From Nocardioides sambongensis (GTDB lineage Bacteria; Actinomycetota; Actinomycetes; Propionibacteriales; Nocardioidaceae): a stretch of DNA of 64,000 bases. Each line of letters starts with the position of its first letter. The first letter of the stretch is position 1. Where the stretch lies: assembly GCF_006494815.1 (NCBI RefSeq), contig NZ_CP041091.1, positions 62,001-126,000 of the forward strand. The letters run 5' to 3'. Position numbers and translations under genes: made by a program. Below the pieces are notes generated by a model, which saw only the letters and a program-made list of their open reading frames with translations, made no database searches and had not been told where the DNA came from. Positions 1 through 64,000 of the stretch are shown one piece after another.

Positions 1-594
1 CACGCTGTTCGCGGCGGCGCTGGAGCGCCTCGGCTATCCGGTACGCCGCCACCTCGGCCGGGTGCCCGCCGCCGACGGCACCCTCCAGGCGCGGACGCAC
101 ATGACCGTCGCGGTCCGCGTGGCCGACCGGTGGTGGCTGTGCGACCCCGGCTTCGGGATGAGCCTGATCCGCCCGATCCGGCTCGCCGACGGCGTCGAGG
201 CCGACCACTACGGGTGGGGCAGCAAGGTGGTCGCCGCCGACGGGATCGGCTGGTCGCTGCTGCGTCGGCGCGACGGTGAGTGGCAGCACCTGCACACCCT
301 CGACGCCCTCCGGTGGAGCCGGTCGACATCGTCGCCGGCCACCACTACACCAGCACCTTCCCGTCCTCGCACTTCCGGTCCGGGCTGATGGTCGCGCGCT
401 ACGTCGAGGACCGGCACGTCGTGCTGCGCCACGACGCGGTGACCGTGCGGCGAGCCGGTGAGCCCACCGAGCACCGGGCGCTGGCGCCGGGGGAGCTCAC
501 CGGTTGGCTGGACCGGCTCGAGGTGGCGCTGTCGGCCGACGAGCTCGGACGCCTGCTGCTGCGGGTCCGGGAGCTCGACCCGGGATCACGCTGA
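1..594 (+). pseudogene. Arylamine N-acetyltransferase, 5' end cut by the window, frameshifted
   Basis: The start and the expected active-site cysteine lie upstream of the window. Frame 2 shows the rest of the catalytic triad: His in RTHMTVAVRV and Asp in WLCDPGFG (about 88-160). The conserved C-terminal lobe (PVEPVDIV, then HHYTSTFPSSHF) continues in frame 1 from about 310 to the TGA at 592-594. One missing C in the CCC run at 306-308 would explain the switch and gives a continuous domain. The family acetylates or propionylates arylamines and hydrazines from acyl-CoA in the cytoplasm. As sequenced, frame 2 ends at 388 and the protein would lose its last third. I favour a base-calling error, because many genes here show the same kind of break, but a real recent frameshift cannot be excluded. 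Confidence 0.8.
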
Positions 595-671
595 GTCGCT
601 CCGCTGTCGCTGCTCGGCGTGTCGCCCACGGTTGGAGTGCCGGCCGCGATGCGCTTGGCACCATCCTCCCC

Positions 672-1550
672 ATGGGAAGCGGCATGAGCCCCTGGGCGGA
701 GCGAGCGGTGGAGCACCTGACCCGCACCGCGACCGGCCGTCCGCTCGACCGCTCGCTGCGGGTCACGCTGAACTTCCACCCGGACCGCGTGGCGGCAGGC
801 CGCACCGTCCTGGAGCAGCTCGCCCACGACGGGGTCTACCGGTCGCAGTTCGAGACCGGCACCAGCAACGGGGGGCTCACCGCATACCCGGAAGGGGCGC
901 GGTGGCGGTGGGAGCAACGCATCTTCGCGCATGCCTACGACGAGGCCCCGGTGGCGCAGCGGCCGAAGTACGGGGCGCTGAACCACCGCCGCCGTCGGAT
1001 CGGCGCGGCACCCCGGTTCGGGTCGGCACACCTTCGGCTGCGCGAGGCGGTGCTCGACCGCAGCACCTTCTGCTTCCCCGACTCGGTGTTCGAGCCGACC
1101 GCGATGGGAACCGCAGCTCGGTTCGACCTGTTCCCTCTGGTCGAGACGTTCGATGCCCGCGAACGCTCCGACGCCCTCGAGGCCACCGAGGGCGGGCTGC
1201 TGGACGACTACATCGAGGCACACGTGCACGGCACGGTCGCGTTGGCCGCCGACGTCGAGGCCCTCGTCCTCGATCCGTCGTTTCGCGGGACCCCCGTCGA
1301 GGAGCAGGCCAGGTCGCTCGCGCTGCCCCTGGAGTGGCACGAGGGGCGGGTCCTCACGGTGGCGACCCTGGCTGCCCATCCCGACTTCCGAGGCCGCCAC
1401 ATCGTCGACGTCGGCCACCGCGTCGCCCGCGACGGACTGCTCGATGCGGCCACGGTCGGTCGGGCGGCTCTCGCCGGAGCCGAGGATCCCCAGGACCTGA
1501 AGAAGGTCTGGCACCACGTCGCGAGGTTCGGGAGCCCGGCCGAACGCTGA
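672..1550 (+). CDS. DUF3626 domain-containing protein
   Basis: A 292-residue protein that I recognise as DUF3626 from the block LNFHPDR near residue 36 and QFETGTSNGG near residue 63. No signal peptide or membrane segment is visible, so it should be cytoplasmic. The biochemical role of the family is not established. The ATG at 672 is the first in-frame start after the NAT gene; a second ATG four codons later (684) is equally possible, and neither has a clear ribosome-binding site. The gene stands alone: the region behind it (1551-1684) leads into the TPP riboswitch, so it is not part of the thiamine operon. The frame is intact over its whole length. Confidence 0.75.
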   Translation: MGSGMSPWAERAVEHLTRTATGRPLDRSLRVTLNFHPDRVAAGRTVLEQLAHDGVYRSQFETGTSNGGLTAYPEGARWRWEQRIFAHAYDEAPVAQRPKYGALNHRRRRIGAAPRFGSAHLRLREAVLDRSTFCFPDSVFEPTAMGTAARFDLFPLVETFDARERSDALEATEGGLLDDYIEAHVHGTVALAADVEALVLDPSFRGTPVEEQARSLALPLEWHEGRVLTVATLAAHPDFRGRHIVDVGHRVARDGLLDAATVGRAALAGAEDPQDLKKVWHHVARFGSPAER

Positions 1551-1684
1551 GCGCCCACCGGGCGTTGATCGGCGTCGGGGACCGTGTCCGCGCGCTGTCG
1601 CGTCGGACCAGGACGTGCTGCCGAGCTCGGTTGGTGGACACCGGTTCGGGCCGGCCACGGGCGCGCGCTACTGTCGACGCATCC

Positions 1685-1780
1685 ACCCACGGGAGTCCGC
1701 GGCAGCGGGCTGAGAGGGAGCTGCAGCCGCTCCGACCGTCGAACCTGATCCGGCTCACACCGGCGAAGGAAGCGAAGGAG
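1685..1780 (+). promoter_or_regulatory. TPP riboswitch (THI element)
   Basis: The two conserved boxes of the thiamine pyrophosphate aptamer are present in order: GGGCTGAGAGGGAG at about 1707-1720 and GAACCTGATCCGG at 1741-1753, followed by the ACACCGGCGAAGGAAG end of the element. The structure lies directly in front of a good ribosome-binding site (GAAGGAG, ending 1780) and the thiE GTG at 1789. In this class, TPP binding usually blocks translation or transcription. The short distance to the ribosome-binding site suggests translational control of the whole thi operon. Confidence 0.93.
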
Positions 1781-1788
1781 CGAACGCC

Positions 1789-8668
<6,880 letters not shown>

Positions 8669-9790
8669 CCCCAGCAGCACCGAACCACGACCCGAGCCCG
8701 GGGACCGCGTCGACCGCGCGGCCCCGGGTCTCGGTCGGCGCCCTCGGCGGCACCATCGCCTCCACCTCCGCCGCCGGCGACGGCCACGCGGTGACACCGA
8801 CCCTCTCCGCGGACGACCTCGCCGCGGCGGTGCCCGGGCTCGCCGACCTGGCCACCCTGCGGGCCGAGACGCTGGCGATGCTGCCCAGCCCGTCCTTGGA
8901 CGAGGCGACCGTGCTGCGAGCGCTGACCTGGGCGCGGGCCGAGGTCGCGGACGGGGCCGCCGGCGTCGTACTGACGCAGGGCACCGACACCCTGGAGGAG
9001 TCGGCCTACCTGCTCGACCTCCTCTGGGACCTGCCCGAGCCCCTGGTGGTGACCGGGGCGATGCGCTCGGCGCAGGCGCCCGGTGCCGACGGCCCGGCCA
9101 ACCTGGTCGCCGCGATCTCCTGCGCGATCGCTCCCGCCGCTCGCGGGCGCGGGGTGCTGGTCGTCCTCGCCGACGAGGTGCACGCCGCGCGCTGGGTCGC
9201 CAAGACCGACTCGGTGGCCCCCGGAGCCTTCCGCTCCCCGGCGACCGGCCCGGTCGGGCGGTACGTCGAGTCCGAGGTCGCGTTCCTGGTCGGCCCTCCC
9301 GACGTCCCGGCCCCGGCCCTGCCGGTCCCGGCCCGCACCCCCGGCCCCTGGGTCCCCCTGCTGACCACCTACCTCGGCGACGACGGCCGGGCGCTGGACG
9401 CGCTCGTCGCCGCCGGTGCGGACGGGGTGGTGATCGCCGGCTTCGGGGCCGGCCACGTGTCGGCGGCGATGGCCGAGGCGGTCGGCCGCGCGGTGTCCGC
9501 GGTGCCGATCGTCTTCGCCACCCGGACCGGCGCCGGCCCCACCGGCCGGGCGCTCTACGGCTACCCCGGCTCGGAGGTCGACCTGCTGGGCCGCGGCGCG
9601 CACGGGGCCGGTTGGCTCCCCCCGGTCAAGGCGCGGCTGTTGCTGTGGACGCTGCTCGCGGGCGGGACGCGCAGCGCCGCGGGGATCCGGGAGGGGTTCG
9701 ACCGACGGGGCGGGCTCTGATCCGACACCGTTCGCGCGCGGGGGTGAGGTCGTCGATGCTCGCGGGGCTCGGCGTGCCAGGGTGGCGCCC

Positions 9791-11449
9791 ATGACCGAGA
9801 CGACCGGACGGGCACCCTGGTGGCGGGACGCGGTGATCTACCAGATCTACCCGCGCAGCTGGGCCGACGCCGACGGCGACGGCGTCGGCGACCTCCCCGG
9901 CATCACCGCCCACCTGGACCATCTCGCGGACCTGGGCGTGGACGCGGTCTGGCTGTCGCCCTTCTACACCTCCCCGCAGCACGACGCCGGCTACGACGTG
10001 GCCGACTACCGCGACGTCGACCCGCTCTTCGGGGACCTGGCCGCCGCCGACGCGCTGATCGCCCGTGCCCACGAGTTCGGGCTCAGGGTCATCGTCGACA
10101 TCGTGCCCAACCACTCCTCCTCCGAGCACCCGTGGTTCCGGGCGGCACTGGCCGCCGCGCCCGGCAGCCCGGAGCGCGGCCGCTACCTCTTCCGGGACGG
10201 CAGGGGCGCCGACGGTGCGGAGCCGCCGAACAACTGGCAGAGCCTCTTCGGTGGGCCGGCCTGGGAGCGGATCGCCGAGCCCGACGGCACGCCCGGGCAG
10301 TGGTACCTGCACCTCTTCGACCGCAGCCAGCCGGACTTCGACTGGACCGACCCCGCGGTGGGCGACGAGATGGAGTCCGTGCTCCGGTTCTGGCTGGACC
10401 GCGGCGTGGACGGATTCCGGATCGACGTGGCTCACGGTCTGGTCAAGGCACCGGGGCTGCCGGACCAGGACCCGGTGCCCGCCGACCCGGGCTCCCCGAT
10501 GCCGATGTGGGACCAGGATCCGGTGCACGACATCTACCGCCGGTGGCGGAGGGTCGTCACGGAGCACCCCGGGGACCGGGTGCTGTGCGGCGAGGCCTGG
10601 GTGAGCCCGCTGGACCGTCTCGCCCGCTACGTCCGCCCCGACGAGCTGCACCAGACCTTCAACTTCGACTACCTGATGACACCGTGGGTGGCGTCCGCGC
10701 AGCGCGCCACGATCACGCGCTCGCTGGAGCAGATGGCGGCCGTCGGAGCTCCGGCCACCTGGGTGCTCTCCAACCACGACGTGGTGCGCCACGCCAGCCG
10801 GCTCGGCTACCCCCAGGACGCCGGGAGCGGCGCACTGCCCGGGATCGGGCCCCGCGACCCGCAGCCGGATGCCGAGCTGGGACTGCGCCGCGCCCGCGCC
10901 GCGACCGCGGTGATGCTGGCGCTGCCGGGCTCCGCCTACCTCTACCAGGGCGAGGAGCTGGGCCTCCCCGAGGCCACCGAGCTGCCCGACGACGTCCGGC
11001 AGGACCCCACCTTCCACCGCACCGGCGGCGGGCTGCCCGGCCGCGACGGCTGCCGGGTGCCGGTGCCGTGGCGCAGCGACGCACCCGGGTTCGGCTTCGG
11101 CCCGAGCGGGCGCACCTGGCTCCCGCAGCCTCCCGGGTACGGCGACCTCGCCCCCGACCGTCAGCGCGGGGTGCCCGGCTCCACCCTCGAGCTCTACCGT
11201 GCGCTGCTGCGGCTGCGCCGGGAGCTGGGCCTGGGGCGGGGCCGGCTCGTGTGGACCGATGACGACTCCGAGACCCTCCTCGGCTTCGATCTGACCACGC
11301 CCGCGGGGAGCACGATCGGCGTGCTCGCCAACCTCGGCGACCGCGCCGTCGTCGTACCGGCGGGGGCGGAGGTGCTGGTCGCGACCGACGTACTGCCGGC
11401 GTCGGGGTTGCTCCCGCGCGACGTCGCGGTCTGGTTCCGGCGCGGGTGA
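9791..11449 (+). CDS. GH13 alpha-glucosidase
   Basis: Glycoside hydrolase of the alpha-glucosidase / oligo-1,6-glucosidase / trehalose-6-phosphate hydrolase group. The start WWRDAVIYQIYPRSW is typical. Catalytic residues are Asp212 (GFRIDVAHG), Glu268 (LCGEAWVS) and Asp330 (LSNHDVVRH), and the family region near DIVPNHSSSEHPWF is intact. It has no signal peptide, so it acts inside the cell. It lies on the same strand upstream of a carbohydrate ABC importer and probably cleaves the imported alpha-glucoside, for example maltose, isomaltose or trehalose. The substrate cannot be fixed from sequence alone. ATG at 9791 was chosen over GTG at 9782 because the protein family begins just after it. Confidence 0.93.
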   Translation: MTETTGRAPWWRDAVIYQIYPRSWADADGDGVGDLPGITAHLDHLADLGVDAVWLSPFYTSPQHDAGYDVADYRDVDPLFGDLAAADALIARAHEFGLRVIVDIVPNHSSSEHPWFRAALAAAPGSPERGRYLFRDGRGADGAEPPNNWQSLFGGPAWERIAEPDGTPGQWYLHLFDRSQPDFDWTDPAVGDEMESVLRFWLDRGVDGFRIDVAHGLVKAPGLPDQDPVPADPGSPMPMWDQDPVHDIYRRWRRVVTEHPGDRVLCGEAWVSPLDRLARYVRPDELHQTFNFDYLMTPWVASAQRATITRSLEQMAAVGAPATWVLSNHDVVRHASRLGYPQDAGSGALPGIGPRDPQPDAELGLRRARAATAVMLALPGSAYLYQGEELGLPEATELPDDVRQDPTFHRTGGGLPGRDGCRVPVPWRSDAPGFGFGPSGRTWLPQPPGYGDLAPDRQRGVPGSTLELYRALLRLRRELGLGRGRLVWTDDDSETLLGFDLTTPAGSTIGVLANLGDRAVVVPAGAEVLVATDVLPASGLLPRDVAVWFRRG

Positions 11450-11456
11450 CCCGGGG

Positions 11457-12692
11457 TCAGTCTGCGCGCCGGGTCTCCGACCCGGACGCCGACCGGGTGT
11501 CCATGGCCGTGTCCGAGGGACGCTGGGGGAGGACCTTCTCGATGTAGTCGGCCGCCGCGTCGAAGATGTCCACCTCGTGTCCGGCACGTTCGGAGAGGGC
11601 CCAGCGGTGCTCCATCACCTCGTGGAAGTACTCGGCGGGTGCGAGCTCGCGGCGCACACCGGTGGGCAGGAGGTCGACGATCGGTGAGTAGATCGTGGTC
11701 AGCCAGTGACGGGCGACCTGGGCGGGCGGCTGGTCGCCGAGGTCGTTCGCCGCGGTGAACGCGGCCAGGTCGTTGAGCAGCTTGCGGGCCTGCGCGTCCT
11801 CGACCAGCAGGCCGGTCAGGTCGCGCAGCTCGCGGCGGTGGTGGCCGGCCTCGACCACCTTCGGCTGGATCCGGACGCGGTCGGCGTCGGTGTGGATGTC
11901 GAGCTCGTCCACGTCGAAACCGAGGTCGTTGAGCCGCGCGATCCGCTGCTCGACCCGGTACCACTCGTCGGTGCTGAACTCCTCCGCCTCGGTGAGCTCG
12001 TCCCAGAGCGCGTGGTAGCGCTCGACGAGCAGGTCGACGACCGCGAAGCCGTCGATGTCGATCTCGGTGGCGCCGCTGGCGCGCAGGTCCATCAGCTCGG
12101 CGAAGATGTTCTCCCGGGCCAGGGTGAGGTCGTGCTCGCGGCGGGTGTCGGAGAGACGCTCGTGCAGCTCGCCGGTCTCGGCGTCGACCAGGAAGGCCGC
12201 GAACCCCCCGGCGCTCCGGCGGAACAGCACGTTGGAGAGGGAGACGTCCCCCCAGTAGAAGCCGCTCAGGTGCAGCCGGACCAGCAGCACCACGAGCGCG
12301 TCGACGAGGGCGGCCACCTGGTCGCCGCGCAGCCCGTTGGCGAAGACCGTGCGGTAGGACAGCGAGTAGTGCAGGTGCTCGGTGAGGAGTGCCGCGGGCA
12401 GCGGGTCCTCGTCGACGTCGGTGCGGCCGGTCACCACGCCCCGGGGAGTGACCGCCGGCAGGTCGGCGCGCTGCAGGTCCCGCAGCAGGTGGTACTCGCG
12501 CAGGGCGATCGCCTCCTCGGTCTCCTTGACGGCGAGGAACTGCTTGTTGACCTGGATGACCCGGACCACGTGCCGGGAGAGGCCCAGCGGCAGGGAGATC
12601 ACGTACCAGTCGTCCCACTCGGCGAGCGCGCGGGACCACGGCATGGCGAGCAGCGCGGGATCGGTGCGCGCGCTGACGACGTGGAGCGCCAT
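11457..12692 (-). CDS. DUF4032 domain-containing, kinase-like protein
   Basis: A 411-residue protein that I recognise as DUF4032, an actinobacterial family whose N-terminal part resembles lipopolysaccharide kinases. It has IQVNKQFLAVKETEEAIALREYHLL with the expected Lys and Glu, HLSGFYWGDVSLSNVLF as catalytic-loop equivalent (Asp, Asn) and AFLVDAETGEL as the metal-binding Asp region. Activity has not been shown to my knowledge. No membrane segment is visible. It runs opposite to the glucosidase and ends eight bases after it, converging with it. Its start faces the sugar-importer operon across a 143-base divergent promoter region. Confidence 0.8.
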   Translation of the reverse strand: MALHVVSARTDPALLAMPWSRALAEWDDWYVISLPLGLSRHVVRVIQVNKQFLAVKETEEAIALREYHLLRDLQRADLPAVTPRGVVTGRTDVDEDPLPAALLTEHLHYSLSYRTVFANGLRGDQVAALVDALVVLLVRLHLSGFYWGDVSLSNVLFRRSAGGFAAFLVDAETGELHERLSDTRREHDLTLARENIFAELMDLRASGATEIDIDGFAVVDLLVERYHALWDELTEAEEFSTDEWYRVEQRIARLNDLGFDVDELDIHTDADRVRIQPKVVEAGHHRRELRDLTGLLVEDAQARKLLNDLAAFTAANDLGDQPPAQVARHWLTTIYSPIVDLLPTGVRRELAPAEYFHEVMEHRWALSERAGHEVDIFDAAADYIEKVLPQRPSDTAMDTRSASGSETRRAD

Positions 12693-12765
12693 GGGGGCAA
12701 CCTACGCCCTGCGCGCCCGGTGGTCGCCGCATCGCGGTCCGAGCGGCCCACGCCGGACGGCGTCG

Positions 12766-12794
12766 TGGACAACGCTTGGCTCTCGGGGTAGGAC
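12766..12794 (+). promoter_or_regulatory. Putative sigma-70-type promoter of the sugar importer operon
   Basis: TGGACA (12766-12771), a 17-base spacer and TAGGAC (12789-12794) lie 42 bases ahead of the importer start, with GGAAGGGG as ribosome-binding site in between. The boxes fit the housekeeping consensus only in part. No clear operator palindrome is visible. Confidence 0.4.
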
Positions 12795-12835
12795 TGGGGA
12801 ACGAGCCCGATCCCTCGGAAGGGGTGAACTGGTCA

Positions 12836-14209
12836 ATGACGTCCAGTGCAGGCAAGGAACCAGGTCGTCCGAGACGGCGACCGGTGCGCGCGGCGTCGCG
12901 CAGGGGGACGCGGGCCGTTGCGCTCGCCGCCATCGCGGTGATGGCGACCGGGGCTCTGAGCGCCTGCGGATCGGACGCGCCGGTCTTGAACTGGTACGTC
13001 AACCCGGACGGCGTCGACACCTTCAAGAAGTACGCCGAGCAGTGCAGCACCGACGACTACGACATCGCCGTCCAGGAGCTGCCCAGCTCGGCCACGGACC
13101 AGCGCACGCAGCTGGCTCGCCGGCTCGCGGCCGAGGACTCCTCCACCGACCTGATGAACCTCGACCCGGTCTTCGTCGCGGAGTTCGCCAACGCGGGATG
13201 GCTCCAGGAGATCGAGGGGGACACCGCCGACGAGGTCAACGCCAGCCTCGAGGGCGACGGTGACTACCTGGCCGGCGCAGCGGAGACGGTGACCTGGGAG
13301 GACAAGGTCTACGCGATCCCGCTGTGGGCCAATACCCAGGTGCTCTGGTACCGCAAGTCCCTGGCCGAGGCCGCCGGTCTGGACATGTCCCAGCCGGTCA
13401 CCTGGGACCAGGTGATCCAGGCCGCGGCGGACAACGACGGCACCGTCGGCGTCCAGGCGAACAAGTACGAGGCCTACGTGGTGTGGATCAACGCGATGAT
13501 CCAGGGTGCCGGTGGTGACATCGTCTCCGACACCGAGGCCGGCAAGGACGCGTCGGTGGACATCGACTCCGACGCCGGTCGCAAGGCGGCCGAGATCATC
13601 GAGAAGCTCGCCGACTCCGACGCGGCCCAGCCCGACCTGACCGTCTCCAACGAAGGCACCAGCCTCGGCCAGATGTACCCCACCTCCGGTGCCGGTGAGT
13701 TCATGGTCAACTGGACCTTCGTCTACAAGAACTACGAGGGCGGGATCGGACAGCCCGGTGGGCCGGCCGACGAAGCGGCCTTCAAGGACCTCGGGTGGGC
13801 GCGCTACCCGCAGACCGTGGAGGGGGAGGAGTCGATGCCCCCGGTCGGCGGCATCGACATCGGCATCGGCGCCTACACCGACAACCCGGACTGGGCGGCC
13901 GAGGCGGCCGAGTGCATCACCTCCAAGGAGGCCCAGGTCGAGCTCGCGCTCACCGACGGGCTGATGCCCTCGACCAACTCGGCCTACGACGAGGTCGCGG
14001 CCAGCGGGGACTATCCCGAGGACCTGCTCGACCTGTACCGCACCAGCGTCGACGAGGGCGGGCCCCGGCCGAAGAGCGCGTTCTACGCGATGATCTCCAG
14101 CGCCGTCCAGGCGCGATGGCACTCGCCGACCTCCGTCGACCCGGACAGCACGCCGGAGGAGTCCGCGGACTATCTCAAGGACGTGCTCGAAGGGAAGGCA
14201 CTGCTGTGA
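12836..14209 (+). CDS. Carbohydrate ABC transporter substrate-binding lipoprotein
   Basis: Extracellular family 1 solute-binding protein. Twin arginine-rich N terminus, hydrophobic stretch, then the lipobox LSAC with Cys44 as lipidation site. The body has typical sugar-binder features: YAIPLWANTQVLWYRKSLAEAAGL, the hinge region FMVNWTFVYKNYEGG, and a C-terminal LMPSTNSAYDEV. The architecture and gene order are those of the trehalose/maltose LpqY-SugABC or ThuEFGK type. The first ATG after GGAAGGGG is at 12836. The stop overlaps the GTG of the first permease (GTGA). Ligand is inferred to be an alpha-glucoside because of the nearby GH13 enzyme. Confidence 0.92.
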   Translation: MTSSAGKEPGRPRRRPVRAASRRGTRAVALAAIAVMATGALSACGSDAPVLNWYVNPDGVDTFKKYAEQCSTDDYDIAVQELPSSATDQRTQLARRLAAEDSSTDLMNLDPVFVAEFANAGWLQEIEGDTADEVNASLEGDGDYLAGAAETVTWEDKVYAIPLWANTQVLWYRKSLAEAAGLDMSQPVTWDQVIQAAADNDGTVGVQANKYEAYVVWINAMIQGAGGDIVSDTEAGKDASVDIDSDAGRKAAEIIEKLADSDAAQPDLTVSNEGTSLGQMYPTSGAGEFMVNWTFVYKNYEGGIGQPGGPADEAAFKDLGWARYPQTVEGEESMPPVGGIDIGIGAYTDNPDWAAEAAECITSKEAQVELALTDGLMPSTNSAYDEVAASGDYPEDLLDLYRTSVDEGGPRPKSAFYAMISSAVQARWHSPTSVDPDSTPEESADYLKDVLEGKALL

Positions 14210-15150
14210 GCGCCGTGACGGCCCCGACGCAGGGCAAGCGCCAGGCCGGCAAGAAGCCGGTGGCCAGCGACCGGGCGAAGGCCGAGACCCGGTTGGGTCA
14301 GCGGCTGGTCGCGCCGGCGATCATCCTGATGCTGCTGGTGACCGCGTTCCCGATGCTGCGCGCGATCTACCTCTCCACCTTCGACTACGCGCTGACCGCC
14401 CCGGAGGACCGCGAGTTCCTCGGCCTCAGCAATTACCTGACGGCGCTGACCGATCCGCTGTTCTGGCAGACCACCGGGATGACGGTGCTCTACATGGTGG
14501 TCACCGTCGCGGTGGAGCTGGTGATCGGCTTCATCTTCGCGATGGTGATGCACCGGGTGATCTTCGCGCGCGGCCTCATCCGCACCTCGATCCTGATCCC
14601 CTACGGCATCATCACCGTGGTCTCCGGGTTCACCTGGCAGTTCGCGTTCTCGTTCCAGAACGGCTTCATCAACGGCTGGCTGCCGTTCGTGGGCGACGAC
14701 TTCAACTGGTTCGGCGAGACCACGCCCGCGGTGATCGCGATCATGGTCTCCGAGATCTGGAAGACGACGCCGTTCATGTCCCTGCTCCTGCTCGCCGGAC
14801 TGGCGCAGGTGTCGGAGGACATGGTGGAGGCGGCCAAGGTCGACGGGGCGACCTGGTGGCAGCGGCTGACCAAGGTGATCCTGCCGAACATGCGCGCCGC
14901 GATCATGGTCGCGGTCCTGTTCCGGGCCCTGGACGCCTACCGGATCTTCGACAACATCTTCGTGATGACCGCGGGAGCGCAGAAGACCGAGTCGATCAGC
15001 TTCCTCACCTACCGCCAGACGATCGAGCAGTTCCAGCTCGGGATGGGCTCGGCCCTCTCGGTGCTGCTGTTCCTCTCGGTGCTGCTGGTGGCCTACCTGA
15101 TCGTCAAGCTCTTCCGCGTCGACCTGGCCCAGGCAAGGCAGGAGTCCTGA
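14206..15150 (+). CDS. Sugar ABC transporter permease (MalF/SugA type)
   Basis: A 314-residue inner-membrane permease with six predicted membrane segments, the first at about residues 31-50. The EAA loop that docks on the ATPase is EDMVEAAKVDGATWWQRLTK. It starts with GTG at 14206, overlapping the binding-protein stop. A TGACATG junction (one-base gap) leads to the second permease. It forms the import channel with that protein. Confidence 0.95.
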   Translation: MSAVTAPTQGKRQAGKKPVASDRAKAETRLGQRLVAPAIILMLLVTAFPMLRAIYLSTFDYALTAPEDREFLGLSNYLTALTDPLFWQTTGMTVLYMVVTVAVELVIGFIFAMVMHRVIFARGLIRTSILIPYGIITVVSGFTWQFAFSFQNGFINGWLPFVGDDFNWFGETTPAVIAIMVSEIWKTTPFMSLLLLAGLAQVSEDMVEAAKVDGATWWQRLTKVILPNMRAAIMVAVLFRALDAYRIFDNIFVMTAGAQKTESISFLTYRQTIEQFQLGMGSALSVLLFLSVLLVAYLIVKLFRVDLAQARQES

Positions 15151-15151
15151 C

Positions 15152-15985
15152 ATGCGCAACAAGATCGGCATCGTCGTCGGCTGCGTCCTGATCATGATCT
15201 GGTGCCTGCTGCCGGTGGCATGGATCATCTCGCTGTCCTTCAAGTCCGAGGAGTCCATCACCAACGGCAGCCCGGGCTTCCTGCCGGCCGAGGGCGGCTT
15301 CGCCGGCTGGGACAACTACCAGGCGGTCTGGGACAACGAACAGTTCCGGAGGGCGATCTTCAACTCGATCGGGATCAGCCTGATCGCCACCGTGCTCTCG
15401 GTCATCGTGGCGACGCTGGCGGCGTACGCGATCGCCCGGCTGGAGTTCACCGGCAAGAAGGCGGTGCTCTCGCTCTCGCTGGCGATCGCGATGTTCCCGG
15501 TGGTCTCGCTGGTCGGTCCGCTGTTCGACATGTGGCGCGCGATCGGGCTCTACGACACCTGGCCCGGCCTGATCATCCCGTACATGTCCTTCACCCTGCC
15601 GCTGGCGATCTGGACCCTCTCGGCGTTCTTCCGCGAGATCCCGTGGGAGATGGAGCAGGCGGCGCAGGTGGACGGCGCCACCTCGTGGCAGGCGTTCCGC
15701 AAGGTGATCGTGCCGCTGGCGGCGCCCGGCGTGTTCACCGCGGCGATCCTGACCTTCTTCTTCGCCTGGAACGACTTCGTCTTCGGGATCTCGCTGACCT
15801 CCACCGAGAACGCCCGCCCGATCCCGGCATCGCTGTCCTTCTTCGTCGGGGCCGACCCCTTCAACCGACCGGCCTCGCTCCTGGCCGCCGGAGCCGTCAT
15901 CGCGACGATCCCGATCATCGTCATCGTGCTGATCTTCCAGCGCAAGATCGTCGCCGGCCTGACCTCCGGCGCCGTGAAGGGATGA
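15152..15985 (+). CDS. Sugar ABC transporter permease (MalG/SugB type)
   Basis: A 277-residue membrane protein with an N-terminal membrane segment (residues 5-24) and five further ones. Its EAA loop is EMEQAAQVDGATSWQAFRK, and the C-terminal part has the MalG-type AWNDFVFG. The GGAG ribosome-binding site lies within the end of the upstream gene. Together with the preceding permease and the ATPase after it, this gives a complete carbohydrate importer. Confidence 0.95.
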   Translation: MRNKIGIVVGCVLIMIWCLLPVAWIISLSFKSEESITNGSPGFLPAEGGFAGWDNYQAVWDNEQFRRAIFNSIGISLIATVLSVIVATLAAYAIARLEFTGKKAVLSLSLAIAMFPVVSLVGPLFDMWRAIGLYDTWPGLIIPYMSFTLPLAIWTLSAFFREIPWEMEQAAQVDGATSWQAFRKVIVPLAAPGVFTAAILTFFFAWNDFVFGISLTSTENARPIPASLSFFVGADPFNRPASLLAAGAVIATIPIIVIVLIFQRKIVAGLTSGAVKG

Positions 15986-16037
15986 GGACCGTGCACCCCG
16001 ACACCGACCAGCACCCCACCACACCCGAAGCGAGGCA

Positions 16038-17251
<1,214 letters not shown>

Positions 17252-17285
17252 GGCTCGGCTCCGCACGGGTCTCACGGCGCCGGGC

Positions 17286-17312
17286 ACCGGGCCTCAGGGG
17301 TTCGAGGGCCCG
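17286..17312. terminator. Possible bidirectional terminator hairpin
   Basis: CCGGGCCTC (17286-17294) can pair with GAGGGCCCGG (17303-17312) with one bulged G around an eight-base loop. It lies between the end of the importer operon and the convergent hydrolase gene. There is no T run. Confidence 0.35.
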
Positions 17313-17315
17313 GCT

Positions 17316-18242
17316 TCAGCTGACCGGAGGCCGGGTGCCGAAGGTGCGGTCCGCGTTGCGTCGGATCGCGGCGGTGAAGGTGTCGTACAGGGCGGCCGGC
17401 AGGTCGTGCCCCATCCCCGTGATCAGCACCAGCTCGGCGCCGTGCGCGGCCGCGGCGGTGGCCCGTCCACCGGAGACGTCGACCATCTTGTCGGCCGTCC
17501 CGTGCAGCACCAGCACCGGCATGGTGAGCGACCCCAGCGCCTTGGTGCGGTCGGGCTGGGTGGTGATCGCGGCCATCTGCCGCAGCACGCCGGCCGGGTC
17601 CACCCCACGGTCGAAGGTGTCCCCGGCCCGCCGGCTCAGCGCCGCGTCGTCGCCGGGGTAGGCGGGGGAGCCGATCACCTTCCACAGCCGCAGGCTGGAC
17701 TCCACGTAGGCCTCCCGGGTGTCGCGGCGGCGACGGAAGAGCATCGGCAGCAGCTGCGGGTGCTGGTGGCCGACGCTGCGCCGACCCGTGGTCGACATGA
17801 TGCTGGTCAGGCTGAGCACCCGCTCCGGCGCGGCGATCGCCATGCTCTGCGCGATCATCCCGCCCATCGACGCCCCGGCGACATGGGCGGCCGGGATGCC
17901 GAGGTGATCGAGCAGACCGAACGCGTCCTGGGTCAGGTCCGCGATCCGGTACGGCGTGGGCGCGCGGCCGGTCAGAAAGCCACGCGCGAGCGTGCCCATG
18001 CCCAGCGCCGGCCCGCGCGTGGTGGAGCGCCCGATGTCGCGGTTGTCGTAGCGGATCACGAAGAAGCCCGCGGCCGCCAGCCGCCGGCACAGCTGCTCGT
18101 CCCACCAGATCATCGGTCCGCCGAGGCCCATCACCAGCAGGAGTGGGTCGTCGTCGGGGTCGCCGAAGGTCTGGTAGCAGAGCTCGATGCCGTTGCGCAG
18201 GGGCGCGAAGAGCTCCTCGGAGGCGCTCACCTCGATCGTCAT
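17316..18242 (-). CDS. Alpha/beta hydrolase
   Basis: A 308-residue alpha/beta-fold hydrolase. The oxyanion region is LLLVMGLGGPMIWWDEQL, the nucleophile elbow is GASMGGMIAQ (Ser near residue 138), and the acid and His come from VLHGTADKMVD and ITGMGHDLP. GxSMGG and the overall pattern resemble the aclacinomycin methylesterase RdmC group found in many actinobacteria. The substrate is unknown. No signal peptide. It diverges from the lipase-like gene at 18292 with 49 bases between the starts. Confidence 0.88.
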   Translation of the reverse strand: MTIEVSASEELFAPLRNGIELCYQTFGDPDDDPLLLVMGLGGPMIWWDEQLCRRLAAAGFFVIRYDNRDIGRSTTRGPALGMGTLARGFLTGRAPTPYRIADLTQDAFGLLDHLGIPAAHVAGASMGGMIAQSMAIAAPERVLSLTSIMSTTGRRSVGHQHPQLLPMLFRRRRDTREAYVESSLRLWKVIGSPAYPGDDAALSRRAGDTFDRGVDPAGVLRQMAAITTQPDRTKALGSLTMPVLVLHGTADKMVDVSGGRATAAAAHGAELVLITGMGHDLPAALYDTFTAAIRRNADRTFGTRPPVS

Positions 18243-18291
18243 GCGTCCCAGTGTGCCGAATGGGGTTTGCGTCGCGTTTCAACGACGTAAC

Positions 18292-19137
18292 ATGACTGAT
18301 GTGACTCAGATCATGGCGTCGTTCCTGATGCCGGACGGCTACGGGCGTCCGCCCCTGGCCGCGCTGCTCAAGGAGGGCACGCTGGTCGGGGAGGCGGGCA
18401 GGCTGGCCGTGCACCGGTCGGCGGGGCGTCGCGCGCGACGTCGCAGCTCCTACACGCAGCGGGCGGTCGCACGTCGTACCGACCCGGTGCTGCTGGTGCC
18501 CGGGTTCCTCGCCGGTGACTGGACCATGGCCGCGCTCGCGCGCAGCCTGCGCGACCAGGGCTACCGCACCTACCGGTCCGGGATCCACGCCAACGTCGGG
18601 TGCGTGCTGGACGCCGCAGCGCTGGTCGAGGCCCGGCTCGAGCACATCGCGGCGCGCCGGGACGCCAAGGTGCAGATCGTCGGGCACAGCCTCGGCGGCA
18701 TGATCGCCCGCGGCATCGCGGTCCGGCGGCCGGACCTGGTCGCCGGCATCGTCACGCTCGGCTCGCCGATGAAGGCGCCGGCTGCGCACCACGCCCTGCT
18801 CAGCGGCGGGGTGCGGACGCTGGGCCGGCTCAGCGACCTCGGCACGCCGGGGCTGATGTCGAGTGAGTGCGTGGCCGGAGCCTGCGCCGAGGCGGCCTTC
18901 ACCGAGAGCCAGCTGCCGCCCGAAGGCGTGCTGATGACGAACATCTACTCCAAGGGCGACGGAATCGTCGACTGGCGCGCCTGCATCGACCCCGAGGGGC
19001 GTGCGGTGCAGGTCAAGGGCTCCCACATCGGACTGGTGGTCGACCCGCGGGTCACCGGGCGCGTGCTGGAGGCCCTCGCCCTGCAGGCCTCGGTCGCACC
19101 GGCGGCCCTGCACGTGGCGGGCTCCGCCACCGCCTGA
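18292..19137 (+). CDS. Esterase/lipase-like alpha/beta hydrolase (PGAP1/LipA type)
   Basis: A 281-residue protein with VLLVPGFLAGDWTMAALARSL as oxyanion strand, the nucleophile GHSLGGMIARGIA, the acid region IYSKGDGIVDW and His in VKGSHIGLVVDP. This order is usual for triacylglycerol lipase-like hydrolases that share the PGAP1 fold. No N-terminal signal is seen, only a basic segment (AGRRARRRSS near residue 40). ATG at 18292 lies directly at a possible TAACAT -10 box, so the gene may be leaderless or start at the later ATG at 18313. Confidence 0.82.
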   Translation: MTDVTQIMASFLMPDGYGRPPLAALLKEGTLVGEAGRLAVHRSAGRRARRRSSYTQRAVARRTDPVLLVPGFLAGDWTMAALARSLRDQGYRTYRSGIHANVGCVLDAAALVEARLEHIAARRDAKVQIVGHSLGGMIARGIAVRRPDLVAGIVTLGSPMKAPAAHHALLSGGVRTLGRLSDLGTPGLMSSECVAGACAEAAFTESQLPPEGVLMTNIYSKGDGIVDWRACIDPEGRAVQVKGSHIGLVVDPRVTGRVLEALALQASVAPAALHVAGSATA

Positions 19138-19198
19138 CCGCCGTGGTCCGGCGACGGGACCTGGGCCGCGGCGCCGGCCGGCCAGCAGGCCAGCCGGC

Positions 19199-20212
19199 TC
19201 AGTCGAAGTCGATGGAGGAGAAGCTCCGCAGCTTCTGCAGCTGGTGGTCGGAGGTGATGGTGCGGATGGTGCCGCTGCGGGACCGCATCACCAGCGACTG
19301 GGTCTGCGCGCCGCCGGCCCGGTAGCGCACGCCCTTGAGCAGCTCGCCGTCGGTGATGCCGGTGGCGACGAAGAAGCAGTCGTCCCCGGTGACCAGGTCG
19401 TCGGTGGTGAGCACGTGCTCCGGGTCGAGGTTGTGTCCGGCGTCGATGGCGCGCTGGCGCTCGTCGTCGTCGGCGGGCCACAGCCGGCCCTGGATCACGC
19501 CGCCGATGCACTTCATGGCGCAGGCGGTGATGATCCCCTCGGGGGTGCCGCCGATGCCCATCAGCAGGTCGATGCCGGTGTCGGGTCGGCCCGCCATGAT
19601 CGCGCCGGCCACGTCGCCGTCGCTGATGAACTTGATCCGGGCGCCGGTCGCGCGGATCTCGTCGACCAGCGTGCCGTGCCGCGGACGGTCCAGCAGGACC
19701 ACGGTCACGTCGGAGGGGTTCGAGCCCTTGGCCTTCGCGACCTGGTGGATGTTCTCGGCCACCGGATAACGGATGTCGACCACGTCGGCGGCCTCGGGGC
19801 CGGTGACCAGCTTCTCCATGTAGAAGACCGCGGAGGGGTCGTACATCGAGCCGCGCGGCGACACGGCGAGCACGGAGACCGCGTTGGTCATCCCCTTGGC
19901 GGTCAGGGTGGTGCCGTCGATCGGGTCGACCGCGACGTCGCACTCGGGCCCGGTGCCGTCGCCGACGCTCTCGCCGTTGTAGAGCATCGGGGCGTTGTCC
20001 TTCTCGCCCTCGCCGATCACCACGGTGCCGTTCATCCCGATCGTGGAGATCATCACCCGCATCGCCTGGACGGCGACGCCGTCGGCGCCGTTCTTGTCAC
20101 CGCGGCCGACCCAGCGGCCGGCGGCCATCGCTGCCGCCTCGGTGACCCGGACGAGCTCCAGGGCCAGGTTGCGGTCGGGGGCGGGCGGCTCGACAGCGAG
20201 GGCTTCGTCCAT
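19199..20212 (-). CDS. glpX: Class II fructose-1,6-bisphosphatase GlpX
   Basis: Gluconeogenic phosphatase that removes the 1-phosphate of fructose 1,6-bisphosphate. The metal-binding blocks are [30 protein letters not shown] and [15 protein letters not shown], and [21 protein letters not shown] and [11 protein letters not shown] are conserved as well. Length (337 residues) fits the actinobacterial type, where this is usually the only FBPase. ATG at 20212 was chosen over an upstream reading from 20239 because the family starts near [10 protein letters not shown]. Confidence 0.96.
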
Positions 20213-20280
20213 GCCGCGAATCCTATCGGCACCCGCCACCGGGCCGCGCGGTCCTCACCGACCGGGCGCGGTGGGGCTGC

Positions 20281-21309
20281 TCACGCCCGGGCGCCGTCCG
20301 AGGTGGCGGCCGGGTAGGTGGTCACCGCGGTCTCCTTGACCGTCAGCCACACCGATCGGCCCGCGACCAGGTCCAGCTCCCGGGTCGCGGCCGGCGTGAC
20401 GTCGGCGATCAGGGAGGCCGGACCGCCCGCCTCGCCGCTCCGTGCGTCCCCGGCGTCCTGGTCGATCTCGACCTGGACCCGGATCGCGTCCCCGTGCGGT
20501 GCTGCGCTGCCGACCCGGCCGTGCCAGCGGTGGCGGGCCGACCCGTGCGGCGGGGTGGGGGAGACGACGACCGCGGAGGGCGGGAAGGCGCGCAGCGTCG
20601 CGCCGTCGGGGACGACGTTGAGCCCGACCAGGCGGGCCGCGTGCTCCGACCTCGGCCGGGCGGCCACCTCGGTAGGGGTGCCCTCCTGGACCACCCGCCC
20701 GCCGTCCAGGACGATGACCCGGTCGGCCAGCGTCAGCGCGTCGATGGCGTCGTGGGTGACCAGGAAGGTGGTGCCGCCGAAGTCGGTGAGGTGTCGGCCG
20801 AGCTCGATCCGCAGCGCGGCTGCGACCCCGACGTCGAGGCCGGTGAAGGGCTCGTCGAGGAGCAGCAGCTCCGGAGCGCCGACCAGCGCCCGGGCGATCG
20901 CGACCCGTTGCGCCTGACCGCCGGACAGCTCGGCGGGCCGCCGGCCGGCGAGGTCGCCGATGCCGAGCAGCTCCAGCAGCTCCTGGGCGGCGTGACGCGC
21001 CTCGGCGGCGGCCACCCCGCGCGCCCGCGGCCCGAACGCCACGTTCTCCACCGCGCTCAGGTGGGGGAAGAGGCGGCGGTCCTGGAAGACCAGGCCCACC
21101 CCCCGCCGCTGCACCGGTACGGCGAACAGGTCGGTGCCCTCACGCACCAGCCGGCCCTCGCTCGGCACCAGCCCGGCCAGGGCGTGCACCAGGCTGGACT
21201 TGCCGGCGCCGTTCGGTCCGACCACCGCCACCACCGAGCCGTGCGGGACCGTGCTGTGCACCTCGACGCGGCCGGGCACCCGCACCCGCAGCTCCCAGGG
21301 TCCGCTCAT
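20281..21309 (-). CDS. modC: Molybdate ABC transporter ATPase ModC
   Basis: ATPase of molybdate uptake, 342 residues. Walker A is GPNGAGKSSLV, the Q loop is LVFQDRRLFPHLS, the signature is ELSGGQAQRVAIARAL, Walker B is ELLLLDEPFTGLD, and the switch is FLVTHDAIDA. The C-terminal part from about residue 230 is a TOBE-like regulatory domain that could bind oxyanion. Its ATG at 21309 overlaps the modB stop. It is the last gene of the modABC operon. Confidence 0.92.
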   Translation of the reverse strand: MSGPWELRVRVPGRVEVHSTVPHGSVVAVVGPNGAGKSSLVHALAGLVPSEGRLVREGTDLFAVPVQRRGVGLVFQDRRLFPHLSAVENVAFGPRARGVAAAEARHAAQELLELLGIGDLAGRRPAELSGGQAQRVAIARALVGAPELLLLDEPFTGLDVGVAAALRIELGRHLTDFGGTTFLVTHDAIDALTLADRVIVLDGGRVVQEGTPTEVAARPRSEHAARLVGLNVVPDGATLRAFPPSAVVVSPTPPHGSARHRWHGRVGSAAPHGDAIRVQVEIDQDAGDARSGEAGGPASLIADVTPAATRELDLVAGRSVWLTVKETAVTTYPAATSDGARA

Positions 21310-22145
21310 GCGGTCACCAGCCAGCGGTCGCGGAGCACCACGAGCACGGCGACCGAGAACGCCAGCATCACCAGGCTCAGCGCCAGCGCGGCGTCGGTGT
21401 CGGACTGCCGGGCCACGTAGATCAGGGTCGGCATCGTCTGGGTGGTGCCGGGGTAGTTGCCGTTGAAGGTGATGGTCGCCCCGAACTCGCCGAGCGAGCG
21501 GGCCCAGCCGAGCAGCATCCCGGCGGCGATGCCCGGGAGCGCCAGCGGCACGGTGACCCGGCGGAACGTCGTCCAGCGGGAGGCGCCGAGCACCGCGGCG
21601 GCGGCGTCGTACCGGGTGCCGGCGGAGCGCAGGCCGCCCTCCATGCTGATCACCACGAACGGCAGCGACACGAAGACGTGGGCGAGCACGACGCCCCACA
21701 CCGTGTAGGGGAAGGCGAAGCCGGTGGCGTCGAGGAGTGGCTCGCCGACGATCCCGGAGCGCCCGAACGCGGAGCGCAACGCGATGCCCGCGACGACCGG
21801 TGGCAGCACCATCGGCACGGTCACCAGGGCGCGGACGAGCCGGCGTCCGCGGAAGTCGACGCGGGCGAGGACCCAGGCCAGCGGCAGGCCGAGCAGCAGG
21901 CAGACCATCATCGCCAGCGTGGAGGTCAGCACCGAGAGCCACAGTGCCTCCTGCAGCATCGGCGACCCGAGTGCGTCCCAGAGGGCTGTCGGATCGGCCG
22001 AGGCGACCATGGCGACCAGTGGGACCACGAGCAGCACGACTGCCGCGATCGCCGGCAGCAGCAGTGCGAGCGGCGCCCGTCCCAGCGGGTCCGTGGCCGC
22101 GGCCCGGTCGGTGGCCGGCGCTGCGGTCGTGGGGCTGGCGGTCAT
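21306..22145 (-). CDS. modB: Molybdate ABC transporter permease ModB
   Basis: A 279-residue membrane protein with five to six membrane segments and the ModB-type cytoplasmic loop YDAAAAVLGASRWTTFRRVTVP, followed by GWARSLGEFGATITFNGN, a strong marker for the molybdate/sulfate permease family. It overlaps modA at its start and modC at its end by four bases each. Confidence 0.94.
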   Translation of the reverse strand: MTASPTTAAPATDRAAATDPLGRAPLALLLPAIAAVVLLVVPLVAMVASADPTALWDALGSPMLQEALWLSVLTSTLAMMVCLLLGLPLAWVLARVDFRGRRLVRALVTVPMVLPPVVAGIALRSAFGRSGIVGEPLLDATGFAFPYTVWGVVLAHVFVSLPFVVISMEGGLRSAGTRYDAAAAVLGASRWTTFRRVTVPLALPGIAAGMLLGWARSLGEFGATITFNGNYPGTTQTMPTLIYVARQSDTDAALALSLVMLAFSVAVLVVLRDRWLVTA

Positions 22146-22903
22146 GGCAGGGTGAAGCCCGCCTCGGTGAGCACCGCCTGTCCGTCGGGGCCGGTGACCA
22201 GGTCGACCCACTCGTCGGCGAGCTCGGCGTCGGAGGACTGGTCGAGGGCCGCGACGGAGTAGGAGGTGAGCTGCTCCTCGGCGCCGTCGATCGCGATGGT
22301 GGTGACGTCGTCCCCGGCGGCGACCGCGTCGGTGGCGTAGACCAGGCCGGCGTCCGCCTCGCCCGAGGTCACCTTGTCCAGCGTGGCGCGCACGTCCTCC
22401 TCGAGGCTCGCCGGCTCCGCGGTGACGTCGTTGTCGGCCAGCACCGCGGCGGCGACCTTGCCGCAGGGCGCCTCGTCGGCGCACCGGACCCAGGTGGCGC
22501 CGTCCAGGTCGGCCAGCGACTCGATCCCGGCGGGGTTGTCGGGCGGGGTGACGATCACCAGCACGTTGGTCGCGAAGGTGGTGGGCGCCGCGGCGGCCCC
22601 GGCGTCGGTGGCGATCGTCATCGAGGCCTCGTCGGCCGTCGCCAGCACGTCGCCGGGTGCGCCGTCGGCCGCCTGCTCGGCGAGATCGGTGCTGGACCCG
22701 AAGGAGAGCTCCACCTCGACCCCGTCGTGGTCCTCCTCGAAGTCGTCGGCGAGGTCGGCGAAGACGTCGGTCAGCGAGGCGGCGGCCAGCACCTGCAGCG
22801 TGGCGTCGTCGGCACCGTCCTCGCCGCACCCGGTGAGGGTGGCGGCGGCGAGGAGAACGAGGCCGAGCGGTGCCGCCAGTCGGCGGACGGGGGAGGCGGT
22901 CAT
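22142..22903 (-). CDS. modA: Molybdate-binding lipoprotein ModA
   Basis: Periplasm-facing binding protein anchored by the lipobox TLTGC (Cys26). The mature part opens with LQVLAAASLTDVFADLADDF, the oxyanion-binding start of ModA, with the GSSTDLAEQ loop and GLVYATDAV later in the protein. It is shorter than many ModA proteins but complete. It is the first gene of modABC; the regulator gene at 22931 ends 27 bases upstream on the same strand and is probably co-transcribed. Confidence 0.93.
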   Translation of the reverse strand: MTASPVRRLAAPLGLVLLAAATLTGCGEDGADDATLQVLAAASLTDVFADLADDFEEDHDGVEVELSFGSSTDLAEQAADGAPGDVLATADEASMTIATDAGAAAAPTTFATNVLVIVTPPDNPAGIESLADLDGATWVRCADEAPCGKVAAAVLADNDVTAEPASLEEDVRATLDKVTSGEADAGLVYATDAVAAGDDVTTIAIDGAEEQLTSYSVAALDQSSDAELADEWVDLVTGPDGQAVLTEAGFTLP

Positions 22904-22930
22904 CGGGGGTTTTCCGATCCAGGGGTGGGA

Positions 22931-23329
22931 TCAGCGGAGTCGTTCGACGACGACGCTGGTGGACTTCACCGAGGCGATCGCGCGGACGCCGGGCTCGAGG
23001 CCGAGCTCGGTCGCCGCCTCGGCGCTCATCAGCGAGACGATCCGGTAGGGGCCGCACGCCATCTCGACCTGCGCCATCACGGTGTCCCGGGTGACCCGGG
23101 TGACGATCCCGGCCATCCGGTTGCGCGCGCTGACCGACGGTCCGGCGGTGCGGTCCCGCGCGGCGTCGTCCTGCAGCGAGGTGGCGAGCTCGGCGAGCGC
23201 CGCGCCCTCGATCTCCGTGCGCCCCCCGGCCGTCACCGCGGGGACCCGGTCGGCCTCGATCCAGCGGCGAACGGTGTCATTGCTGACACCGAGGATCTCG
23301 GCCGCTTCCGCAACTCGGTACGTCGTCAC
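22931..23329 (-). CDS. Helix-turn-helix and molybdate-binding (TOBE) regulator
   Basis: A 132-residue protein. Residues 2-50 are a MerR/excisionase-like winged helix (TYRVAEAAEILGVSNDTVRRWIEADRVPAV), and residues 65-132 are a single TOBE/molbindin domain (SARNRMAGIVTRVTRDTVMAQVEM, ending SVKSTSVVVERL). This arrangement is common next to actinobacterial mod genes and suggests a molybdate-responsive regulator of the operon. GTG at 23329 starts exactly where the family begins; an ATG at 23347 is the alternative. Confidence 0.85.
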   Translation of the reverse strand: MTTYRVAEAAEILGVSNDTVRRWIEADRVPAVTAGGRTEIEGAALAELATSLQDDAARDRTAGPSVSARNRMAGIVTRVTRDTVMAQVEMACGPYRIVSLMSAEAATELGLEPGVRAIASVKSTSVVVERLR

Positions 23330-23340
23330 CCGCCGAGTGT

Positions 23341-23354
23341 GCCGCATCTGCGGC
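23341..23354. promoter_or_regulatory. Small inverted repeat before the mod regulator, possible operator
   Basis: GCCGCATCTGCGGC is a perfect inverted repeat with six-base arms and a two-base centre, placed 12 bases ahead of the regulator start. A related half site (GCCGCAAGTGCG) follows at about 23373. It could be the autoregulatory site of the regulator, but no binding data exist for this sequence. Confidence 0.35.
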
Positions 23355-23505
23355 TGTATTGGCCAGCATTCCGCCGCAAGTGCGACACGAGTCGTTGCGG
23401 GGGACCCGTGGAGGGCGCGCGTCGCGAGCGGGCAGCCGCCGCGCGACGGGACGTCCGATGCCACCGGATTCGCCGGTCGCCCGGGTGTCGGCGAGAATGA
23501 AGGGG

Positions 23506-24099
23506 ATGAGCACCGAGACCACGACCCCGTCGAGCCCGCCGGAGAAGCCGGGTCGTTATCAGCGTTCGTTCGGTGGCCTCGTGGTGTCGGTGGTCGTGGT
23601 GGTGGTCGCCCTCGGCGCGCTCTACGCCTTCACCGGCCTGTTCCGGGAGACGACCGAGTTCGAGCCGGAGGACATCGACTACCTGGCCTCCGTCGCGGCC
23701 GCCCAGGACTCCGGGGTCAAGGCCGTCTACCCGGCCGAGCTCCCCGACGGGTGGACCGCCACCGGCGTCGACCTCGACCCCGCGGACACCACCACCTTCG
23801 GCCTGCGGCTGCTCACCGACGACGACCGGTTCGTCGGGATCCAGCAGGAGGAGGGCTCGGTCACCGGGCTGGTCACCGAGTGGGTCGACCCGGACGCCAC
23901 CGAGACCGACGACTACCTCGTCCCCGACTCCGTCAGCGACCCGGTGGCCGTCCAGTGGGCCGGCTACGAGGACGAGGGCGGCGACACCGGCTACGTCGCC
24001 GACCTGGGCAAGGTGACCGTGCTGGTCTACGGCTCGGCGCCGCCCGAGGACCTGCAGCAGGTCGTGGACCTGCTCACCCGGGCGCCCGTGGAGGGCTGA
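23506..24099 (+). CDS. DUF4245 domain-containing membrane-anchored protein
   Basis: A 197-residue protein: short cytoplasmic head rich in Thr/Pro, one membrane segment at about residues 24-45 (VVSVVVVVVALGALYAF) and an extracytoplasmic domain with many Asp and Glu. I recognise the DUF4245 pattern (RYQRSFGGLVVS, later YPAELPDGWTATGVDL). Function unknown. ATG at 23506 is preceded by AGGGG; ATG at 23497 is the other possibility. It converges with the metS-like gene with 39 bases between them. Confidence 0.75.
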   Translation: MSTETTTPSSPPEKPGRYQRSFGGLVVSVVVVVVALGALYAFTGLFRETTEFEPEDIDYLASVAAAQDSGVKAVYPAELPDGWTATGVDLDPADTTTFGLRLLTDDDRFVGIQQEEGSVTGLVTEWVDPDATETDDYLVPDSVSDPVAVQWAGYEDEGGDTGYVADLGKVTVLVYGSAPPEDLQQVVDLLTRAPVEG

Positions 24100-24138
24100 C
24101 CGGCCCGCACCGAGCGGCCGGCCCCACCGCGACCGGTC

Positions 24139-24279
24139 TCAGAGGTCGCGGTGCTTGCCGGCGTCCTGGGTGACCTCGCCGGCCGACCCGCCGCGGTTGA
24201 GGTTGATGATCGCGGCGATCAGTCCGCCCCAGATCACCAGCATCGCCAGCAGCATCATCGCGATCGCTGCGCCGCTCAT
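24139..24279 (-). CDS. MetS-like small subunit of a sodium-dependent symporter
   Basis: A 46-residue protein with one membrane helix (AIAMMLLAMLVIWGGLIAAI) and a polar tail. It overlaps the stop of the large NSS transporter by four bases. This pairing is known from the methionine/alanine importer MetPS of Corynebacterium glutamicum, where the small subunit is required for transport. I assign it by size, topology and position; the sequence itself is too short for a firm call. Confidence 0.8.
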   Translation of the reverse strand: MSGAAIAMMLLAMLVIWGGLIAAIINLNRGGSAGEVTQDAGKHRDL

Positions 24280-25850
24280 GCTTCCGCTCCCTTCTCGACG
24301 TGCCGCCCGCTCGGCGATGGATCCGGGTCGGCCAACGCATCGTGGCGGGCCCACGGCACCATCGCCGCCAGGAATCCGAAGACCAGCACGGCGGCGGCGG
24401 TGCCCCAGCCGAACACGCCGAGCATCCACGCCGGGAACGGCGCCGACGGATCGCCGTACGGCGTCTGGACGTCGGTGCGGAACGCGTCGACCAGAACGAT
24501 GGCCAGTGCCACCGGCGTGATCACCATGACCAGCGCCCGCCACCAGGTGCCGAGGTGGACCGACCCGGTCAGGTTGAGGTGGTCGGCCAGCAGGGGCAGC
24601 GCCCGCAGGACCCAGGCGACGACGACCATCGACACCACGGCGACCAGCAGGATGCCGAACTGGTTGATGAAGTGGTCGGCGATGTCGAGGACGTACACCC
24701 CGCTGGTGGTGGAGAAGAGGACGAGGCTGACCAGGGCCGCCGGCAGCGCGACCACCATCGTGGCGGCGACCCGGCTCAGGGCGAACTTGTCCCGGACGGC
24801 GGAGACGACGACCTCGATCACCGAGATCAGGGAGGTCAGCCCGGCGATGACCAGGGAGCCGAAGAAGAGCACCCCGATCAGGGCGCCGGCGGGAGCCTCG
24901 CTGATGATCGCCGGGAACGCGACGAAGGCCAGTCCGATGCCGCCGCTGGCCACCTCGTCCACCGCCTTCCCGCTGGCCTGCGCCATGAAGCCCAGCGCGG
25001 CGAAGACACCGATGCCCGCGAGCAGCTCGAAGCCGGAGTTGGCGAAGCCGACCACCAGGCCCGAGCCGACCATGTCGGTGTCCCGGTCGACGTAGGAGGC
25101 GTAGGTGATCATGATGCCGAAGCCGATCGAGAGCGAGAAGAAGATCTGCCCGAAGGCGGCGACCCACACGCTCGGCTCGGCGAGTGCGGCCCAGCTCGGC
25201 GTGAAGAGCGTGTCCAGTCCGGCGCCGGCGCCGGGGAGGAAGAGGGCGCGCACCACCAGCGCGCCGAAGGCCAGGATCAGGACCGGGATGAAGATCGCCG
25301 CCGTGGCCCCGATGCCCTTCTGCACACCGAGGACCAGGACCACGATCAGCACCAGCCACACCAGCAGCAGCGGGACCAGCACCCCCGGCACGATGTCCAC
25401 CGTGACACCGGGGTCCCCGGCCTCGAGGAAGTCGCCGAAGAAGAACCCGTTCGGGTCGTCGCCCCAAGCCTTGTCGACCGAGAAGAACGTGTAGCGCAGC
25501 GCCCAGGCGATGATCACCGCGTAGTAGACGGCGATCACGAAGCAGATCCCCACCTGCCACCAGCCCAGCCCCTCGGCGCCGCGGCGCAGCCGGGCGAAGG
25601 AGAGCGGCGCCGAGCCGCGGAACCGGTGACCCAGCGCGTAGTCCAGGAAGAGGAACGGGATGCCCGCGGTCAGCAGGGCGACGATGTAGGGGAGGATGAA
25701 CGCGCCGCCGCCGTTCTCGTAGGCGACGTAGGGGAACCGCCAGATGTTGCCCAGTCCGACCGCCGACCCGATCGCGGCCAGGATGAACACCCGCCGCGAG
25801 GAGAACGCGCCGCGAGACTTCTCCGGGGTACTGCTCGACTGCGTGGCCAT
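24276..25850 (-). CDS. Sodium-dependent neurotransmitter:sodium symporter family transporter (MetP-like)
   Basis: A 524-residue protein of the NSS/SNF family with about eleven to twelve membrane segments. The family hallmark in helix 1 is complete (AAIGSAVGLGNIWRFPYVAYENGGGAF), as are the helix 6 region (SLSIGFGIMITYASY) and helix 8. It probably imports an amino acid, most likely methionine or alanine, because a MetS-like small subunit follows. The start MATQSSSTPEKSRG is the only good one. Confidence 0.92.
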   Translation of the reverse strand: MATQSSSTPEKSRGAFSSRRVFILAAIGSAVGLGNIWRFPYVAYENGGGAFILPYIVALLTAGIPFLFLDYALGHRFRGSAPLSFARLRRGAEGLGWWQVGICFVIAVYYAVIIAWALRYTFFSVDKAWGDDPNGFFFGDFLEAGDPGVTVDIVPGVLVPLLLVWLVLIVVLVLGVQKGIGATAAIFIPVLILAFGALVVRALFLPGAGAGLDTLFTPSWAALAEPSVWVAAFGQIFFSLSIGFGIMITYASYVDRDTDMVGSGLVVGFANSGFELLAGIGVFAALGFMAQASGKAVDEVASGGIGLAFVAFPAIISEAPAGALIGVLFFGSLVIAGLTSLISVIEVVVSAVRDKFALSRVAATMVVALPAALVSLVLFSTTSGVYVLDIADHFINQFGILLVAVVSMVVVAWVLRALPLLADHLNLTGSVHLGTWWRALVMVITPVALAIVLVDAFRTDVQTPYGDPSAPFPAWMLGVFGWGTAAAVLVFGFLAAMVPWARHDALADPDPSPSGRHVEKGAEA

Positions 25851-25915
25851 GCCGTCATTGTGGACCCGAGGAGCCCGCGAGGGACACCCGGAAACGCCGG
25901 GCGCACCCGCCGCGC

Positions 25916-26170
25916 TCAGTCCTCGTCGCCGGAGTCCTCGCCCGCGTCGGCCCCGATCACCGCGTCCAGCCGCTCGCGGGCGCCGTCAAGCCACTCCTGG
26001 CAGATCGTGGCCAGCGCCTCGCCGCGCTCCCAGAGCGCCAGCGACTCCTCGAGCGTGGTGCCGCCGGTCTCCAACTTCTGCACCACCTCGACCAGCTCGG
26101 CCCGAGCCTCCTCGTACGACGGCGCCGGCTCGTCCGCGTCGGTCGGCGGGGTGGGGGTCTCAGTGCTCAT
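25916..26170 (-). CDS. xseB: Exodeoxyribonuclease VII small subunit
   Basis: 84 residues with the XseB core [20 protein letters not shown] and the following [14 protein letters not shown]. It forms the nuclease with XseA in several copies per large subunit. ATG at 26170 overlaps the xseA stop by 11 bases, so the two are translationally coupled. An acidic tail ends the protein. Confidence 0.95.
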
Positions 26171-27389
26171 CGATCTCCTCGATCGCGGTGGTGGTGACGT
26201 GGATCCGGCCGTCGGCCACCCGGACGCTGAGCGCAGCGTCCGGGGCGAGCCCGGCGGTGCTGGTGACGACGTGCCCGTCGCCGTCCTGCAGGACCGCGTA
26301 GCCGCGCTGCAGGGTGGCCAGCGGGGAGAGCGCGCGGGCACGGGCCCGGTGGTGACCGATGTCGTCCGCGGCCCGGTCCAGCCGGTGGCCGAGGCTGCGT
26401 CGCATCCGCTCCCGGAAGGCGGTGAGCTCGCCGGTGCGGTCGTCGAGCAGCACGTGCGGGTCGGCCATCGCGGGTCGGGCGCGGATGGTGTCGACGAGCG
26501 TCTGCTCGCGCTCCAGCCATCCGCCCATCGCGCGCCGCAGCCGCTCCCGGGCGTGGGTCAGCCCGACCGACTCGGTGGCCATGTCGGGGACGATCAGCTT
26601 GGCCGCGTCCGTCGGCGTCGAGGCGCGGACGTCGGCGACCAGGTCGAGCAGCGGCGTGTCCGGCTCGTGACCGATCGCGGAGACCACCGGGGTGCGCAGC
26701 GCCGACACCACCCGGACCAGCCCCTCGTCGGAGAACGGCAGCAGGTCCTCCACGGAGCCGCCTCCGCGGGCCACCACGATCACGTCCACCGCCGGGTCGG
26801 CGTCGAGGCGTCGTACGGCCTCGATGACCTCGGCGGCGGACCGGGTGCCCTGCATGGTGGCGTAGGCGGTGGTGAACCGGACGCCGGGCCAGCGGCGGGT
26901 GGCGTTCTCGAGCACGTCGCGCTCCGCCGCGGAGCCGGGCGCGGTGACCAGGCCGACGGACCCGGGCAGGAACGGCAGGGGACGCTTGCGCTCACGGGCG
27001 AAGAGACCCTCGGCGGCGAGCAGCTGGCGACGCTGCTCCAACCGGGCGAGGAGCTCGCCGAGCCCGACCAGACGGAGGTCGCGCGCCTGCAGCGACAGCG
27101 TGCCGCGGTTGGCGTAGTAGGACGGCTTGGCCTGGATCAGGATGCTGGCGCCTTCGGTCACCGGCGTCTCCAGGCTGTCGAACAGCACCCGCGAGCAGGT
27201 GACCGTCACCGACACGTCGGCCACGGCGTCGCGCAGGGTGAGGAAGACCGTGCCCATCCCGGGGCGGCGGTTGAGCTGGGCGACCTGGCCCTCGACCCAC
27301 ACCACACCGAGCCGGTCCACCCACCCGGAGATCGCGTTCGCGATCTGCCGGACCGGTGCCGGCTTCTCCGGGGAGGTCTCCAGGGCCAC
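26160..27389 (-). CDS. xseA: Exodeoxyribonuclease VII large subunit
   Basis: A 409-residue nuclease subunit that degrades single-stranded DNA. Residues 15-110 are the OB fold ([24 protein letters not shown]). The catalytic domain has [33 protein letters not shown] and [15 protein letters not shown], and LATLRQGY-like [11 protein letters not shown] near the end. ATG at 27389 is the natural start. The gene runs divergently to the membrane protein at 27476. Confidence 0.97.
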
Positions 27390-27475
27390 GGGGCGAGACT
27401 ATGCGCTCCACCCGACCCATCCACGCACGGCCGGGTGCCGCGTTTCCGCCACGGACCACGGGGGAGGTTGGGGGC

Positions 27476-28096
27476 ATGCCTCTGAGCCTGTGGTGGATCC
27501 TGACCGGGGTCGCCGTCGTGCTGACCCTGGTCGGCAACGGATTCCTGCACGACCTGCGTGAAGCGGCCGAGCTGCGGGCGTCGGCGCGACGCTGGGCCCG
27601 GGCCGACGCCGCCGCGGCGGGCGCTCCGGCACCCGACGGCGACGGGCCCGGTGCGGCACCGCCGGAGGACCAGGGGACGGCGCCGCCGACCACCCGGCTG
27701 CTGATCCGGTGGATCCGATGGATCACGGTCTGTCTCGTCGTGCTGGCGTCGTTCGCCACGGCCGATCGGATCCTGGTCACCGACGGTGAGCTCTACGACG
27801 CCACCCGGCGCGCCGCGATCGAGATCGGGAGCCGGCAGGTGTCGGTCTCCACCGCTGACCTGGCAGTCCTGGTCACTGACGAGGTCGGGCGCGACGTCAG
27901 CTTCGTGCCGGTCGACGTCGACGACGGGGCCGGCGAGGACGCCGGGGAGCCCACCTACCGGCCGGTGGTGGGTGAGGACGCCGTCGGCGACGAGGAGCCC
28001 GAGGGGGACTACGTGTGCGTGGTGGAAGGAGGCACGGACGGCACCACCGGCCCGCGGAGCTCCTGGTTCGAGGTCTACGAGAACGGCTGTCCGTGA
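27476..28096 (+). CDS. Hypothetical membrane protein
   Basis: A 206-residue protein I do not recognise. It has a membrane segment at residues 4-20 (WWILTGVAVVLTLVGNG), a Pro/Ala-rich loop, a second membrane segment near residues 80-100 (WITVCLVVLASFATA) and an acidic outer domain with a Cys near the end. ATG at 27476 follows GGGGGAGG at a suitable distance. The gene stands alone between xseA and psuG, converging with psuG. Confidence 0.65.
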   Translation: MPLSLWWILTGVAVVLTLVGNGFLHDLREAAELRASARRWARADAAAAGAPAPDGDGPGAAPPEDQGTAPPTTRLLIRWIRWITVCLVVLASFATADRILVTDGELYDATRRAAIEIGSRQVSVSTADLAVLVTDEVGRDVSFVPVDVDDGAGEDAGEPTYRPVVGEDAVGDEEPEGDYVCVVEGGTDGTTGPRSSWFEVYENGCP

Positions 28097-28109
28097 GCCG
28101 AGGAGTCGG

Positions 28110-29024
28110 TCAGAACGCGGCGTAGGCCCGGGCGATCGCCGCTCCGGTGCGTGCGTTGTTGCGGACCAGCGCGATGTTGGCGGTCAGTGACGCCCCATCG
28201 GTGAGCTCCACGATCCGGCCGAGCAGGAACGGGGTGATCTCCTTGCCGCGGATGCCCCGCTCGTCCGCCTCGGCCAGCGCGCGGTCGATCACCGTGGCGA
28301 TCTCGTCGGCGGGGATCTCGTCCGCGACCGGGATCGGGTCGGCGACCACCATCCCGCCGGAGAGCCCCAACCCCCACTTGGCCCGCATCATCGACGCCAC
28401 CTCGGCGGCGGTGTCGACCCGCATCGGTGCCGCGTGGCCCGACGAGCGGGAGTAGAACGACGGGTACTCGTCGTTGCCGTGGACCACCACCGGCACCCCC
28501 AGGGTCTCCAGCCGCTCCAGCGTGAGCCCGATGTCCAGGATCGACTTGATCCCGGCGCTGACCACGGCCACGTCGCTGGTCGCCAGCTCGACCAGGTCGG
28601 CCGACTCGTCGAACGTGGCGCTCGCGCCCCGGTGCACACCGCCCAGCCCGCCGGTGACGAAGACCCGGATCCCGGCGAGCGCGGCCAGCCGCATGGTGGC
28701 CGCCACCGTGGTGGCGCCGTGCAGGCCGCGGCCCACCACGTAGGGCAGGTCCCGGATGCTGACCTTGACCACGTCCGGGTGCGAGCCGAGCAGCTCCAGG
28801 TCCTCGTCGCCGAGCCCGATCCGGGGGACGCCGTCGAGCACCGCGATGGTGGCCGGCACAGCGCCCTCGCCGCGGACGATCTCCTCGACCTCGCGCGCCA
28901 TCGCGACGTTGCGCGGGTAGGGCATGCCGTGACTGATGATGGTCGACTCCAGCGCCACCACCGGCGCGCCGTCGGCGAGCGCGGTGGCGACCTCCTCGGT
29001 CATCTGCAGCATCGGGTGGCTCAC
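28110..29024 (-). CDS. psuG: Pseudouridine-5'-phosphate glycosidase
   Basis: Splits pseudouridine 5'-phosphate into uracil and ribose 5-phosphate (reversibly). Family blocks: VVALESTIISHGMPYPRN, VFVTGGLGGVHRG with the metal and substrate ligands, SAGIKSILDIG and ALVRNNARTGAAIA. 304 residues, full length. ATG at 29024 overlaps the stop of the upstream kinase (ATGA), giving a psuK-psuG pair for salvage of pseudouridine from RNA turnover. Confidence 0.96.
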   Translation of the reverse strand: MSHPMLQMTEEVATALADGAPVVALESTIISHGMPYPRNVAMAREVEEIVRGEGAVPATIAVLDGVPRIGLGDEDLELLGSHPDVVKVSIRDLPYVVGRGLHGATTVAATMRLAALAGIRVFVTGGLGGVHRGASATFDESADLVELATSDVAVVSAGIKSILDIGLTLERLETLGVPVVVHGNDEYPSFYSRSSGHAAPMRVDTAAEVASMMRAKWGLGLSGGMVVADPIPVADEIPADEIATVIDRALAEADERGIRGKEITPFLLGRIVELTDGASLTANIALVRNNARTGAAIARAYAAF

Positions 29025-29965
29025 AACAGGCTCCTCACCAGGTCGTCGGACAGGTCGGGGTGCACCGTCGCCGTGGTGGCGACGGTGAGGGCGGCGGCCG
29101 CGTGGCCGTAGCGGGCGGCGTCGACCGGGTCGGCGCCGTCGAGCAGGGCATGGCAGTAGGCGGCCAGCATCGCGTCACCGGCCCCGGTCACGTCGACCGC
29201 GCGGGCCGGGACCGAGGCCAGCACGGCGGTGCCGTCCGGGGTGCTCAACCGGGAGCCGTCGCGACCCGAGCGGAGCCAGACGGTGCCGACGCCGCGCGCG
29301 TGCAGCGCGGCCAGGGCGGCATCGCGGTCACCGGTGCCGGCCAGGGCGGTGAGCTCGTCGGTGTTCGGGGTGACCATCGCCAACCCACCCAGGTACGACG
29401 CCACCCGGGCCGCCTTCGCCACGCTGACCGGGTCGAGCACCACCGGCACCCGGCAGGCCGACGCGGTCGTCACCACGTGCGCGACCACGGCCGCCGACAC
29501 GTTCCCGTCGACCACGACCAGCCCGGCGCCGGCGACCAGGTCGGCGGGGAGGTCGACCGGGGTGAGGGTCTCCACCGCCGCCATCGAGGAGACCGCGACG
29601 GCGAGCTCGCCGGCGTCGTCCAGGACCGCGGTGTAGGTGCCGGTCGGGTGGTCCGGGGTGCGCCGTACCGCCCGGACGTCGACGCCGCTGGCGGCGGTGC
29701 GGGCGAGCAGGTCGTCGCCGAGGTGGTCGGTGCCGACCACGGTGACCAGCCGGGTGGTCCGGCCCAGCCGGGCGAGGTTCTCGGCGATGTTGCGCCCCAC
29801 CCCGCCGGGGCTGAGGTGGGTGCGGCCGGGGTTGCTGGTGGCGGCGACCAACGGGGCGGCCGACCGGGCCTTGACGTCCATGTTGGCCCCGCCGACGACC
29901 AGGACCGCGTCGCCCCCCACGCCCACGACCGTCCCCGGCCCGTCCCGGTCGCTGCCCGTCTCCAC
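29021..29965 (-). CDS. PfkB-family carbohydrate kinase, likely pseudouridine kinase
   Basis: Ribokinase-fold protein, 314 residues. The N-terminal GGANMDVKARS and GGVGRNIAENLARLG are the PfkB substrate motif, and DVTGAGDAMLAAYCHAL holds the catalytic Asp and anion hole. Position directly ahead of psuG, with translational overlap, makes phosphorylation of pseudouridine the best guess. ATG at 29965 is preceded by a 70-base divergent region shared with truA. Confidence 0.88.
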   Translation of the reverse strand: METGSDRDGPGTVVGVGGDAVLVVGGANMDVKARSAAPLVAATSNPGRTHLSPGGVGRNIAENLARLGRTTRLVTVVGTDHLGDDLLARTAASGVDVRAVRRTPDHPTGTYTAVLDDAGELAVAVSSMAAVETLTPVDLPADLVAGAGLVVVDGNVSAAVVAHVVTTASACRVPVVLDPVSVAKAARVASYLGGLAMVTPNTDELTALAGTGDRDAALAALHARGVGTVWLRSGRDGSRLSTPDGTAVLASVPARAVDVTGAGDAMLAAYCHALLDGADPVDAARYGHAAAALTVATTATVHPDLSDDLVRSLL

Positions 29966-30035
29966 GCGCCCACCGTAGAGCCTCCTGCCCGAGGGGCGTC
30001 CGTGCGGGCGGCGGAGCGGGCATAGGCTTCGGCGG

Positions 30036-30902
30036 GTGCGGATCCGGATCGACCTCGCCTACGACGGCACCGAGTTCAAGGGGTGGGCGACCCAACCCGG
30101 TCTGCGCACCGTCCAGGGCGAGCTGACCGCGGCGCTGCACACCGTGCTGCGTCTCGAGCCGGGCACGTTGCAGGTGACCTGCGCGGGGCGGACCGACTCC
30201 GGCGTCCACGCCCGCGGGCAGGTCGCCCACTGCGACCTGCCCGACCAGCCGTCCGGCCTGCGCGAACGGGTCGCGGAACGACCGGACCTGCTGCTGCGCC
30301 GGGTCAACGGGGTGCTCGACCCGGACCTGCGGCTGCGGCGGGTCGAGGTCGCGCCGGCCGGTTTCGACGCCCGTTTCGCCGCCCTGTGGCGGCGCTACGC
30401 CTACCGGATCGTGGACGATCCGGCCCGGGTGGACCCGCTGCGCCGACGGCACGTGCTGACCTGGCCGCGGACGCTCGACGTCGAGGCGATGGATGCCGCC
30501 GCCGGCCGACTGCTCGGACTCCACGACTTCGCTGCCTTCTGCAAGCAGCGGGAGGGCGCGACCACGATCCGCACGCTCCAGGAGTTCGGCTGGACCCGTG
30601 AGCCGGACGGCACCGTGCTGGGCCACGTCCGGGCCGATGCGTTCTGCCACTCGATGGTGCGCGCCCTGGTCGGCTGCTCGATCGCGGTCGGTGAGGGACG
30701 CAAGGACCCGGCATGGGCGGGCGAGATCCTCGCCGGACGGCGCCGTGACCCGGGGGTGGTCGTGGTCGCCGCGCACGGGCTGACGCTGGAGCAGGTGGGC
30801 TATCCACCGGCCGCGCAGCTGGCCGAGCGGGTCGGACAGACCTCGGCACGTCGTAGCGATCCGTTGCTGGCCGAGCCCGAGGACCGGGAGGGGACCCGAT
30901 GA
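30036..30902 (+). CDS. truA: tRNA pseudouridine(38-40) synthase TruA
   Basis: Isomerises uridines 38-40 in the anticodon arm of tRNA. The catalytic Asp is D54 in CAGRTDSGVHARGQV. Other family blocks are LAYDGTEFKGWATQPG, RYAYRIVD, DFAAFCKQ and FCHSMVRALVGC. Its length, 288 residues, is normal. GTG start at 30036; the stop overlaps the next ATG. In many actinobacteria truA follows rplQ, but here it stands away from ribosomal genes. Confidence 0.96.
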   Translation: MRIRIDLAYDGTEFKGWATQPGLRTVQGELTAALHTVLRLEPGTLQVTCAGRTDSGVHARGQVAHCDLPDQPSGLRERVAERPDLLLRRVNGVLDPDLRLRRVEVAPAGFDARFAALWRRYAYRIVDDPARVDPLRRRHVLTWPRTLDVEAMDAAAGRLLGLHDFAAFCKQREGATTIRTLQEFGWTREPDGTVLGHVRADAFCHSMVRALVGCSIAVGEGRKDPAWAGEILAGRRRDPGVVVVAAHGLTLEQVGYPPAAQLAERVGQTSARRSDPLLAEPEDREGTR

Positions 30903-31501
30903 GTGAGGACCACTACTTCTCCGCCGACCCGAGCGCGCCGTTCCAGCGGGCACCGGTCCGGGCCCGGGTCTGGGACCTCGACCTGGACCTGGTGAGCGGC
31001 TCCGGGGTCTTCGCCCAGGGGCGGCTCGACGTCGGCACCGCGGTCCTCTTCCGGGAGACCGAGCCGCCGGCCGGCCCACGGATCCTCGACCTCGGCTGCG
31101 GCTACGGAGTGATCGGCCTGGCCTGCGCGCTGGCCCGGCCGACGACGCGGGTGACGGCGGTCGACGTGAACCGACGCGCGTTGCTGCTGGCCGCCGAGAA
31201 CGCGGAGCGACTCGGCGTGGCCGACCGCTACCGGGCGGTGGAGCCCGACCAGGTCCCCGCCGACGCGGTCTTCGACGAGATCTGGTCCAACCCGCCGATC
31301 CGGATCGGCAAGCAGGCGCTGCACGAGCTGTTGCTGCGCTGGCTGCCCCGGCTGGCGCCGGAGGGTCGCGCGGTGCTGGTGGTCGGCAAGAACCTCGGTG
31401 CCGACTCGCTGCAGCGCTGGCTGGGCGAGCAGGGCCACCCGACCCGGCGGCTGGCCAGCGCGAAGGGCTTCCGGGTGCTCGAGGTCGACCGGCAGGAGTA
31501 G
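30899..31501 (+). CDS. Class I SAM-dependent methyltransferase, RsmC/RsmD-like
   Basis: A 200-residue methyltransferase. Motif I is ILDLGCGYGVIGLACAL, motif II carries Asp in VTAVDVNRRALLLA, and NPPIR at about residue 138 is the catalytic NPP(F/Y) motif of N-methyltransferases acting on guanine or adenine in RNA. It matches the short actinobacterial relatives of RsmC (16S rRNA G1207). It overlaps truA by ATGA, which fits a role in RNA modification. Confidence 0.88.
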   Translation: MSEDHYFSADPSAPFQRAPVRARVWDLDLDLVSGSGVFAQGRLDVGTAVLFRETEPPAGPRILDLGCGYGVIGLACALARPTTRVTAVDVNRRALLLAAENAERLGVADRYRAVEPDQVPADAVFDEIWSNPPIRIGKQALHELLLRWLPRLAPEGRAVLVVGKNLGADSLQRWLGEQGHPTRRLASAKGFRVLEVDRQE

Positions 31502-31502
31502 G

Positions 31503-31538
31503 CCGGGCGGCCCGGGGCGGCCCGGGGCGGCCCGGGGC
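31503..31538. repeat. 10-base tandem repeat
   Basis: About 3.5 copies of CCCGGGGCGG in a row directly after the methyltransferase stop. The unit is self-complementary in part (CCCGGGG), so the stretch can fold on itself. It may act as a weak terminator, but no T run follows. Confidence 0.7.
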
Positions 31539-31570
31539 CACCGGATCCAGCGATCGGCCAGACTGGGACC

Positions 31571-32236
31571 ATGACCACCGAGATCACCGTGCGCGGTTCC
31601 TTCGAGCACTTCTGCGCCCCCGAGCGCGGCACCGTGCACGCGACGGTGTCCTTCGAGGGGCCGGCGATCCAGCCCGTCTTCGAACGGACCGTCCGGGCCC
31701 TCGACCTGGTCCGGTCGACGGTGCAGCCGCTGCACGACCCCGGGCAGGGGCCGGTGACCTGGTGGAACACCCAGGAGATCCGCACCTGGGCGAACCGCCC
31801 GTGGAACAAGGACGGCAAGCGTCTGCCGCTGGTGCACCACGCGTCGGTCGGGCTGGAGGTGAAGTTCCGCGACTTCGCCGTGCTGTCGCGCTGGCTCAGC
31901 GGGCACGTCGAGGGCACCGAGGGCTTCACGCTCGGCCGGGTGGTGTGGGCGCTGACCGAGGCGCGCCGGGTCGAGCTGGAGCAGGACGCCCGCACCCGCG
32001 CCGTACGGGATGCGCGGACCCGCGCCCAGCACTACGCCGACGCGCTGGAGCTCGGACCGCTCCGGCCGGTGGCGCTGGCGGACACCGGCATGCTCGGCAC
32101 CGGCACCGGGCCGGGGGAGGGGCCGGTCGCCTTCGCGCGCGGCGCCGCAGCCGGAGCGGGCGGGAGCGACCCCGACCTGGTGCCTGCCGACGTCAAGGTG
32201 CGCGCCGACGTCGAGGCCCGGTTCACCACCGGCTGA
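31571..32236 (+). CDS. SIMPL domain-containing protein (DUF541)
   Basis: A 221-residue protein with the SIMPL/DUF541 pattern: it starts TTEITVRGSFEHFCAPERGTV, has HHASVGLEVKFRDF in the centre and a helix with RTRAVRDARTRAQHYADALEL before the final strand VKVRADVEARF. No signal peptide is present, unlike many members. Function in bacteria is not settled. Free-standing gene between the methyltransferase and the dehydrogenase. Confidence 0.8.
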   Translation: MTTEITVRGSFEHFCAPERGTVHATVSFEGPAIQPVFERTVRALDLVRSTVQPLHDPGQGPVTWWNTQEIRTWANRPWNKDGKRLPLVHHASVGLEVKFRDFAVLSRWLSGHVEGTEGFTLGRVVWALTEARRVELEQDARTRAVRDARTRAQHYADALELGPLRPVALADTGMLGTGTGPGEGPVAFARGAAAGAGGSDPDLVPADVKVRADVEARFTTG

Positions 32237-32321
32237 GCCCTCCGGAGCCAGCTCCAGCCTTCCACCGGCCGTGGCGGCGTGGCACGCTGAACGGACCGAT
32301 CCATCTGCGAAAGGTCAGCCC

Positions 32322-33368
32322 GTGCGCGCCGTCGTCTTCGACCAGTACCAGTCGGACCCCGTCCTGAAGGAGGTCGCGAAGCCGACCCCGGGCCCCGGGG
32401 AGGTGTTGCTGAAGGTCGCCGGCGCCGGCGCCTGCCACTCCGACGTCGCCGTCTTCCGCGAGTTCTCCGCGGACTTCGGACCGCCCCAGCTCAAGCCCTC
32501 GTTCGTGCTCGGCCACGAGAACTCCGGGTGGGTCGAGGAGCTCGGCGAGGGGGTCAGCGGGATCGACACCGGCGATGCCTTCCTCGTCTACGGGCCGATC
32601 GGGTGCGGCCACTGCGCCGCCTGCTCGCGGGGCCAGGACACCTACTGCGCGAACGCGGCGACGATGCCCTACCTCGCCGCCGGCCTGGGCCGGGACGGCG
32701 GGATGGCCGAGTACCTCACCGTCCCCGCGCGCAACCTGGTGCCGCTGGGTGACGCCGACCCGGTGGCGGCCGCGCCGCTGTCGGACGCCGGCCTGACGCC
32801 GTACCACGCGATCAAGAAGTCGCTGCCGGCGCTGGCCGGAGGCGGCAAGCACGCGCTGGTGATCGGCCTGGGCGGGCTCGGTCAGCTGGGGGTCCAGATC
32901 CTCACCGCGCTCACCGGGGCGACGGTGATCGCCACCGACATGAAGCCGGAGGCGATGCAGCGGGCGGAGGAGGCCGGAGCCGTGACGGTGCCGGGTGGTC
33001 CGGACCAGGCCACCGCGATCCGCGACCTGACCGGTGGGCGCGGCGTGGACGCGGTCTTCGACTTCGTCGGCATCGACCCGACGATCAAGCTCGCCATGGA
33101 GACGGTCGGGTTGCGCGGCCGGGTGACCGTCGTCGGGATCGGCAACGGCAGCTACTCCTGGAACTTCTACGGGGTGCCCTACGAGGTCGAGCTGACCAGC
33201 ACCTACTGGGGCACGATCGAGGAGCTGCACGAGGTCGTCGCGCTCTACCGCGCCGGACGGATCGTGCCCGAGGTGGAGATCTTCGGGCTCGACGACGCGC
33301 TCGAGGCCTACCGTCGGCTCGAGGCGGGCGAGCTCAGCGCCCGGGCGGTGGTCGCACCGGGGCGCTGA
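32322..33368 (+). CDS. Zinc-dependent NAD(P)-linked alcohol dehydrogenase
   Basis: Medium-chain dehydrogenase, 348 residues, similar in pattern to ADH-A of Rhodococcus ruber. Catalytic zinc ligands: Cys in GACHSDV, His in VLGHENSGWVEE and the later Asp. The structural zinc loop is GCGHCAACSRGQDTYC. The nucleotide fold starts with VIGLGGLGQLGVQIL. GTG at 32322 follows AAAGGT. It may oxidise secondary alcohols; the physiological substrate is not visible from context. Confidence 0.9.
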   Translation: MRAVVFDQYQSDPVLKEVAKPTPGPGEVLLKVAGAGACHSDVAVFREFSADFGPPQLKPSFVLGHENSGWVEELGEGVSGIDTGDAFLVYGPIGCGHCAACSRGQDTYCANAATMPYLAAGLGRDGGMAEYLTVPARNLVPLGDADPVAAAPLSDAGLTPYHAIKKSLPALAGGGKHALVIGLGGLGQLGVQILTALTGATVIATDMKPEAMQRAEEAGAVTVPGGPDQATAIRDLTGGRGVDAVFDFVGIDPTIKLAMETVGLRGRVTVVGIGNGSYSWNFYGVPYEVELTSTYWGTIEELHEVVALYRAGRIVPEVEIFGLDDALEAYRRLEAGELSARAVVAPGR

Positions 33369-33402
33369 GCCTCGGCGGCCGCTGGGTGATCGGCCGTGCG
33401 CC

Positions 33403-34088
33403 TCACGGGGTGATCGCGGCGGCTCCCAGCAGGTCGGCGGCGGCCGGGTCCTGCGGCGCCCGGCGCCCCCACAGTGTCAGCAGCACGTCCGCGGCGGGGC
33501 CGGCCACGACGCCGTACGGCTCGCCGGTGCCGAGGTCAAGGGTCTCGTCGAGATCGGTCGCCTCCAGCCGCAGGGTGCCGGCCAGGGGCTCGGTGCGGCC
33601 CAGGCGGACCTGGCGCGGATAGAACATCGTCGCCACCTCGGCGACGCCGTCCCAGGCGAGCTCGGGGTCGATGTGCCACTCCGCCTCGCGTCCCAGGGCA
33701 CCCAGGGCGTCGCGCAGGTGCAGCGTGACCTCGTGCACCTGCCGCCGCCGCCAGAACCCGACCGTCCGGTCGCTGCCGAAGGTCCACGCCTCCGCATGCG
33801 GCTCGGCGTCCCGCAACACGTCGAGCAGGTGCTCGGCGGCGGAGACGTAGGCGGAGACCAGCGCGTCCCGGTCGAGTCCGACCGGTGGTACGACGCCGTC
33901 GGGGTTGCGCTCGGTGATCGCGTGCGCCCCCACCAGTGCACCTCGCGGACGTGCTCCACCAGGCCGGCCAGGGTCCACTCGGGACAGGCGGGCACCGGGA
34001 TCGCGAGGTCGGGGGCGGCGGCGACGACCTCGACGAAGTCGTCGATCGCCGCGTCGAGCAGGTCGGTCCACTCCGGTACGTCGGGCAT
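33403..34088 (-). pseudogene. Maleylpyruvate isomerase family mycothiol-dependent enzyme, frameshifted
   Basis: The MDMPI-type DinB fold is clear. The N terminus (VPEWTDLLDAAIDDF, then PACPEWTLAGLVEHVREVHWWG) is in one frame from the ATG at 34088. The rest (HAITERNPDGVVPP, then RRRQVHEVTLHLRDA with the metal-binding His pair, to the end) is in the next. One missing base in the five-base C run at 33927-33931 explains the break; with it the protein is about 228 residues. Members use mycothiol or a bound metal for small-molecule conversions; the substrate is unknown. Mycothiol use fits the organism. I regard the frameshift as a probable sequence error. Confidence 0.85.
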
Positions 34089-34160
34089 GCGTCGATCCTT
34101 GCAGCATCCGGGACGAATCTCAGGTGCGGTGCGGGCGATGACCGGGGAGAATCGGCCGAC

Positions 34161-35870
<1,710 letters not shown>

Positions 35871-35980
35871 CGCCCGGACGTGGACCGGTTCGGGACGGCG
35901 CCGCGGGAGACAAACCGGTTCCCATCACGGCGCTGAGATGCGACGGTGGAGCCCAGGTTCCGAGCGGAAGGCAGGACGCC

Positions 35981-36151
35981 ATGACCAACGAAGACCTCAA
36001 GGCGAAGATGCGCGAAGCGCTGGACAGGAAGAACGATCAGGAGCAGGGCGTCCACGAGGACGGCCCGGTGCACGAGAAGGCGCACGGCTCGGAGGTCGTC
36101 GGCGGGGCGCCCAAGATGCACCGGCGCAAGGCCGGGGGCGGCGGGGCCTGA
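35981..36151 (+). CDS. DUF5302 small protein
   Basis: A 56-residue polar protein: MTNEDLKAKMREALDRKN, an acidic/His-rich centre and a basic Gly-rich end (MHRRKAGGGGA). I recognise the actinobacterial DUF5302 pattern. No membrane segment and no known function. GGAAGGCAGG at 35966-35975 gives a good ribosome-binding site. A strong hairpin follows after 25 bases. Confidence 0.8.
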   Translation: MTNEDLKAKMREALDRKNDQEQGVHEDGPVHEKAHGSEVVGGAPKMHRRKAGGGGA

Positions 36152-36176
36152 GAGCCCGCGGCCCGCGGATGCGACC

Positions 36177-36214
36177 GAGGGCCTGTCGCTGCGGACTCGC
36201 AGCGGCAGGCCCTC
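36177..36214. terminator. Bidirectional terminator hairpin
   Basis: GAGGGCCTG and CAGGCCCTC form the lower stem, and CGCTGCG / CGCAGCG the upper stem, around the loop GACT, with one mismatch between the two parts. It lies between the DUF5302 gene and the convergent protease gene and can serve both. There is no strong T run, as is usual in actinobacteria. Confidence 0.8.
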
Positions 36215-36250
36215 GGCGGGCGTCGTGTGGCGCGACGCCCGGTCCTGTGG

Positions 36251-37471
36251 TCAGGAGCTGGTGGCGTCCGAGCCGAGCTCGAGATCGGTGGTCCGCTCCT
36301 GGTCGCCGCGCTGGAACGTCACGCTGACGGTGTCGCCGGGGCGGTAGGCCCGCACCGTGGCGACCAGGGCGTCGGCGCCGGCGATCTGGTGGTCGTCCAC
36401 GCCGGTGATCACATCGCCGTCGGCGAGCCCGGCGTCGTCCGCGGCGGAGTCGTCGCTGACGTTGCGGATCACCGCTCCCTCGCTGACGGTCGCGCCGCCC
36501 TGGGCGGCGGCGTCGGTGACCTCGATGCCGAGCCGGGCGTGGGTGGCCGGCTGGCCGGACTCGAGCTCGTCGACGATCGGGACGATCTCGTCGACGGGGA
36601 TCGCGAAGCCGAGCCCGATCGACCCGGACTCGCCGCCGGTGGTGCTGCCGGCGGTCCGGATCGAGGCGTTGATCCCGACCAGGTTGCCGTCCATGTCGAC
36701 CAGGGCACCGCCGGAGTTGCCGGGGTTGATCGCGGCGTCGGTCTGGATCGCCGGGTAGGCGGTGGTGTTGCCGGCCTCGTCCTGGCCCACCCCGACCGGG
36801 CGGTCCAGGGCACTCACGATGCCGCTGGTGACCGTGGAGTCCAGGCCGAACGGGGAGCCGATGGCGACGACCTGCTCGCCCACGTCCAGGTTGGCCGACT
36901 TGCCGATGGTGATCGGGGTGAGGCCGTCCACGTCGTCGACCCGCACCAGGGCGGTGTCGGTGAGCGGGTCGGTGCCGACCACGGTCGCCTTGGTCCGGGT
37001 GCCGTCGTTGAACGAGGCGGTGATCGTGGTCTGTTCCGGGTCGACCGCTCCGGCCAGGCTGACCACGTGGTCGTTGGTCAGGATCAGGCCGTCGCCGTTG
37101 AGCACGACGCCGGAGCCGCTGCCGGCCTGGCCGGAGCCGTCCGAGCCGCCTGCGCTCACGTCGAGCTTGACCACCGAGGGCAGCACTGCCGCGGCGACCG
37201 ACTCGACACTCCCGTCGGCGGCCGGCCGGTCGCCGGTGTCGCTGACGTTGAGCGACGAGCTCGCGCTCTGGTGACCGCCGGTGGCGGCGTCGTCGTCGAT
37301 CGCCGACCACGCGGCGGCACCACCGAGTCCGGCGGCACCCCCGACCACCAGGGCACCGCCGAGCACGGCGGCGGCGAACCCTGATTTCCGAAGACGTCCC
37401 GGTCGCCCGGCCGGGGAGGACTGCGGCGGGGGCGGCGGGGGAAGCAGTGGCGGGGGTGCTGCCTGACTCAT
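36251..37471 (-). CDS. S1C family serine protease, HtrA/DegP type, membrane anchored
   Basis: A proline-rich cytoplasmic head (about 20 residues, PPPLLPPPPPP), one membrane segment near residues 32-55 and an outer trypsin-like domain. The triad is His in LTNDHVVSL, Asp in TDTALVRVDD and Ser in INPGNSGGALVD. One PDZ domain (LGIEVTDAAA, GAVIRNVSDDSAADDAGLADGDVITGVDD in pieces) ends the protein. Such proteases handle misfolded envelope proteins. ATG at 37471 was preferred over GTG at 37480. Confidence 0.95.
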   Translation of the reverse strand: MSQAAPPPLLPPPPPPQSSPAGRPGRLRKSGFAAAVLGGALVVGGAAGLGGAAAWSAIDDDAATGGHQSASSSLNVSDTGDRPAADGSVESVAAAVLPSVVKLDVSAGGSDGSGQAGSGSGVVLNGDGLILTNDHVVSLAGAVDPEQTTITASFNDGTRTKATVVGTDPLTDTALVRVDDVDGLTPITIGKSANLDVGEQVVAIGSPFGLDSTVTSGIVSALDRPVGVGQDEAGNTTAYPAIQTDAAINPGNSGGALVDMDGNLVGINASIRTAGSTTGGESGSIGLGFAIPVDEIVPIVDELESGQPATHARLGIEVTDAAAQGGATVSEGAVIRNVSDDSAADDAGLADGDVITGVDDHQIAGADALVATVRAYRPGDTVSVTFQRGDQERTTDLELGSDATSS

Positions 37472-37549
37472 GTCCACCACTGTGCCGACCCCGTCTGTGA
37501 GTGGGCTGAGATCGTGGTGAGTGTTGGTTCAAGGTTGCGCCGGGACGCG

Positions 37550-37583
37550 GTCGCCCCCGGGAGCAGGTGCTCCCGGGGGCGAC
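37550..37583 (-). terminator. Terminator hairpin of the acyl-CoA ligase gene
   Basis: A perfect 15-base stem (GTCGCCCCCGGGAGC and its complement) around the loop AGGT, 47 bases beyond the ligase stop in the direction of its transcription. It also separates that gene from the protease gene's promoter. No T run. Confidence 0.8.
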
Positions 37584-37629
37584 GTGCCGCGCTTCTCGGG
37601 TCGGCGGCGCGGGCGCCGGCTCGGGTTCC

Positions 37630-39260
37630 TCAGACCTGGCGCGCCTGGCCGTCCCAGTACGGCTGGCGCAGGTCGCGTTTGAGGATCTTGCCGGTGGGGT
37701 TGCGGGGCAGCGCCTCGATGATGTCGACGGACTTCGGCGCCTTGAAGTGCGCCAGCCGCTCCCGGGTCCACGCGACCAGCTCGTCGCCGGTGACGGCGCC
37801 CTCCTCCTTCAGCGCCACCACCGCCTTCACGGCCTCGCCCCAACGCTCGTCGGGCACGCCGATCACGGCCACCTCCAGGACGGAGGGGTGCTCGGAGAGC
37901 ACCCGCTCGACCTCGGGGGAGTAGACGTTCTCACCGCCGGTGATGATCATGTCCTTGAGCCGGTCGGAGACGAAGACGTAGCCGCCGGCGTCCACGTGAC
38001 CCATGTCCCCGGTCCTGAACCAGCCGTCGTCGGTGACCACCTTCGCGGTCTCCTCCGGCTTGTTGAGGAAGCCGGTCATCAGCTGCGGCGTGCGCAGCCA
38101 GATCTCGCCGTGCTCGCCGGTCGGCTGGTCCTCGCCGGTGGCGGGGTCCACGATCCGCACCTCGACCTCCGGGATCGCCTTGCCGGCGGAGAGGAGCCGC
38201 TCGGGGTGGCCGTCGGCCTCCGCGTTGCGGTGGTCCTCGGGCATCAGGTGGGTGGCCACGCCGGCGACCTCGGTGAGGCCGTAGACCTGGATGAAGTCGG
38301 TGTCCGGCCAGGCCTCCATCGCGGCCCGCAGCAGCGGCGGCGGCATCGGCGCCGCCCCGTAGGTGTAGGTCTTCAGCGCCCCGAAGAGCTTGACCGCGTC
38401 CGGGCCCGCCTGGAGCACCTGGGCGAGCACCGCCGGCACCAGGAAGGTCCGGTTGGCGCCGGCCAGGATCGCGCCGGCGAGCGAGGCGGCATCGGGCTCG
38501 CGGGTCATCACGCTGGGCACGCCGTCGTGGATGCCGAAGAGGACGTAGGAGGAGCCGCCCACGTGGAAGAGCGGCATCGCCACCATCGACTTGTCGCCCT
38601 CGTCGAAACCCCAGCCGTCGTGGGCGTTGACGGTGTGGCTGACCATGTTGCGGTGGGTCAGCATGACGCCCTTGGGGCGTCCGGTGGTGCCCGAGGAATA
38701 CATGATCAGGCAGACGTCGTCCTCGAGGACGTCCGGCCCGTCCTCGACGACCGGCGCGTCGGCCAGGAACTGCTCGTACTCGTCGCCCGGTGCGCCGTCC
38801 GGGGTCACCGAGATGATCCGCTCCACCTTGGGCAGCCGGTCCCGGATCGCCTCGATGGTCGGCATCAGCTCGGCGCCGACGAAGAGCACCCGCGCCCCGG
38901 AGTCGTTGACCGCGTAGTCGATCTCGTCGCCGGCCGAGCGCCAGTTGATGATCGCGTTCGCCGCGCCGATCGACCCCGCGGCGAGGGAGATCTCCACGCA
39001 GGCGGGGTGGTTCTTGTCCAGGAACGAGACCACGTCGCCGCGGGCGATGCCGAGGTCGCGCAGGCCCCCGCCGCGCGGTGCACGCGCTCGTGCCACTCGC
39101 GCCAGGTCCAGCTCCGGTCGAGGTAGGTCATCGCCTCGCCGTCGGGGTCGGCCGCCGCCCAGTGGTTCAGCCGGTCGTCGACGTACGTCGGCTCCGGGGG
39201 AGTGCTGGGGGGCCAGGCATCGGCAGGGGCGTGGGCGATGGGGTCGCTCGTGGAGGTCAC
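37630..39260 (-). pseudogene. AMP-dependent acyl-CoA synthetase/ligase, frameshift near the N terminus
   Basis: ANL-superfamily enzyme that activates a carboxylic acid via acyl-AMP. The P-loop MYSSGTTGRPKGVMLTHRN, the VYGLTEVAG block, GWFRTGDMGHVD and the C-terminal lysine in PRNPTGKILKRDL are all present. The first 60 residues (DRLNHWAAADPDGEAMTYLD, TWREWHERVHRAAG) are in another frame and join the body through one missing base in the five-base C run at 39065-39069. The repaired protein has about 543 residues, normal for fatty-acid or similar ligases. The GTG at 39260 is the likely start; a second GTG lies at 39284. Substrate unknown. Probable sequence error rather than decay. Confidence 0.88.
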
Positions 39261-39391
39261 CCCGGTGATTGTGGTGGAGGTCACACGCCGGCACAAGCGA
39301 ATCGGACAGGTGTGCCGATCGCTGGACGGGGTCCGCGGGGTCCGCTGGTGCCCGGTGCCGGTGGCTCCGGGCTGTGACAGTTGCTTCTGGC

Positions 39392-40032
39392 TCAGACCGG
39401 GAGGCCGAGGTCGCGCAGCGCGCGGCGGGCGGACCCGGCGTCGGTGAACCGCACCCCGGCCATCCCGACCGCTCGCGCCCCCTCCACGTTGTGCTCGACG
39501 TCGTCGAGGAAGACCAGCGAGTCCGGGGTGAGCCCCGCGCGCTGCGCGGCGAGCCGATAGATCCGCGGGTCGGGCTTGGTGATGCCCTCCTCGCCGGAGA
39601 CGACCACGTCGCGCAGGTGTGCCAGCACCGGGAAGCGACCGTCCGCGTGGGCGCGGAAGGTCTCCGCGGAGAAGTTGGTCAGCCCGATCTGGTGGACCCC
39701 GGCGGCGGCCAGGTCGGCGACCAGCTCGGCCGAGTCCTCCTTCGGTGACAGCGCGCGGGCGAAGTTGCGGTGGTACGCGGAGGCGGCGGCGTGCCACCGG
39801 GGGGCGGTCCGTCGTACCTCCTCGAGGGCGTCGGACCAGGGGCGCCCGGCGTCGCAGGCCAGGTTCCACGGCCCGAAGTCGAACTCGGCGAAGAAGCGGC
39901 GCGCCTCCTCCTCACCCACACCGTCGGCGACCGGGGCGAGCGGGTCCCAGTCGATGAGGACGTTGCCCAGATCCCACACGACCCCGGTCACCGCGAGGGT
40001 GGCCGGGGTCGTGGCGGGCGTGGGGCTCTGGC

Positions 40033-40042
<10 letters not shown>
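39392..40042 (-). CDS. HAD family hydrolase (haloacid dehalogenase-like phosphatase)
   Basis: Motif I is VVWDLGNVLIDWDP, where the nucleophile Asp is followed by Leu-Gly-Asn as in the YihX/epoxide-hydrolase-N group. Motif II is GLTNFSAET, motif III is the Lys in GITKPDPRIY, and motif IV is VFLDDVEHNVEGA. Likely a sugar-phosphate or nucleotide phosphatase. GTG at 40042 overlaps the end of gltA by ten bases, so the two genes form a unit. The stretch of about 22 residues before motif I is low complexity (Pro/Thr/Ala), so an inner start is possible. Confidence 0.88.
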
Positions 40043-41322
<1,280 letters not shown>

Positions 41323-41497
41323 GCCTTTCACCGTAGACCTCCGCCTGCACGAGCGTGAAGGTGGTGTCCCGTTCCGCGACCAGAACGGGGGCGCGGCGCG
41401 GTGCAGCGGTTAGACTCGCTGACCCGCACGAGGGGTATGGGGACCCCTGCCTGGGGCGTGCGGAGACGCGTGGCGACGCGCGGGACAGAGGTGCGTG

Positions 41498-42934
41498 ATG
41501 GGACAGCGGAGCGGGACGACGTCGGGTGCTGCACCCCCACCGCCCGTCCGTACGGCGCCCCGCGGGCGACGAGAGCTCGTCGGCCTCGCTGTGGGGCTGG
41601 TCCTGGTCCTCGCGGCCGCCCTCTTCGGCATCTGGACCCGGGCCTCGGACTCGCTGGCCTCGTTCTGGCCGGCGAACGCGCTGCTGCTCGGTGCCCTGGT
41701 GCGCTGGCCCGGGCTGCGGGTCACCTCGGTGTGGGTGGGGGCGGCGGCCGGGCTGCTCGTCGCCGACCTGCTCACCGGGTCGGGGCTGCTGCTCACCCTG
41801 GGGCTGAGCGCCGCGAACCTCGCCGGCGTGGTCGCCGGCGTGCTGTTGGTCCGGCGCTGGTCGCCGTCGACCCGTCGGCTCGAGCACCCCCGCGCGGTGC
41901 TGGAGCTGATCGTGGTCTGCGCCGCCGCGGCGCTGGCGGCGGCGGTGGTCGGGGCCTCGGTGGGGGTGCTGCTGCTCGACCTGTCGCCCTGGTCGGCCGT
42001 GCAGACCTGGTTCTCCGCCGAGTTCGCCACCTACCTGGCGATCCTCCCGGTCGTGCTCACCGTCCCGGCCGGCGACGTGTCCTCCGCCCCGGGCCGGGGC
42101 GGACGCTCGGGATGGGGAGCGCTCTTCGGGCCGGTGCTGGTCCTGGTGCCGGTGCTCGCCGCCGGCATCGCGGTCGGCGGTCCGGGAGCGTTGGCGTTCA
42201 GCGTCCCGGTGCTGCTGTGGAGTGCGTTGCGCGGCGATGTCTTCGTGACGTCCGTGCTGATCCTGCTGACCACCGAGTGGAACCTGATGGCGTTGAGCAG
42301 CGGCCTGCTCGACGTGGGGATGGGCTCGGCCGGGACCACGGCGAAGGTCTCGCTGCAGCTCGGGGTGGCGCTGACCTCGATGGGCCCCCTGATGGTGGCG
42401 GCCGCGACGCGGGCCCGCGAGGACCTGCTGCGCAGCATCCGGGTGCTCGCCGAGCACGACGAGCTGACCGGGGTGCGCAACCGGCGTGGCTTCGTCAGCA
42501 CGGCCGAGGTCGCCCTCGCCGCCGCTCACGCCGAGGGTCTCCCGGCGGCGCTGCTGATGGTCGACCTCGACGAGTTCAAGGCGGTCAACGACCGGTTCGG
42601 CCACGATGCCGGCGACGCCCTGCTGCGCAGCGTCGGCGTCGCCCTGGCCGACGTCACCACCTCCGAGGACCTGGTCGGCCGGCTGGGCGGTGAGGAGTTC
42701 GCGGTTTTGGTCAGCGGGGCGCGGGCCGCCCGGGCGGACCAGCTGGCGCACCGGGTGCTCGACGCGCTGCGCGGCATCGACGCGGGGCCGGCGGGTGCGG
42801 TGACCGCGAGCATCGGGGTGGCGCTCGCCGGACCGGACGGGCCGCCGTCGCTCTCGACCCTGCTGGTCGAGGCCGACCGGCGGCTCTACCGGGCGAAGCG
42901 GGACGGCCGCAACCGGGTCGAGGCCGGTGGGTGA
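41498..42934 (+). CDS. Diguanylate cyclase with MASE1 membrane sensor domain
   Basis: Residues 25-310 contain about eight membrane helices with the MASE1 pattern (LASFWPANALLLGALVR, AEFATYLAILPVVL). Residues 325-478 are a GGDEF domain with active site GGEEF at 397-401, DELTGVRNRRGF at its start and LMVDLDEFKAVNDRFGHDAGD as metal site. The product is cyclic di-GMP. The inhibitory I-site RxxD, expected five residues before GGEEF, reads TSED, so product inhibition is probably absent. ATG at 41498; GTG one codon earlier is the alternative. Confidence 0.93.
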   Translation: MGQRSGTTSGAAPPPPVRTAPRGRRELVGLAVGLVLVLAAALFGIWTRASDSLASFWPANALLLGALVRWPGLRVTSVWVGAAAGLLVADLLTGSGLLLTLGLSAANLAGVVAGVLLVRRWSPSTRRLEHPRAVLELIVVCAAAALAAAVVGASVGVLLLDLSPWSAVQTWFSAEFATYLAILPVVLTVPAGDVSSAPGRGGRSGWGALFGPVLVLVPVLAAGIAVGGPGALAFSVPVLLWSALRGDVFVTSVLILLTTEWNLMALSSGLLDVGMGSAGTTAKVSLQLGVALTSMGPLMVAAATRAREDLLRSIRVLAEHDELTGVRNRRGFVSTAEVALAAAHAEGLPAALLMVDLDEFKAVNDRFGHDAGDALLRSVGVALADVTTSEDLVGRLGGEEFAVLVSGARAARADQLAHRVLDALRGIDAGPAGAVTASIGVALAGPDGPPSLSTLLVEADRRLYRAKRDGRNRVEAGG

Positions 42935-42997
42935 GGGGCGCGCGGTCGCCCCGTGGGCCCGGCGGCCGGGCGCTCGGCACGGGGCGCGGTCACCGTT

Positions 42998-43027
42998 TTG
43001 ACCCGTCGACGCGGCGAACCGTACTCT
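42998..43027 (+). promoter_or_regulatory. Promoter of the rplM-rpsI operon
   Basis: TTGACC (42998-43003), an 18-base spacer and TACTCT (43022-43027) form a good housekeeping promoter. About 200 bases of untranslated leader separate it from rplM at 43233. The leader contains several short inverted repeats (for example CGGGATCGTGAGATCCGG near 43157), which could allow control by a ribosomal protein. This is the only non-coding stretch of nearly 300 bases in the window (42935-43232). Confidence 0.65.
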
Positions 43028-43232
43028 TGGTGGTCGCGTCCTCTGCCGTCCCGTGCTCGATCACGGGGCAGTCCCGGATCGCCGGTCACAACGTCGAGAG
43101 GCGTGGTGCGGTGGGCCGGGCCGCGTTCGTCAGAGGACGTCGCCCGAACGGTCGGGATCGTGAGATCCGGCCGGGAGGACCCCGCACGGGAATCCCCGTA
43201 CGGGCCACGAACGAACAGAGAGTGAACGCAGC

Positions 43233-43676
43233 ATGCGTACCTACGCTCCCAAGCCCGGCGACATCGAGCGCGCCTGGCTCGTGATCGACGCGACCGACGT
43301 CGTGCTCGGCCGGCTGGCCACCACCACCGCCAACCTGCTGCGCGGCAAGCACAAGCCGATCTTCGCGCCCAACACCGACACCGGCGACTACGTGATCGTG
43401 GTCAACGCCGACAAGGTGGCGCTGAGCGGCACCAAGCGCACCGACAAGATGGTCTACCGCCACTCGGGCTTCCCGGGCGGTCTGACCACCACCCCGATCG
43501 GTGAGATCCTCGACAAGGACGCGCGCAAGGCCATCGAGAAGGCCGTCTGGGGCATGCTCCCCAAGAACCGCCTCGGTCGCCAGATGATCAAGAAGCTGAA
43601 GGTCTACAACGGCCCGGCCCACCCCCACCAGGCCCAGAAGGCCGTTCCGTACGAGATCACCAAGATCTCCCAGTGA
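43233..43676 (+). CDS. rplM: 50S ribosomal protein L13
   Basis: 147 residues, the usual length. Starts [20 protein letters not shown] and contains [19 protein letters not shown] and [20 protein letters not shown]. Preceded by GAGAGTGAAC rather than a strong ribosome-binding site. Forms the conserved pair with rpsI, 34 bases downstream. Confidence 0.99.
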
Positions 43677-43710
43677 CTCGTTGACCGAAGCTAGGAACAA
43701 AGGACTCATC

Positions 43711-44214
43711 GTGGCTGAAACCACCAACACCGAGGTCGAGGAGACCTACGACGTCAACGAGCAGGGCGTCGCCTTCACCAGCGAGAGCGCCGCGTCGGCC
43801 GATGTCGACGCTCGTCCCGCGACGATCGCCCCCGCGGCTGCCACCGGCCGTCGCAAGGAGGCCGTGGCCCGCGTCCGCATCGTGCCGGGCACCGGCCAGT
43901 GGACCGTCAACGGTCGCACCCTCGACTCGTACTTCCCGAACAAGCTGCACCAGCAGGTCGTCAACGAGCCGTTCGTGGCCATCGGCCTCGAGGGCCGCTT
44001 CGACGTCATCGCCCGGATCCACGGCGGCGGCATCACCGGCCAGGCCGGCGCGCTGCGCCTGGGTGTCGCCCGCGCGCTGAACGCGGTCGACATCGACGCC
44101 AACCGCCCGGCGCTGAAGAAGGCCGGTCTGCTCACCCGCGACGCGCGGGTCATCGAGCGCAAGAAGGCCGGTCTCAAGAAGGCCCGCAAGGCGCCCCAGT
44201 ACTCCAAGCGCTGA
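43711..44214 (+). CDS. rpsI: 30S ribosomal protein S9
   Basis: 167 residues, with an N-terminal extension of about 40 residues that is common in actinobacteria. The core begins [17 protein letters not shown] and ends with the basic tail [12 protein letters not shown] that reaches the ribosomal P site. GTG at 43711 is preceded by AAAGGACTC. A terminator-like hairpin follows at 44291. Confidence 0.98.
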
Positions 44215-44290
44215 TCCTGCGCTCCGTGTCGGGCCCGTCGCCTTGCGACGCACCCCGGCACGGAACGCAGCACGCCACTCCGGCGTCAGC

Positions 44291-44328
44291 AACGGGACCA
44301 CGCACCGCCTCGCGGTCGTGGTCCCGTT
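44291..44328 (+). terminator. Terminator of the rplM-rpsI operon
   Basis: AACGGGACCACG and CGTGGTCCCGTT form a perfect 12-base stem around a 14-base loop, followed by CTGCGTT. A second, weaker hairpin lies before it (TCCGTGTCGGG near 44224 with CCCCGGCACGGA). The pair sits between rpsI and glmM. Confidence 0.75.
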
Positions 44329-44398
44329 CTGCGTTCCACCCGACCGACGCGTCCGACCCGACCGTCGGACCCGACCGTCCGCGAAACCAGGGAGTCAC

Positions 44399-45763
44399 GT
44401 GAGCATCTTCGGCACCGACGGAGTCCGTGGCCTGGCCAACGGCCAGCTGACCGCCGACCTCGCGCTCGGACTCGGCGTCGCCGCCGCCCGGGTGCTGGTG
44501 GCCCACACCGACGAGCGACCGACGCCGGCCGGGCGGACCCGTCCGCTCGCCGTGGTCGGCCGCGACACCCGCGTCTCCGGGCAGTTCCTCGAGCACGCCA
44601 TCGTCGCGGGACTGGCCTCCGCCGGGGTCGACGTACTCCGTCTCCGGGTGCTGCCGACGCCGGGCGTCGCCTTCCTGACCGACCGGCTCCGCGCCGACCT
44701 GGGCGTGATGATCAGCGCCTCGCACAACCCGATGCCCGACAACGGCATCAAGTTCCTCGCCCGCGGCGGGGTCAAGCTCGACGACGCGCTCGAGGACGAG
44801 ATCGAGGCCCGCCTCGGCGAGCAGTGGGACCGGCCCACCGGCGCCGGTGTCGGCCGGGTCACCCCCTACGGACCCCCGGTGGAGGAGTACGCCGCCCACC
44901 TGGTCGGCACCCTGGACGGGGAGCGTCCGCTCGCCGGCCTGCGCGTGGTGCTCGACTGTGCCCACGGCGCGGCCAGCGTGGTCGGCCCGAAGGCGCTCGC
45001 CGACGCCGGGGCCGAGGTGATCGCGATCGGTGCCGCGCCGGACGGGCTCAACATCAACGCCGGTGTCGGCTCCACGCACCTGGACCACCTCCGCGCCGCC
45101 GTGGTGGAGCACGGTGCGGATGCCGGCTTCGCCCTGGACGGGGACGCCGACCGCTGCCTGGCCGTCGATCATGCCGGCGAGGACGTCGACGGGGACCAGA
45201 TCATGGCGATCCTGGCCCTCGCCCTGCAGGAGCGCGGACGGCTGGTGGCCGACACCCTGGTCGCCACGGTGATGAGCAACCTCGGCCTGATCCAGGCGCT
45301 GGACCGGGCGGGCGTCGCGGTGAGGCAGGCCGCGGTCGGTGACCGCTACGTCCTGGAAGAGATGCGCGCCGGCGGGTTCAACCTCGGCGGCGAGCAGTCC
45401 GGTCACGTGATCCTGCGCGACCACGCCACCACCGGTGACGGCGTGCTCACCGCACTGCACGTGATGCAGCGGATGGCCGCCTCCGGACGGTCGCTGGCCG
45501 AGCTGGCCTCCGTGGTGACCCGGTTGCCGCAGGTGCTGGTCAACGTCGCCGACGTGGACAAGGGGCGGGCCGGCAGCGACCCGGCCCTGCTCTCCGCCGT
45601 CGCCGCCGCGGAGGAGGACCTGGCCGGCTCCGGCCGGGTGCTGCTGCGACCGTCGGGCACGGAGGCGCTGGTGCGGGTGATGGTCGAGGCGCCGACCTCG
45701 GAGAAGGCCAGCGCGGTCGCCGCCTCGCTGGCCGACGTGGTCCGGGAGCGCCTCGCGCTCTGA
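44399..45763 (+). CDS. glmM: Phosphoglucosamine mutase
   Basis: Converts glucosamine 6-phosphate to glucosamine 1-phosphate for UDP-GlcNAc and peptidoglycan. The active serine is in [17 protein letters not shown], the metal-binding loop is [12 protein letters not shown], the sugar-binding loop is GGEQSGH and the phosphate-binding end is [14 protein letters not shown]. Start GTG at 44399 follows AGGGAG. Its usual partner gene glmS is not in the window. Confidence 0.97.
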
Positions 45764-45838
45764 GCCCTGGGCAGGGCGGGATCGCCCCCGGTCGGGTGGG
45801 ATCTGGCCCGGCGGGCATCGCCTGACAGACTCGCCGCC

Positions 45839-46756
45839 ATGAGTTCACCCCTGGTGGTGGAGGGTCTGACCAAGCAGTTCGGCCCGATCCGAGCCGTCGA
45901 CGACCTGTCCTTCACCGTCCGGCCGGGCGCGGTGACCGGATTCCTCGGACCGAACGGGGCCGGGAAGACGACGACCCTGCGGATGCTGCTCGGGCTGACC
46001 CGCCCCACCTCCGGCCGCACGCTGGTCGGCGACCGTCCCTACGCCGACCATGCCCACCCCGGCCGGGTGGTCGGGGCGGCGCTGGAGGCGTCGAGCTTCC
46101 ACCCGGGGCGCACCGGACGGGGCCACCTGGAGGTGTTCGCCCCGCAGACAGGGGTCTCCCGCGCCAGGTGCCGCGCTGTGCTGGAGGCGGTGGGCCTGGC
46201 GCACGCGGCCGACCAGCGGGTCGGCGGCTACTCGATGGGGATGCGGCAGCGCCTAGGGCTGGCCACCGCGCTGCTCGCCGACCCGCCGGTGATCGTGCTC
46301 GACGAGCCGACCAACGGCCTGGATCCCGAGGGCATCACCTGGATGCGTGGCCTGCTGCGGCAGTTCGCGGCCGAGGGGCGCACCGTGCTGGTGTCCAGCC
46401 ACCTACTCCGCGAGGTCGAGGCCAGCGTCGACGACGTGGTGATCATCGCCCAGGGCAGGCTGCGTCACGCCTCCTCGCTGGCCCAGTTGCGTGACCGGAC
46501 CAGCCCGGCGACGTACGTCGTCGCCCCGGACCGGGCAGCCCTCGCCGAGCTGGCCCGGGTCAACGGCTGGGTCACCCGACCGGAGCAGGACGGGCTCGTC
46601 GTACAGGACGTCGCCGCTGCGGAGATCGGCGCCGCCGCCCACCGGGCCGGCGTCGAGCTGCACGAGCTCGCCCGCCGCGACGTCGGCCTGGAGGACCTGT
46701 TCCTCGGTCTGACCCGGTCCGCAACGCCGGGGCCGTCGCTGGGCGGTGGCCGATGA
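45839..46756 (+). CDS. ABC transporter ATP-binding protein (export type)
   Basis: 305 residues. Walker A GPNGAGKTTTLRML, signature YSMGMRQRLGLATAL, Walker B VIVLDEPTNGLDPEG and switch SSHLLREVEA. The C-terminal part is of the CcmA/DrrA/BcrA type. It overlaps the permease gene at 46753 by four bases. Such pairs export peptides, antibiotics or lipids; the substrate is unknown. The pair lies between glmM and coaA and seems an addition to the usual core block. Confidence 0.92.
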   Translation: MSSPLVVEGLTKQFGPIRAVDDLSFTVRPGAVTGFLGPNGAGKTTTLRMLLGLTRPTSGRTLVGDRPYADHAHPGRVVGAALEASSFHPGRTGRGHLEVFAPQTGVSRARCRAVLEAVGLAHAADQRVGGYSMGMRQRLGLATALLADPPVIVLDEPTNGLDPEGITWMRGLLRQFAAEGRTVLVSSHLLREVEASVDDVVIIAQGRLRHASSLAQLRDRTSPATYVVAPDRAALAELARVNGWVTRPEQDGLVVQDVAAAEIGAAAHRAGVELHELARRDVGLEDLFLGLTRSATPGPSLGGGR

Positions 46757-47544
46757 GGAGCGCGCTTCTCGCCGAGTACCGCAAGCTGGTCACCACCCGC
46801 GTCTGGTGGTTGCTGCTGCTCGCGATGGCGGGCTACCTGGTGTTCATCGCGGCGGTGATGTCCGCCTCGTTCGCGCTCGCCCCGAGCGGGGAGGCGGGGG
46901 TCCCGGCGGGGGAGTCGGCGGCGGCGACGACGTACTCGCTGGTGAACAGCATCGGCTACGTCTTCCCGCTGGTCATCGGCAGCCTCGCGATGACCACCGA
47001 GTTCCGCCACCGGACGATCACCCAGAGCCTGCTGGTGGAGCCCGACCGGACCCGTTTCCTGGTGGCCAAGGTGCTCTCGGTGGTCCCGGTCGGCCTGGTC
47101 GCCGGGGTGGTCGGCGTCGCCGCGGTCGTCCTCGGCGGGGCGCCGCTGCTCGCGCTGCAGGGTGACGGCGCCTATCTCGGCGACCCCGACGTGCTGACCG
47201 GGCTGGCACTCGGAGTCCTGGCGATCGCGCTGTGGGCGATGATCGGAGTCGGGTTCGGCTCCCTGGTACCCAACCAGGTCGCCGCGATCGTGGTGATCCT
47301 CGCCTTCACCCAGTTCGTCGAGCCGATCGCGCGCCTCGGGCTGGGTCAGGTGGACGCGCTGGAGCGGCTGGCCTACCTGCTGCCCGGCGGAGCGGCGGAC
47401 TCGCTGATCGGCGCCAGTCTCTTCGCCGACATGGGCGGCGGCGACCTGCTGCCGCGCTGGGCGGCCGCGCTGGTGCTCCTCGGCTACGCGGTCGGCTTCG
47501 CGGTGCTGGGCCGTCTGACCACGCTGCGGCGCGACATCGGATGA
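46753..47544 (+). CDS. ABC-2 type transporter permease
   Basis: 263 residues with six membrane segments. The order and the motifs EYRKLVTTRVWWLLLLAMAG at the start and MTTEFRHRTITQSLLVEPDR after the second segment are those of permeases of the bacitracin/multidrug export type. It forms one exporter with the ATPase encoded just upstream. Confidence 0.88.
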   Translation: MRSALLAEYRKLVTTRVWWLLLLAMAGYLVFIAAVMSASFALAPSGEAGVPAGESAAATTYSLVNSIGYVFPLVIGSLAMTTEFRHRTITQSLLVEPDRTRFLVAKVLSVVPVGLVAGVVGVAAVVLGGAPLLALQGDGAYLGDPDVLTGLALGVLAIALWAMIGVGFGSLVPNQVAAIVVILAFTQFVEPIARLGLGQVDALERLAYLLPGGAADSLIGASLFADMGGGDLLPRWAAALVLLGYAVGFAVLGRLTTLRRDIG

Positions 47545-47593
47545 ACCGACCTCGGCCCACCCGACCTCGGCGGCAGGAGGCGGCGCGCCGCGC

Positions 47594-48241
47594 TCACCGC
47601 CAGACGACCGGCGCGCCGTCGACGGAGTTGTAGGGGCCGGACGCGGGCGCGTAGACGGCGCCATCGACCTCGGTCGACCTCTTCGCCAGGTAGGGGACGC
47701 AGCTGGAGTAGGAGTCGCCGTCGGCGAAGCCCCGTGGCGCGGAGACCCCGTCGCACGGCGCCCAGTCGCCGATCACCCGCAGCGCCTGCGCGCCGGAGCC
47801 GTTCGGCAGGATCCCCACGATCGCCTCGTCCACCGAGGTGTTGCGCAGCGCCTTGCCGTCGCGGACGGCGGTGACGGTGTAGCCGATGTAGTAGGGCAGG
47901 TATCCCTTCGCCTGCTCGCCGAGGTCGAGCGCGCGCAGGTCGGCGGCGGTGCCCTTGCGGATCGTGTCGACCACGATCTCGACCACAGCGGTGGCGTCCT
48001 CGGGTCCGGCCGGGACGGTGGCGGGCCGGCCCAGCGCCAGCTCGGCGCCCGGAGGGGTGGCGTCCTCGGGGAGGCCGTCGGTCGGCTCGCTGGTCGCGGT
48101 GGTGGCGTCGGTCGCCTCGGTCGCGTCACTGCTCGGCTCGGCCGGGGCGGGCTCCTCGGAGCCGCCGTCCCCGCAGGCCGTCAGGGTCAGCACGGCGAGC
48201 AGCAGGGCGGTGGCGCCGACGACGGAGGAGCGGGCACTCAT
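47594..48241 (-). CDS. Hypothetical lipoprotein
   Basis: 215 residues with a lipobox TLTAC (Cys23) and a Thr/Glu/Ser-rich spacer (residues 30-65), then a compact domain with two Cys (WAPCDGVS, YSSCVPYL) that may form a disulfide. I do not recognise the family. ATG at 48241 places the signal sequence at the start. It converges with the exporter operon and lies behind coaA on the same strand. Confidence 0.7.
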   Translation of the reverse strand: MSARSSVVGATALLLAVLTLTACGDGGSEEPAPAEPSSDATEATDATTATSEPTDGLPEDATPPGAELALGRPATVPAGPEDATAVVEIVVDTIRKGTAADLRALDLGEQAKGYLPYYIGYTVTAVRDGKALRNTSVDEAIVGILPNGSGAQALRVIGDWAPCDGVSAPRGFADGDSYSSCVPYLAKRSTEVDGAVYAPASGPYNSVDGAPVVWR

Positions 48242-48309
48242 ACGGCGAGTATCCCCGGCTCCTGTGCACGACCACAAAGCCGACCCCCGCGACGGCGGCA
48301 GCGGGCGGG

Positions 48310-49302
48310 TCAGATCTTGCGGAGCCGGACGTAGCGGACCGAGTGGTCCTTGTCCTTGCGCAGCACCAGGGTGGCGCGGGACCGGGTCGGCAGCACGTTC
48401 TGCTCCAGGTTGGGGCCGTTGATGCTGTCCCAGATCCGGCGGGCCTCGTCGACTGCGGTGTCGTGGGTGAGCGCCGCGTAGCGGGCGAAGTAGGAGCTGG
48501 GGTCGCGGAACGCCGTCTCACGCAACCGCAGGAAGCGGTCGACGTACCACTCCCGGATGTGGCCGACGGCGGCGTCGACGAAGATCGAGAAGTCGAAGAA
48601 GTCGGAGAGGCCGAGACCGGCGCGGCCGTCGGCGCGGACCCGTGCCGGCTGGAGCACGTTGAGCCCCTCCACGATCAGGATGTCGGGGGACTGCACCACG
48701 ACCTTCTCGTCCGGGACCCGGTCGTAGACCAGGTGGGAGTAGACGGGCGCCTCGACGTCCTCCTTGCCGGACTTGATGTCGACGACGAACTTCATCAGCG
48801 CCCGGCGGTCGTAGGACTCCGGGAAGCCCTTGCGCTGCAGCAGTCCGCGGCGTTCCAGCTCGGCGTTGGGGTAGAGGAAGCCGTCGGTGGTCACCAGCGC
48901 CACGTTCGGGTGCGCGGGCCAGCGGGCCAGCATCTGCTGCAGCACCCGCGCGGTGGTGGACTTGCCGACCGCCACCGAGCCGGCGAGGCCGATCACGAAC
49001 GGGGTGCGCGGCCGGCTCCGGCCGTGCAGGAAGTCGTCCTGGGCGCGGTAGAGCTGACCGGCCGACTCCACGTAGAGGCTCAGCAGCCGCGACAGCGGGA
49101 GGTAGACCTCGATGATCTCGCGCAGGTCGAGGGCGTCGCCGAGACCGCGCAACCGGTTGATCTCCTCGGTGGTGACCGGGCTCTTGGTCTCCGAGGCCAG
49201 CGCGGCCCAGGTGGCCCGTTCCAGCTCCACGTACGGCGACGCCTCACGCGCTGCCTCCGGGTGCGGGGTCCGGTGCCCGCCTCCGGTCTCGCCGGTCGCC
49301 AT
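48310..49302 (-). CDS. coaA: Type I pantothenate kinase
   Basis: First step of coenzyme A synthesis. P-loop [17 protein letters not shown], then [26 protein letters not shown] and [12 protein letters not shown], all standard for CoaA. 330 residues with a short extra N terminus. It reads away from acpS, so the two share a divergent region that contains the 24-base inverted repeat. Confidence 0.97.
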
Positions 49303-49372
49303 GGCCGCGATTGTTGCAGTGATACCGCGCCGACGGGCCGGCGCCTCCCAGAGTGGGACCGCGAGCCGGACC

Positions 49373-49427
49373 CCCGACGATCCCAGCCATGGCGCCGTAG
49401 GGTGGCGCCATGGCTGGGATCGTCGGG
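49373..49427. repeat. Perfect 24-base inverted repeat over the acpS start codon
   Basis: Bases 49373-49396 are the exact reverse complement of 49404-49427, with the loop GTAGGGT between. The right arm contains the acpS ATG (49410) and its first six codons. In the mRNA this would be a very stable hairpin that hides the start codon, unless transcription begins inside it. GTAGGG in the loop is the only ribosome-binding-site candidate. Confidence 0.95.
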
Positions 49428-49769
49428 ATCGGTGTGGACGTCTGCGCCATCGACCGGTTCGCCGCCGCGCTGGAGCGCACCCCGATGCTGGCCGAACGCC
49501 TCTTCGTGGAGGCCGAGCGCGCGCTCCCGGTCGCCTCCCTCGCGGCACGCTTCGCCGCCAAGGAGGCGTTGGCCAAGGCGCTCGGGGCTCCCGGGGACCT
49601 GTCCTGGCACGACGCCGAGGTGGTCCGCGAGGAGTCCGGCCGGCCCGCCCTGGTGCTGCGCGGCACCGTCGCCGCCGCCGCCGAGCGGCTCGGTGTCGGC
49701 CGCAGCCACCTCTCGTTGAGCCACGACGCCGGGATCGCCTCGGCGATGGTGGTGCTGGAGGCCGGATGA
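49410..49769 (+). CDS. acpS: Holo-[acyl-carrier-protein] synthase
   Basis: Transfers the 4'-phosphopantetheine arm from CoA to acyl carrier proteins. 119 residues with the family pair [12 protein letters not shown] (Asp metal ligand) and [13 protein letters not shown] (Glu ligand), then [14 protein letters not shown]. The ATG lies in the right arm of a 24-base inverted repeat. Its stop overlaps the next ATG. It opens the forward block that runs to tsaD. Confidence 0.96.
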
Positions 49770-51178
49770 TCCGAGCACACACCGTGGAGCAGGTCCGCTC
49801 CGCCGAGCACGCGCTGATCCGGACGCTGCCCGACGGCACGCTGATGCAGCGCGCCGCGACCGGGCTGGCGCACGCGGTCGCGGACTACCTGGGCTCGGTC
49901 TACGGCCGCACCGCGGTGCTCCTGGTCGGAGCGGGCGACAACGGCGGGGACGCGCTGTACGCCGGAGCCCAGCTGGCGCGCCGCGGCGCAGCCGTCGAGG
50001 CGTGGCTGCTCAGCGAACGGGCCCACCGTGGCGGCGTCGAGGCGCTCCGGACGGCCGGCGGCCGGGTGACGGTCGCGACCTCCTCCCCGCCTCCGGTACG
50101 ACGCCGGCCCGACGTCGTCGTCGACGGGATCGTCGGGATCGGCGGGCGCCCGGGGCTGCGGCCGGCGGCGGTCGCCGCCCTCGACGCGCTGGCCGGTGTC
50201 CCGGTGGTCGCGGTCGACGTGCCCTCGGGTGTCGACGTCGACACCGGTGAGGTCGACGGGCCGCACGTGCGCGCCGACCTGACCGTCACCTTCGGCACCC
50301 ACAAGGTCGCCCACCTGGTCGACCCGGCGGCCGGTGCCGTGGGCGCGCTGCACCTGGTCGACATCGGTCTGGACCCCCACCTGGAGCCGGCCGCGGTCAC
50401 CGCGCTGCGGCCCGAGGACGTGGCCGCCCTGCTGCCGCGGCCACGGTCCGACGCCCACAAGTACACCCGTGGGGTGGTCGGCGTCCGCGCCGGTTCCGCG
50501 ACCTACCCCGGCGCGGCCCGGCTCAGCGTGGCCGGCGCCTCCTGCGGCCTGGCCGGGATGGTCCGCTACGTCGGGCCCGACGAGGCGGCTGCCGCGGTGC
50601 GCGCCGACCATCCCGAGGTGGTCGGGCCGGGTCGGGTGCAGGCCTGGGTGGTCGGGTCGGGCAGCGACGCAGGGGCGGAGACGGCGCTGCGCGAGGCGGT
50701 GGCCGACGACGTGCCGGTGCTGGTGGACGCCGATGCCCTGGCCGCGGTGGAGGTCGTCGCCGGACGCGGCGCCGTGCTGACCCCGCATGCCGGGGAGCTG
50801 GCCCGGATGCTGGACGAGGACCGTGCCGCGATCGAGGCGCGAGGGCTGCACCACGCCCGCCGGGCCGCGGCCCGGTGGCAGGCGGTGGTGCTGCTGAAGG
50901 GGCGCCACACCCTGGTGGCGGCGCCGGACGGGCGCGTCGCGGTGACCACCACCGGCACGCCGTGGCTGGCCACCGCCGGCGCTGGTGACGTGCTCGGCGG
51001 GGTGATCGGCGCGCTGCTGGCCGCCGGCCTCGATCCGTTCGACGCCGCGGCCCTCGGATCGTGGGTGCACGGCGGCGCGGCGACCCTGGCCCGGCGGGAC
51101 GGCCCGATCGTTGCCGGAGACGTCGCGCGCGCCCTGCCCGCGACGCTGGCCACGGTGATGGGACAATCGGGACCATGA
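49766..51178 (+). CDS. nnr: Bifunctional NAD(P)H-hydrate epimerase / ADP-dependent dehydratase
   Basis: Repairs hydrated NADH and NADPH. The N-terminal epimerase (YjeF_N, about residues 1-210) has [18 protein letters not shown] and [16 protein letters not shown]. The C-terminal dehydratase (about residues 215-470) has [23 protein letters not shown] and [18 protein letters not shown]. The product is 470 residues, the standard fusion. It overlaps both acpS and alr by four bases. Confidence 0.96.
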
Positions 51179-52317
51179 CCACGAGCCCGGGGAGCCCCGA
51201 GATCATCGTGGATCTGGGTGCCGTCCGGGCCAACGCCCGCCTCCTGGCCGCCCACGCCGGGGTCGACCTGATCGCCGTGGTCAAGGCCGACGGGTACGGC
51301 CACGGGATGGCGCGGGTGGCCCGCGCCGCGGTCGAGGGCGGCGCCGCCTGGCTCGCGGTGGCCACCCCGGAGGAGGCGCTGGAGCTGCGCCGGACCGAGC
51401 CGGACGTGCCGATCCTGTGCTGGCTGACCACGCCGGAGACCGACTACGCCGCCTGCCTGGCGGCCGACCTGGACATCACCGCCTACTCCGTCGCCGAGCT
51501 CGACGCCATCGCCGGCGCGGGTGCGCGCGGTGCCCGGGTCCAGCTCAAGGTGGACACCGGCCTCAACCGTGGCGGTGCGCCGCGCGCCGCGTGGGACGCC
51601 GTCTTCGCCCGGGCCCGGGCGGGGGAGGACGACGGGGCGTGGCGGATCACCGGGATCTGGTCGCACTTCGCCTGCTCCGACGAGCCCGACCATCCGGCCA
51701 ACGACGCCCAGGAGAAGGTCTTCACCGAGGCGCTCGACCTGGCCCGCGCGGCCGGCCTGCGGCCCGACATCGCGCACCTGGCCAACTCGGCGGCGGCGAT
51801 CCTGCGGCCCTCGGCCCGGTTCGACGCGGTGCGCTGCGGCATCGCGCTCTACGGGCTGGACCCGGCGCCGGGCGAGACGCCCGCGATCGGCCTGCGTCCC
51901 GCGATGACGGTGCGGGCGCCGGTGGTGATGGTCAAGGACGTGGCCCCCGGCGCCGGCGTCTCCTACGGGCACCTGTGGACCGCCGACGGACCGACCACCG
52001 TCGGACTGGTGCCGCTCGGCTACGGCGACGGCATCCCGCGGCACGCATCGGCGGACCCGGTGCGCCCCGGCGCCGAGGTGCTGGTCGAGGGGCGTCGCCG
52101 CCCGATCCGCGGCCGGATCTGCATGGACCAGTTCGTCGTGGACCTCTTCGGCGACCGGCCCGAGGTGGGCACCGGGGCCGTGCTGTTCGGGCCCGGTGAC
52201 CGTGGCGAGCCGACCGCCCAGGACTGGGCCGAGGCGTGCGGCACCATCAACTACGAGATCGTCACCAGGATCGGAGGACGCATGTCCCGGACCTACGTCG
52301 ACGAGGGGGCCCGCTGA
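51175..52317 (+). CDS. alr: Alanine racemase
   Basis: PLP enzyme that makes D-alanine for peptidoglycan. The PLP lysine is K37 in AVVKADGYGHG. The second catalytic residue is Tyr in GVSYGHLW. Other blocks: LKVDTGLNRGG, HLANSAAAI, VRCGIALYGLDP, GRICMDQFVVDL. Full length with 380 residues. The stop overlaps the following ATG by one base. Confidence 0.97.
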   Translation: MTTSPGSPEIIVDLGAVRANARLLAAHAGVDLIAVVKADGYGHGMARVARAAVEGGAAWLAVATPEEALELRRTEPDVPILCWLTTPETDYAACLAADLDITAYSVAELDAIAGAGARGARVQLKVDTGLNRGGAPRAAWDAVFARARAGEDDGAWRITGIWSHFACSDEPDHPANDAQEKVFTEALDLARAAGLRPDIAHLANSAAAILRPSARFDAVRCGIALYGLDPAPGETPAIGLRPAMTVRAPVVMVKDVAPGAGVSYGHLWTADGPTTVGLVPLGYGDGIPRHASADPVRPGAEVLVEGRRRPIRGRICMDQFVVDLFGDRPEVGTGAVLFGPGDRGEPTAQDWAEACGTINYEIVTRIGGRMSRTYVDEGAR

Positions 52318-53402
52318 TGGGCGTGCGCGGCCGGGTGCTCGGCTCACTGGCCGGCGTGCTCGGGGTGGCCGCCGCCGGCACGGCCGTCGGGATCGCCCGC
52401 CAGCAGCGCGAGATCAGCCGCCGCGCCGGTTCCGAGATCCCGTTCGGCAGCCTGCGCTCGGAGCCGATCACGGTCGTCGCCGACGACGGCGTACCGCTGC
52501 ACGTCGAGGTGGACGAGGTCGCCGCCGACTCCGCCGGCGGCTTCTTCCGCCGCCACCGCAGCTCTCGGACCGCCCCGGTGACGGTGATCTTCGTGCACGG
52601 CTACTGCCTGCAGATGGACTGCTGGCACTTCCAACGGGCCGCCTACCGCGACCTGGTCCGGACCGTCTACTACGACCAGCGTTCGCACGGTCGCTCGGGC
52701 CGCTCCTCGCGGGAGAACGCGAACTTCGAGCAACTCGGCCGCGACCTCCGCGCGGTGATCGAGGCGACCGTGCCGGACGGCCCGGTGGTGCTGGTCGGCC
52801 ACTCGATGGGCGGCATGTCGATCATCGCGCTCGCCGAGCAGTTCCCCGAACTGATCGGGGACCAGGTGGTCGGCATCGGCCTCATCTCCACCACCGCCGG
52901 CGGACTGGACCCGGGTCGGATGTTCCTGCCGATGGTCCCGGCCCGGCTGAGCGCCCCGTTCAGCCACCGCGCGGTCAGCACCCTGCAGCGCGGGCACCGC
53001 GGGGTGGACCGGCTCCGCCGCCTCGGGCAGGCCGTGGCCACGGTCGCCGTGGACCGGATCGCCTTCGGTCGCGAGGTCCCTCGTGGCTACGTCGAGTTCG
53101 TCGACGACATGCTCTCGCAGACCTCCTTCGAGGTGATCGCGGACTTCTTCCCCCACTTCGCCGGCCTCGACAAGTTCGACCTGATCGAGCTGTTCGGCCA
53201 GGTGCCCACCTCGATCATCTGCGGCACCAAGGACCGGCTGACCTCGATCGGTCACGCCCGCAAGCTGCACAGCCGGATCGACGGCTCCCGCCTGCTGGAG
53301 TGCGAGGGCGCCGGGCACATGGTGATCATGGAGTGCCACGACCTGGTCAACGCCGAGCTCGACCAGCTGGTCTCCGCGGCCGCGGCGGTGCCCAGCCGAT
53401 GA
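52317..53402 (+). CDS. Alpha/beta hydrolase with N-terminal membrane anchor or signal
   Basis: 361 residues. A hydrophobic N-terminal stretch (residues 7-26) suggests membrane attachment. The domain has IFVHGYCLQMDCWHFQR, YYDQRSHGRSGRS, the nucleophile GHSMGGMSIIALAEQ, Asp in CGTKDRLTSI and His in EGAGHMVIMECHD. A hydrolase gene at this position, between alr and tsaE, is widespread in actinobacteria; its role is not known. Overlaps alr and the next gene. Confidence 0.9.
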   Translation: MGVRGRVLGSLAGVLGVAAAGTAVGIARQQREISRRAGSEIPFGSLRSEPITVVADDGVPLHVEVDEVAADSAGGFFRRHRSSRTAPVTVIFVHGYCLQMDCWHFQRAAYRDLVRTVYYDQRSHGRSGRSSRENANFEQLGRDLRAVIEATVPDGPVVLVGHSMGGMSIIALAEQFPELIGDQVVGIGLISTTAGGLDPGRMFLPMVPARLSAPFSHRAVSTLQRGHRGVDRLRRLGQAVATVAVDRIAFGREVPRGYVEFVDDMLSQTSFEVIADFFPHFAGLDKFDLIELFGQVPTSIICGTKDRLTSIGHARKLHSRIDGSRLLECEGAGHMVIMECHDLVNAELDQLVSAAAAVPSR

Positions 53403-54358
53403 CCGCCGCCCCCGATCCGCAGCCCGATCCGGACCGCGGACCCACGATCCGTGAGGTCGGTCCCGAGGCGGCCGCCGAGGTCCTGGCCGTGGTGCGGGCC
53501 GCGTTCGGCGACCGGCCGCCGCTGGACCCGCCCACCGACGCCCTGACCGAGACCGTCGAGAGCCTGGCCGCCAAGCTCGACGCCCTCGGCGGGCTGGTGG
53601 TCGACCTGGACGGCGAACCCGTCGGCGCAGTGGTCCTCGACCCGGTCGACGACGCCGTCTACCTGCGCCGCTTCGGGGTGGCGCCCGCCGCCCGCGGTCA
53701 CGGCGTGGCGCGCCGTCTGGTCGCCGCCGCGGCCGAGGTCGTGGCCCGCCGGTGCCCCGCCGCGGACCGGCTGGTGGTGCTGGCCCGGGAGGAGCTGCCC
53801 CGCACCATCGCCTTCTGGCGCGACAACGGCTTCACCGAGGTCGCCGAGCACGCGCCCTACCGCGAGCTGGCCCGCGCGCTGCCCCGCTGCTACGACGTAC
53901 CGGCGGCCGAGGACATGCGGGACCTGGCGCGTCGGCTCGCTGCGGTGCTGGCTCCGGGCGACGTCCTGGTGCTGACCGGTGAGCTGGGGGCTGGCAAGAC
54001 GACGTTCACCCAGGGGCTGGGGGAGGGCCTGGGCGTCCGCGGCGGGGTCACCTCCCCGACCTTCGTGATCGCCCGGGTGCACCCGTCGCTGACCGCCGGC
54101 CCGGCGCTGGTGCACGTCGACGCCTACCGCCTGGACGGGGCTCCCGAGCTGGACGACCTCGACCTCGATGCGGACCTGGACCGTGCGGTCACCGTGGTGG
54201 AGTGGGGCGAGGGCCTGGCCGAGGCGCTCAGCGACTCGCCCCTGCAGGTGCGCATCGACCGGGCCGTCGCCGCCCCCGACGCGGACCCCGACGACGACCC
54301 GCGCCGCGTGACCGTGCTCCGCCACGGCCCCCGGTGGGCCGGGGTCCGGCTGCCCTGA
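53399..54358 (+). CDS. tsaE: GNAT acetyltransferase fused to TsaE (t6A complex ATPase)
   Basis: 319 residues with two domains. Residues 14-160 form a GNAT acetyltransferase (IREVGPEAAAEVLAVVR, then VYLRRFGVAPAARGHGVARRLV as the acetyl-CoA loop, FWRDNGFTEV). Residues 170-319 are TsaE: P-loop GELGAGKTTFTQGLGEGLG, TSPTFVIARVH, HVDAYRLDG and VVEWGEGL. TsaE drives t6A37 formation on tRNA with TsaB and TsaD, encoded downstream. There is no stop or start between the domains. Function of the GNAT half is unknown; it is distinct from RimI encoded at 55057. Confidence 0.93.
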   Translation: MTAAPDPQPDPDRGPTIREVGPEAAAEVLAVVRAAFGDRPPLDPPTDALTETVESLAAKLDALGGLVVDLDGEPVGAVVLDPVDDAVYLRRFGVAPAARGHGVARRLVAAAAEVVARRCPAADRLVVLAREELPRTIAFWRDNGFTEVAEHAPYRELARALPRCYDVPAAEDMRDLARRLAAVLAPGDVLVLTGELGAGKTTFTQGLGEGLGVRGGVTSPTFVIARVHPSLTAGPALVHVDAYRLDGAPELDDLDLDADLDRAVTVVEWGEGLAEALSDSPLQVRIDRAVAAPDADPDDDPRRVTVLRHGPRWAGVRLP

Positions 54359-54421
54359 GGCGGGAGCCCCGACGGGGTGCCGGTCACTCCTCGCCGCGCG
54401 CGTCGAGGCTAGGCTCGACTC

Positions 54422-55060
54422 GTGCTGCTCGCCTTCGACACCGCGTCCCCGACGGTGACCGTGGCCGTCCACGACGGCGCCCGAGTGATCGCCGAGCGCA
54501 CCAGTGAGCAGACCATGCGGCACGGTGAGCAGCTCGCCCCGCTCATCGAGCAGGCGCTGGCCGAGGCCGGCACCACCCCGGCCGGCCTGACCGCCATCGC
54601 GGTCGGGGTCGGCCCCGGACCCTTCACCGGGCTGCGGGTGGGACTGGTGACCGCGCGCACCCTCGGGCACGTGCTCGGCATCCCGGTGCACGGCGTCTGC
54701 TCCCTGGACGCGCTCGCGGTGCATGCCGTCGCCACCGGCACCGTCGAGGGAGCCTTCCAGGTCGCCACCGACGCCCGCCGCAAGGAGGTCTACCTGGCCG
54801 CCTACGACGGGTCCGGACGTCGCAGCGCCGGGCCGGTCGTGGAACGGCCCGCCGCGGTGGGCACCGACCTGCCGGTGGTGGGGGAGGGCGCGGCGCTCTA
54901 CCCGGACGCCTTCGGCGACCCCCGCGAGCCGCTGCGTCCCGCGGCGGCCTGGATCGCGGTCGCGGTGCACGAAGGGCGCGCCGAGGTCCTGGCCCCGGAG
55001 CCGCTCTACCTGCGGCGCCCCGACGCCGAGATCCCGCGGGCTCCGAAGCCGGTCTCGTGA
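54422..55060 (+). CDS. tsaB: tRNA t6A synthesis protein TsaB
   Basis: Inactive ASKHA-fold partner of TsaD. 212 residues with [34 protein letters not shown] (family signature) and [20 protein letters not shown] at 54422 has no clear ribosome-binding site; a gap of 63 bases separates it from tsaE. The stop overlaps the rimI GTG (GTGA). Confidence 0.95.
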
Positions 55061-55530
55061 TCCCTGCGGTGCGGCTGCGGCCGGCCGTTCCGGACGACGT
55101 CGCCGCGGTGGCGCGGGTCGACGCGGAGGCCTTCGGGGCCGACGCCTGGTCCGCGACCCTGCTGCGGGACCTGGTCGACGCCGACCTCGCCCGTGGCGAG
55201 CTGGTGCTGGCCGTCGCCGCGGACGGCGGCCTCCTCGGCTATGCCGTGCTCAGCGCGGTCGGCGAGGACGCCGAGCTGCAGCGGATCGCCGTCCTGCCGG
55301 CCGCCCGGCGCCGCGGTGTCGCCGGGGCCCTGCTGGCCGCCGGCCGGGACCGGGTACGGCGGGCCGGCGCCACCCGGCTGCTGCTCGAGGTGCGAGCGGA
55401 CAACGCCGCCGCGCTCGCCCTCTACGCCGGCGAGGGGTTCGCCGAGATCGGGCGGCGACCCCGCTACTACCGCGACGGCACCACCGCCGTGATCCTGGAG
55501 CATCCCATCGACGTCACAATGGAGGCGTGA
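55057..55530 (+). CDS. rimI: Ribosomal-protein-alanine N-acetyltransferase RimI
   Basis: 157-residue GNAT protein that acetylates the N terminus of ribosomal protein S18 in model bacteria. Acetyl-CoA loop: [21 protein letters not shown]-terminal [19 protein letters not shown] is the RimI-type GF(x)xxxxRxxYY. The position between tsaB and tsaD is conserved in actinobacteria. Confidence 0.93.
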
Positions 55531-55532
55531 GC

Positions 55533-56600
55533 ATGCGCGACGAACCCCTGGTCCTCGGCATCGAGACGTCCTGCGACGAGACCGGCGTCGGCATCGTCCG
55601 CGGCCAGACGCTGCTCGCCGACGCGGTCGCCTCGAGCGTGGAGCAGCATGCACGGTTCGGCGGCGTGGTCCCGGAGGTCGCGAGCCGGGCGCACCTGGAG
55701 GCGATGGTGCCGACCATCCAGCGCGCCTGTGACACCGCGGGTGTCGCCCTCGGCGACGTCGACGCGATCGCGGTCACCCACGGCCCCGGTCTCGCCGGAG
55801 CACTGCTGGTCGGCGTCGCCAGCGCCAAGGCGCTCGCGCTCGGGCTCGGGAAGCCGCTCTACGGGGTGAACCACCTCGCCTCCCACGTCGCGGTCGACCA
55901 GCTCGAGCACGGCCCGCTGCCCGAGCCGTGCCTGGCGCTGCTGGTCTCCGGCGGACACTCCAGCCTGCTGCGGGTCACCGACATCACCGGGGACCACGGT
56001 GAGGGTGCCGGCGTGGACCCGATGGGCTCCACGATCGACGACGCGGCGGGTGAGGCGTTCGACAAGGTCGCCCGGCTGCTCGGCCTGCCGTTCCCCGGCG
56101 GCCCGCACATCGACCGGGTGGCCCGGGAGGGCGACAGCGTGGCGATCGACTTCCCGCGCGGGCTGACCAGCCGCCGCGACCTCGAGCGGCACCGGTTCGA
56201 CTTCTCCTTCTCGGGCCTGAAGACCGCGGTCGCCCGGTGGGTGGAGGCGAAAGAGCGCGCCGGCGAGACCGTCCCCGTGGCCGATGTGGCCGCGTCGTTC
56301 CAGGAGGCCGTGTGCGACGTACTGGTCCGCAAGGCGTTGGACGCCGCGGCCAGCGAGGGGATCGAGGACCTGATGATCGGTGGCGGGGTCGCCGCCAACT
56401 CGCGGCTGCGCGCGATGGCCGAGGAGCGGGCGGCGCGTCTCGGCGTCCGGGTGCGGGTGCCCCGACCGGGCCTGTGCACCGACAACGGCGCGATGGTGGC
56501 GGCACTCGGCTCGACGATGGTGGCGCGCGGACGCCACGCCTCGCCGATGGACCTGCCCGCCGACTCGAGCCTTCCGGTCACCGACGTCCTGGCCGGCTGA
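55533..56600 (+). CDS. tsaD: tRNA N6-adenosine threonylcarbamoyltransferase TsaD
   Basis: Catalytic subunit of t6A synthesis. Metal-binding His pair in [10 protein letters not shown], with the ASKHA blocks [69 protein letters not shown] and [11 protein letters not shown]. 355 residues. GGAGG (55521-55525) favours ATG at 55533 over the overlapping GTG at 55527. In many actinobacteria groES-groEL follow; here the operon ends with a terminator. Confidence 0.97.
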
Positions 56601-56672
56601 GTCAGGTTCCCCGATGGGGGCGCGCAGTAGCCGAGAATCGGTGACTCCAGGCTGAGCCGCCCGACGACACCG

Positions 56673-56700
56673 AGGGCCGGCCACGTCCGTGGCCGGCCCT
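56673..56700. terminator. Bidirectional terminator after tsaD
   Basis: AGGGCCGGCCA and TGGCCGGCCCT form a perfect 11-base stem around the loop CGTCCG. It is placed between tsaD and the convergent secretion-substrate gene ending at 56725. Confidence 0.82.
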
Positions 56701-56724
56701 GGCGTGCATTCGTGCTGAGGACGG

Positions 56725-57996
56725 TCAGTCGATGACGCCCGGATACTGCCCGTCGTCCTCGGTCCAGTCCTCGTCGGCCTCGTAGGTCTGCGCCTCGCGG
56801 TCTCGGTCGTCCTGCTTGCGACCGCGGCCGCCGGCGCTGCCGACACCCGTGCCGCCGCGACCAGCCCCGCCACGTCCGGCGGCACCCGCACCACGCCCGG
56901 CCGCACCAGCACCGCGCCCGGCCGCACCGCGCCCGACCGCCTGACCCGGTACGCCGGCTCCGCCGCGACCGCCCAGCACACCGCTACCCGCCCGCGGGGA
57001 CACCCCGCCGATGGGTCGCGCGGTCGCCTGCCCGGGGACCGCGACCGGCCGTGCCACGGCTGCGTTCGCCGCGGCCCGCGCGCCGATCCCGCCGAGGACG
57101 CCCGCGCCGACACCGGCACCGACCTGGGCCGGTCCGCCGACACCACCGGGTCCGCCGACGCCACCGGGACCGCCGGGGTCGACCGGCTGCACCCCGATCG
57201 GAGTCGACGGGTCGCGGACATCGGGACCGCCGACGTCCGGGTCGCGGACGTCGGGGTCGCGGACATCGGGGTCGCGGACATCGGGGTCGCGCACATCGGG
57301 GTCGCGCACGTCGGGGTCGCGGACATCGGGGTCGCGCACGTCGGGGTCGCGCACGTCGGGGTGGCGGACGTCCGGATCCGTCGGGTACGGGCGGATCGGG
57401 GGCCGCGCTCCGACCGGCGGGACGGTGCCCGGTCCGCGTCCGCCGGGGTCCTCGGTGTCATCGGTCGGCTCGCCGTGGATCTTGGCGAGCACCACGATCG
57501 CCTCCTGGTAGGAGGTGTTGAGGGCGACCACCTTCTGCCGGGCCCGCTCGTCGGCGTCGCCGTAGGCGCTGACCTGCTGCTGGTGGTGCCGCATCTTGTT
57601 GGCGAACACCTTGAGGACCTGCACCTCGTCCTGCTCGTCGGTCATCGGCCCGGGCGTCGGCGCCGGCCCCGGGCTGTCGGGCATGCCGTCGTTGACCGCG
57701 CGGGAGGTGCGCATCTGGGAGGCGACGTCGGTCAGCGCCTCGTTCGCCTCGACCATCAGGACGCGCTGGTCGTGCAGCACCTTCTCGATGCGGCGGAGCT
57801 TGGCCAGCGCCATCCGGGTCACCTCGGAGTCCTCGCCGAACCCGCGACGGATGCCGTCCTTGGCCTTCGTGACCGAGTTCTCGGTGCGCTGCAAGGCGTT
57901 GGCCGCGTTGAGCCAGGCCCGCGCGGACTTCTCGACGTCGGTGGGGTGCATGCCCGTCACCGAACGCCGCAGGTGGTCGATGTTCTGGCCGGGCAT
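56725..57996 (-). CDS. Type VII secretion substrate-like protein with DPDVR repeats
   Basis: 423 residues. Residues 1-165 are strongly helical (HPTDVEKSARAWLNAANALQ, IRRGFGEDSEVTRMALAKL, VLMVEANEALTDVASQM) and resemble PPE/WXG100-type helical hairpins. Residues about 205-265 consist of pentapeptide repeats DPDVR encoded by a 15-base minisatellite. The rest is Gly-rich (GGPGGVGGPGGVGGPAQVG, then GRGAAGRGAGAAGRGAG) with an acidic end. No signal peptide. GGAGG ahead of ATG 57996; overlaps the upstream partner gene by one base (TGATG). I infer a secreted or surface-linked partner pair; no secretion machinery is in the window. Confidence 0.72.
   Translation of the reverse strand: MPGQNIDHLRRSVTGMHPTDVEKSARAWLNAANALQRTENSVTKAKDGIRRGFGEDSEVTRMALAKLRRIEKVLHDQRVLMVEANEALTDVASQMRTSRAVNDGMPDSPGPAPTPGPMTDEQDEVQVLKVFANKMRHHQQQVSAYGDADERARQKVVALNTSYQEAIVVLAKIHGEPTDDTEDPGGRGPGTVPPVGARPPIRPYPTDPDVRHPDVRDPDVRDPDVRDPDVRDPDVRDPDVRDPDVRDPDVRDPDVGGPDVRDPSTPIGVQPVDPGGPGGVGGPGGVGGPAQVGAGVGAGVLGGIGARAAANAAVARPVAVPGQATARPIGGVSPRAGSGVLGGRGGAGVPGQAVGRGAAGRGAGAAGRGAGAAGRGGAGRGGTGVGSAGGRGRKQDDRDREAQTYEADEDWTEDDGQYPGVID
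57211..57375 (-). repeat. 15-base minisatellite coding for DPDVR
   Basis: Eleven head-to-tail units of exactly 15 bases on the plus strand (consensus GTCGCGGACATCGGG, with variants GCGCAC and ACGTC). Inner units differ by one or two changes; the outer ones more. It lies in frame in the gene at 56725. Confidence 0.93.
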
Positions 57997-58460
57997 CAGA
58001 GGTCGCCTCCGGGGTGCTGCTGGGCGTTCTCGTTCGCATGCTGGGTGTTGCTGCCGTGGGTGCCGCTGTCGATCGCCGAGATGAACTCGGTGACCAGCGT
58101 GAAGTCCTCGGCGGCCTGGGCGTCGCTCTCGGTGAGGATGTCGCGGGCCTGCTGGCAGGCGGCGACGAAGTCCTGCAGGTCGGTCTCGACCCCGCCGAGG
58201 GTCTCGTCGACGACCTGGTAGGCCCGGGTGTGGTGGATGCCGAGGCTGGAGGCGTAGTCGCCGCCACCGAAGGAGGTCTCGCTGATCTCGCCCTCCCGCC
58301 GGAACGTCTGACGCTCGTTCTGCTCCAGCTCCTCCTGGACCTGGCTGATCACGCCGCGGATCTCCTCGTCGACGATCTCGATGTCGGAGAGGACCCGCTG
58401 CGGGGTCTTGGCTTGGGTGATGAACGACATCAGGTCGTCCAGGTATGGATTGACTGACAC
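57996..58460 (-). CDS. WXG100/ESX-like helical protein
   Basis: 154 residues, mostly helical, without signal peptide or membrane segment. Helix 1 (IEIVDEEIRGVISQVQEELEQ) leads to a turn SFGGGDYASSLGIHHTRAYQ with FGG in place of WxG, followed by helix 2 (VVDETLGGVETDLQDFVAAC, continuing QQARDIL). An acidic, Gln/Asn-rich tail follows. The form fits type VII secretion substrates, which act as pairs; the partner is probably the product of the overlapping downstream gene. GTG start at 58460. Function unknown. Confidence 0.7.
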   Translation of the reverse strand: MSVNPYLDDLMSFITQAKTPQRVLSDIEIVDEEIRGVISQVQEELEQNERQTFRREGEISETSFGGGDYASSLGIHHTRAYQVVDETLGGVETDLQDFVAACQQARDILTESDAQAAEDFTLVTEFISAIDSGTHGSNTQHANENAQQHPGGDL

Positions 58461-58585
58461 GGCTCTCTGCTCCCCGAGTGCGTGGATCGATGGGATGGCG
58501 ACGCCCGGGTGGATGCCGAACGGCGCGACGTCCGGCCACTTACCCGACGCGATCCGCCTACAAACGCTGCCTCTAGGCTAATCGC

Positions 58586-59179
58586 GTGCGCTCTCGGACC
58601 ATCGCGCTGACGGCGATCGTCGTGCTCCTGCTCGCCGGCTGCGGCGGTGGGAGCAGTACGCCCGCGGCGGATCTCCCCGCCGATGCCACCTCGTCGGCCG
58701 GCGGCGAGGGGACCGTGGCCACCGCCGATCCCGAGACTCCCGCCGTCCCGCCGGCCACCGGCAGGCGGGTGATCGCCGACGGAGTATCCGAGCCGGGCCT
58801 CACCTACCGCCTCCCGGAGGGCAGGTGGGTCGGTGGCGGCACCGAGCTGGCGACCCGCTACGACCGGTTCGGGCAGACCGCGATCAGCCACGGAGCCCTC
58901 GCCTACGGGGACGTCAGCCTGACCCGGCTGGCGAACCTCGCGCTCGGTCTCTACGACTGGCCGCGGTCGGCCGAGATCGAGCGGACCGCGGACCGCACGG
59001 TCGCCGGGAGCGACTGGTACGTGATCGAGGCGAAGGACCGCGAGCGCGGCTTCGAGTACCGCCTCGGCACCGTCCGCGACGCGGACAACTCCCACGAGCT
59101 GGTCTTCTCGTTCCCGAAGGAGACAGCCGAGGCCCGCCAGATGATCGAGTCGGTGCTCGCCACCGTCGCGTGGCGCTGA
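58586..59179 (+). CDS. Hypothetical lipoprotein
   Basis: 197 residues with a clear lipobox LLAGC (Cys19) followed by GGGSS and a Thr/Ala-rich spacer. The outer domain ([23 protein letters not shown], then [20 protein letters not shown]) is not one I recognise. GTG at 58586 lies close to TAGGCTAAT (58575-58583), which may be a -10 box, so the mRNA may be nearly leaderless. Shares its upstream region with the helical protein gene at 58460. Confidence 0.72.
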
Positions 59180-59268
59180 GCGCGGTCGACACCGGGCGCC
59201 CTGACCCGCCCACGACGGCTCCCCGCTACGTTGATCCTGCAGCGCGCACCCGTCGACGAGGAGGAACC

Positions 59269-60390
59269 ATGCAGCAGGTCAGGGCCGTTGTGGCCCGCGC
59301 CAAGGGCGCACCGGTCGAGCTCACCACGATCAATGTCCCGGACCCAGGGCCGGGGGAGGCGGTGGTGAAGGTCCAGGCGTGCGGGGTGTGCCACACCGAT
59401 CTGCATTATCGCGAGGGTGGGATCAACGACGAGTTCCCGTTCCTGTTGGGTCATGAGGCCGCGGGCGTGGTCGAGGCGGTGGGTGAGGGGGTCACCGATG
59501 TGGCGCCGGGCGATTTCGTGGTGTTGAACTGGCGTGCGGTGTGTGGGGAGTGCCGGGCGTGTAAGCGGGGGGAGCCGAAGTACTGCTTCGCCACGCACAA
59601 CGCGACCCAGAAGATGACGTTGGCCGAGGGGCCCGATGCCGGGACCGAGTTGTCGCCGGCGTTGGGGATCGGTGCGTTCGCGGAGAAGACGCTGGTCGCT
59701 GCGGGTCAGTGCACCAAGGTCGACCCGCAGGCGCGTGCGGCCGCGGTCGGTCTGCTCGGTTGTGGTGTGATGGCCGGGATCGGCGCGGCGATCAACACCG
59801 GTGGGGTCACTCGGGGTAGGTCGGTGGCCGTGATCGGTTGTGGCGGGGTGGGTGTGGCCGCGATCGCGGGGTCGGCGTTGGCGGGTGCTTCGCCGATCAT
59901 TGCCGTGGACATCGACGCCAACAAGCTCGCGGCCGCGAAGCGGATGGGTGCCACGCACACGGTGGATTCCTCTGCCGGGTCCGGCCTGGATCCGGTCGAG
60001 GAGATCAAGCGGATCTGTGCCGAGACCTATGAGGGTGCCGAGGGTGCCGACGTGGTGGTCGAGGCGGTGGGGCGTCCGGAGACGTGGAAGCAGGCCTTCT
60101 ACGCCCGTGACCTGGCCGGGACGGTGGTGCTGGTCGGTGTGCCGACTCCGGAGATGAAGGTGCCGGAGCTGCCGTTGATCGATGTCTTCGGTCGTGGTGG
60201 GGCGTTGAAGTCGAGTTGGTACGGCGACTGCCTGCCCTCTCGTGACTTCCCGATGCTGGTGGATCTCTATCGTCAGGGTCGGTTGGATCTGGATGCGTTC
60301 GTGACCGAGGAGATCGGGATCGGTGACATCGAGGCCGCGTTCGAGAAGATGCACCACGGCGACGTACTCCGCTCGGTGGTGGTCCTCTGA
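59269..60390 (+). CDS. mscR: S-(hydroxymethyl)mycothiol dehydrogenase
   Basis: Zinc-dependent medium-chain dehydrogenase of formaldehyde detoxification; it may also reduce S-nitrosomycothiol. Catalytic zinc: Cys in [12 protein letters not shown] and His in [14 protein letters not shown]; structural zinc: [15 protein letters not shown]. Nucleotide fold: [15 protein letters not shown]. 373 residues. GAGGAGGAA precedes ATG 59269. Codon use differs from neighbours: from about 59400 to 60330 many codons end in T or use TTG, which lowers third-position GC. The stop overlaps the MBL-fold gene by one base. Confidence 0.94.
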
Positions 60391-61055
60391 TGGCCGGGGA
60401 CACGGCTGGGGCTGGGAGCCTGCGGGTGGACCATGCGGTCACCTCGGGCACGTTCAGCCTGGACGGGGAGACCCACCAGGTCGACAACAACATCTGGGTG
60501 CTCGGGGACGACACCGAGTGCGTGGTGATCGACGCTCCGCACTCGGTCGAGGACATCCTCGCGGTGGTGGGGGAGCGCACGGTGAAGGCGATCGTGCTCA
60601 CCCATGCCCACGACGACCACTGCCGACAGGCGCCCGCGCTGCGGGAGGCGGTGAACGGCGGGTCCGGGGCGCCGATCCTGCTGCACCCCGAGGACCGGCC
60701 GCTGTGGGAGCTGACCCACGGTGGTGCGGAGGACCCGGATGCCACGCTGTGGGACGTCGACCTCGCCGACGGGCAGGTCCTCGAGGTGGCCGGGGCGCAG
60801 GTCCGGGTGATCCACACGCCGGGACACGCGCCGGGAGCGGTCTGCCTCTACGTGCCGGACCTGGGTGTGTTGTTCACCGGCGACACGTTGTTCAACGGTG
60901 GCCCCGGCGCGACCGGCCGGTCGTTCTCGGACCGGCCCACGCTGGAGGCATCGATCCGGGCGAGCCTGTTCGGGCTGCCGGAGGAGACCGTGGTGCACAC
61001 CGGGCACGGGGACGACACCACCATCGGAGCCGAGGCGGCGGCGCTCGGCCGCTGA
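60390..61055 (+). CDS. MBL-fold metallo-hydrolase, partner of mycothiol dehydrogenase
   Basis: 221 residues with the metal motif THAHDDHC, then HTPGHAPGAVCLY, FTGDTLFNGGPGATG and VHTGHGDDTTIG, a glyoxalase II-like pattern. It follows mscR directly (TGATG overlap), an arrangement common in actinobacteria. The likely job is hydrolysis of S-formylmycothiol, the product of the dehydrogenase, to release formate and mycothiol. That role is inferred from context. Confidence 0.9.
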   Translation: MAGDTAGAGSLRVDHAVTSGTFSLDGETHQVDNNIWVLGDDTECVVIDAPHSVEDILAVVGERTVKAIVLTHAHDDHCRQAPALREAVNGGSGAPILLHPEDRPLWELTHGGAEDPDATLWDVDLADGQVLEVAGAQVRVIHTPGHAPGAVCLYVPDLGVLFTGDTLFNGGPGATGRSFSDRPTLEASIRASLFGLPEETVVHTGHGDDTTIGAEAAALGR

Positions 61056-61080
61056 CCTCCCGACACTTCGACGCAAGAGC

Positions 61081-61116
61081 GAGCGGCCAGGACCCGATGT
61101 CGGGTCCTGGCCGCTC
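61081..61116. terminator. Bidirectional terminator hairpin
   Basis: GAGCGGCCAGGACCCG (61081-61096) pairs perfectly with 61101-61116 around the loop ATGT. The 16-base stem is between the MBL gene and the convergent MMPL gene. Confidence 0.85.
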
Positions 61117-61117
61117 G

Positions 61118-61189
61118 GTGCGTCCGGGTCGCTCGCGCTCAGTGCGTCCGGGTCGCTCGCGCTCAGTGCGTCCGGGGCGCTCGCGCTCA
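61118..61189. repeat. Three tandem 24-base repeats at the end of the MMPL gene
   Basis: Three head-to-tail 24-base units begin at 61118, 61142 and 61166; units 1 and 2 are identical and unit 3 has one change. The end of unit 3 supplies the TGA of the MMPL gene on the minus strand, so the other units carry an identical TGA in the same phase. Directly next to a terminator hairpin. Confidence 0.92.
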
Positions 61190-63379
61190 GTGCTCCAGCG
61201 GCTCCGGCACCTCCTGCTTCTTCTCGTCCCCGTGCCCGGGCCACCAGGCCGCGTGCCCGATCAGTGCGGTCAGGGCCGGGGTGAAGAACATCGCCATCAC
61301 GAAGGCCGCGATCAGGATGCCGACGGAGAGCGCGAAGCCCATCGACTCGAACAGCGCGTTGCCGCCGAGCATCAGGGAGGCGAAGGTCCCGGCCAGGATC
61401 ACCCCGGCCGCCGCGATCGTCGGTCCGGCGTGCTTGACCGCCTCCGCGGCCGCCTCGCGCGGCTCCCGCCCTTCGCGTGCCTCCTCGCGGAGCCGGGCGA
61501 TCATCAGGATGTTGTAGTCCGTGCCGAGCGCTGTGACGAACAGGTAGATGTAGATCGGCAGCATGAAGATCAGCCCCGCCTCACCCTGGATGTGCTGGAA
61601 CACGATCACCGAGGCACCCAGCGTCGCGGCGAAGCCGAGCCCGACCGCGGCCATCAGGTACCAGGGAGCCACCAGGCTGCGCAGCAGCAGCGCCAGGATG
61701 ATCATGATCACGATCGCTGCCGCCGGGAAGACCACCGAGTAGTCGCGCTCCATCGCGTCCTGCAGGTCCGCGAAGACCGACGGCGTGCCGCCGACGAACG
61801 CCTCGGTGCCCTCGGGTGCAGCCTCGTGGGCGACGTCGCGGATCGGGCCCTTGACGTCCTGGAGCGCCTGGTCGGAGACCGGGTCGCTGTCGAGGACCAG
61901 TGAGATCTGGGCGGCCGAGCCGTCCTCGGAGATCTGCGGAGGATAGACCTGACTGACGCCCTCGGCCTCGGCGAGGGCGGCGGCGTAGGTCTCCAGCTCC
62001 TGCTGGTCCAACGTGCCACCGTCGGACTCCACGATCACCGGCACCGGCTCGGTCTGACCGGCCGCGAAGTGCTCCTGGAAGGTCTCCAGCGCCTCGGTGG
62101 ACTCCACGTCCTTCGGCAGGCTGGAGGAGAAGTCGAAGGACGGGTTGAAGCCGAGCGCGAAGACGGCGAGAGCCGCCATCACCAGGCCGGAGGCGAGCGC
62201 GTGCACCGCCGGCCGCTTGCCCAGGCGACGGCCGAGGGCACCGAAGCGGGCTGCCTCGGGCTCCCTGCGCCAGCTCTTCGACGGCCAGAACACGGCCCGG
62301 CCGAGCACCCGCACCGTCGCCGGCACCAGGGTGAGCGCCGCGACCAGGGTGACACCGACGGCGATCGCCAGGGCGGGGCCGATCGCCTTGAAGATGCTCA
62401 GCGAGCTCAGCAGCAGCGCCAGGAAGGCCACGATCACCGCGCCGCCGGCCGAGGCGATCGCCTCACCGGCCCGCTCGATCGCGTACTCGACGCCGTTCTT
62501 GACGATCGCGCGGCGGGTCACCGGGTCGGACATCGCCGAGTCGCCCTGCTCCGCGACCAGGTGGCGCAGGCGCTCGCGGTAGCGGAAGAGGAAGAAGAGG
62601 ATGTAGTCGGTGCCGATGCCGTAGAGCACCACCACCAGGATCGCCTCGATCGAGCTGTCCGCCTGGAGTCCGAAGATCTCGTTCGCCCAGCTGATCAGGC
62701 CGTTGGCCACCACCGAGACCAGACCGACCAGCACCACCGGCATCAGGCAGATGACCACGCTGCGGAAGATCAGTGCGAGCAGGCCGACGATCAGCACGAT
62801 CGTGGCGATGGCGACGATGGCCAGGGTCTGCTCGCTGGACTCCTGCGAGTCGAGTCCCTGCGGCACCGACCCGGTGCTCTGCACGCTCAGGTCGGTGCCC
62901 TCGACGAGGTCGTCCAGGTCCGACCTCAGGTCCTCGGCGTCCTCGAAGGCCTGCGGGTCGAAACCGGTCGCTCCCTCGGCCAGCCCGACGATGCCCAGCT
63001 GGACCTGGCCGTCCTCGGAGACGTTGGGGTTCCCCTGGGGGTCGGTGGTGACGACCTGCTGGACGAAGGTCTCGGCGCCCAGCTCGGGCCCGAGCTCCTC
63101 GGCGATCCGGGTGACCTCGGCCTGGTCGTCCTCGGTGAGCGCCTCGCCGTCCTCGCGCTCGAAGACCAGGATCGCGGCCGGAGAGGTGGCGCCGGGGAAC
63201 TTCTCGGCCTGCAGCTCGATGGCCTGGACCGACTCGTAGTGGTCGGGCAGGAACTCCGACTCCTCCGACGTCGTCTGCAGGGCAGGCGCGAAGGCCGCGA
63301 CCAGGACGGCGAGCACCAACCAGGTGCCGATGACGTACCAGGGATGGTGGGCGATGAAGCGACCGAGAGACCTGAACAC
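61187..63379 (-). CDS. MMPL/RND family transporter
   Basis: 730 residues with twelve membrane segments in two halves, each with an outer domain after the first segment of the half. Membrane blocks YGIGTDYILFFLFRYRERLR and ALGTDYNILMIARLREEARE are the paired GTDY motifs with the proton-relay Asp and Tyr in helices 4 and 10. Family members export lipids or lipid-linked compounds to the envelope, or drugs. The start is GTG at 63379 (VFRSLGRFIAHHPWYV); the open frame upstream of it (to 63418) is not conserved. The substrate is unknown. Confidence 0.94.
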   Translation of the reverse strand: MFRSLGRFIAHHPWYVIGTWLVLAVLVAAFAPALQTTSEESEFLPDHYESVQAIELQAEKFPGATSPAAILVFEREDGEALTEDDQAEVTRIAEELGPELGAETFVQQVVTTDPQGNPNVSEDGQVQLGIVGLAEGATGFDPQAFEDAEDLRSDLDDLVEGTDLSVQSTGSVPQGLDSQESSEQTLAIVAIATIVLIVGLLALIFRSVVICLMPVVLVGLVSVVANGLISWANEIFGLQADSSIEAILVVVLYGIGTDYILFFLFRYRERLRHLVAEQGDSAMSDPVTRRAIVKNGVEYAIERAGEAIASAGGAVIVAFLALLLSSLSIFKAIGPALAIAVGVTLVAALTLVPATVRVLGRAVFWPSKSWRREPEAARFGALGRRLGKRPAVHALASGLVMAALAVFALGFNPSFDFSSSLPKDVESTEALETFQEHFAAGQTEPVPVIVESDGGTLDQQELETYAAALAEAEGVSQVYPPQISEDGSAAQISLVLDSDPVSDQALQDVKGPIRDVAHEAAPEGTEAFVGGTPSVFADLQDAMERDYSVVFPAAAIVIMIILALLLRSLVAPWYLMAAVGLGFAATLGASVIVFQHIQGEAGLIFMLPIYIYLFVTALGTDYNILMIARLREEAREGREPREAAAEAVKHAGPTIAAAGVILAGTFASLMLGGNALFESMGFALSVGILIAAFVMAMFFTPALTALIGHAAWWPGHGDEKKQEVPEPLEH

Positions 63380-63500
63380 GGTGACTGACGTTAGTGGCAG
63401 CGACCCGCCCCGCGACACCGACTTTAGGCTGCAGACGACGGACCGGAGTCGATGCGACCACGGGCTCGCACCACTGGTCGCGGCGGGTTAGCGTCGAACG

Positions 63501-64000
63501 GTGAGTGAGGGCTACTTCCCCGAAGGCTCGATGCTGCGCCACGTCCAGTCGCACCGCGGCGCGCTCGACCGGGACGAGGGGAGATATCCCCGCGGCACGC
63601 CGTACGACGCCTTCGACCCGGCGTTGATGCTGTGGGCGATGGCGATGCTCGCGGACTCCTCGCGGGTCGCCTTCGAGACGCTGGTGCGGCCGCTGACCAC
63701 GGGGGAGCGCGAGGACCTGTGGGCCGACTGGGTCAGGTTCGGGGCGCTCTTCGGGATGCCGGAGTCGGTCGCCCGCCTCGGCGGGGGCGACCGAGCAGTG
63801 GATGCGGGACTGGTACGACGGCGGCCGGATGCACCTGACCGAGGAGGCCCGGGTGGTCGGTCGTGCGATCGCCACCGACATGCCGGTCCCGTGGCCGATG
63901 ACCCCCGGGATCAAGCTGACCAACCTGACCGTCACCGGCATGCTGCCGCCCGCGGTGCGCCACCTCTTCGGGCTGCGCTGGACCCCCGCCCACGAGGTGG
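63501..64000 (+). pseudogene. MpaB-like (DUF2236) oxygenase family gene with internal deletion and frameshift, cut by the window end
   Basis: GTG at 63501 starts SEGYFPEGSMLRHVQSHR, the normal N terminus of actinobacterial DUF2236 proteins. The next residues (GALDRDEGRYPRGTPYDAF, then DPALMLWAMAMLADSS) belong about 65-80 residues further on in the family, so the segment with the membrane-side helix and the first haem-region His is missing. After FGMPESVA the frame changes at the five-base G run 63783-63787 (one base too many) and continues with EQWMRDWYDGGRMHLTEEAR and FGLRWTPAHEV to the end of the window. The frameshift may be a sequencing error, but the deletion removes a core part, so the gene is probably inactive. 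Confidence 0.7.

Follow-up and report, generated by a model that had tools for sequence, protein, structure and literature searches.

In the 64,000-nucleotide stretch of Nocardioides sambongensis DNA analyzed here (the window; positions 62,001 to 126,000 of one 4,434,294-base contig with a GC content of ~73%), ten places were reported at which a gene changes reading frame, and four of them fall in thiE and thiS. This raises the question of whether the organism carries broken genes or the record carries wrong bases. A first-pass annotation had described nine one-base losses in seven genes and one surplus G, and had considered systematic base-calling error their likely source. The ten breaks are indeed present in the sequence (nine according to a coding model and eight according to homologs or split Pfam matches), and the count of nine in seven genes was right. 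We conclude that they are almost certainly base-calling or consensus errors left in a single-contig assembly and that the organism itself carries intact genes. The evidence that discriminates between error and mutation comes from outside the window, since the association of the breaks with C/G runs fits both. Twenty relatives were searched, 12 of them from the same genus. Among named genomes, the best matches to ThiG were mostly from Nocardioides and other Propionibacteriales, and the window's own record is possibly absent from that set.

Frame breaks were sought with a reference-free seven-state coding model (one state per reading frame and one for intergenic sequence, with frame jumps allowed at low probability), which was trained on stretches from the N. 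sambongensis genome and four relatives without protein references. Each jump was scored as the log-likelihood gain (LLR) in the surrounding 5 kb divided by the number of jumps in that 5 kb. When one-base indels were planted in control stretches, 249 of 288 were found (126/144 deletions and 123/144 insertions) and the type was right in 244; the sensitivity of the model was taken from these as 0.87. The model placed ten jumps in the window, eight with an LLR of at least 5 and seven of at least 10, one of them a jump at 6070 that was later rejected. Eight of the ten jumps match nine of the reported sites (306, 1821, 2255, 3731 together with 3769 as one net shift, 17219, 33927, 39065, and 63783), and no jump was called at 8575. 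Homology searches were less complete: an early blastx search with few references outside the thi region gave two of the window sites, plus two weak pairs in other places, and an automatic scan limited to same-genus references detected 2255 alone among the ten window sites.

The first break lies on the forward strand at 306 to 313 in an arylamine N-acetyltransferase-type gene with pieces at 2–310 and 313–594. The model jump is at 310, the blastx frames join at 313, the alignment with one Nocardioides relative spans the jump, and the Pfam match to Acetyltransf_2 (PF00797) is split into 55–156 and 164–227. The ThiE gene, also on the forward strand, is broken twice. Its N-terminal break (1821 to 1831, with the model jump at 1831) is too terminal for a Pfam split and was assigned from the coding signal and its position, with the N termini of relatives compared by eye. 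At the second (2255 to 2267; pieces 1833–2261 and 2264–2410), 34 reference proteins align across the break and TMP-TENI (PF02581) is split into 12–144 and 152–180. In ThiS (start at 3637, forward strand), two breaks at 3731 to 3773 appear in the model as a net shift at 3724. Three-frame translation, examined by eye against the ThiS-like small proteins of relatives' thi loci, places the N terminus, the middle, and the Gly-Gly tail in three different frames.

Of the remaining sites, three are on the forward strand and two on the reverse strand. In a hypothetical protein (7926–8585, forward), the break near the C terminus at 8575 to 8585 came from homolog comparison; P0003, the sole homolog found besides the window itself, has a tail that is encoded here in a different frame. 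A MalK-type ABC ATPase (16056–17216, forward; Pfam ABC_tran and OB_MalK) is broken in its C-terminal tail at 17216 to 17222. Like the N-terminal break in ThiE, this one is supported by coding signal, and its LLR of 170 is high because the given frame continues as a 750-codon ORF (16038–18290) over an antisense predicted gene at 17316–18242; this frame is an example of the false long proteins that arise in the record. On the reverse strand, an MDMPI-type gene (33403–34088) is broken at 33927 to 33935 (model jump at 33934, LLR 14; MDMPI_N, PF11716, split into 4–40 and 73–139), and an AMP-binding enzyme (37630–39284) is broken near its N terminus at 39065 to 39074. The jump in the latter, at 39073, shares a low LLR of 6 with a rejected jump at 40045 and is weak, as is the first part of its split match to AMP-binding (PF00501; 2–33 with an E value of 0.099, and 36–384). 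The tenth site, of insertion type, is at 63783 to 63792 in a forward-strand mpaB/Lcp oxygenase-like gene that extends from 63501 to the window end (model jump at 63791, LLR 24; MPAB_Lcp_cat, PF09995, split into 78–140 and 160–219).

The proposal that each repair restores a conserved protein end finds no support at 17219, where the ABC ATPase tail is not conserved in the nearest homolog; for ThiS, the comparison list had been pre-filtered for a Gly-Gly end, so the conservation of the tail provides no independent count. Two further model jumps were rejected as breaks, each lying close to the boundary between two consecutive genes. At 6070, ThiD is an open 269-codon ORF (5360–6169) that relatives match to about residue 235–250. 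At 40045, a gene that we take from its sequence to encode citrate synthase meets a stop in its own frame.

The frequency of breaks elsewhere in the chromosome was estimated from forty 20-kb stretches at near-even steps (800 kb in total). These contained 100 breaks with an LLR of at least 5, comprising 89 of deletion type and 11 of insertion type, and 78 breaks with an LLR of at least 10. The corresponding numbers in 1.52 Mb from five same-genus control genomes (G001, G003, G005, G011, and G012) were 23 and 6. Random stretches of G012 (500 kb) account for 16 of the 23 control calls, one of which exceeds 10; these look like model noise because half are of insertion type and only 1/16 is near a run. 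The break density is 0.125 per kb in both the window and the 800-kb sample, and the counts per 20-kb stretch are near Poisson (mean 2.5, variance 2.9), as would arise if errors were distributed almost randomly across the parts of the chromosome that were sampled. Subtraction of the control rate gives ~415–487 breaks per chromosome, or 477–560 when the sensitivity of 0.87 is considered, and the chromosome-wide total is therefore estimated at about 400–560 breaks, ~0.1 per kb. A separate homology scan, using proteins of same-genus relatives only, covered 183.5 kb of the N. sambongensis genome and detected 12 frame breaks, all within 60 bases of model jumps. The same scan of two control genomes detected none in the 111.6 kb and 102.2 kb covered, so the comparison with related genomes, which the first-pass annotation had put forward as a check, favors error. 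Its observation that stops are lacking also extends beyond the window, with no in-frame stops in the homology-covered sequence of N. sambongensis (183.5 kb) or of the two control sets.

Breaks in the chromosome sample are concentrated near base runs. A G/C run of at least four lies within 12 bases of 56/100 breaks, compared to 15.7% of 20,000 random coding positions (P = 3e-20). Jumps placed at randomly planted indels were near such runs in 15.9% (deletions) and 15.4% (insertions) of cases; the model is therefore not pulled toward runs, and the association is real. Runs are not the whole story, because 44/100 breaks have no G/C run of at least four within 12 bases, and 12/100 have no run of at least three. 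The typical error would be the loss of one base within or next to a short C/G run. The restriction to C and G had been offered as an argument against mutation and is weak in that role. True slippage mutations favor runs too, and only 0.7% of random coding positions in this genome have an A/T run of at least three nearby, so the C/G-run pattern alone cannot part error from mutation. The surroundings of the breaks (±100 bases) are slightly richer in GC (0.742 versus 0.723, P = 1e-4). Failed short-read polishing at the GC-richest places was considered as a source of this difference, which is suggestive and leaves the sequencing platform undecided; the platform was probably a long-read one, and the raw reads would be expected to disagree with the record.

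The position of breaks in genes needed for life is more informative. Conserved coding stretches, defined as those matched by relatives' proteins, contain 0.157 breaks per kb (30 in 190.8 kb) versus 0.126 elsewhere (83 in 659.2 kb; P = 0.31). Among the affected genes is dnaA, located at 3.46 Mb and broken mid-protein: the NCBIfam model runs over 16–339 in one frame and 345–436 (of 437) in another, which places the ATPase and DNA-binding domains in different frames. The DnaA DNA-binding family has a single match in the genome, and four relatives each have one open frame of at least 514 amino acids. The murF gene is also broken mid-protein (NCBIfam match split into 1–239 and 242–417 of 418) and occupies one frame in three relatives. 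The five Mur-ligase matches in the genome correspond in NCBIfam to murC, murD, murE, murF, and folC, with no second murF among them. Breaks were also found in ilvC, pyruvate kinase, the glutamate synthase small subunit, ftsQ, and the C terminus of FtsZ. The products of dnaA and murF are needed for bacterial life. With both genes present in single copy and broken mid-protein, a cell with the sequence as written could hardly live; the most reasonable reading is thus that the sequence is wrong at these points, as it would also be at breaks of this class within the window. Together with the chromosome-wide density, the near-absence of breaks in five same-genus genomes, and the equal rate in conserved genes, these results support the original assignment to systematic base-calling error.

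Stretches without strong breaks qualify this picture. The stretches containing the S10 and rpoBC genes (40 kb) have no break with an LLR of at least 5, where ~5 would be expected, or ~3.7 after scaling for run density (6.0 and 6.6 G/C runs of at least four per kb, versus 6.8 to 10.75 in the other N. sambongensis stretches listed). The deficit is mild and unexplained and could hint at selection; the larger conserved-gene comparison gives no sign of such selection. A 20-kb stretch at the start of the contig (1–20000) also has no break with an LLR of at least 5. Its selection as the presumed origin was rejected given the location of dnaA at 3.46 Mb, and it was dropped from the essential-gene argument; the "essential" group in the computed comparisons still included it. 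In the cell-division cluster, breaks were called near the N termini of rsmH and murE (positions 15943 and 12528 of stretch L153). The rsmH call is weak, three jumps sharing an LLR of 7.8, and later starts might bypass both breaks. Mur-ligase-family matches number 7–8 in three relatives; two extra matches that are close to each other there were not found here.

Real decay of the thiamine operon, with thiE and thiS as true pseudogenes in a thiamine-importing strain and the other breaks in the window as a few unrelated mutations, is highly improbable. The clustering is what makes it attractive, as five breaks lie within the first 3.5 kb, four of them in thiE and thiS and the other 1.5 kb upstream, an arrangement with a probability of 0.008 for one given 64-kb window at 0.125 breaks per kb. 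Pathway loss is also plausible in the genus, where thiC (at 6400–7920 in the window) was found in 4/12 genomes, one of the 12 being only 85% complete, and de novo thiamine synthesis seems patchy. Against this, such a cluster has a probability of 0.40 of occurring somewhere in the chromosome, and the 800-kb sample has the same density of breaks. The presumed thiO, thiG, thiD, and thiC genes have open frames and matches in relatives, and the thiamine pyrophosphate (TPP) riboswitch is unchanged. True pseudogenes would also be expected to show premature stops beside their frameshifts and to be dispensable, yet the 183.5 kb covered by homology contains no such stops and the breaks are not confined to dispensable genes.

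It is extremely unlikely that the DNA is correct and that the organism reads hundreds of genes, including dnaA and murF, through one-base shifts produced by slippage of RNA polymerase or the ribosome at short C/G runs. Such reading would jointly explain the chromosome-wide density, the equal rate in conserved genes, and the broken essential genes, but the two same-genus controls have no such breaks in 213.8 kb covered. Relatives' proteins occupy a single frame at the sites compared, including the 12 homology-confirmed breaks, so a shift is not kept among them. The runs here are mostly 3–5 long, whereas slippage in transcription, according to the available text of PMC3711429, often takes place at runs of at least eight or at two shorter runs in combination. 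Run length was the one feature measured near the breaks, and no additional shared motif stood out. A mutator strain with many true run-length deletions would fit the general preference of slippage for runs and the dispersal of breaks over the chromosome, but is equally hard to credit, as selection would spare essential genes, yet conserved genes are equally affected and single-copy dnaA and murF are broken.

Assembly error, as the preferred explanation, has precedents. In the accessible part of the Kastor paper (PMC12007338), a long-read Pseudomonas assembly contained <2000 detected indel errors, with deletions commonest after runs of four to five, and correction reduced pseudogenes from 23.3% to 5.6%. 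There, as here, short-run deletions yield many false pseudogenes, single-copy orthologs included; that genome, unlike this one, has a GC content of 59% and its A/T runs were hit most, rather than C/G runs in a background of ~73% GC. The authors of the GeneTack survey, in the portion of PMC3711429 available, expect that singleton frameshifts validated by BLAST are sequencing errors. The breaks described here resemble those singletons, being frame transitions identified from coding statistics, checked with BLAST or Pfam, and lacking counterparts in relatives; the survey spans 1106 genomes, and the present data concern one genome with an estimated several hundred breaks. A narrow literature search for a paper on the genome record itself found none. 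The frame breaks are not to be read as biology, and they represent nothing beyond a known kind of assembly error.

The defect is invisible to the completeness score, which is listed as 99.98% in the N. sambongensis record. Based on 400–560 breaks and our estimate of roughly 4,200 genes, up to ~1 gene in 8 may be broken or split on paper, some genes carrying several breaks. Claims from this record that thiamine, isoleucine-valine, or cell wall pathways have been lost would be unsafe.

Two smaller observations concern the thiamine genes. The TPP riboswitch 5′ of thiE (1679–1788, forward strand; Rfam RF00059) scores 49.5 bits, under the Rfam gathering score of 54.3, and escapes scans at that level. 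The low score raised the suspicion of a base lost from the riboswitch, which was rejected because relatives, which score 55.5–61.1 bits, have aptamers of equal length, as revealed by an alignment with seven relatives. In one relative (G003), the thiC match contains one TGA within the aligned stretch (L093).
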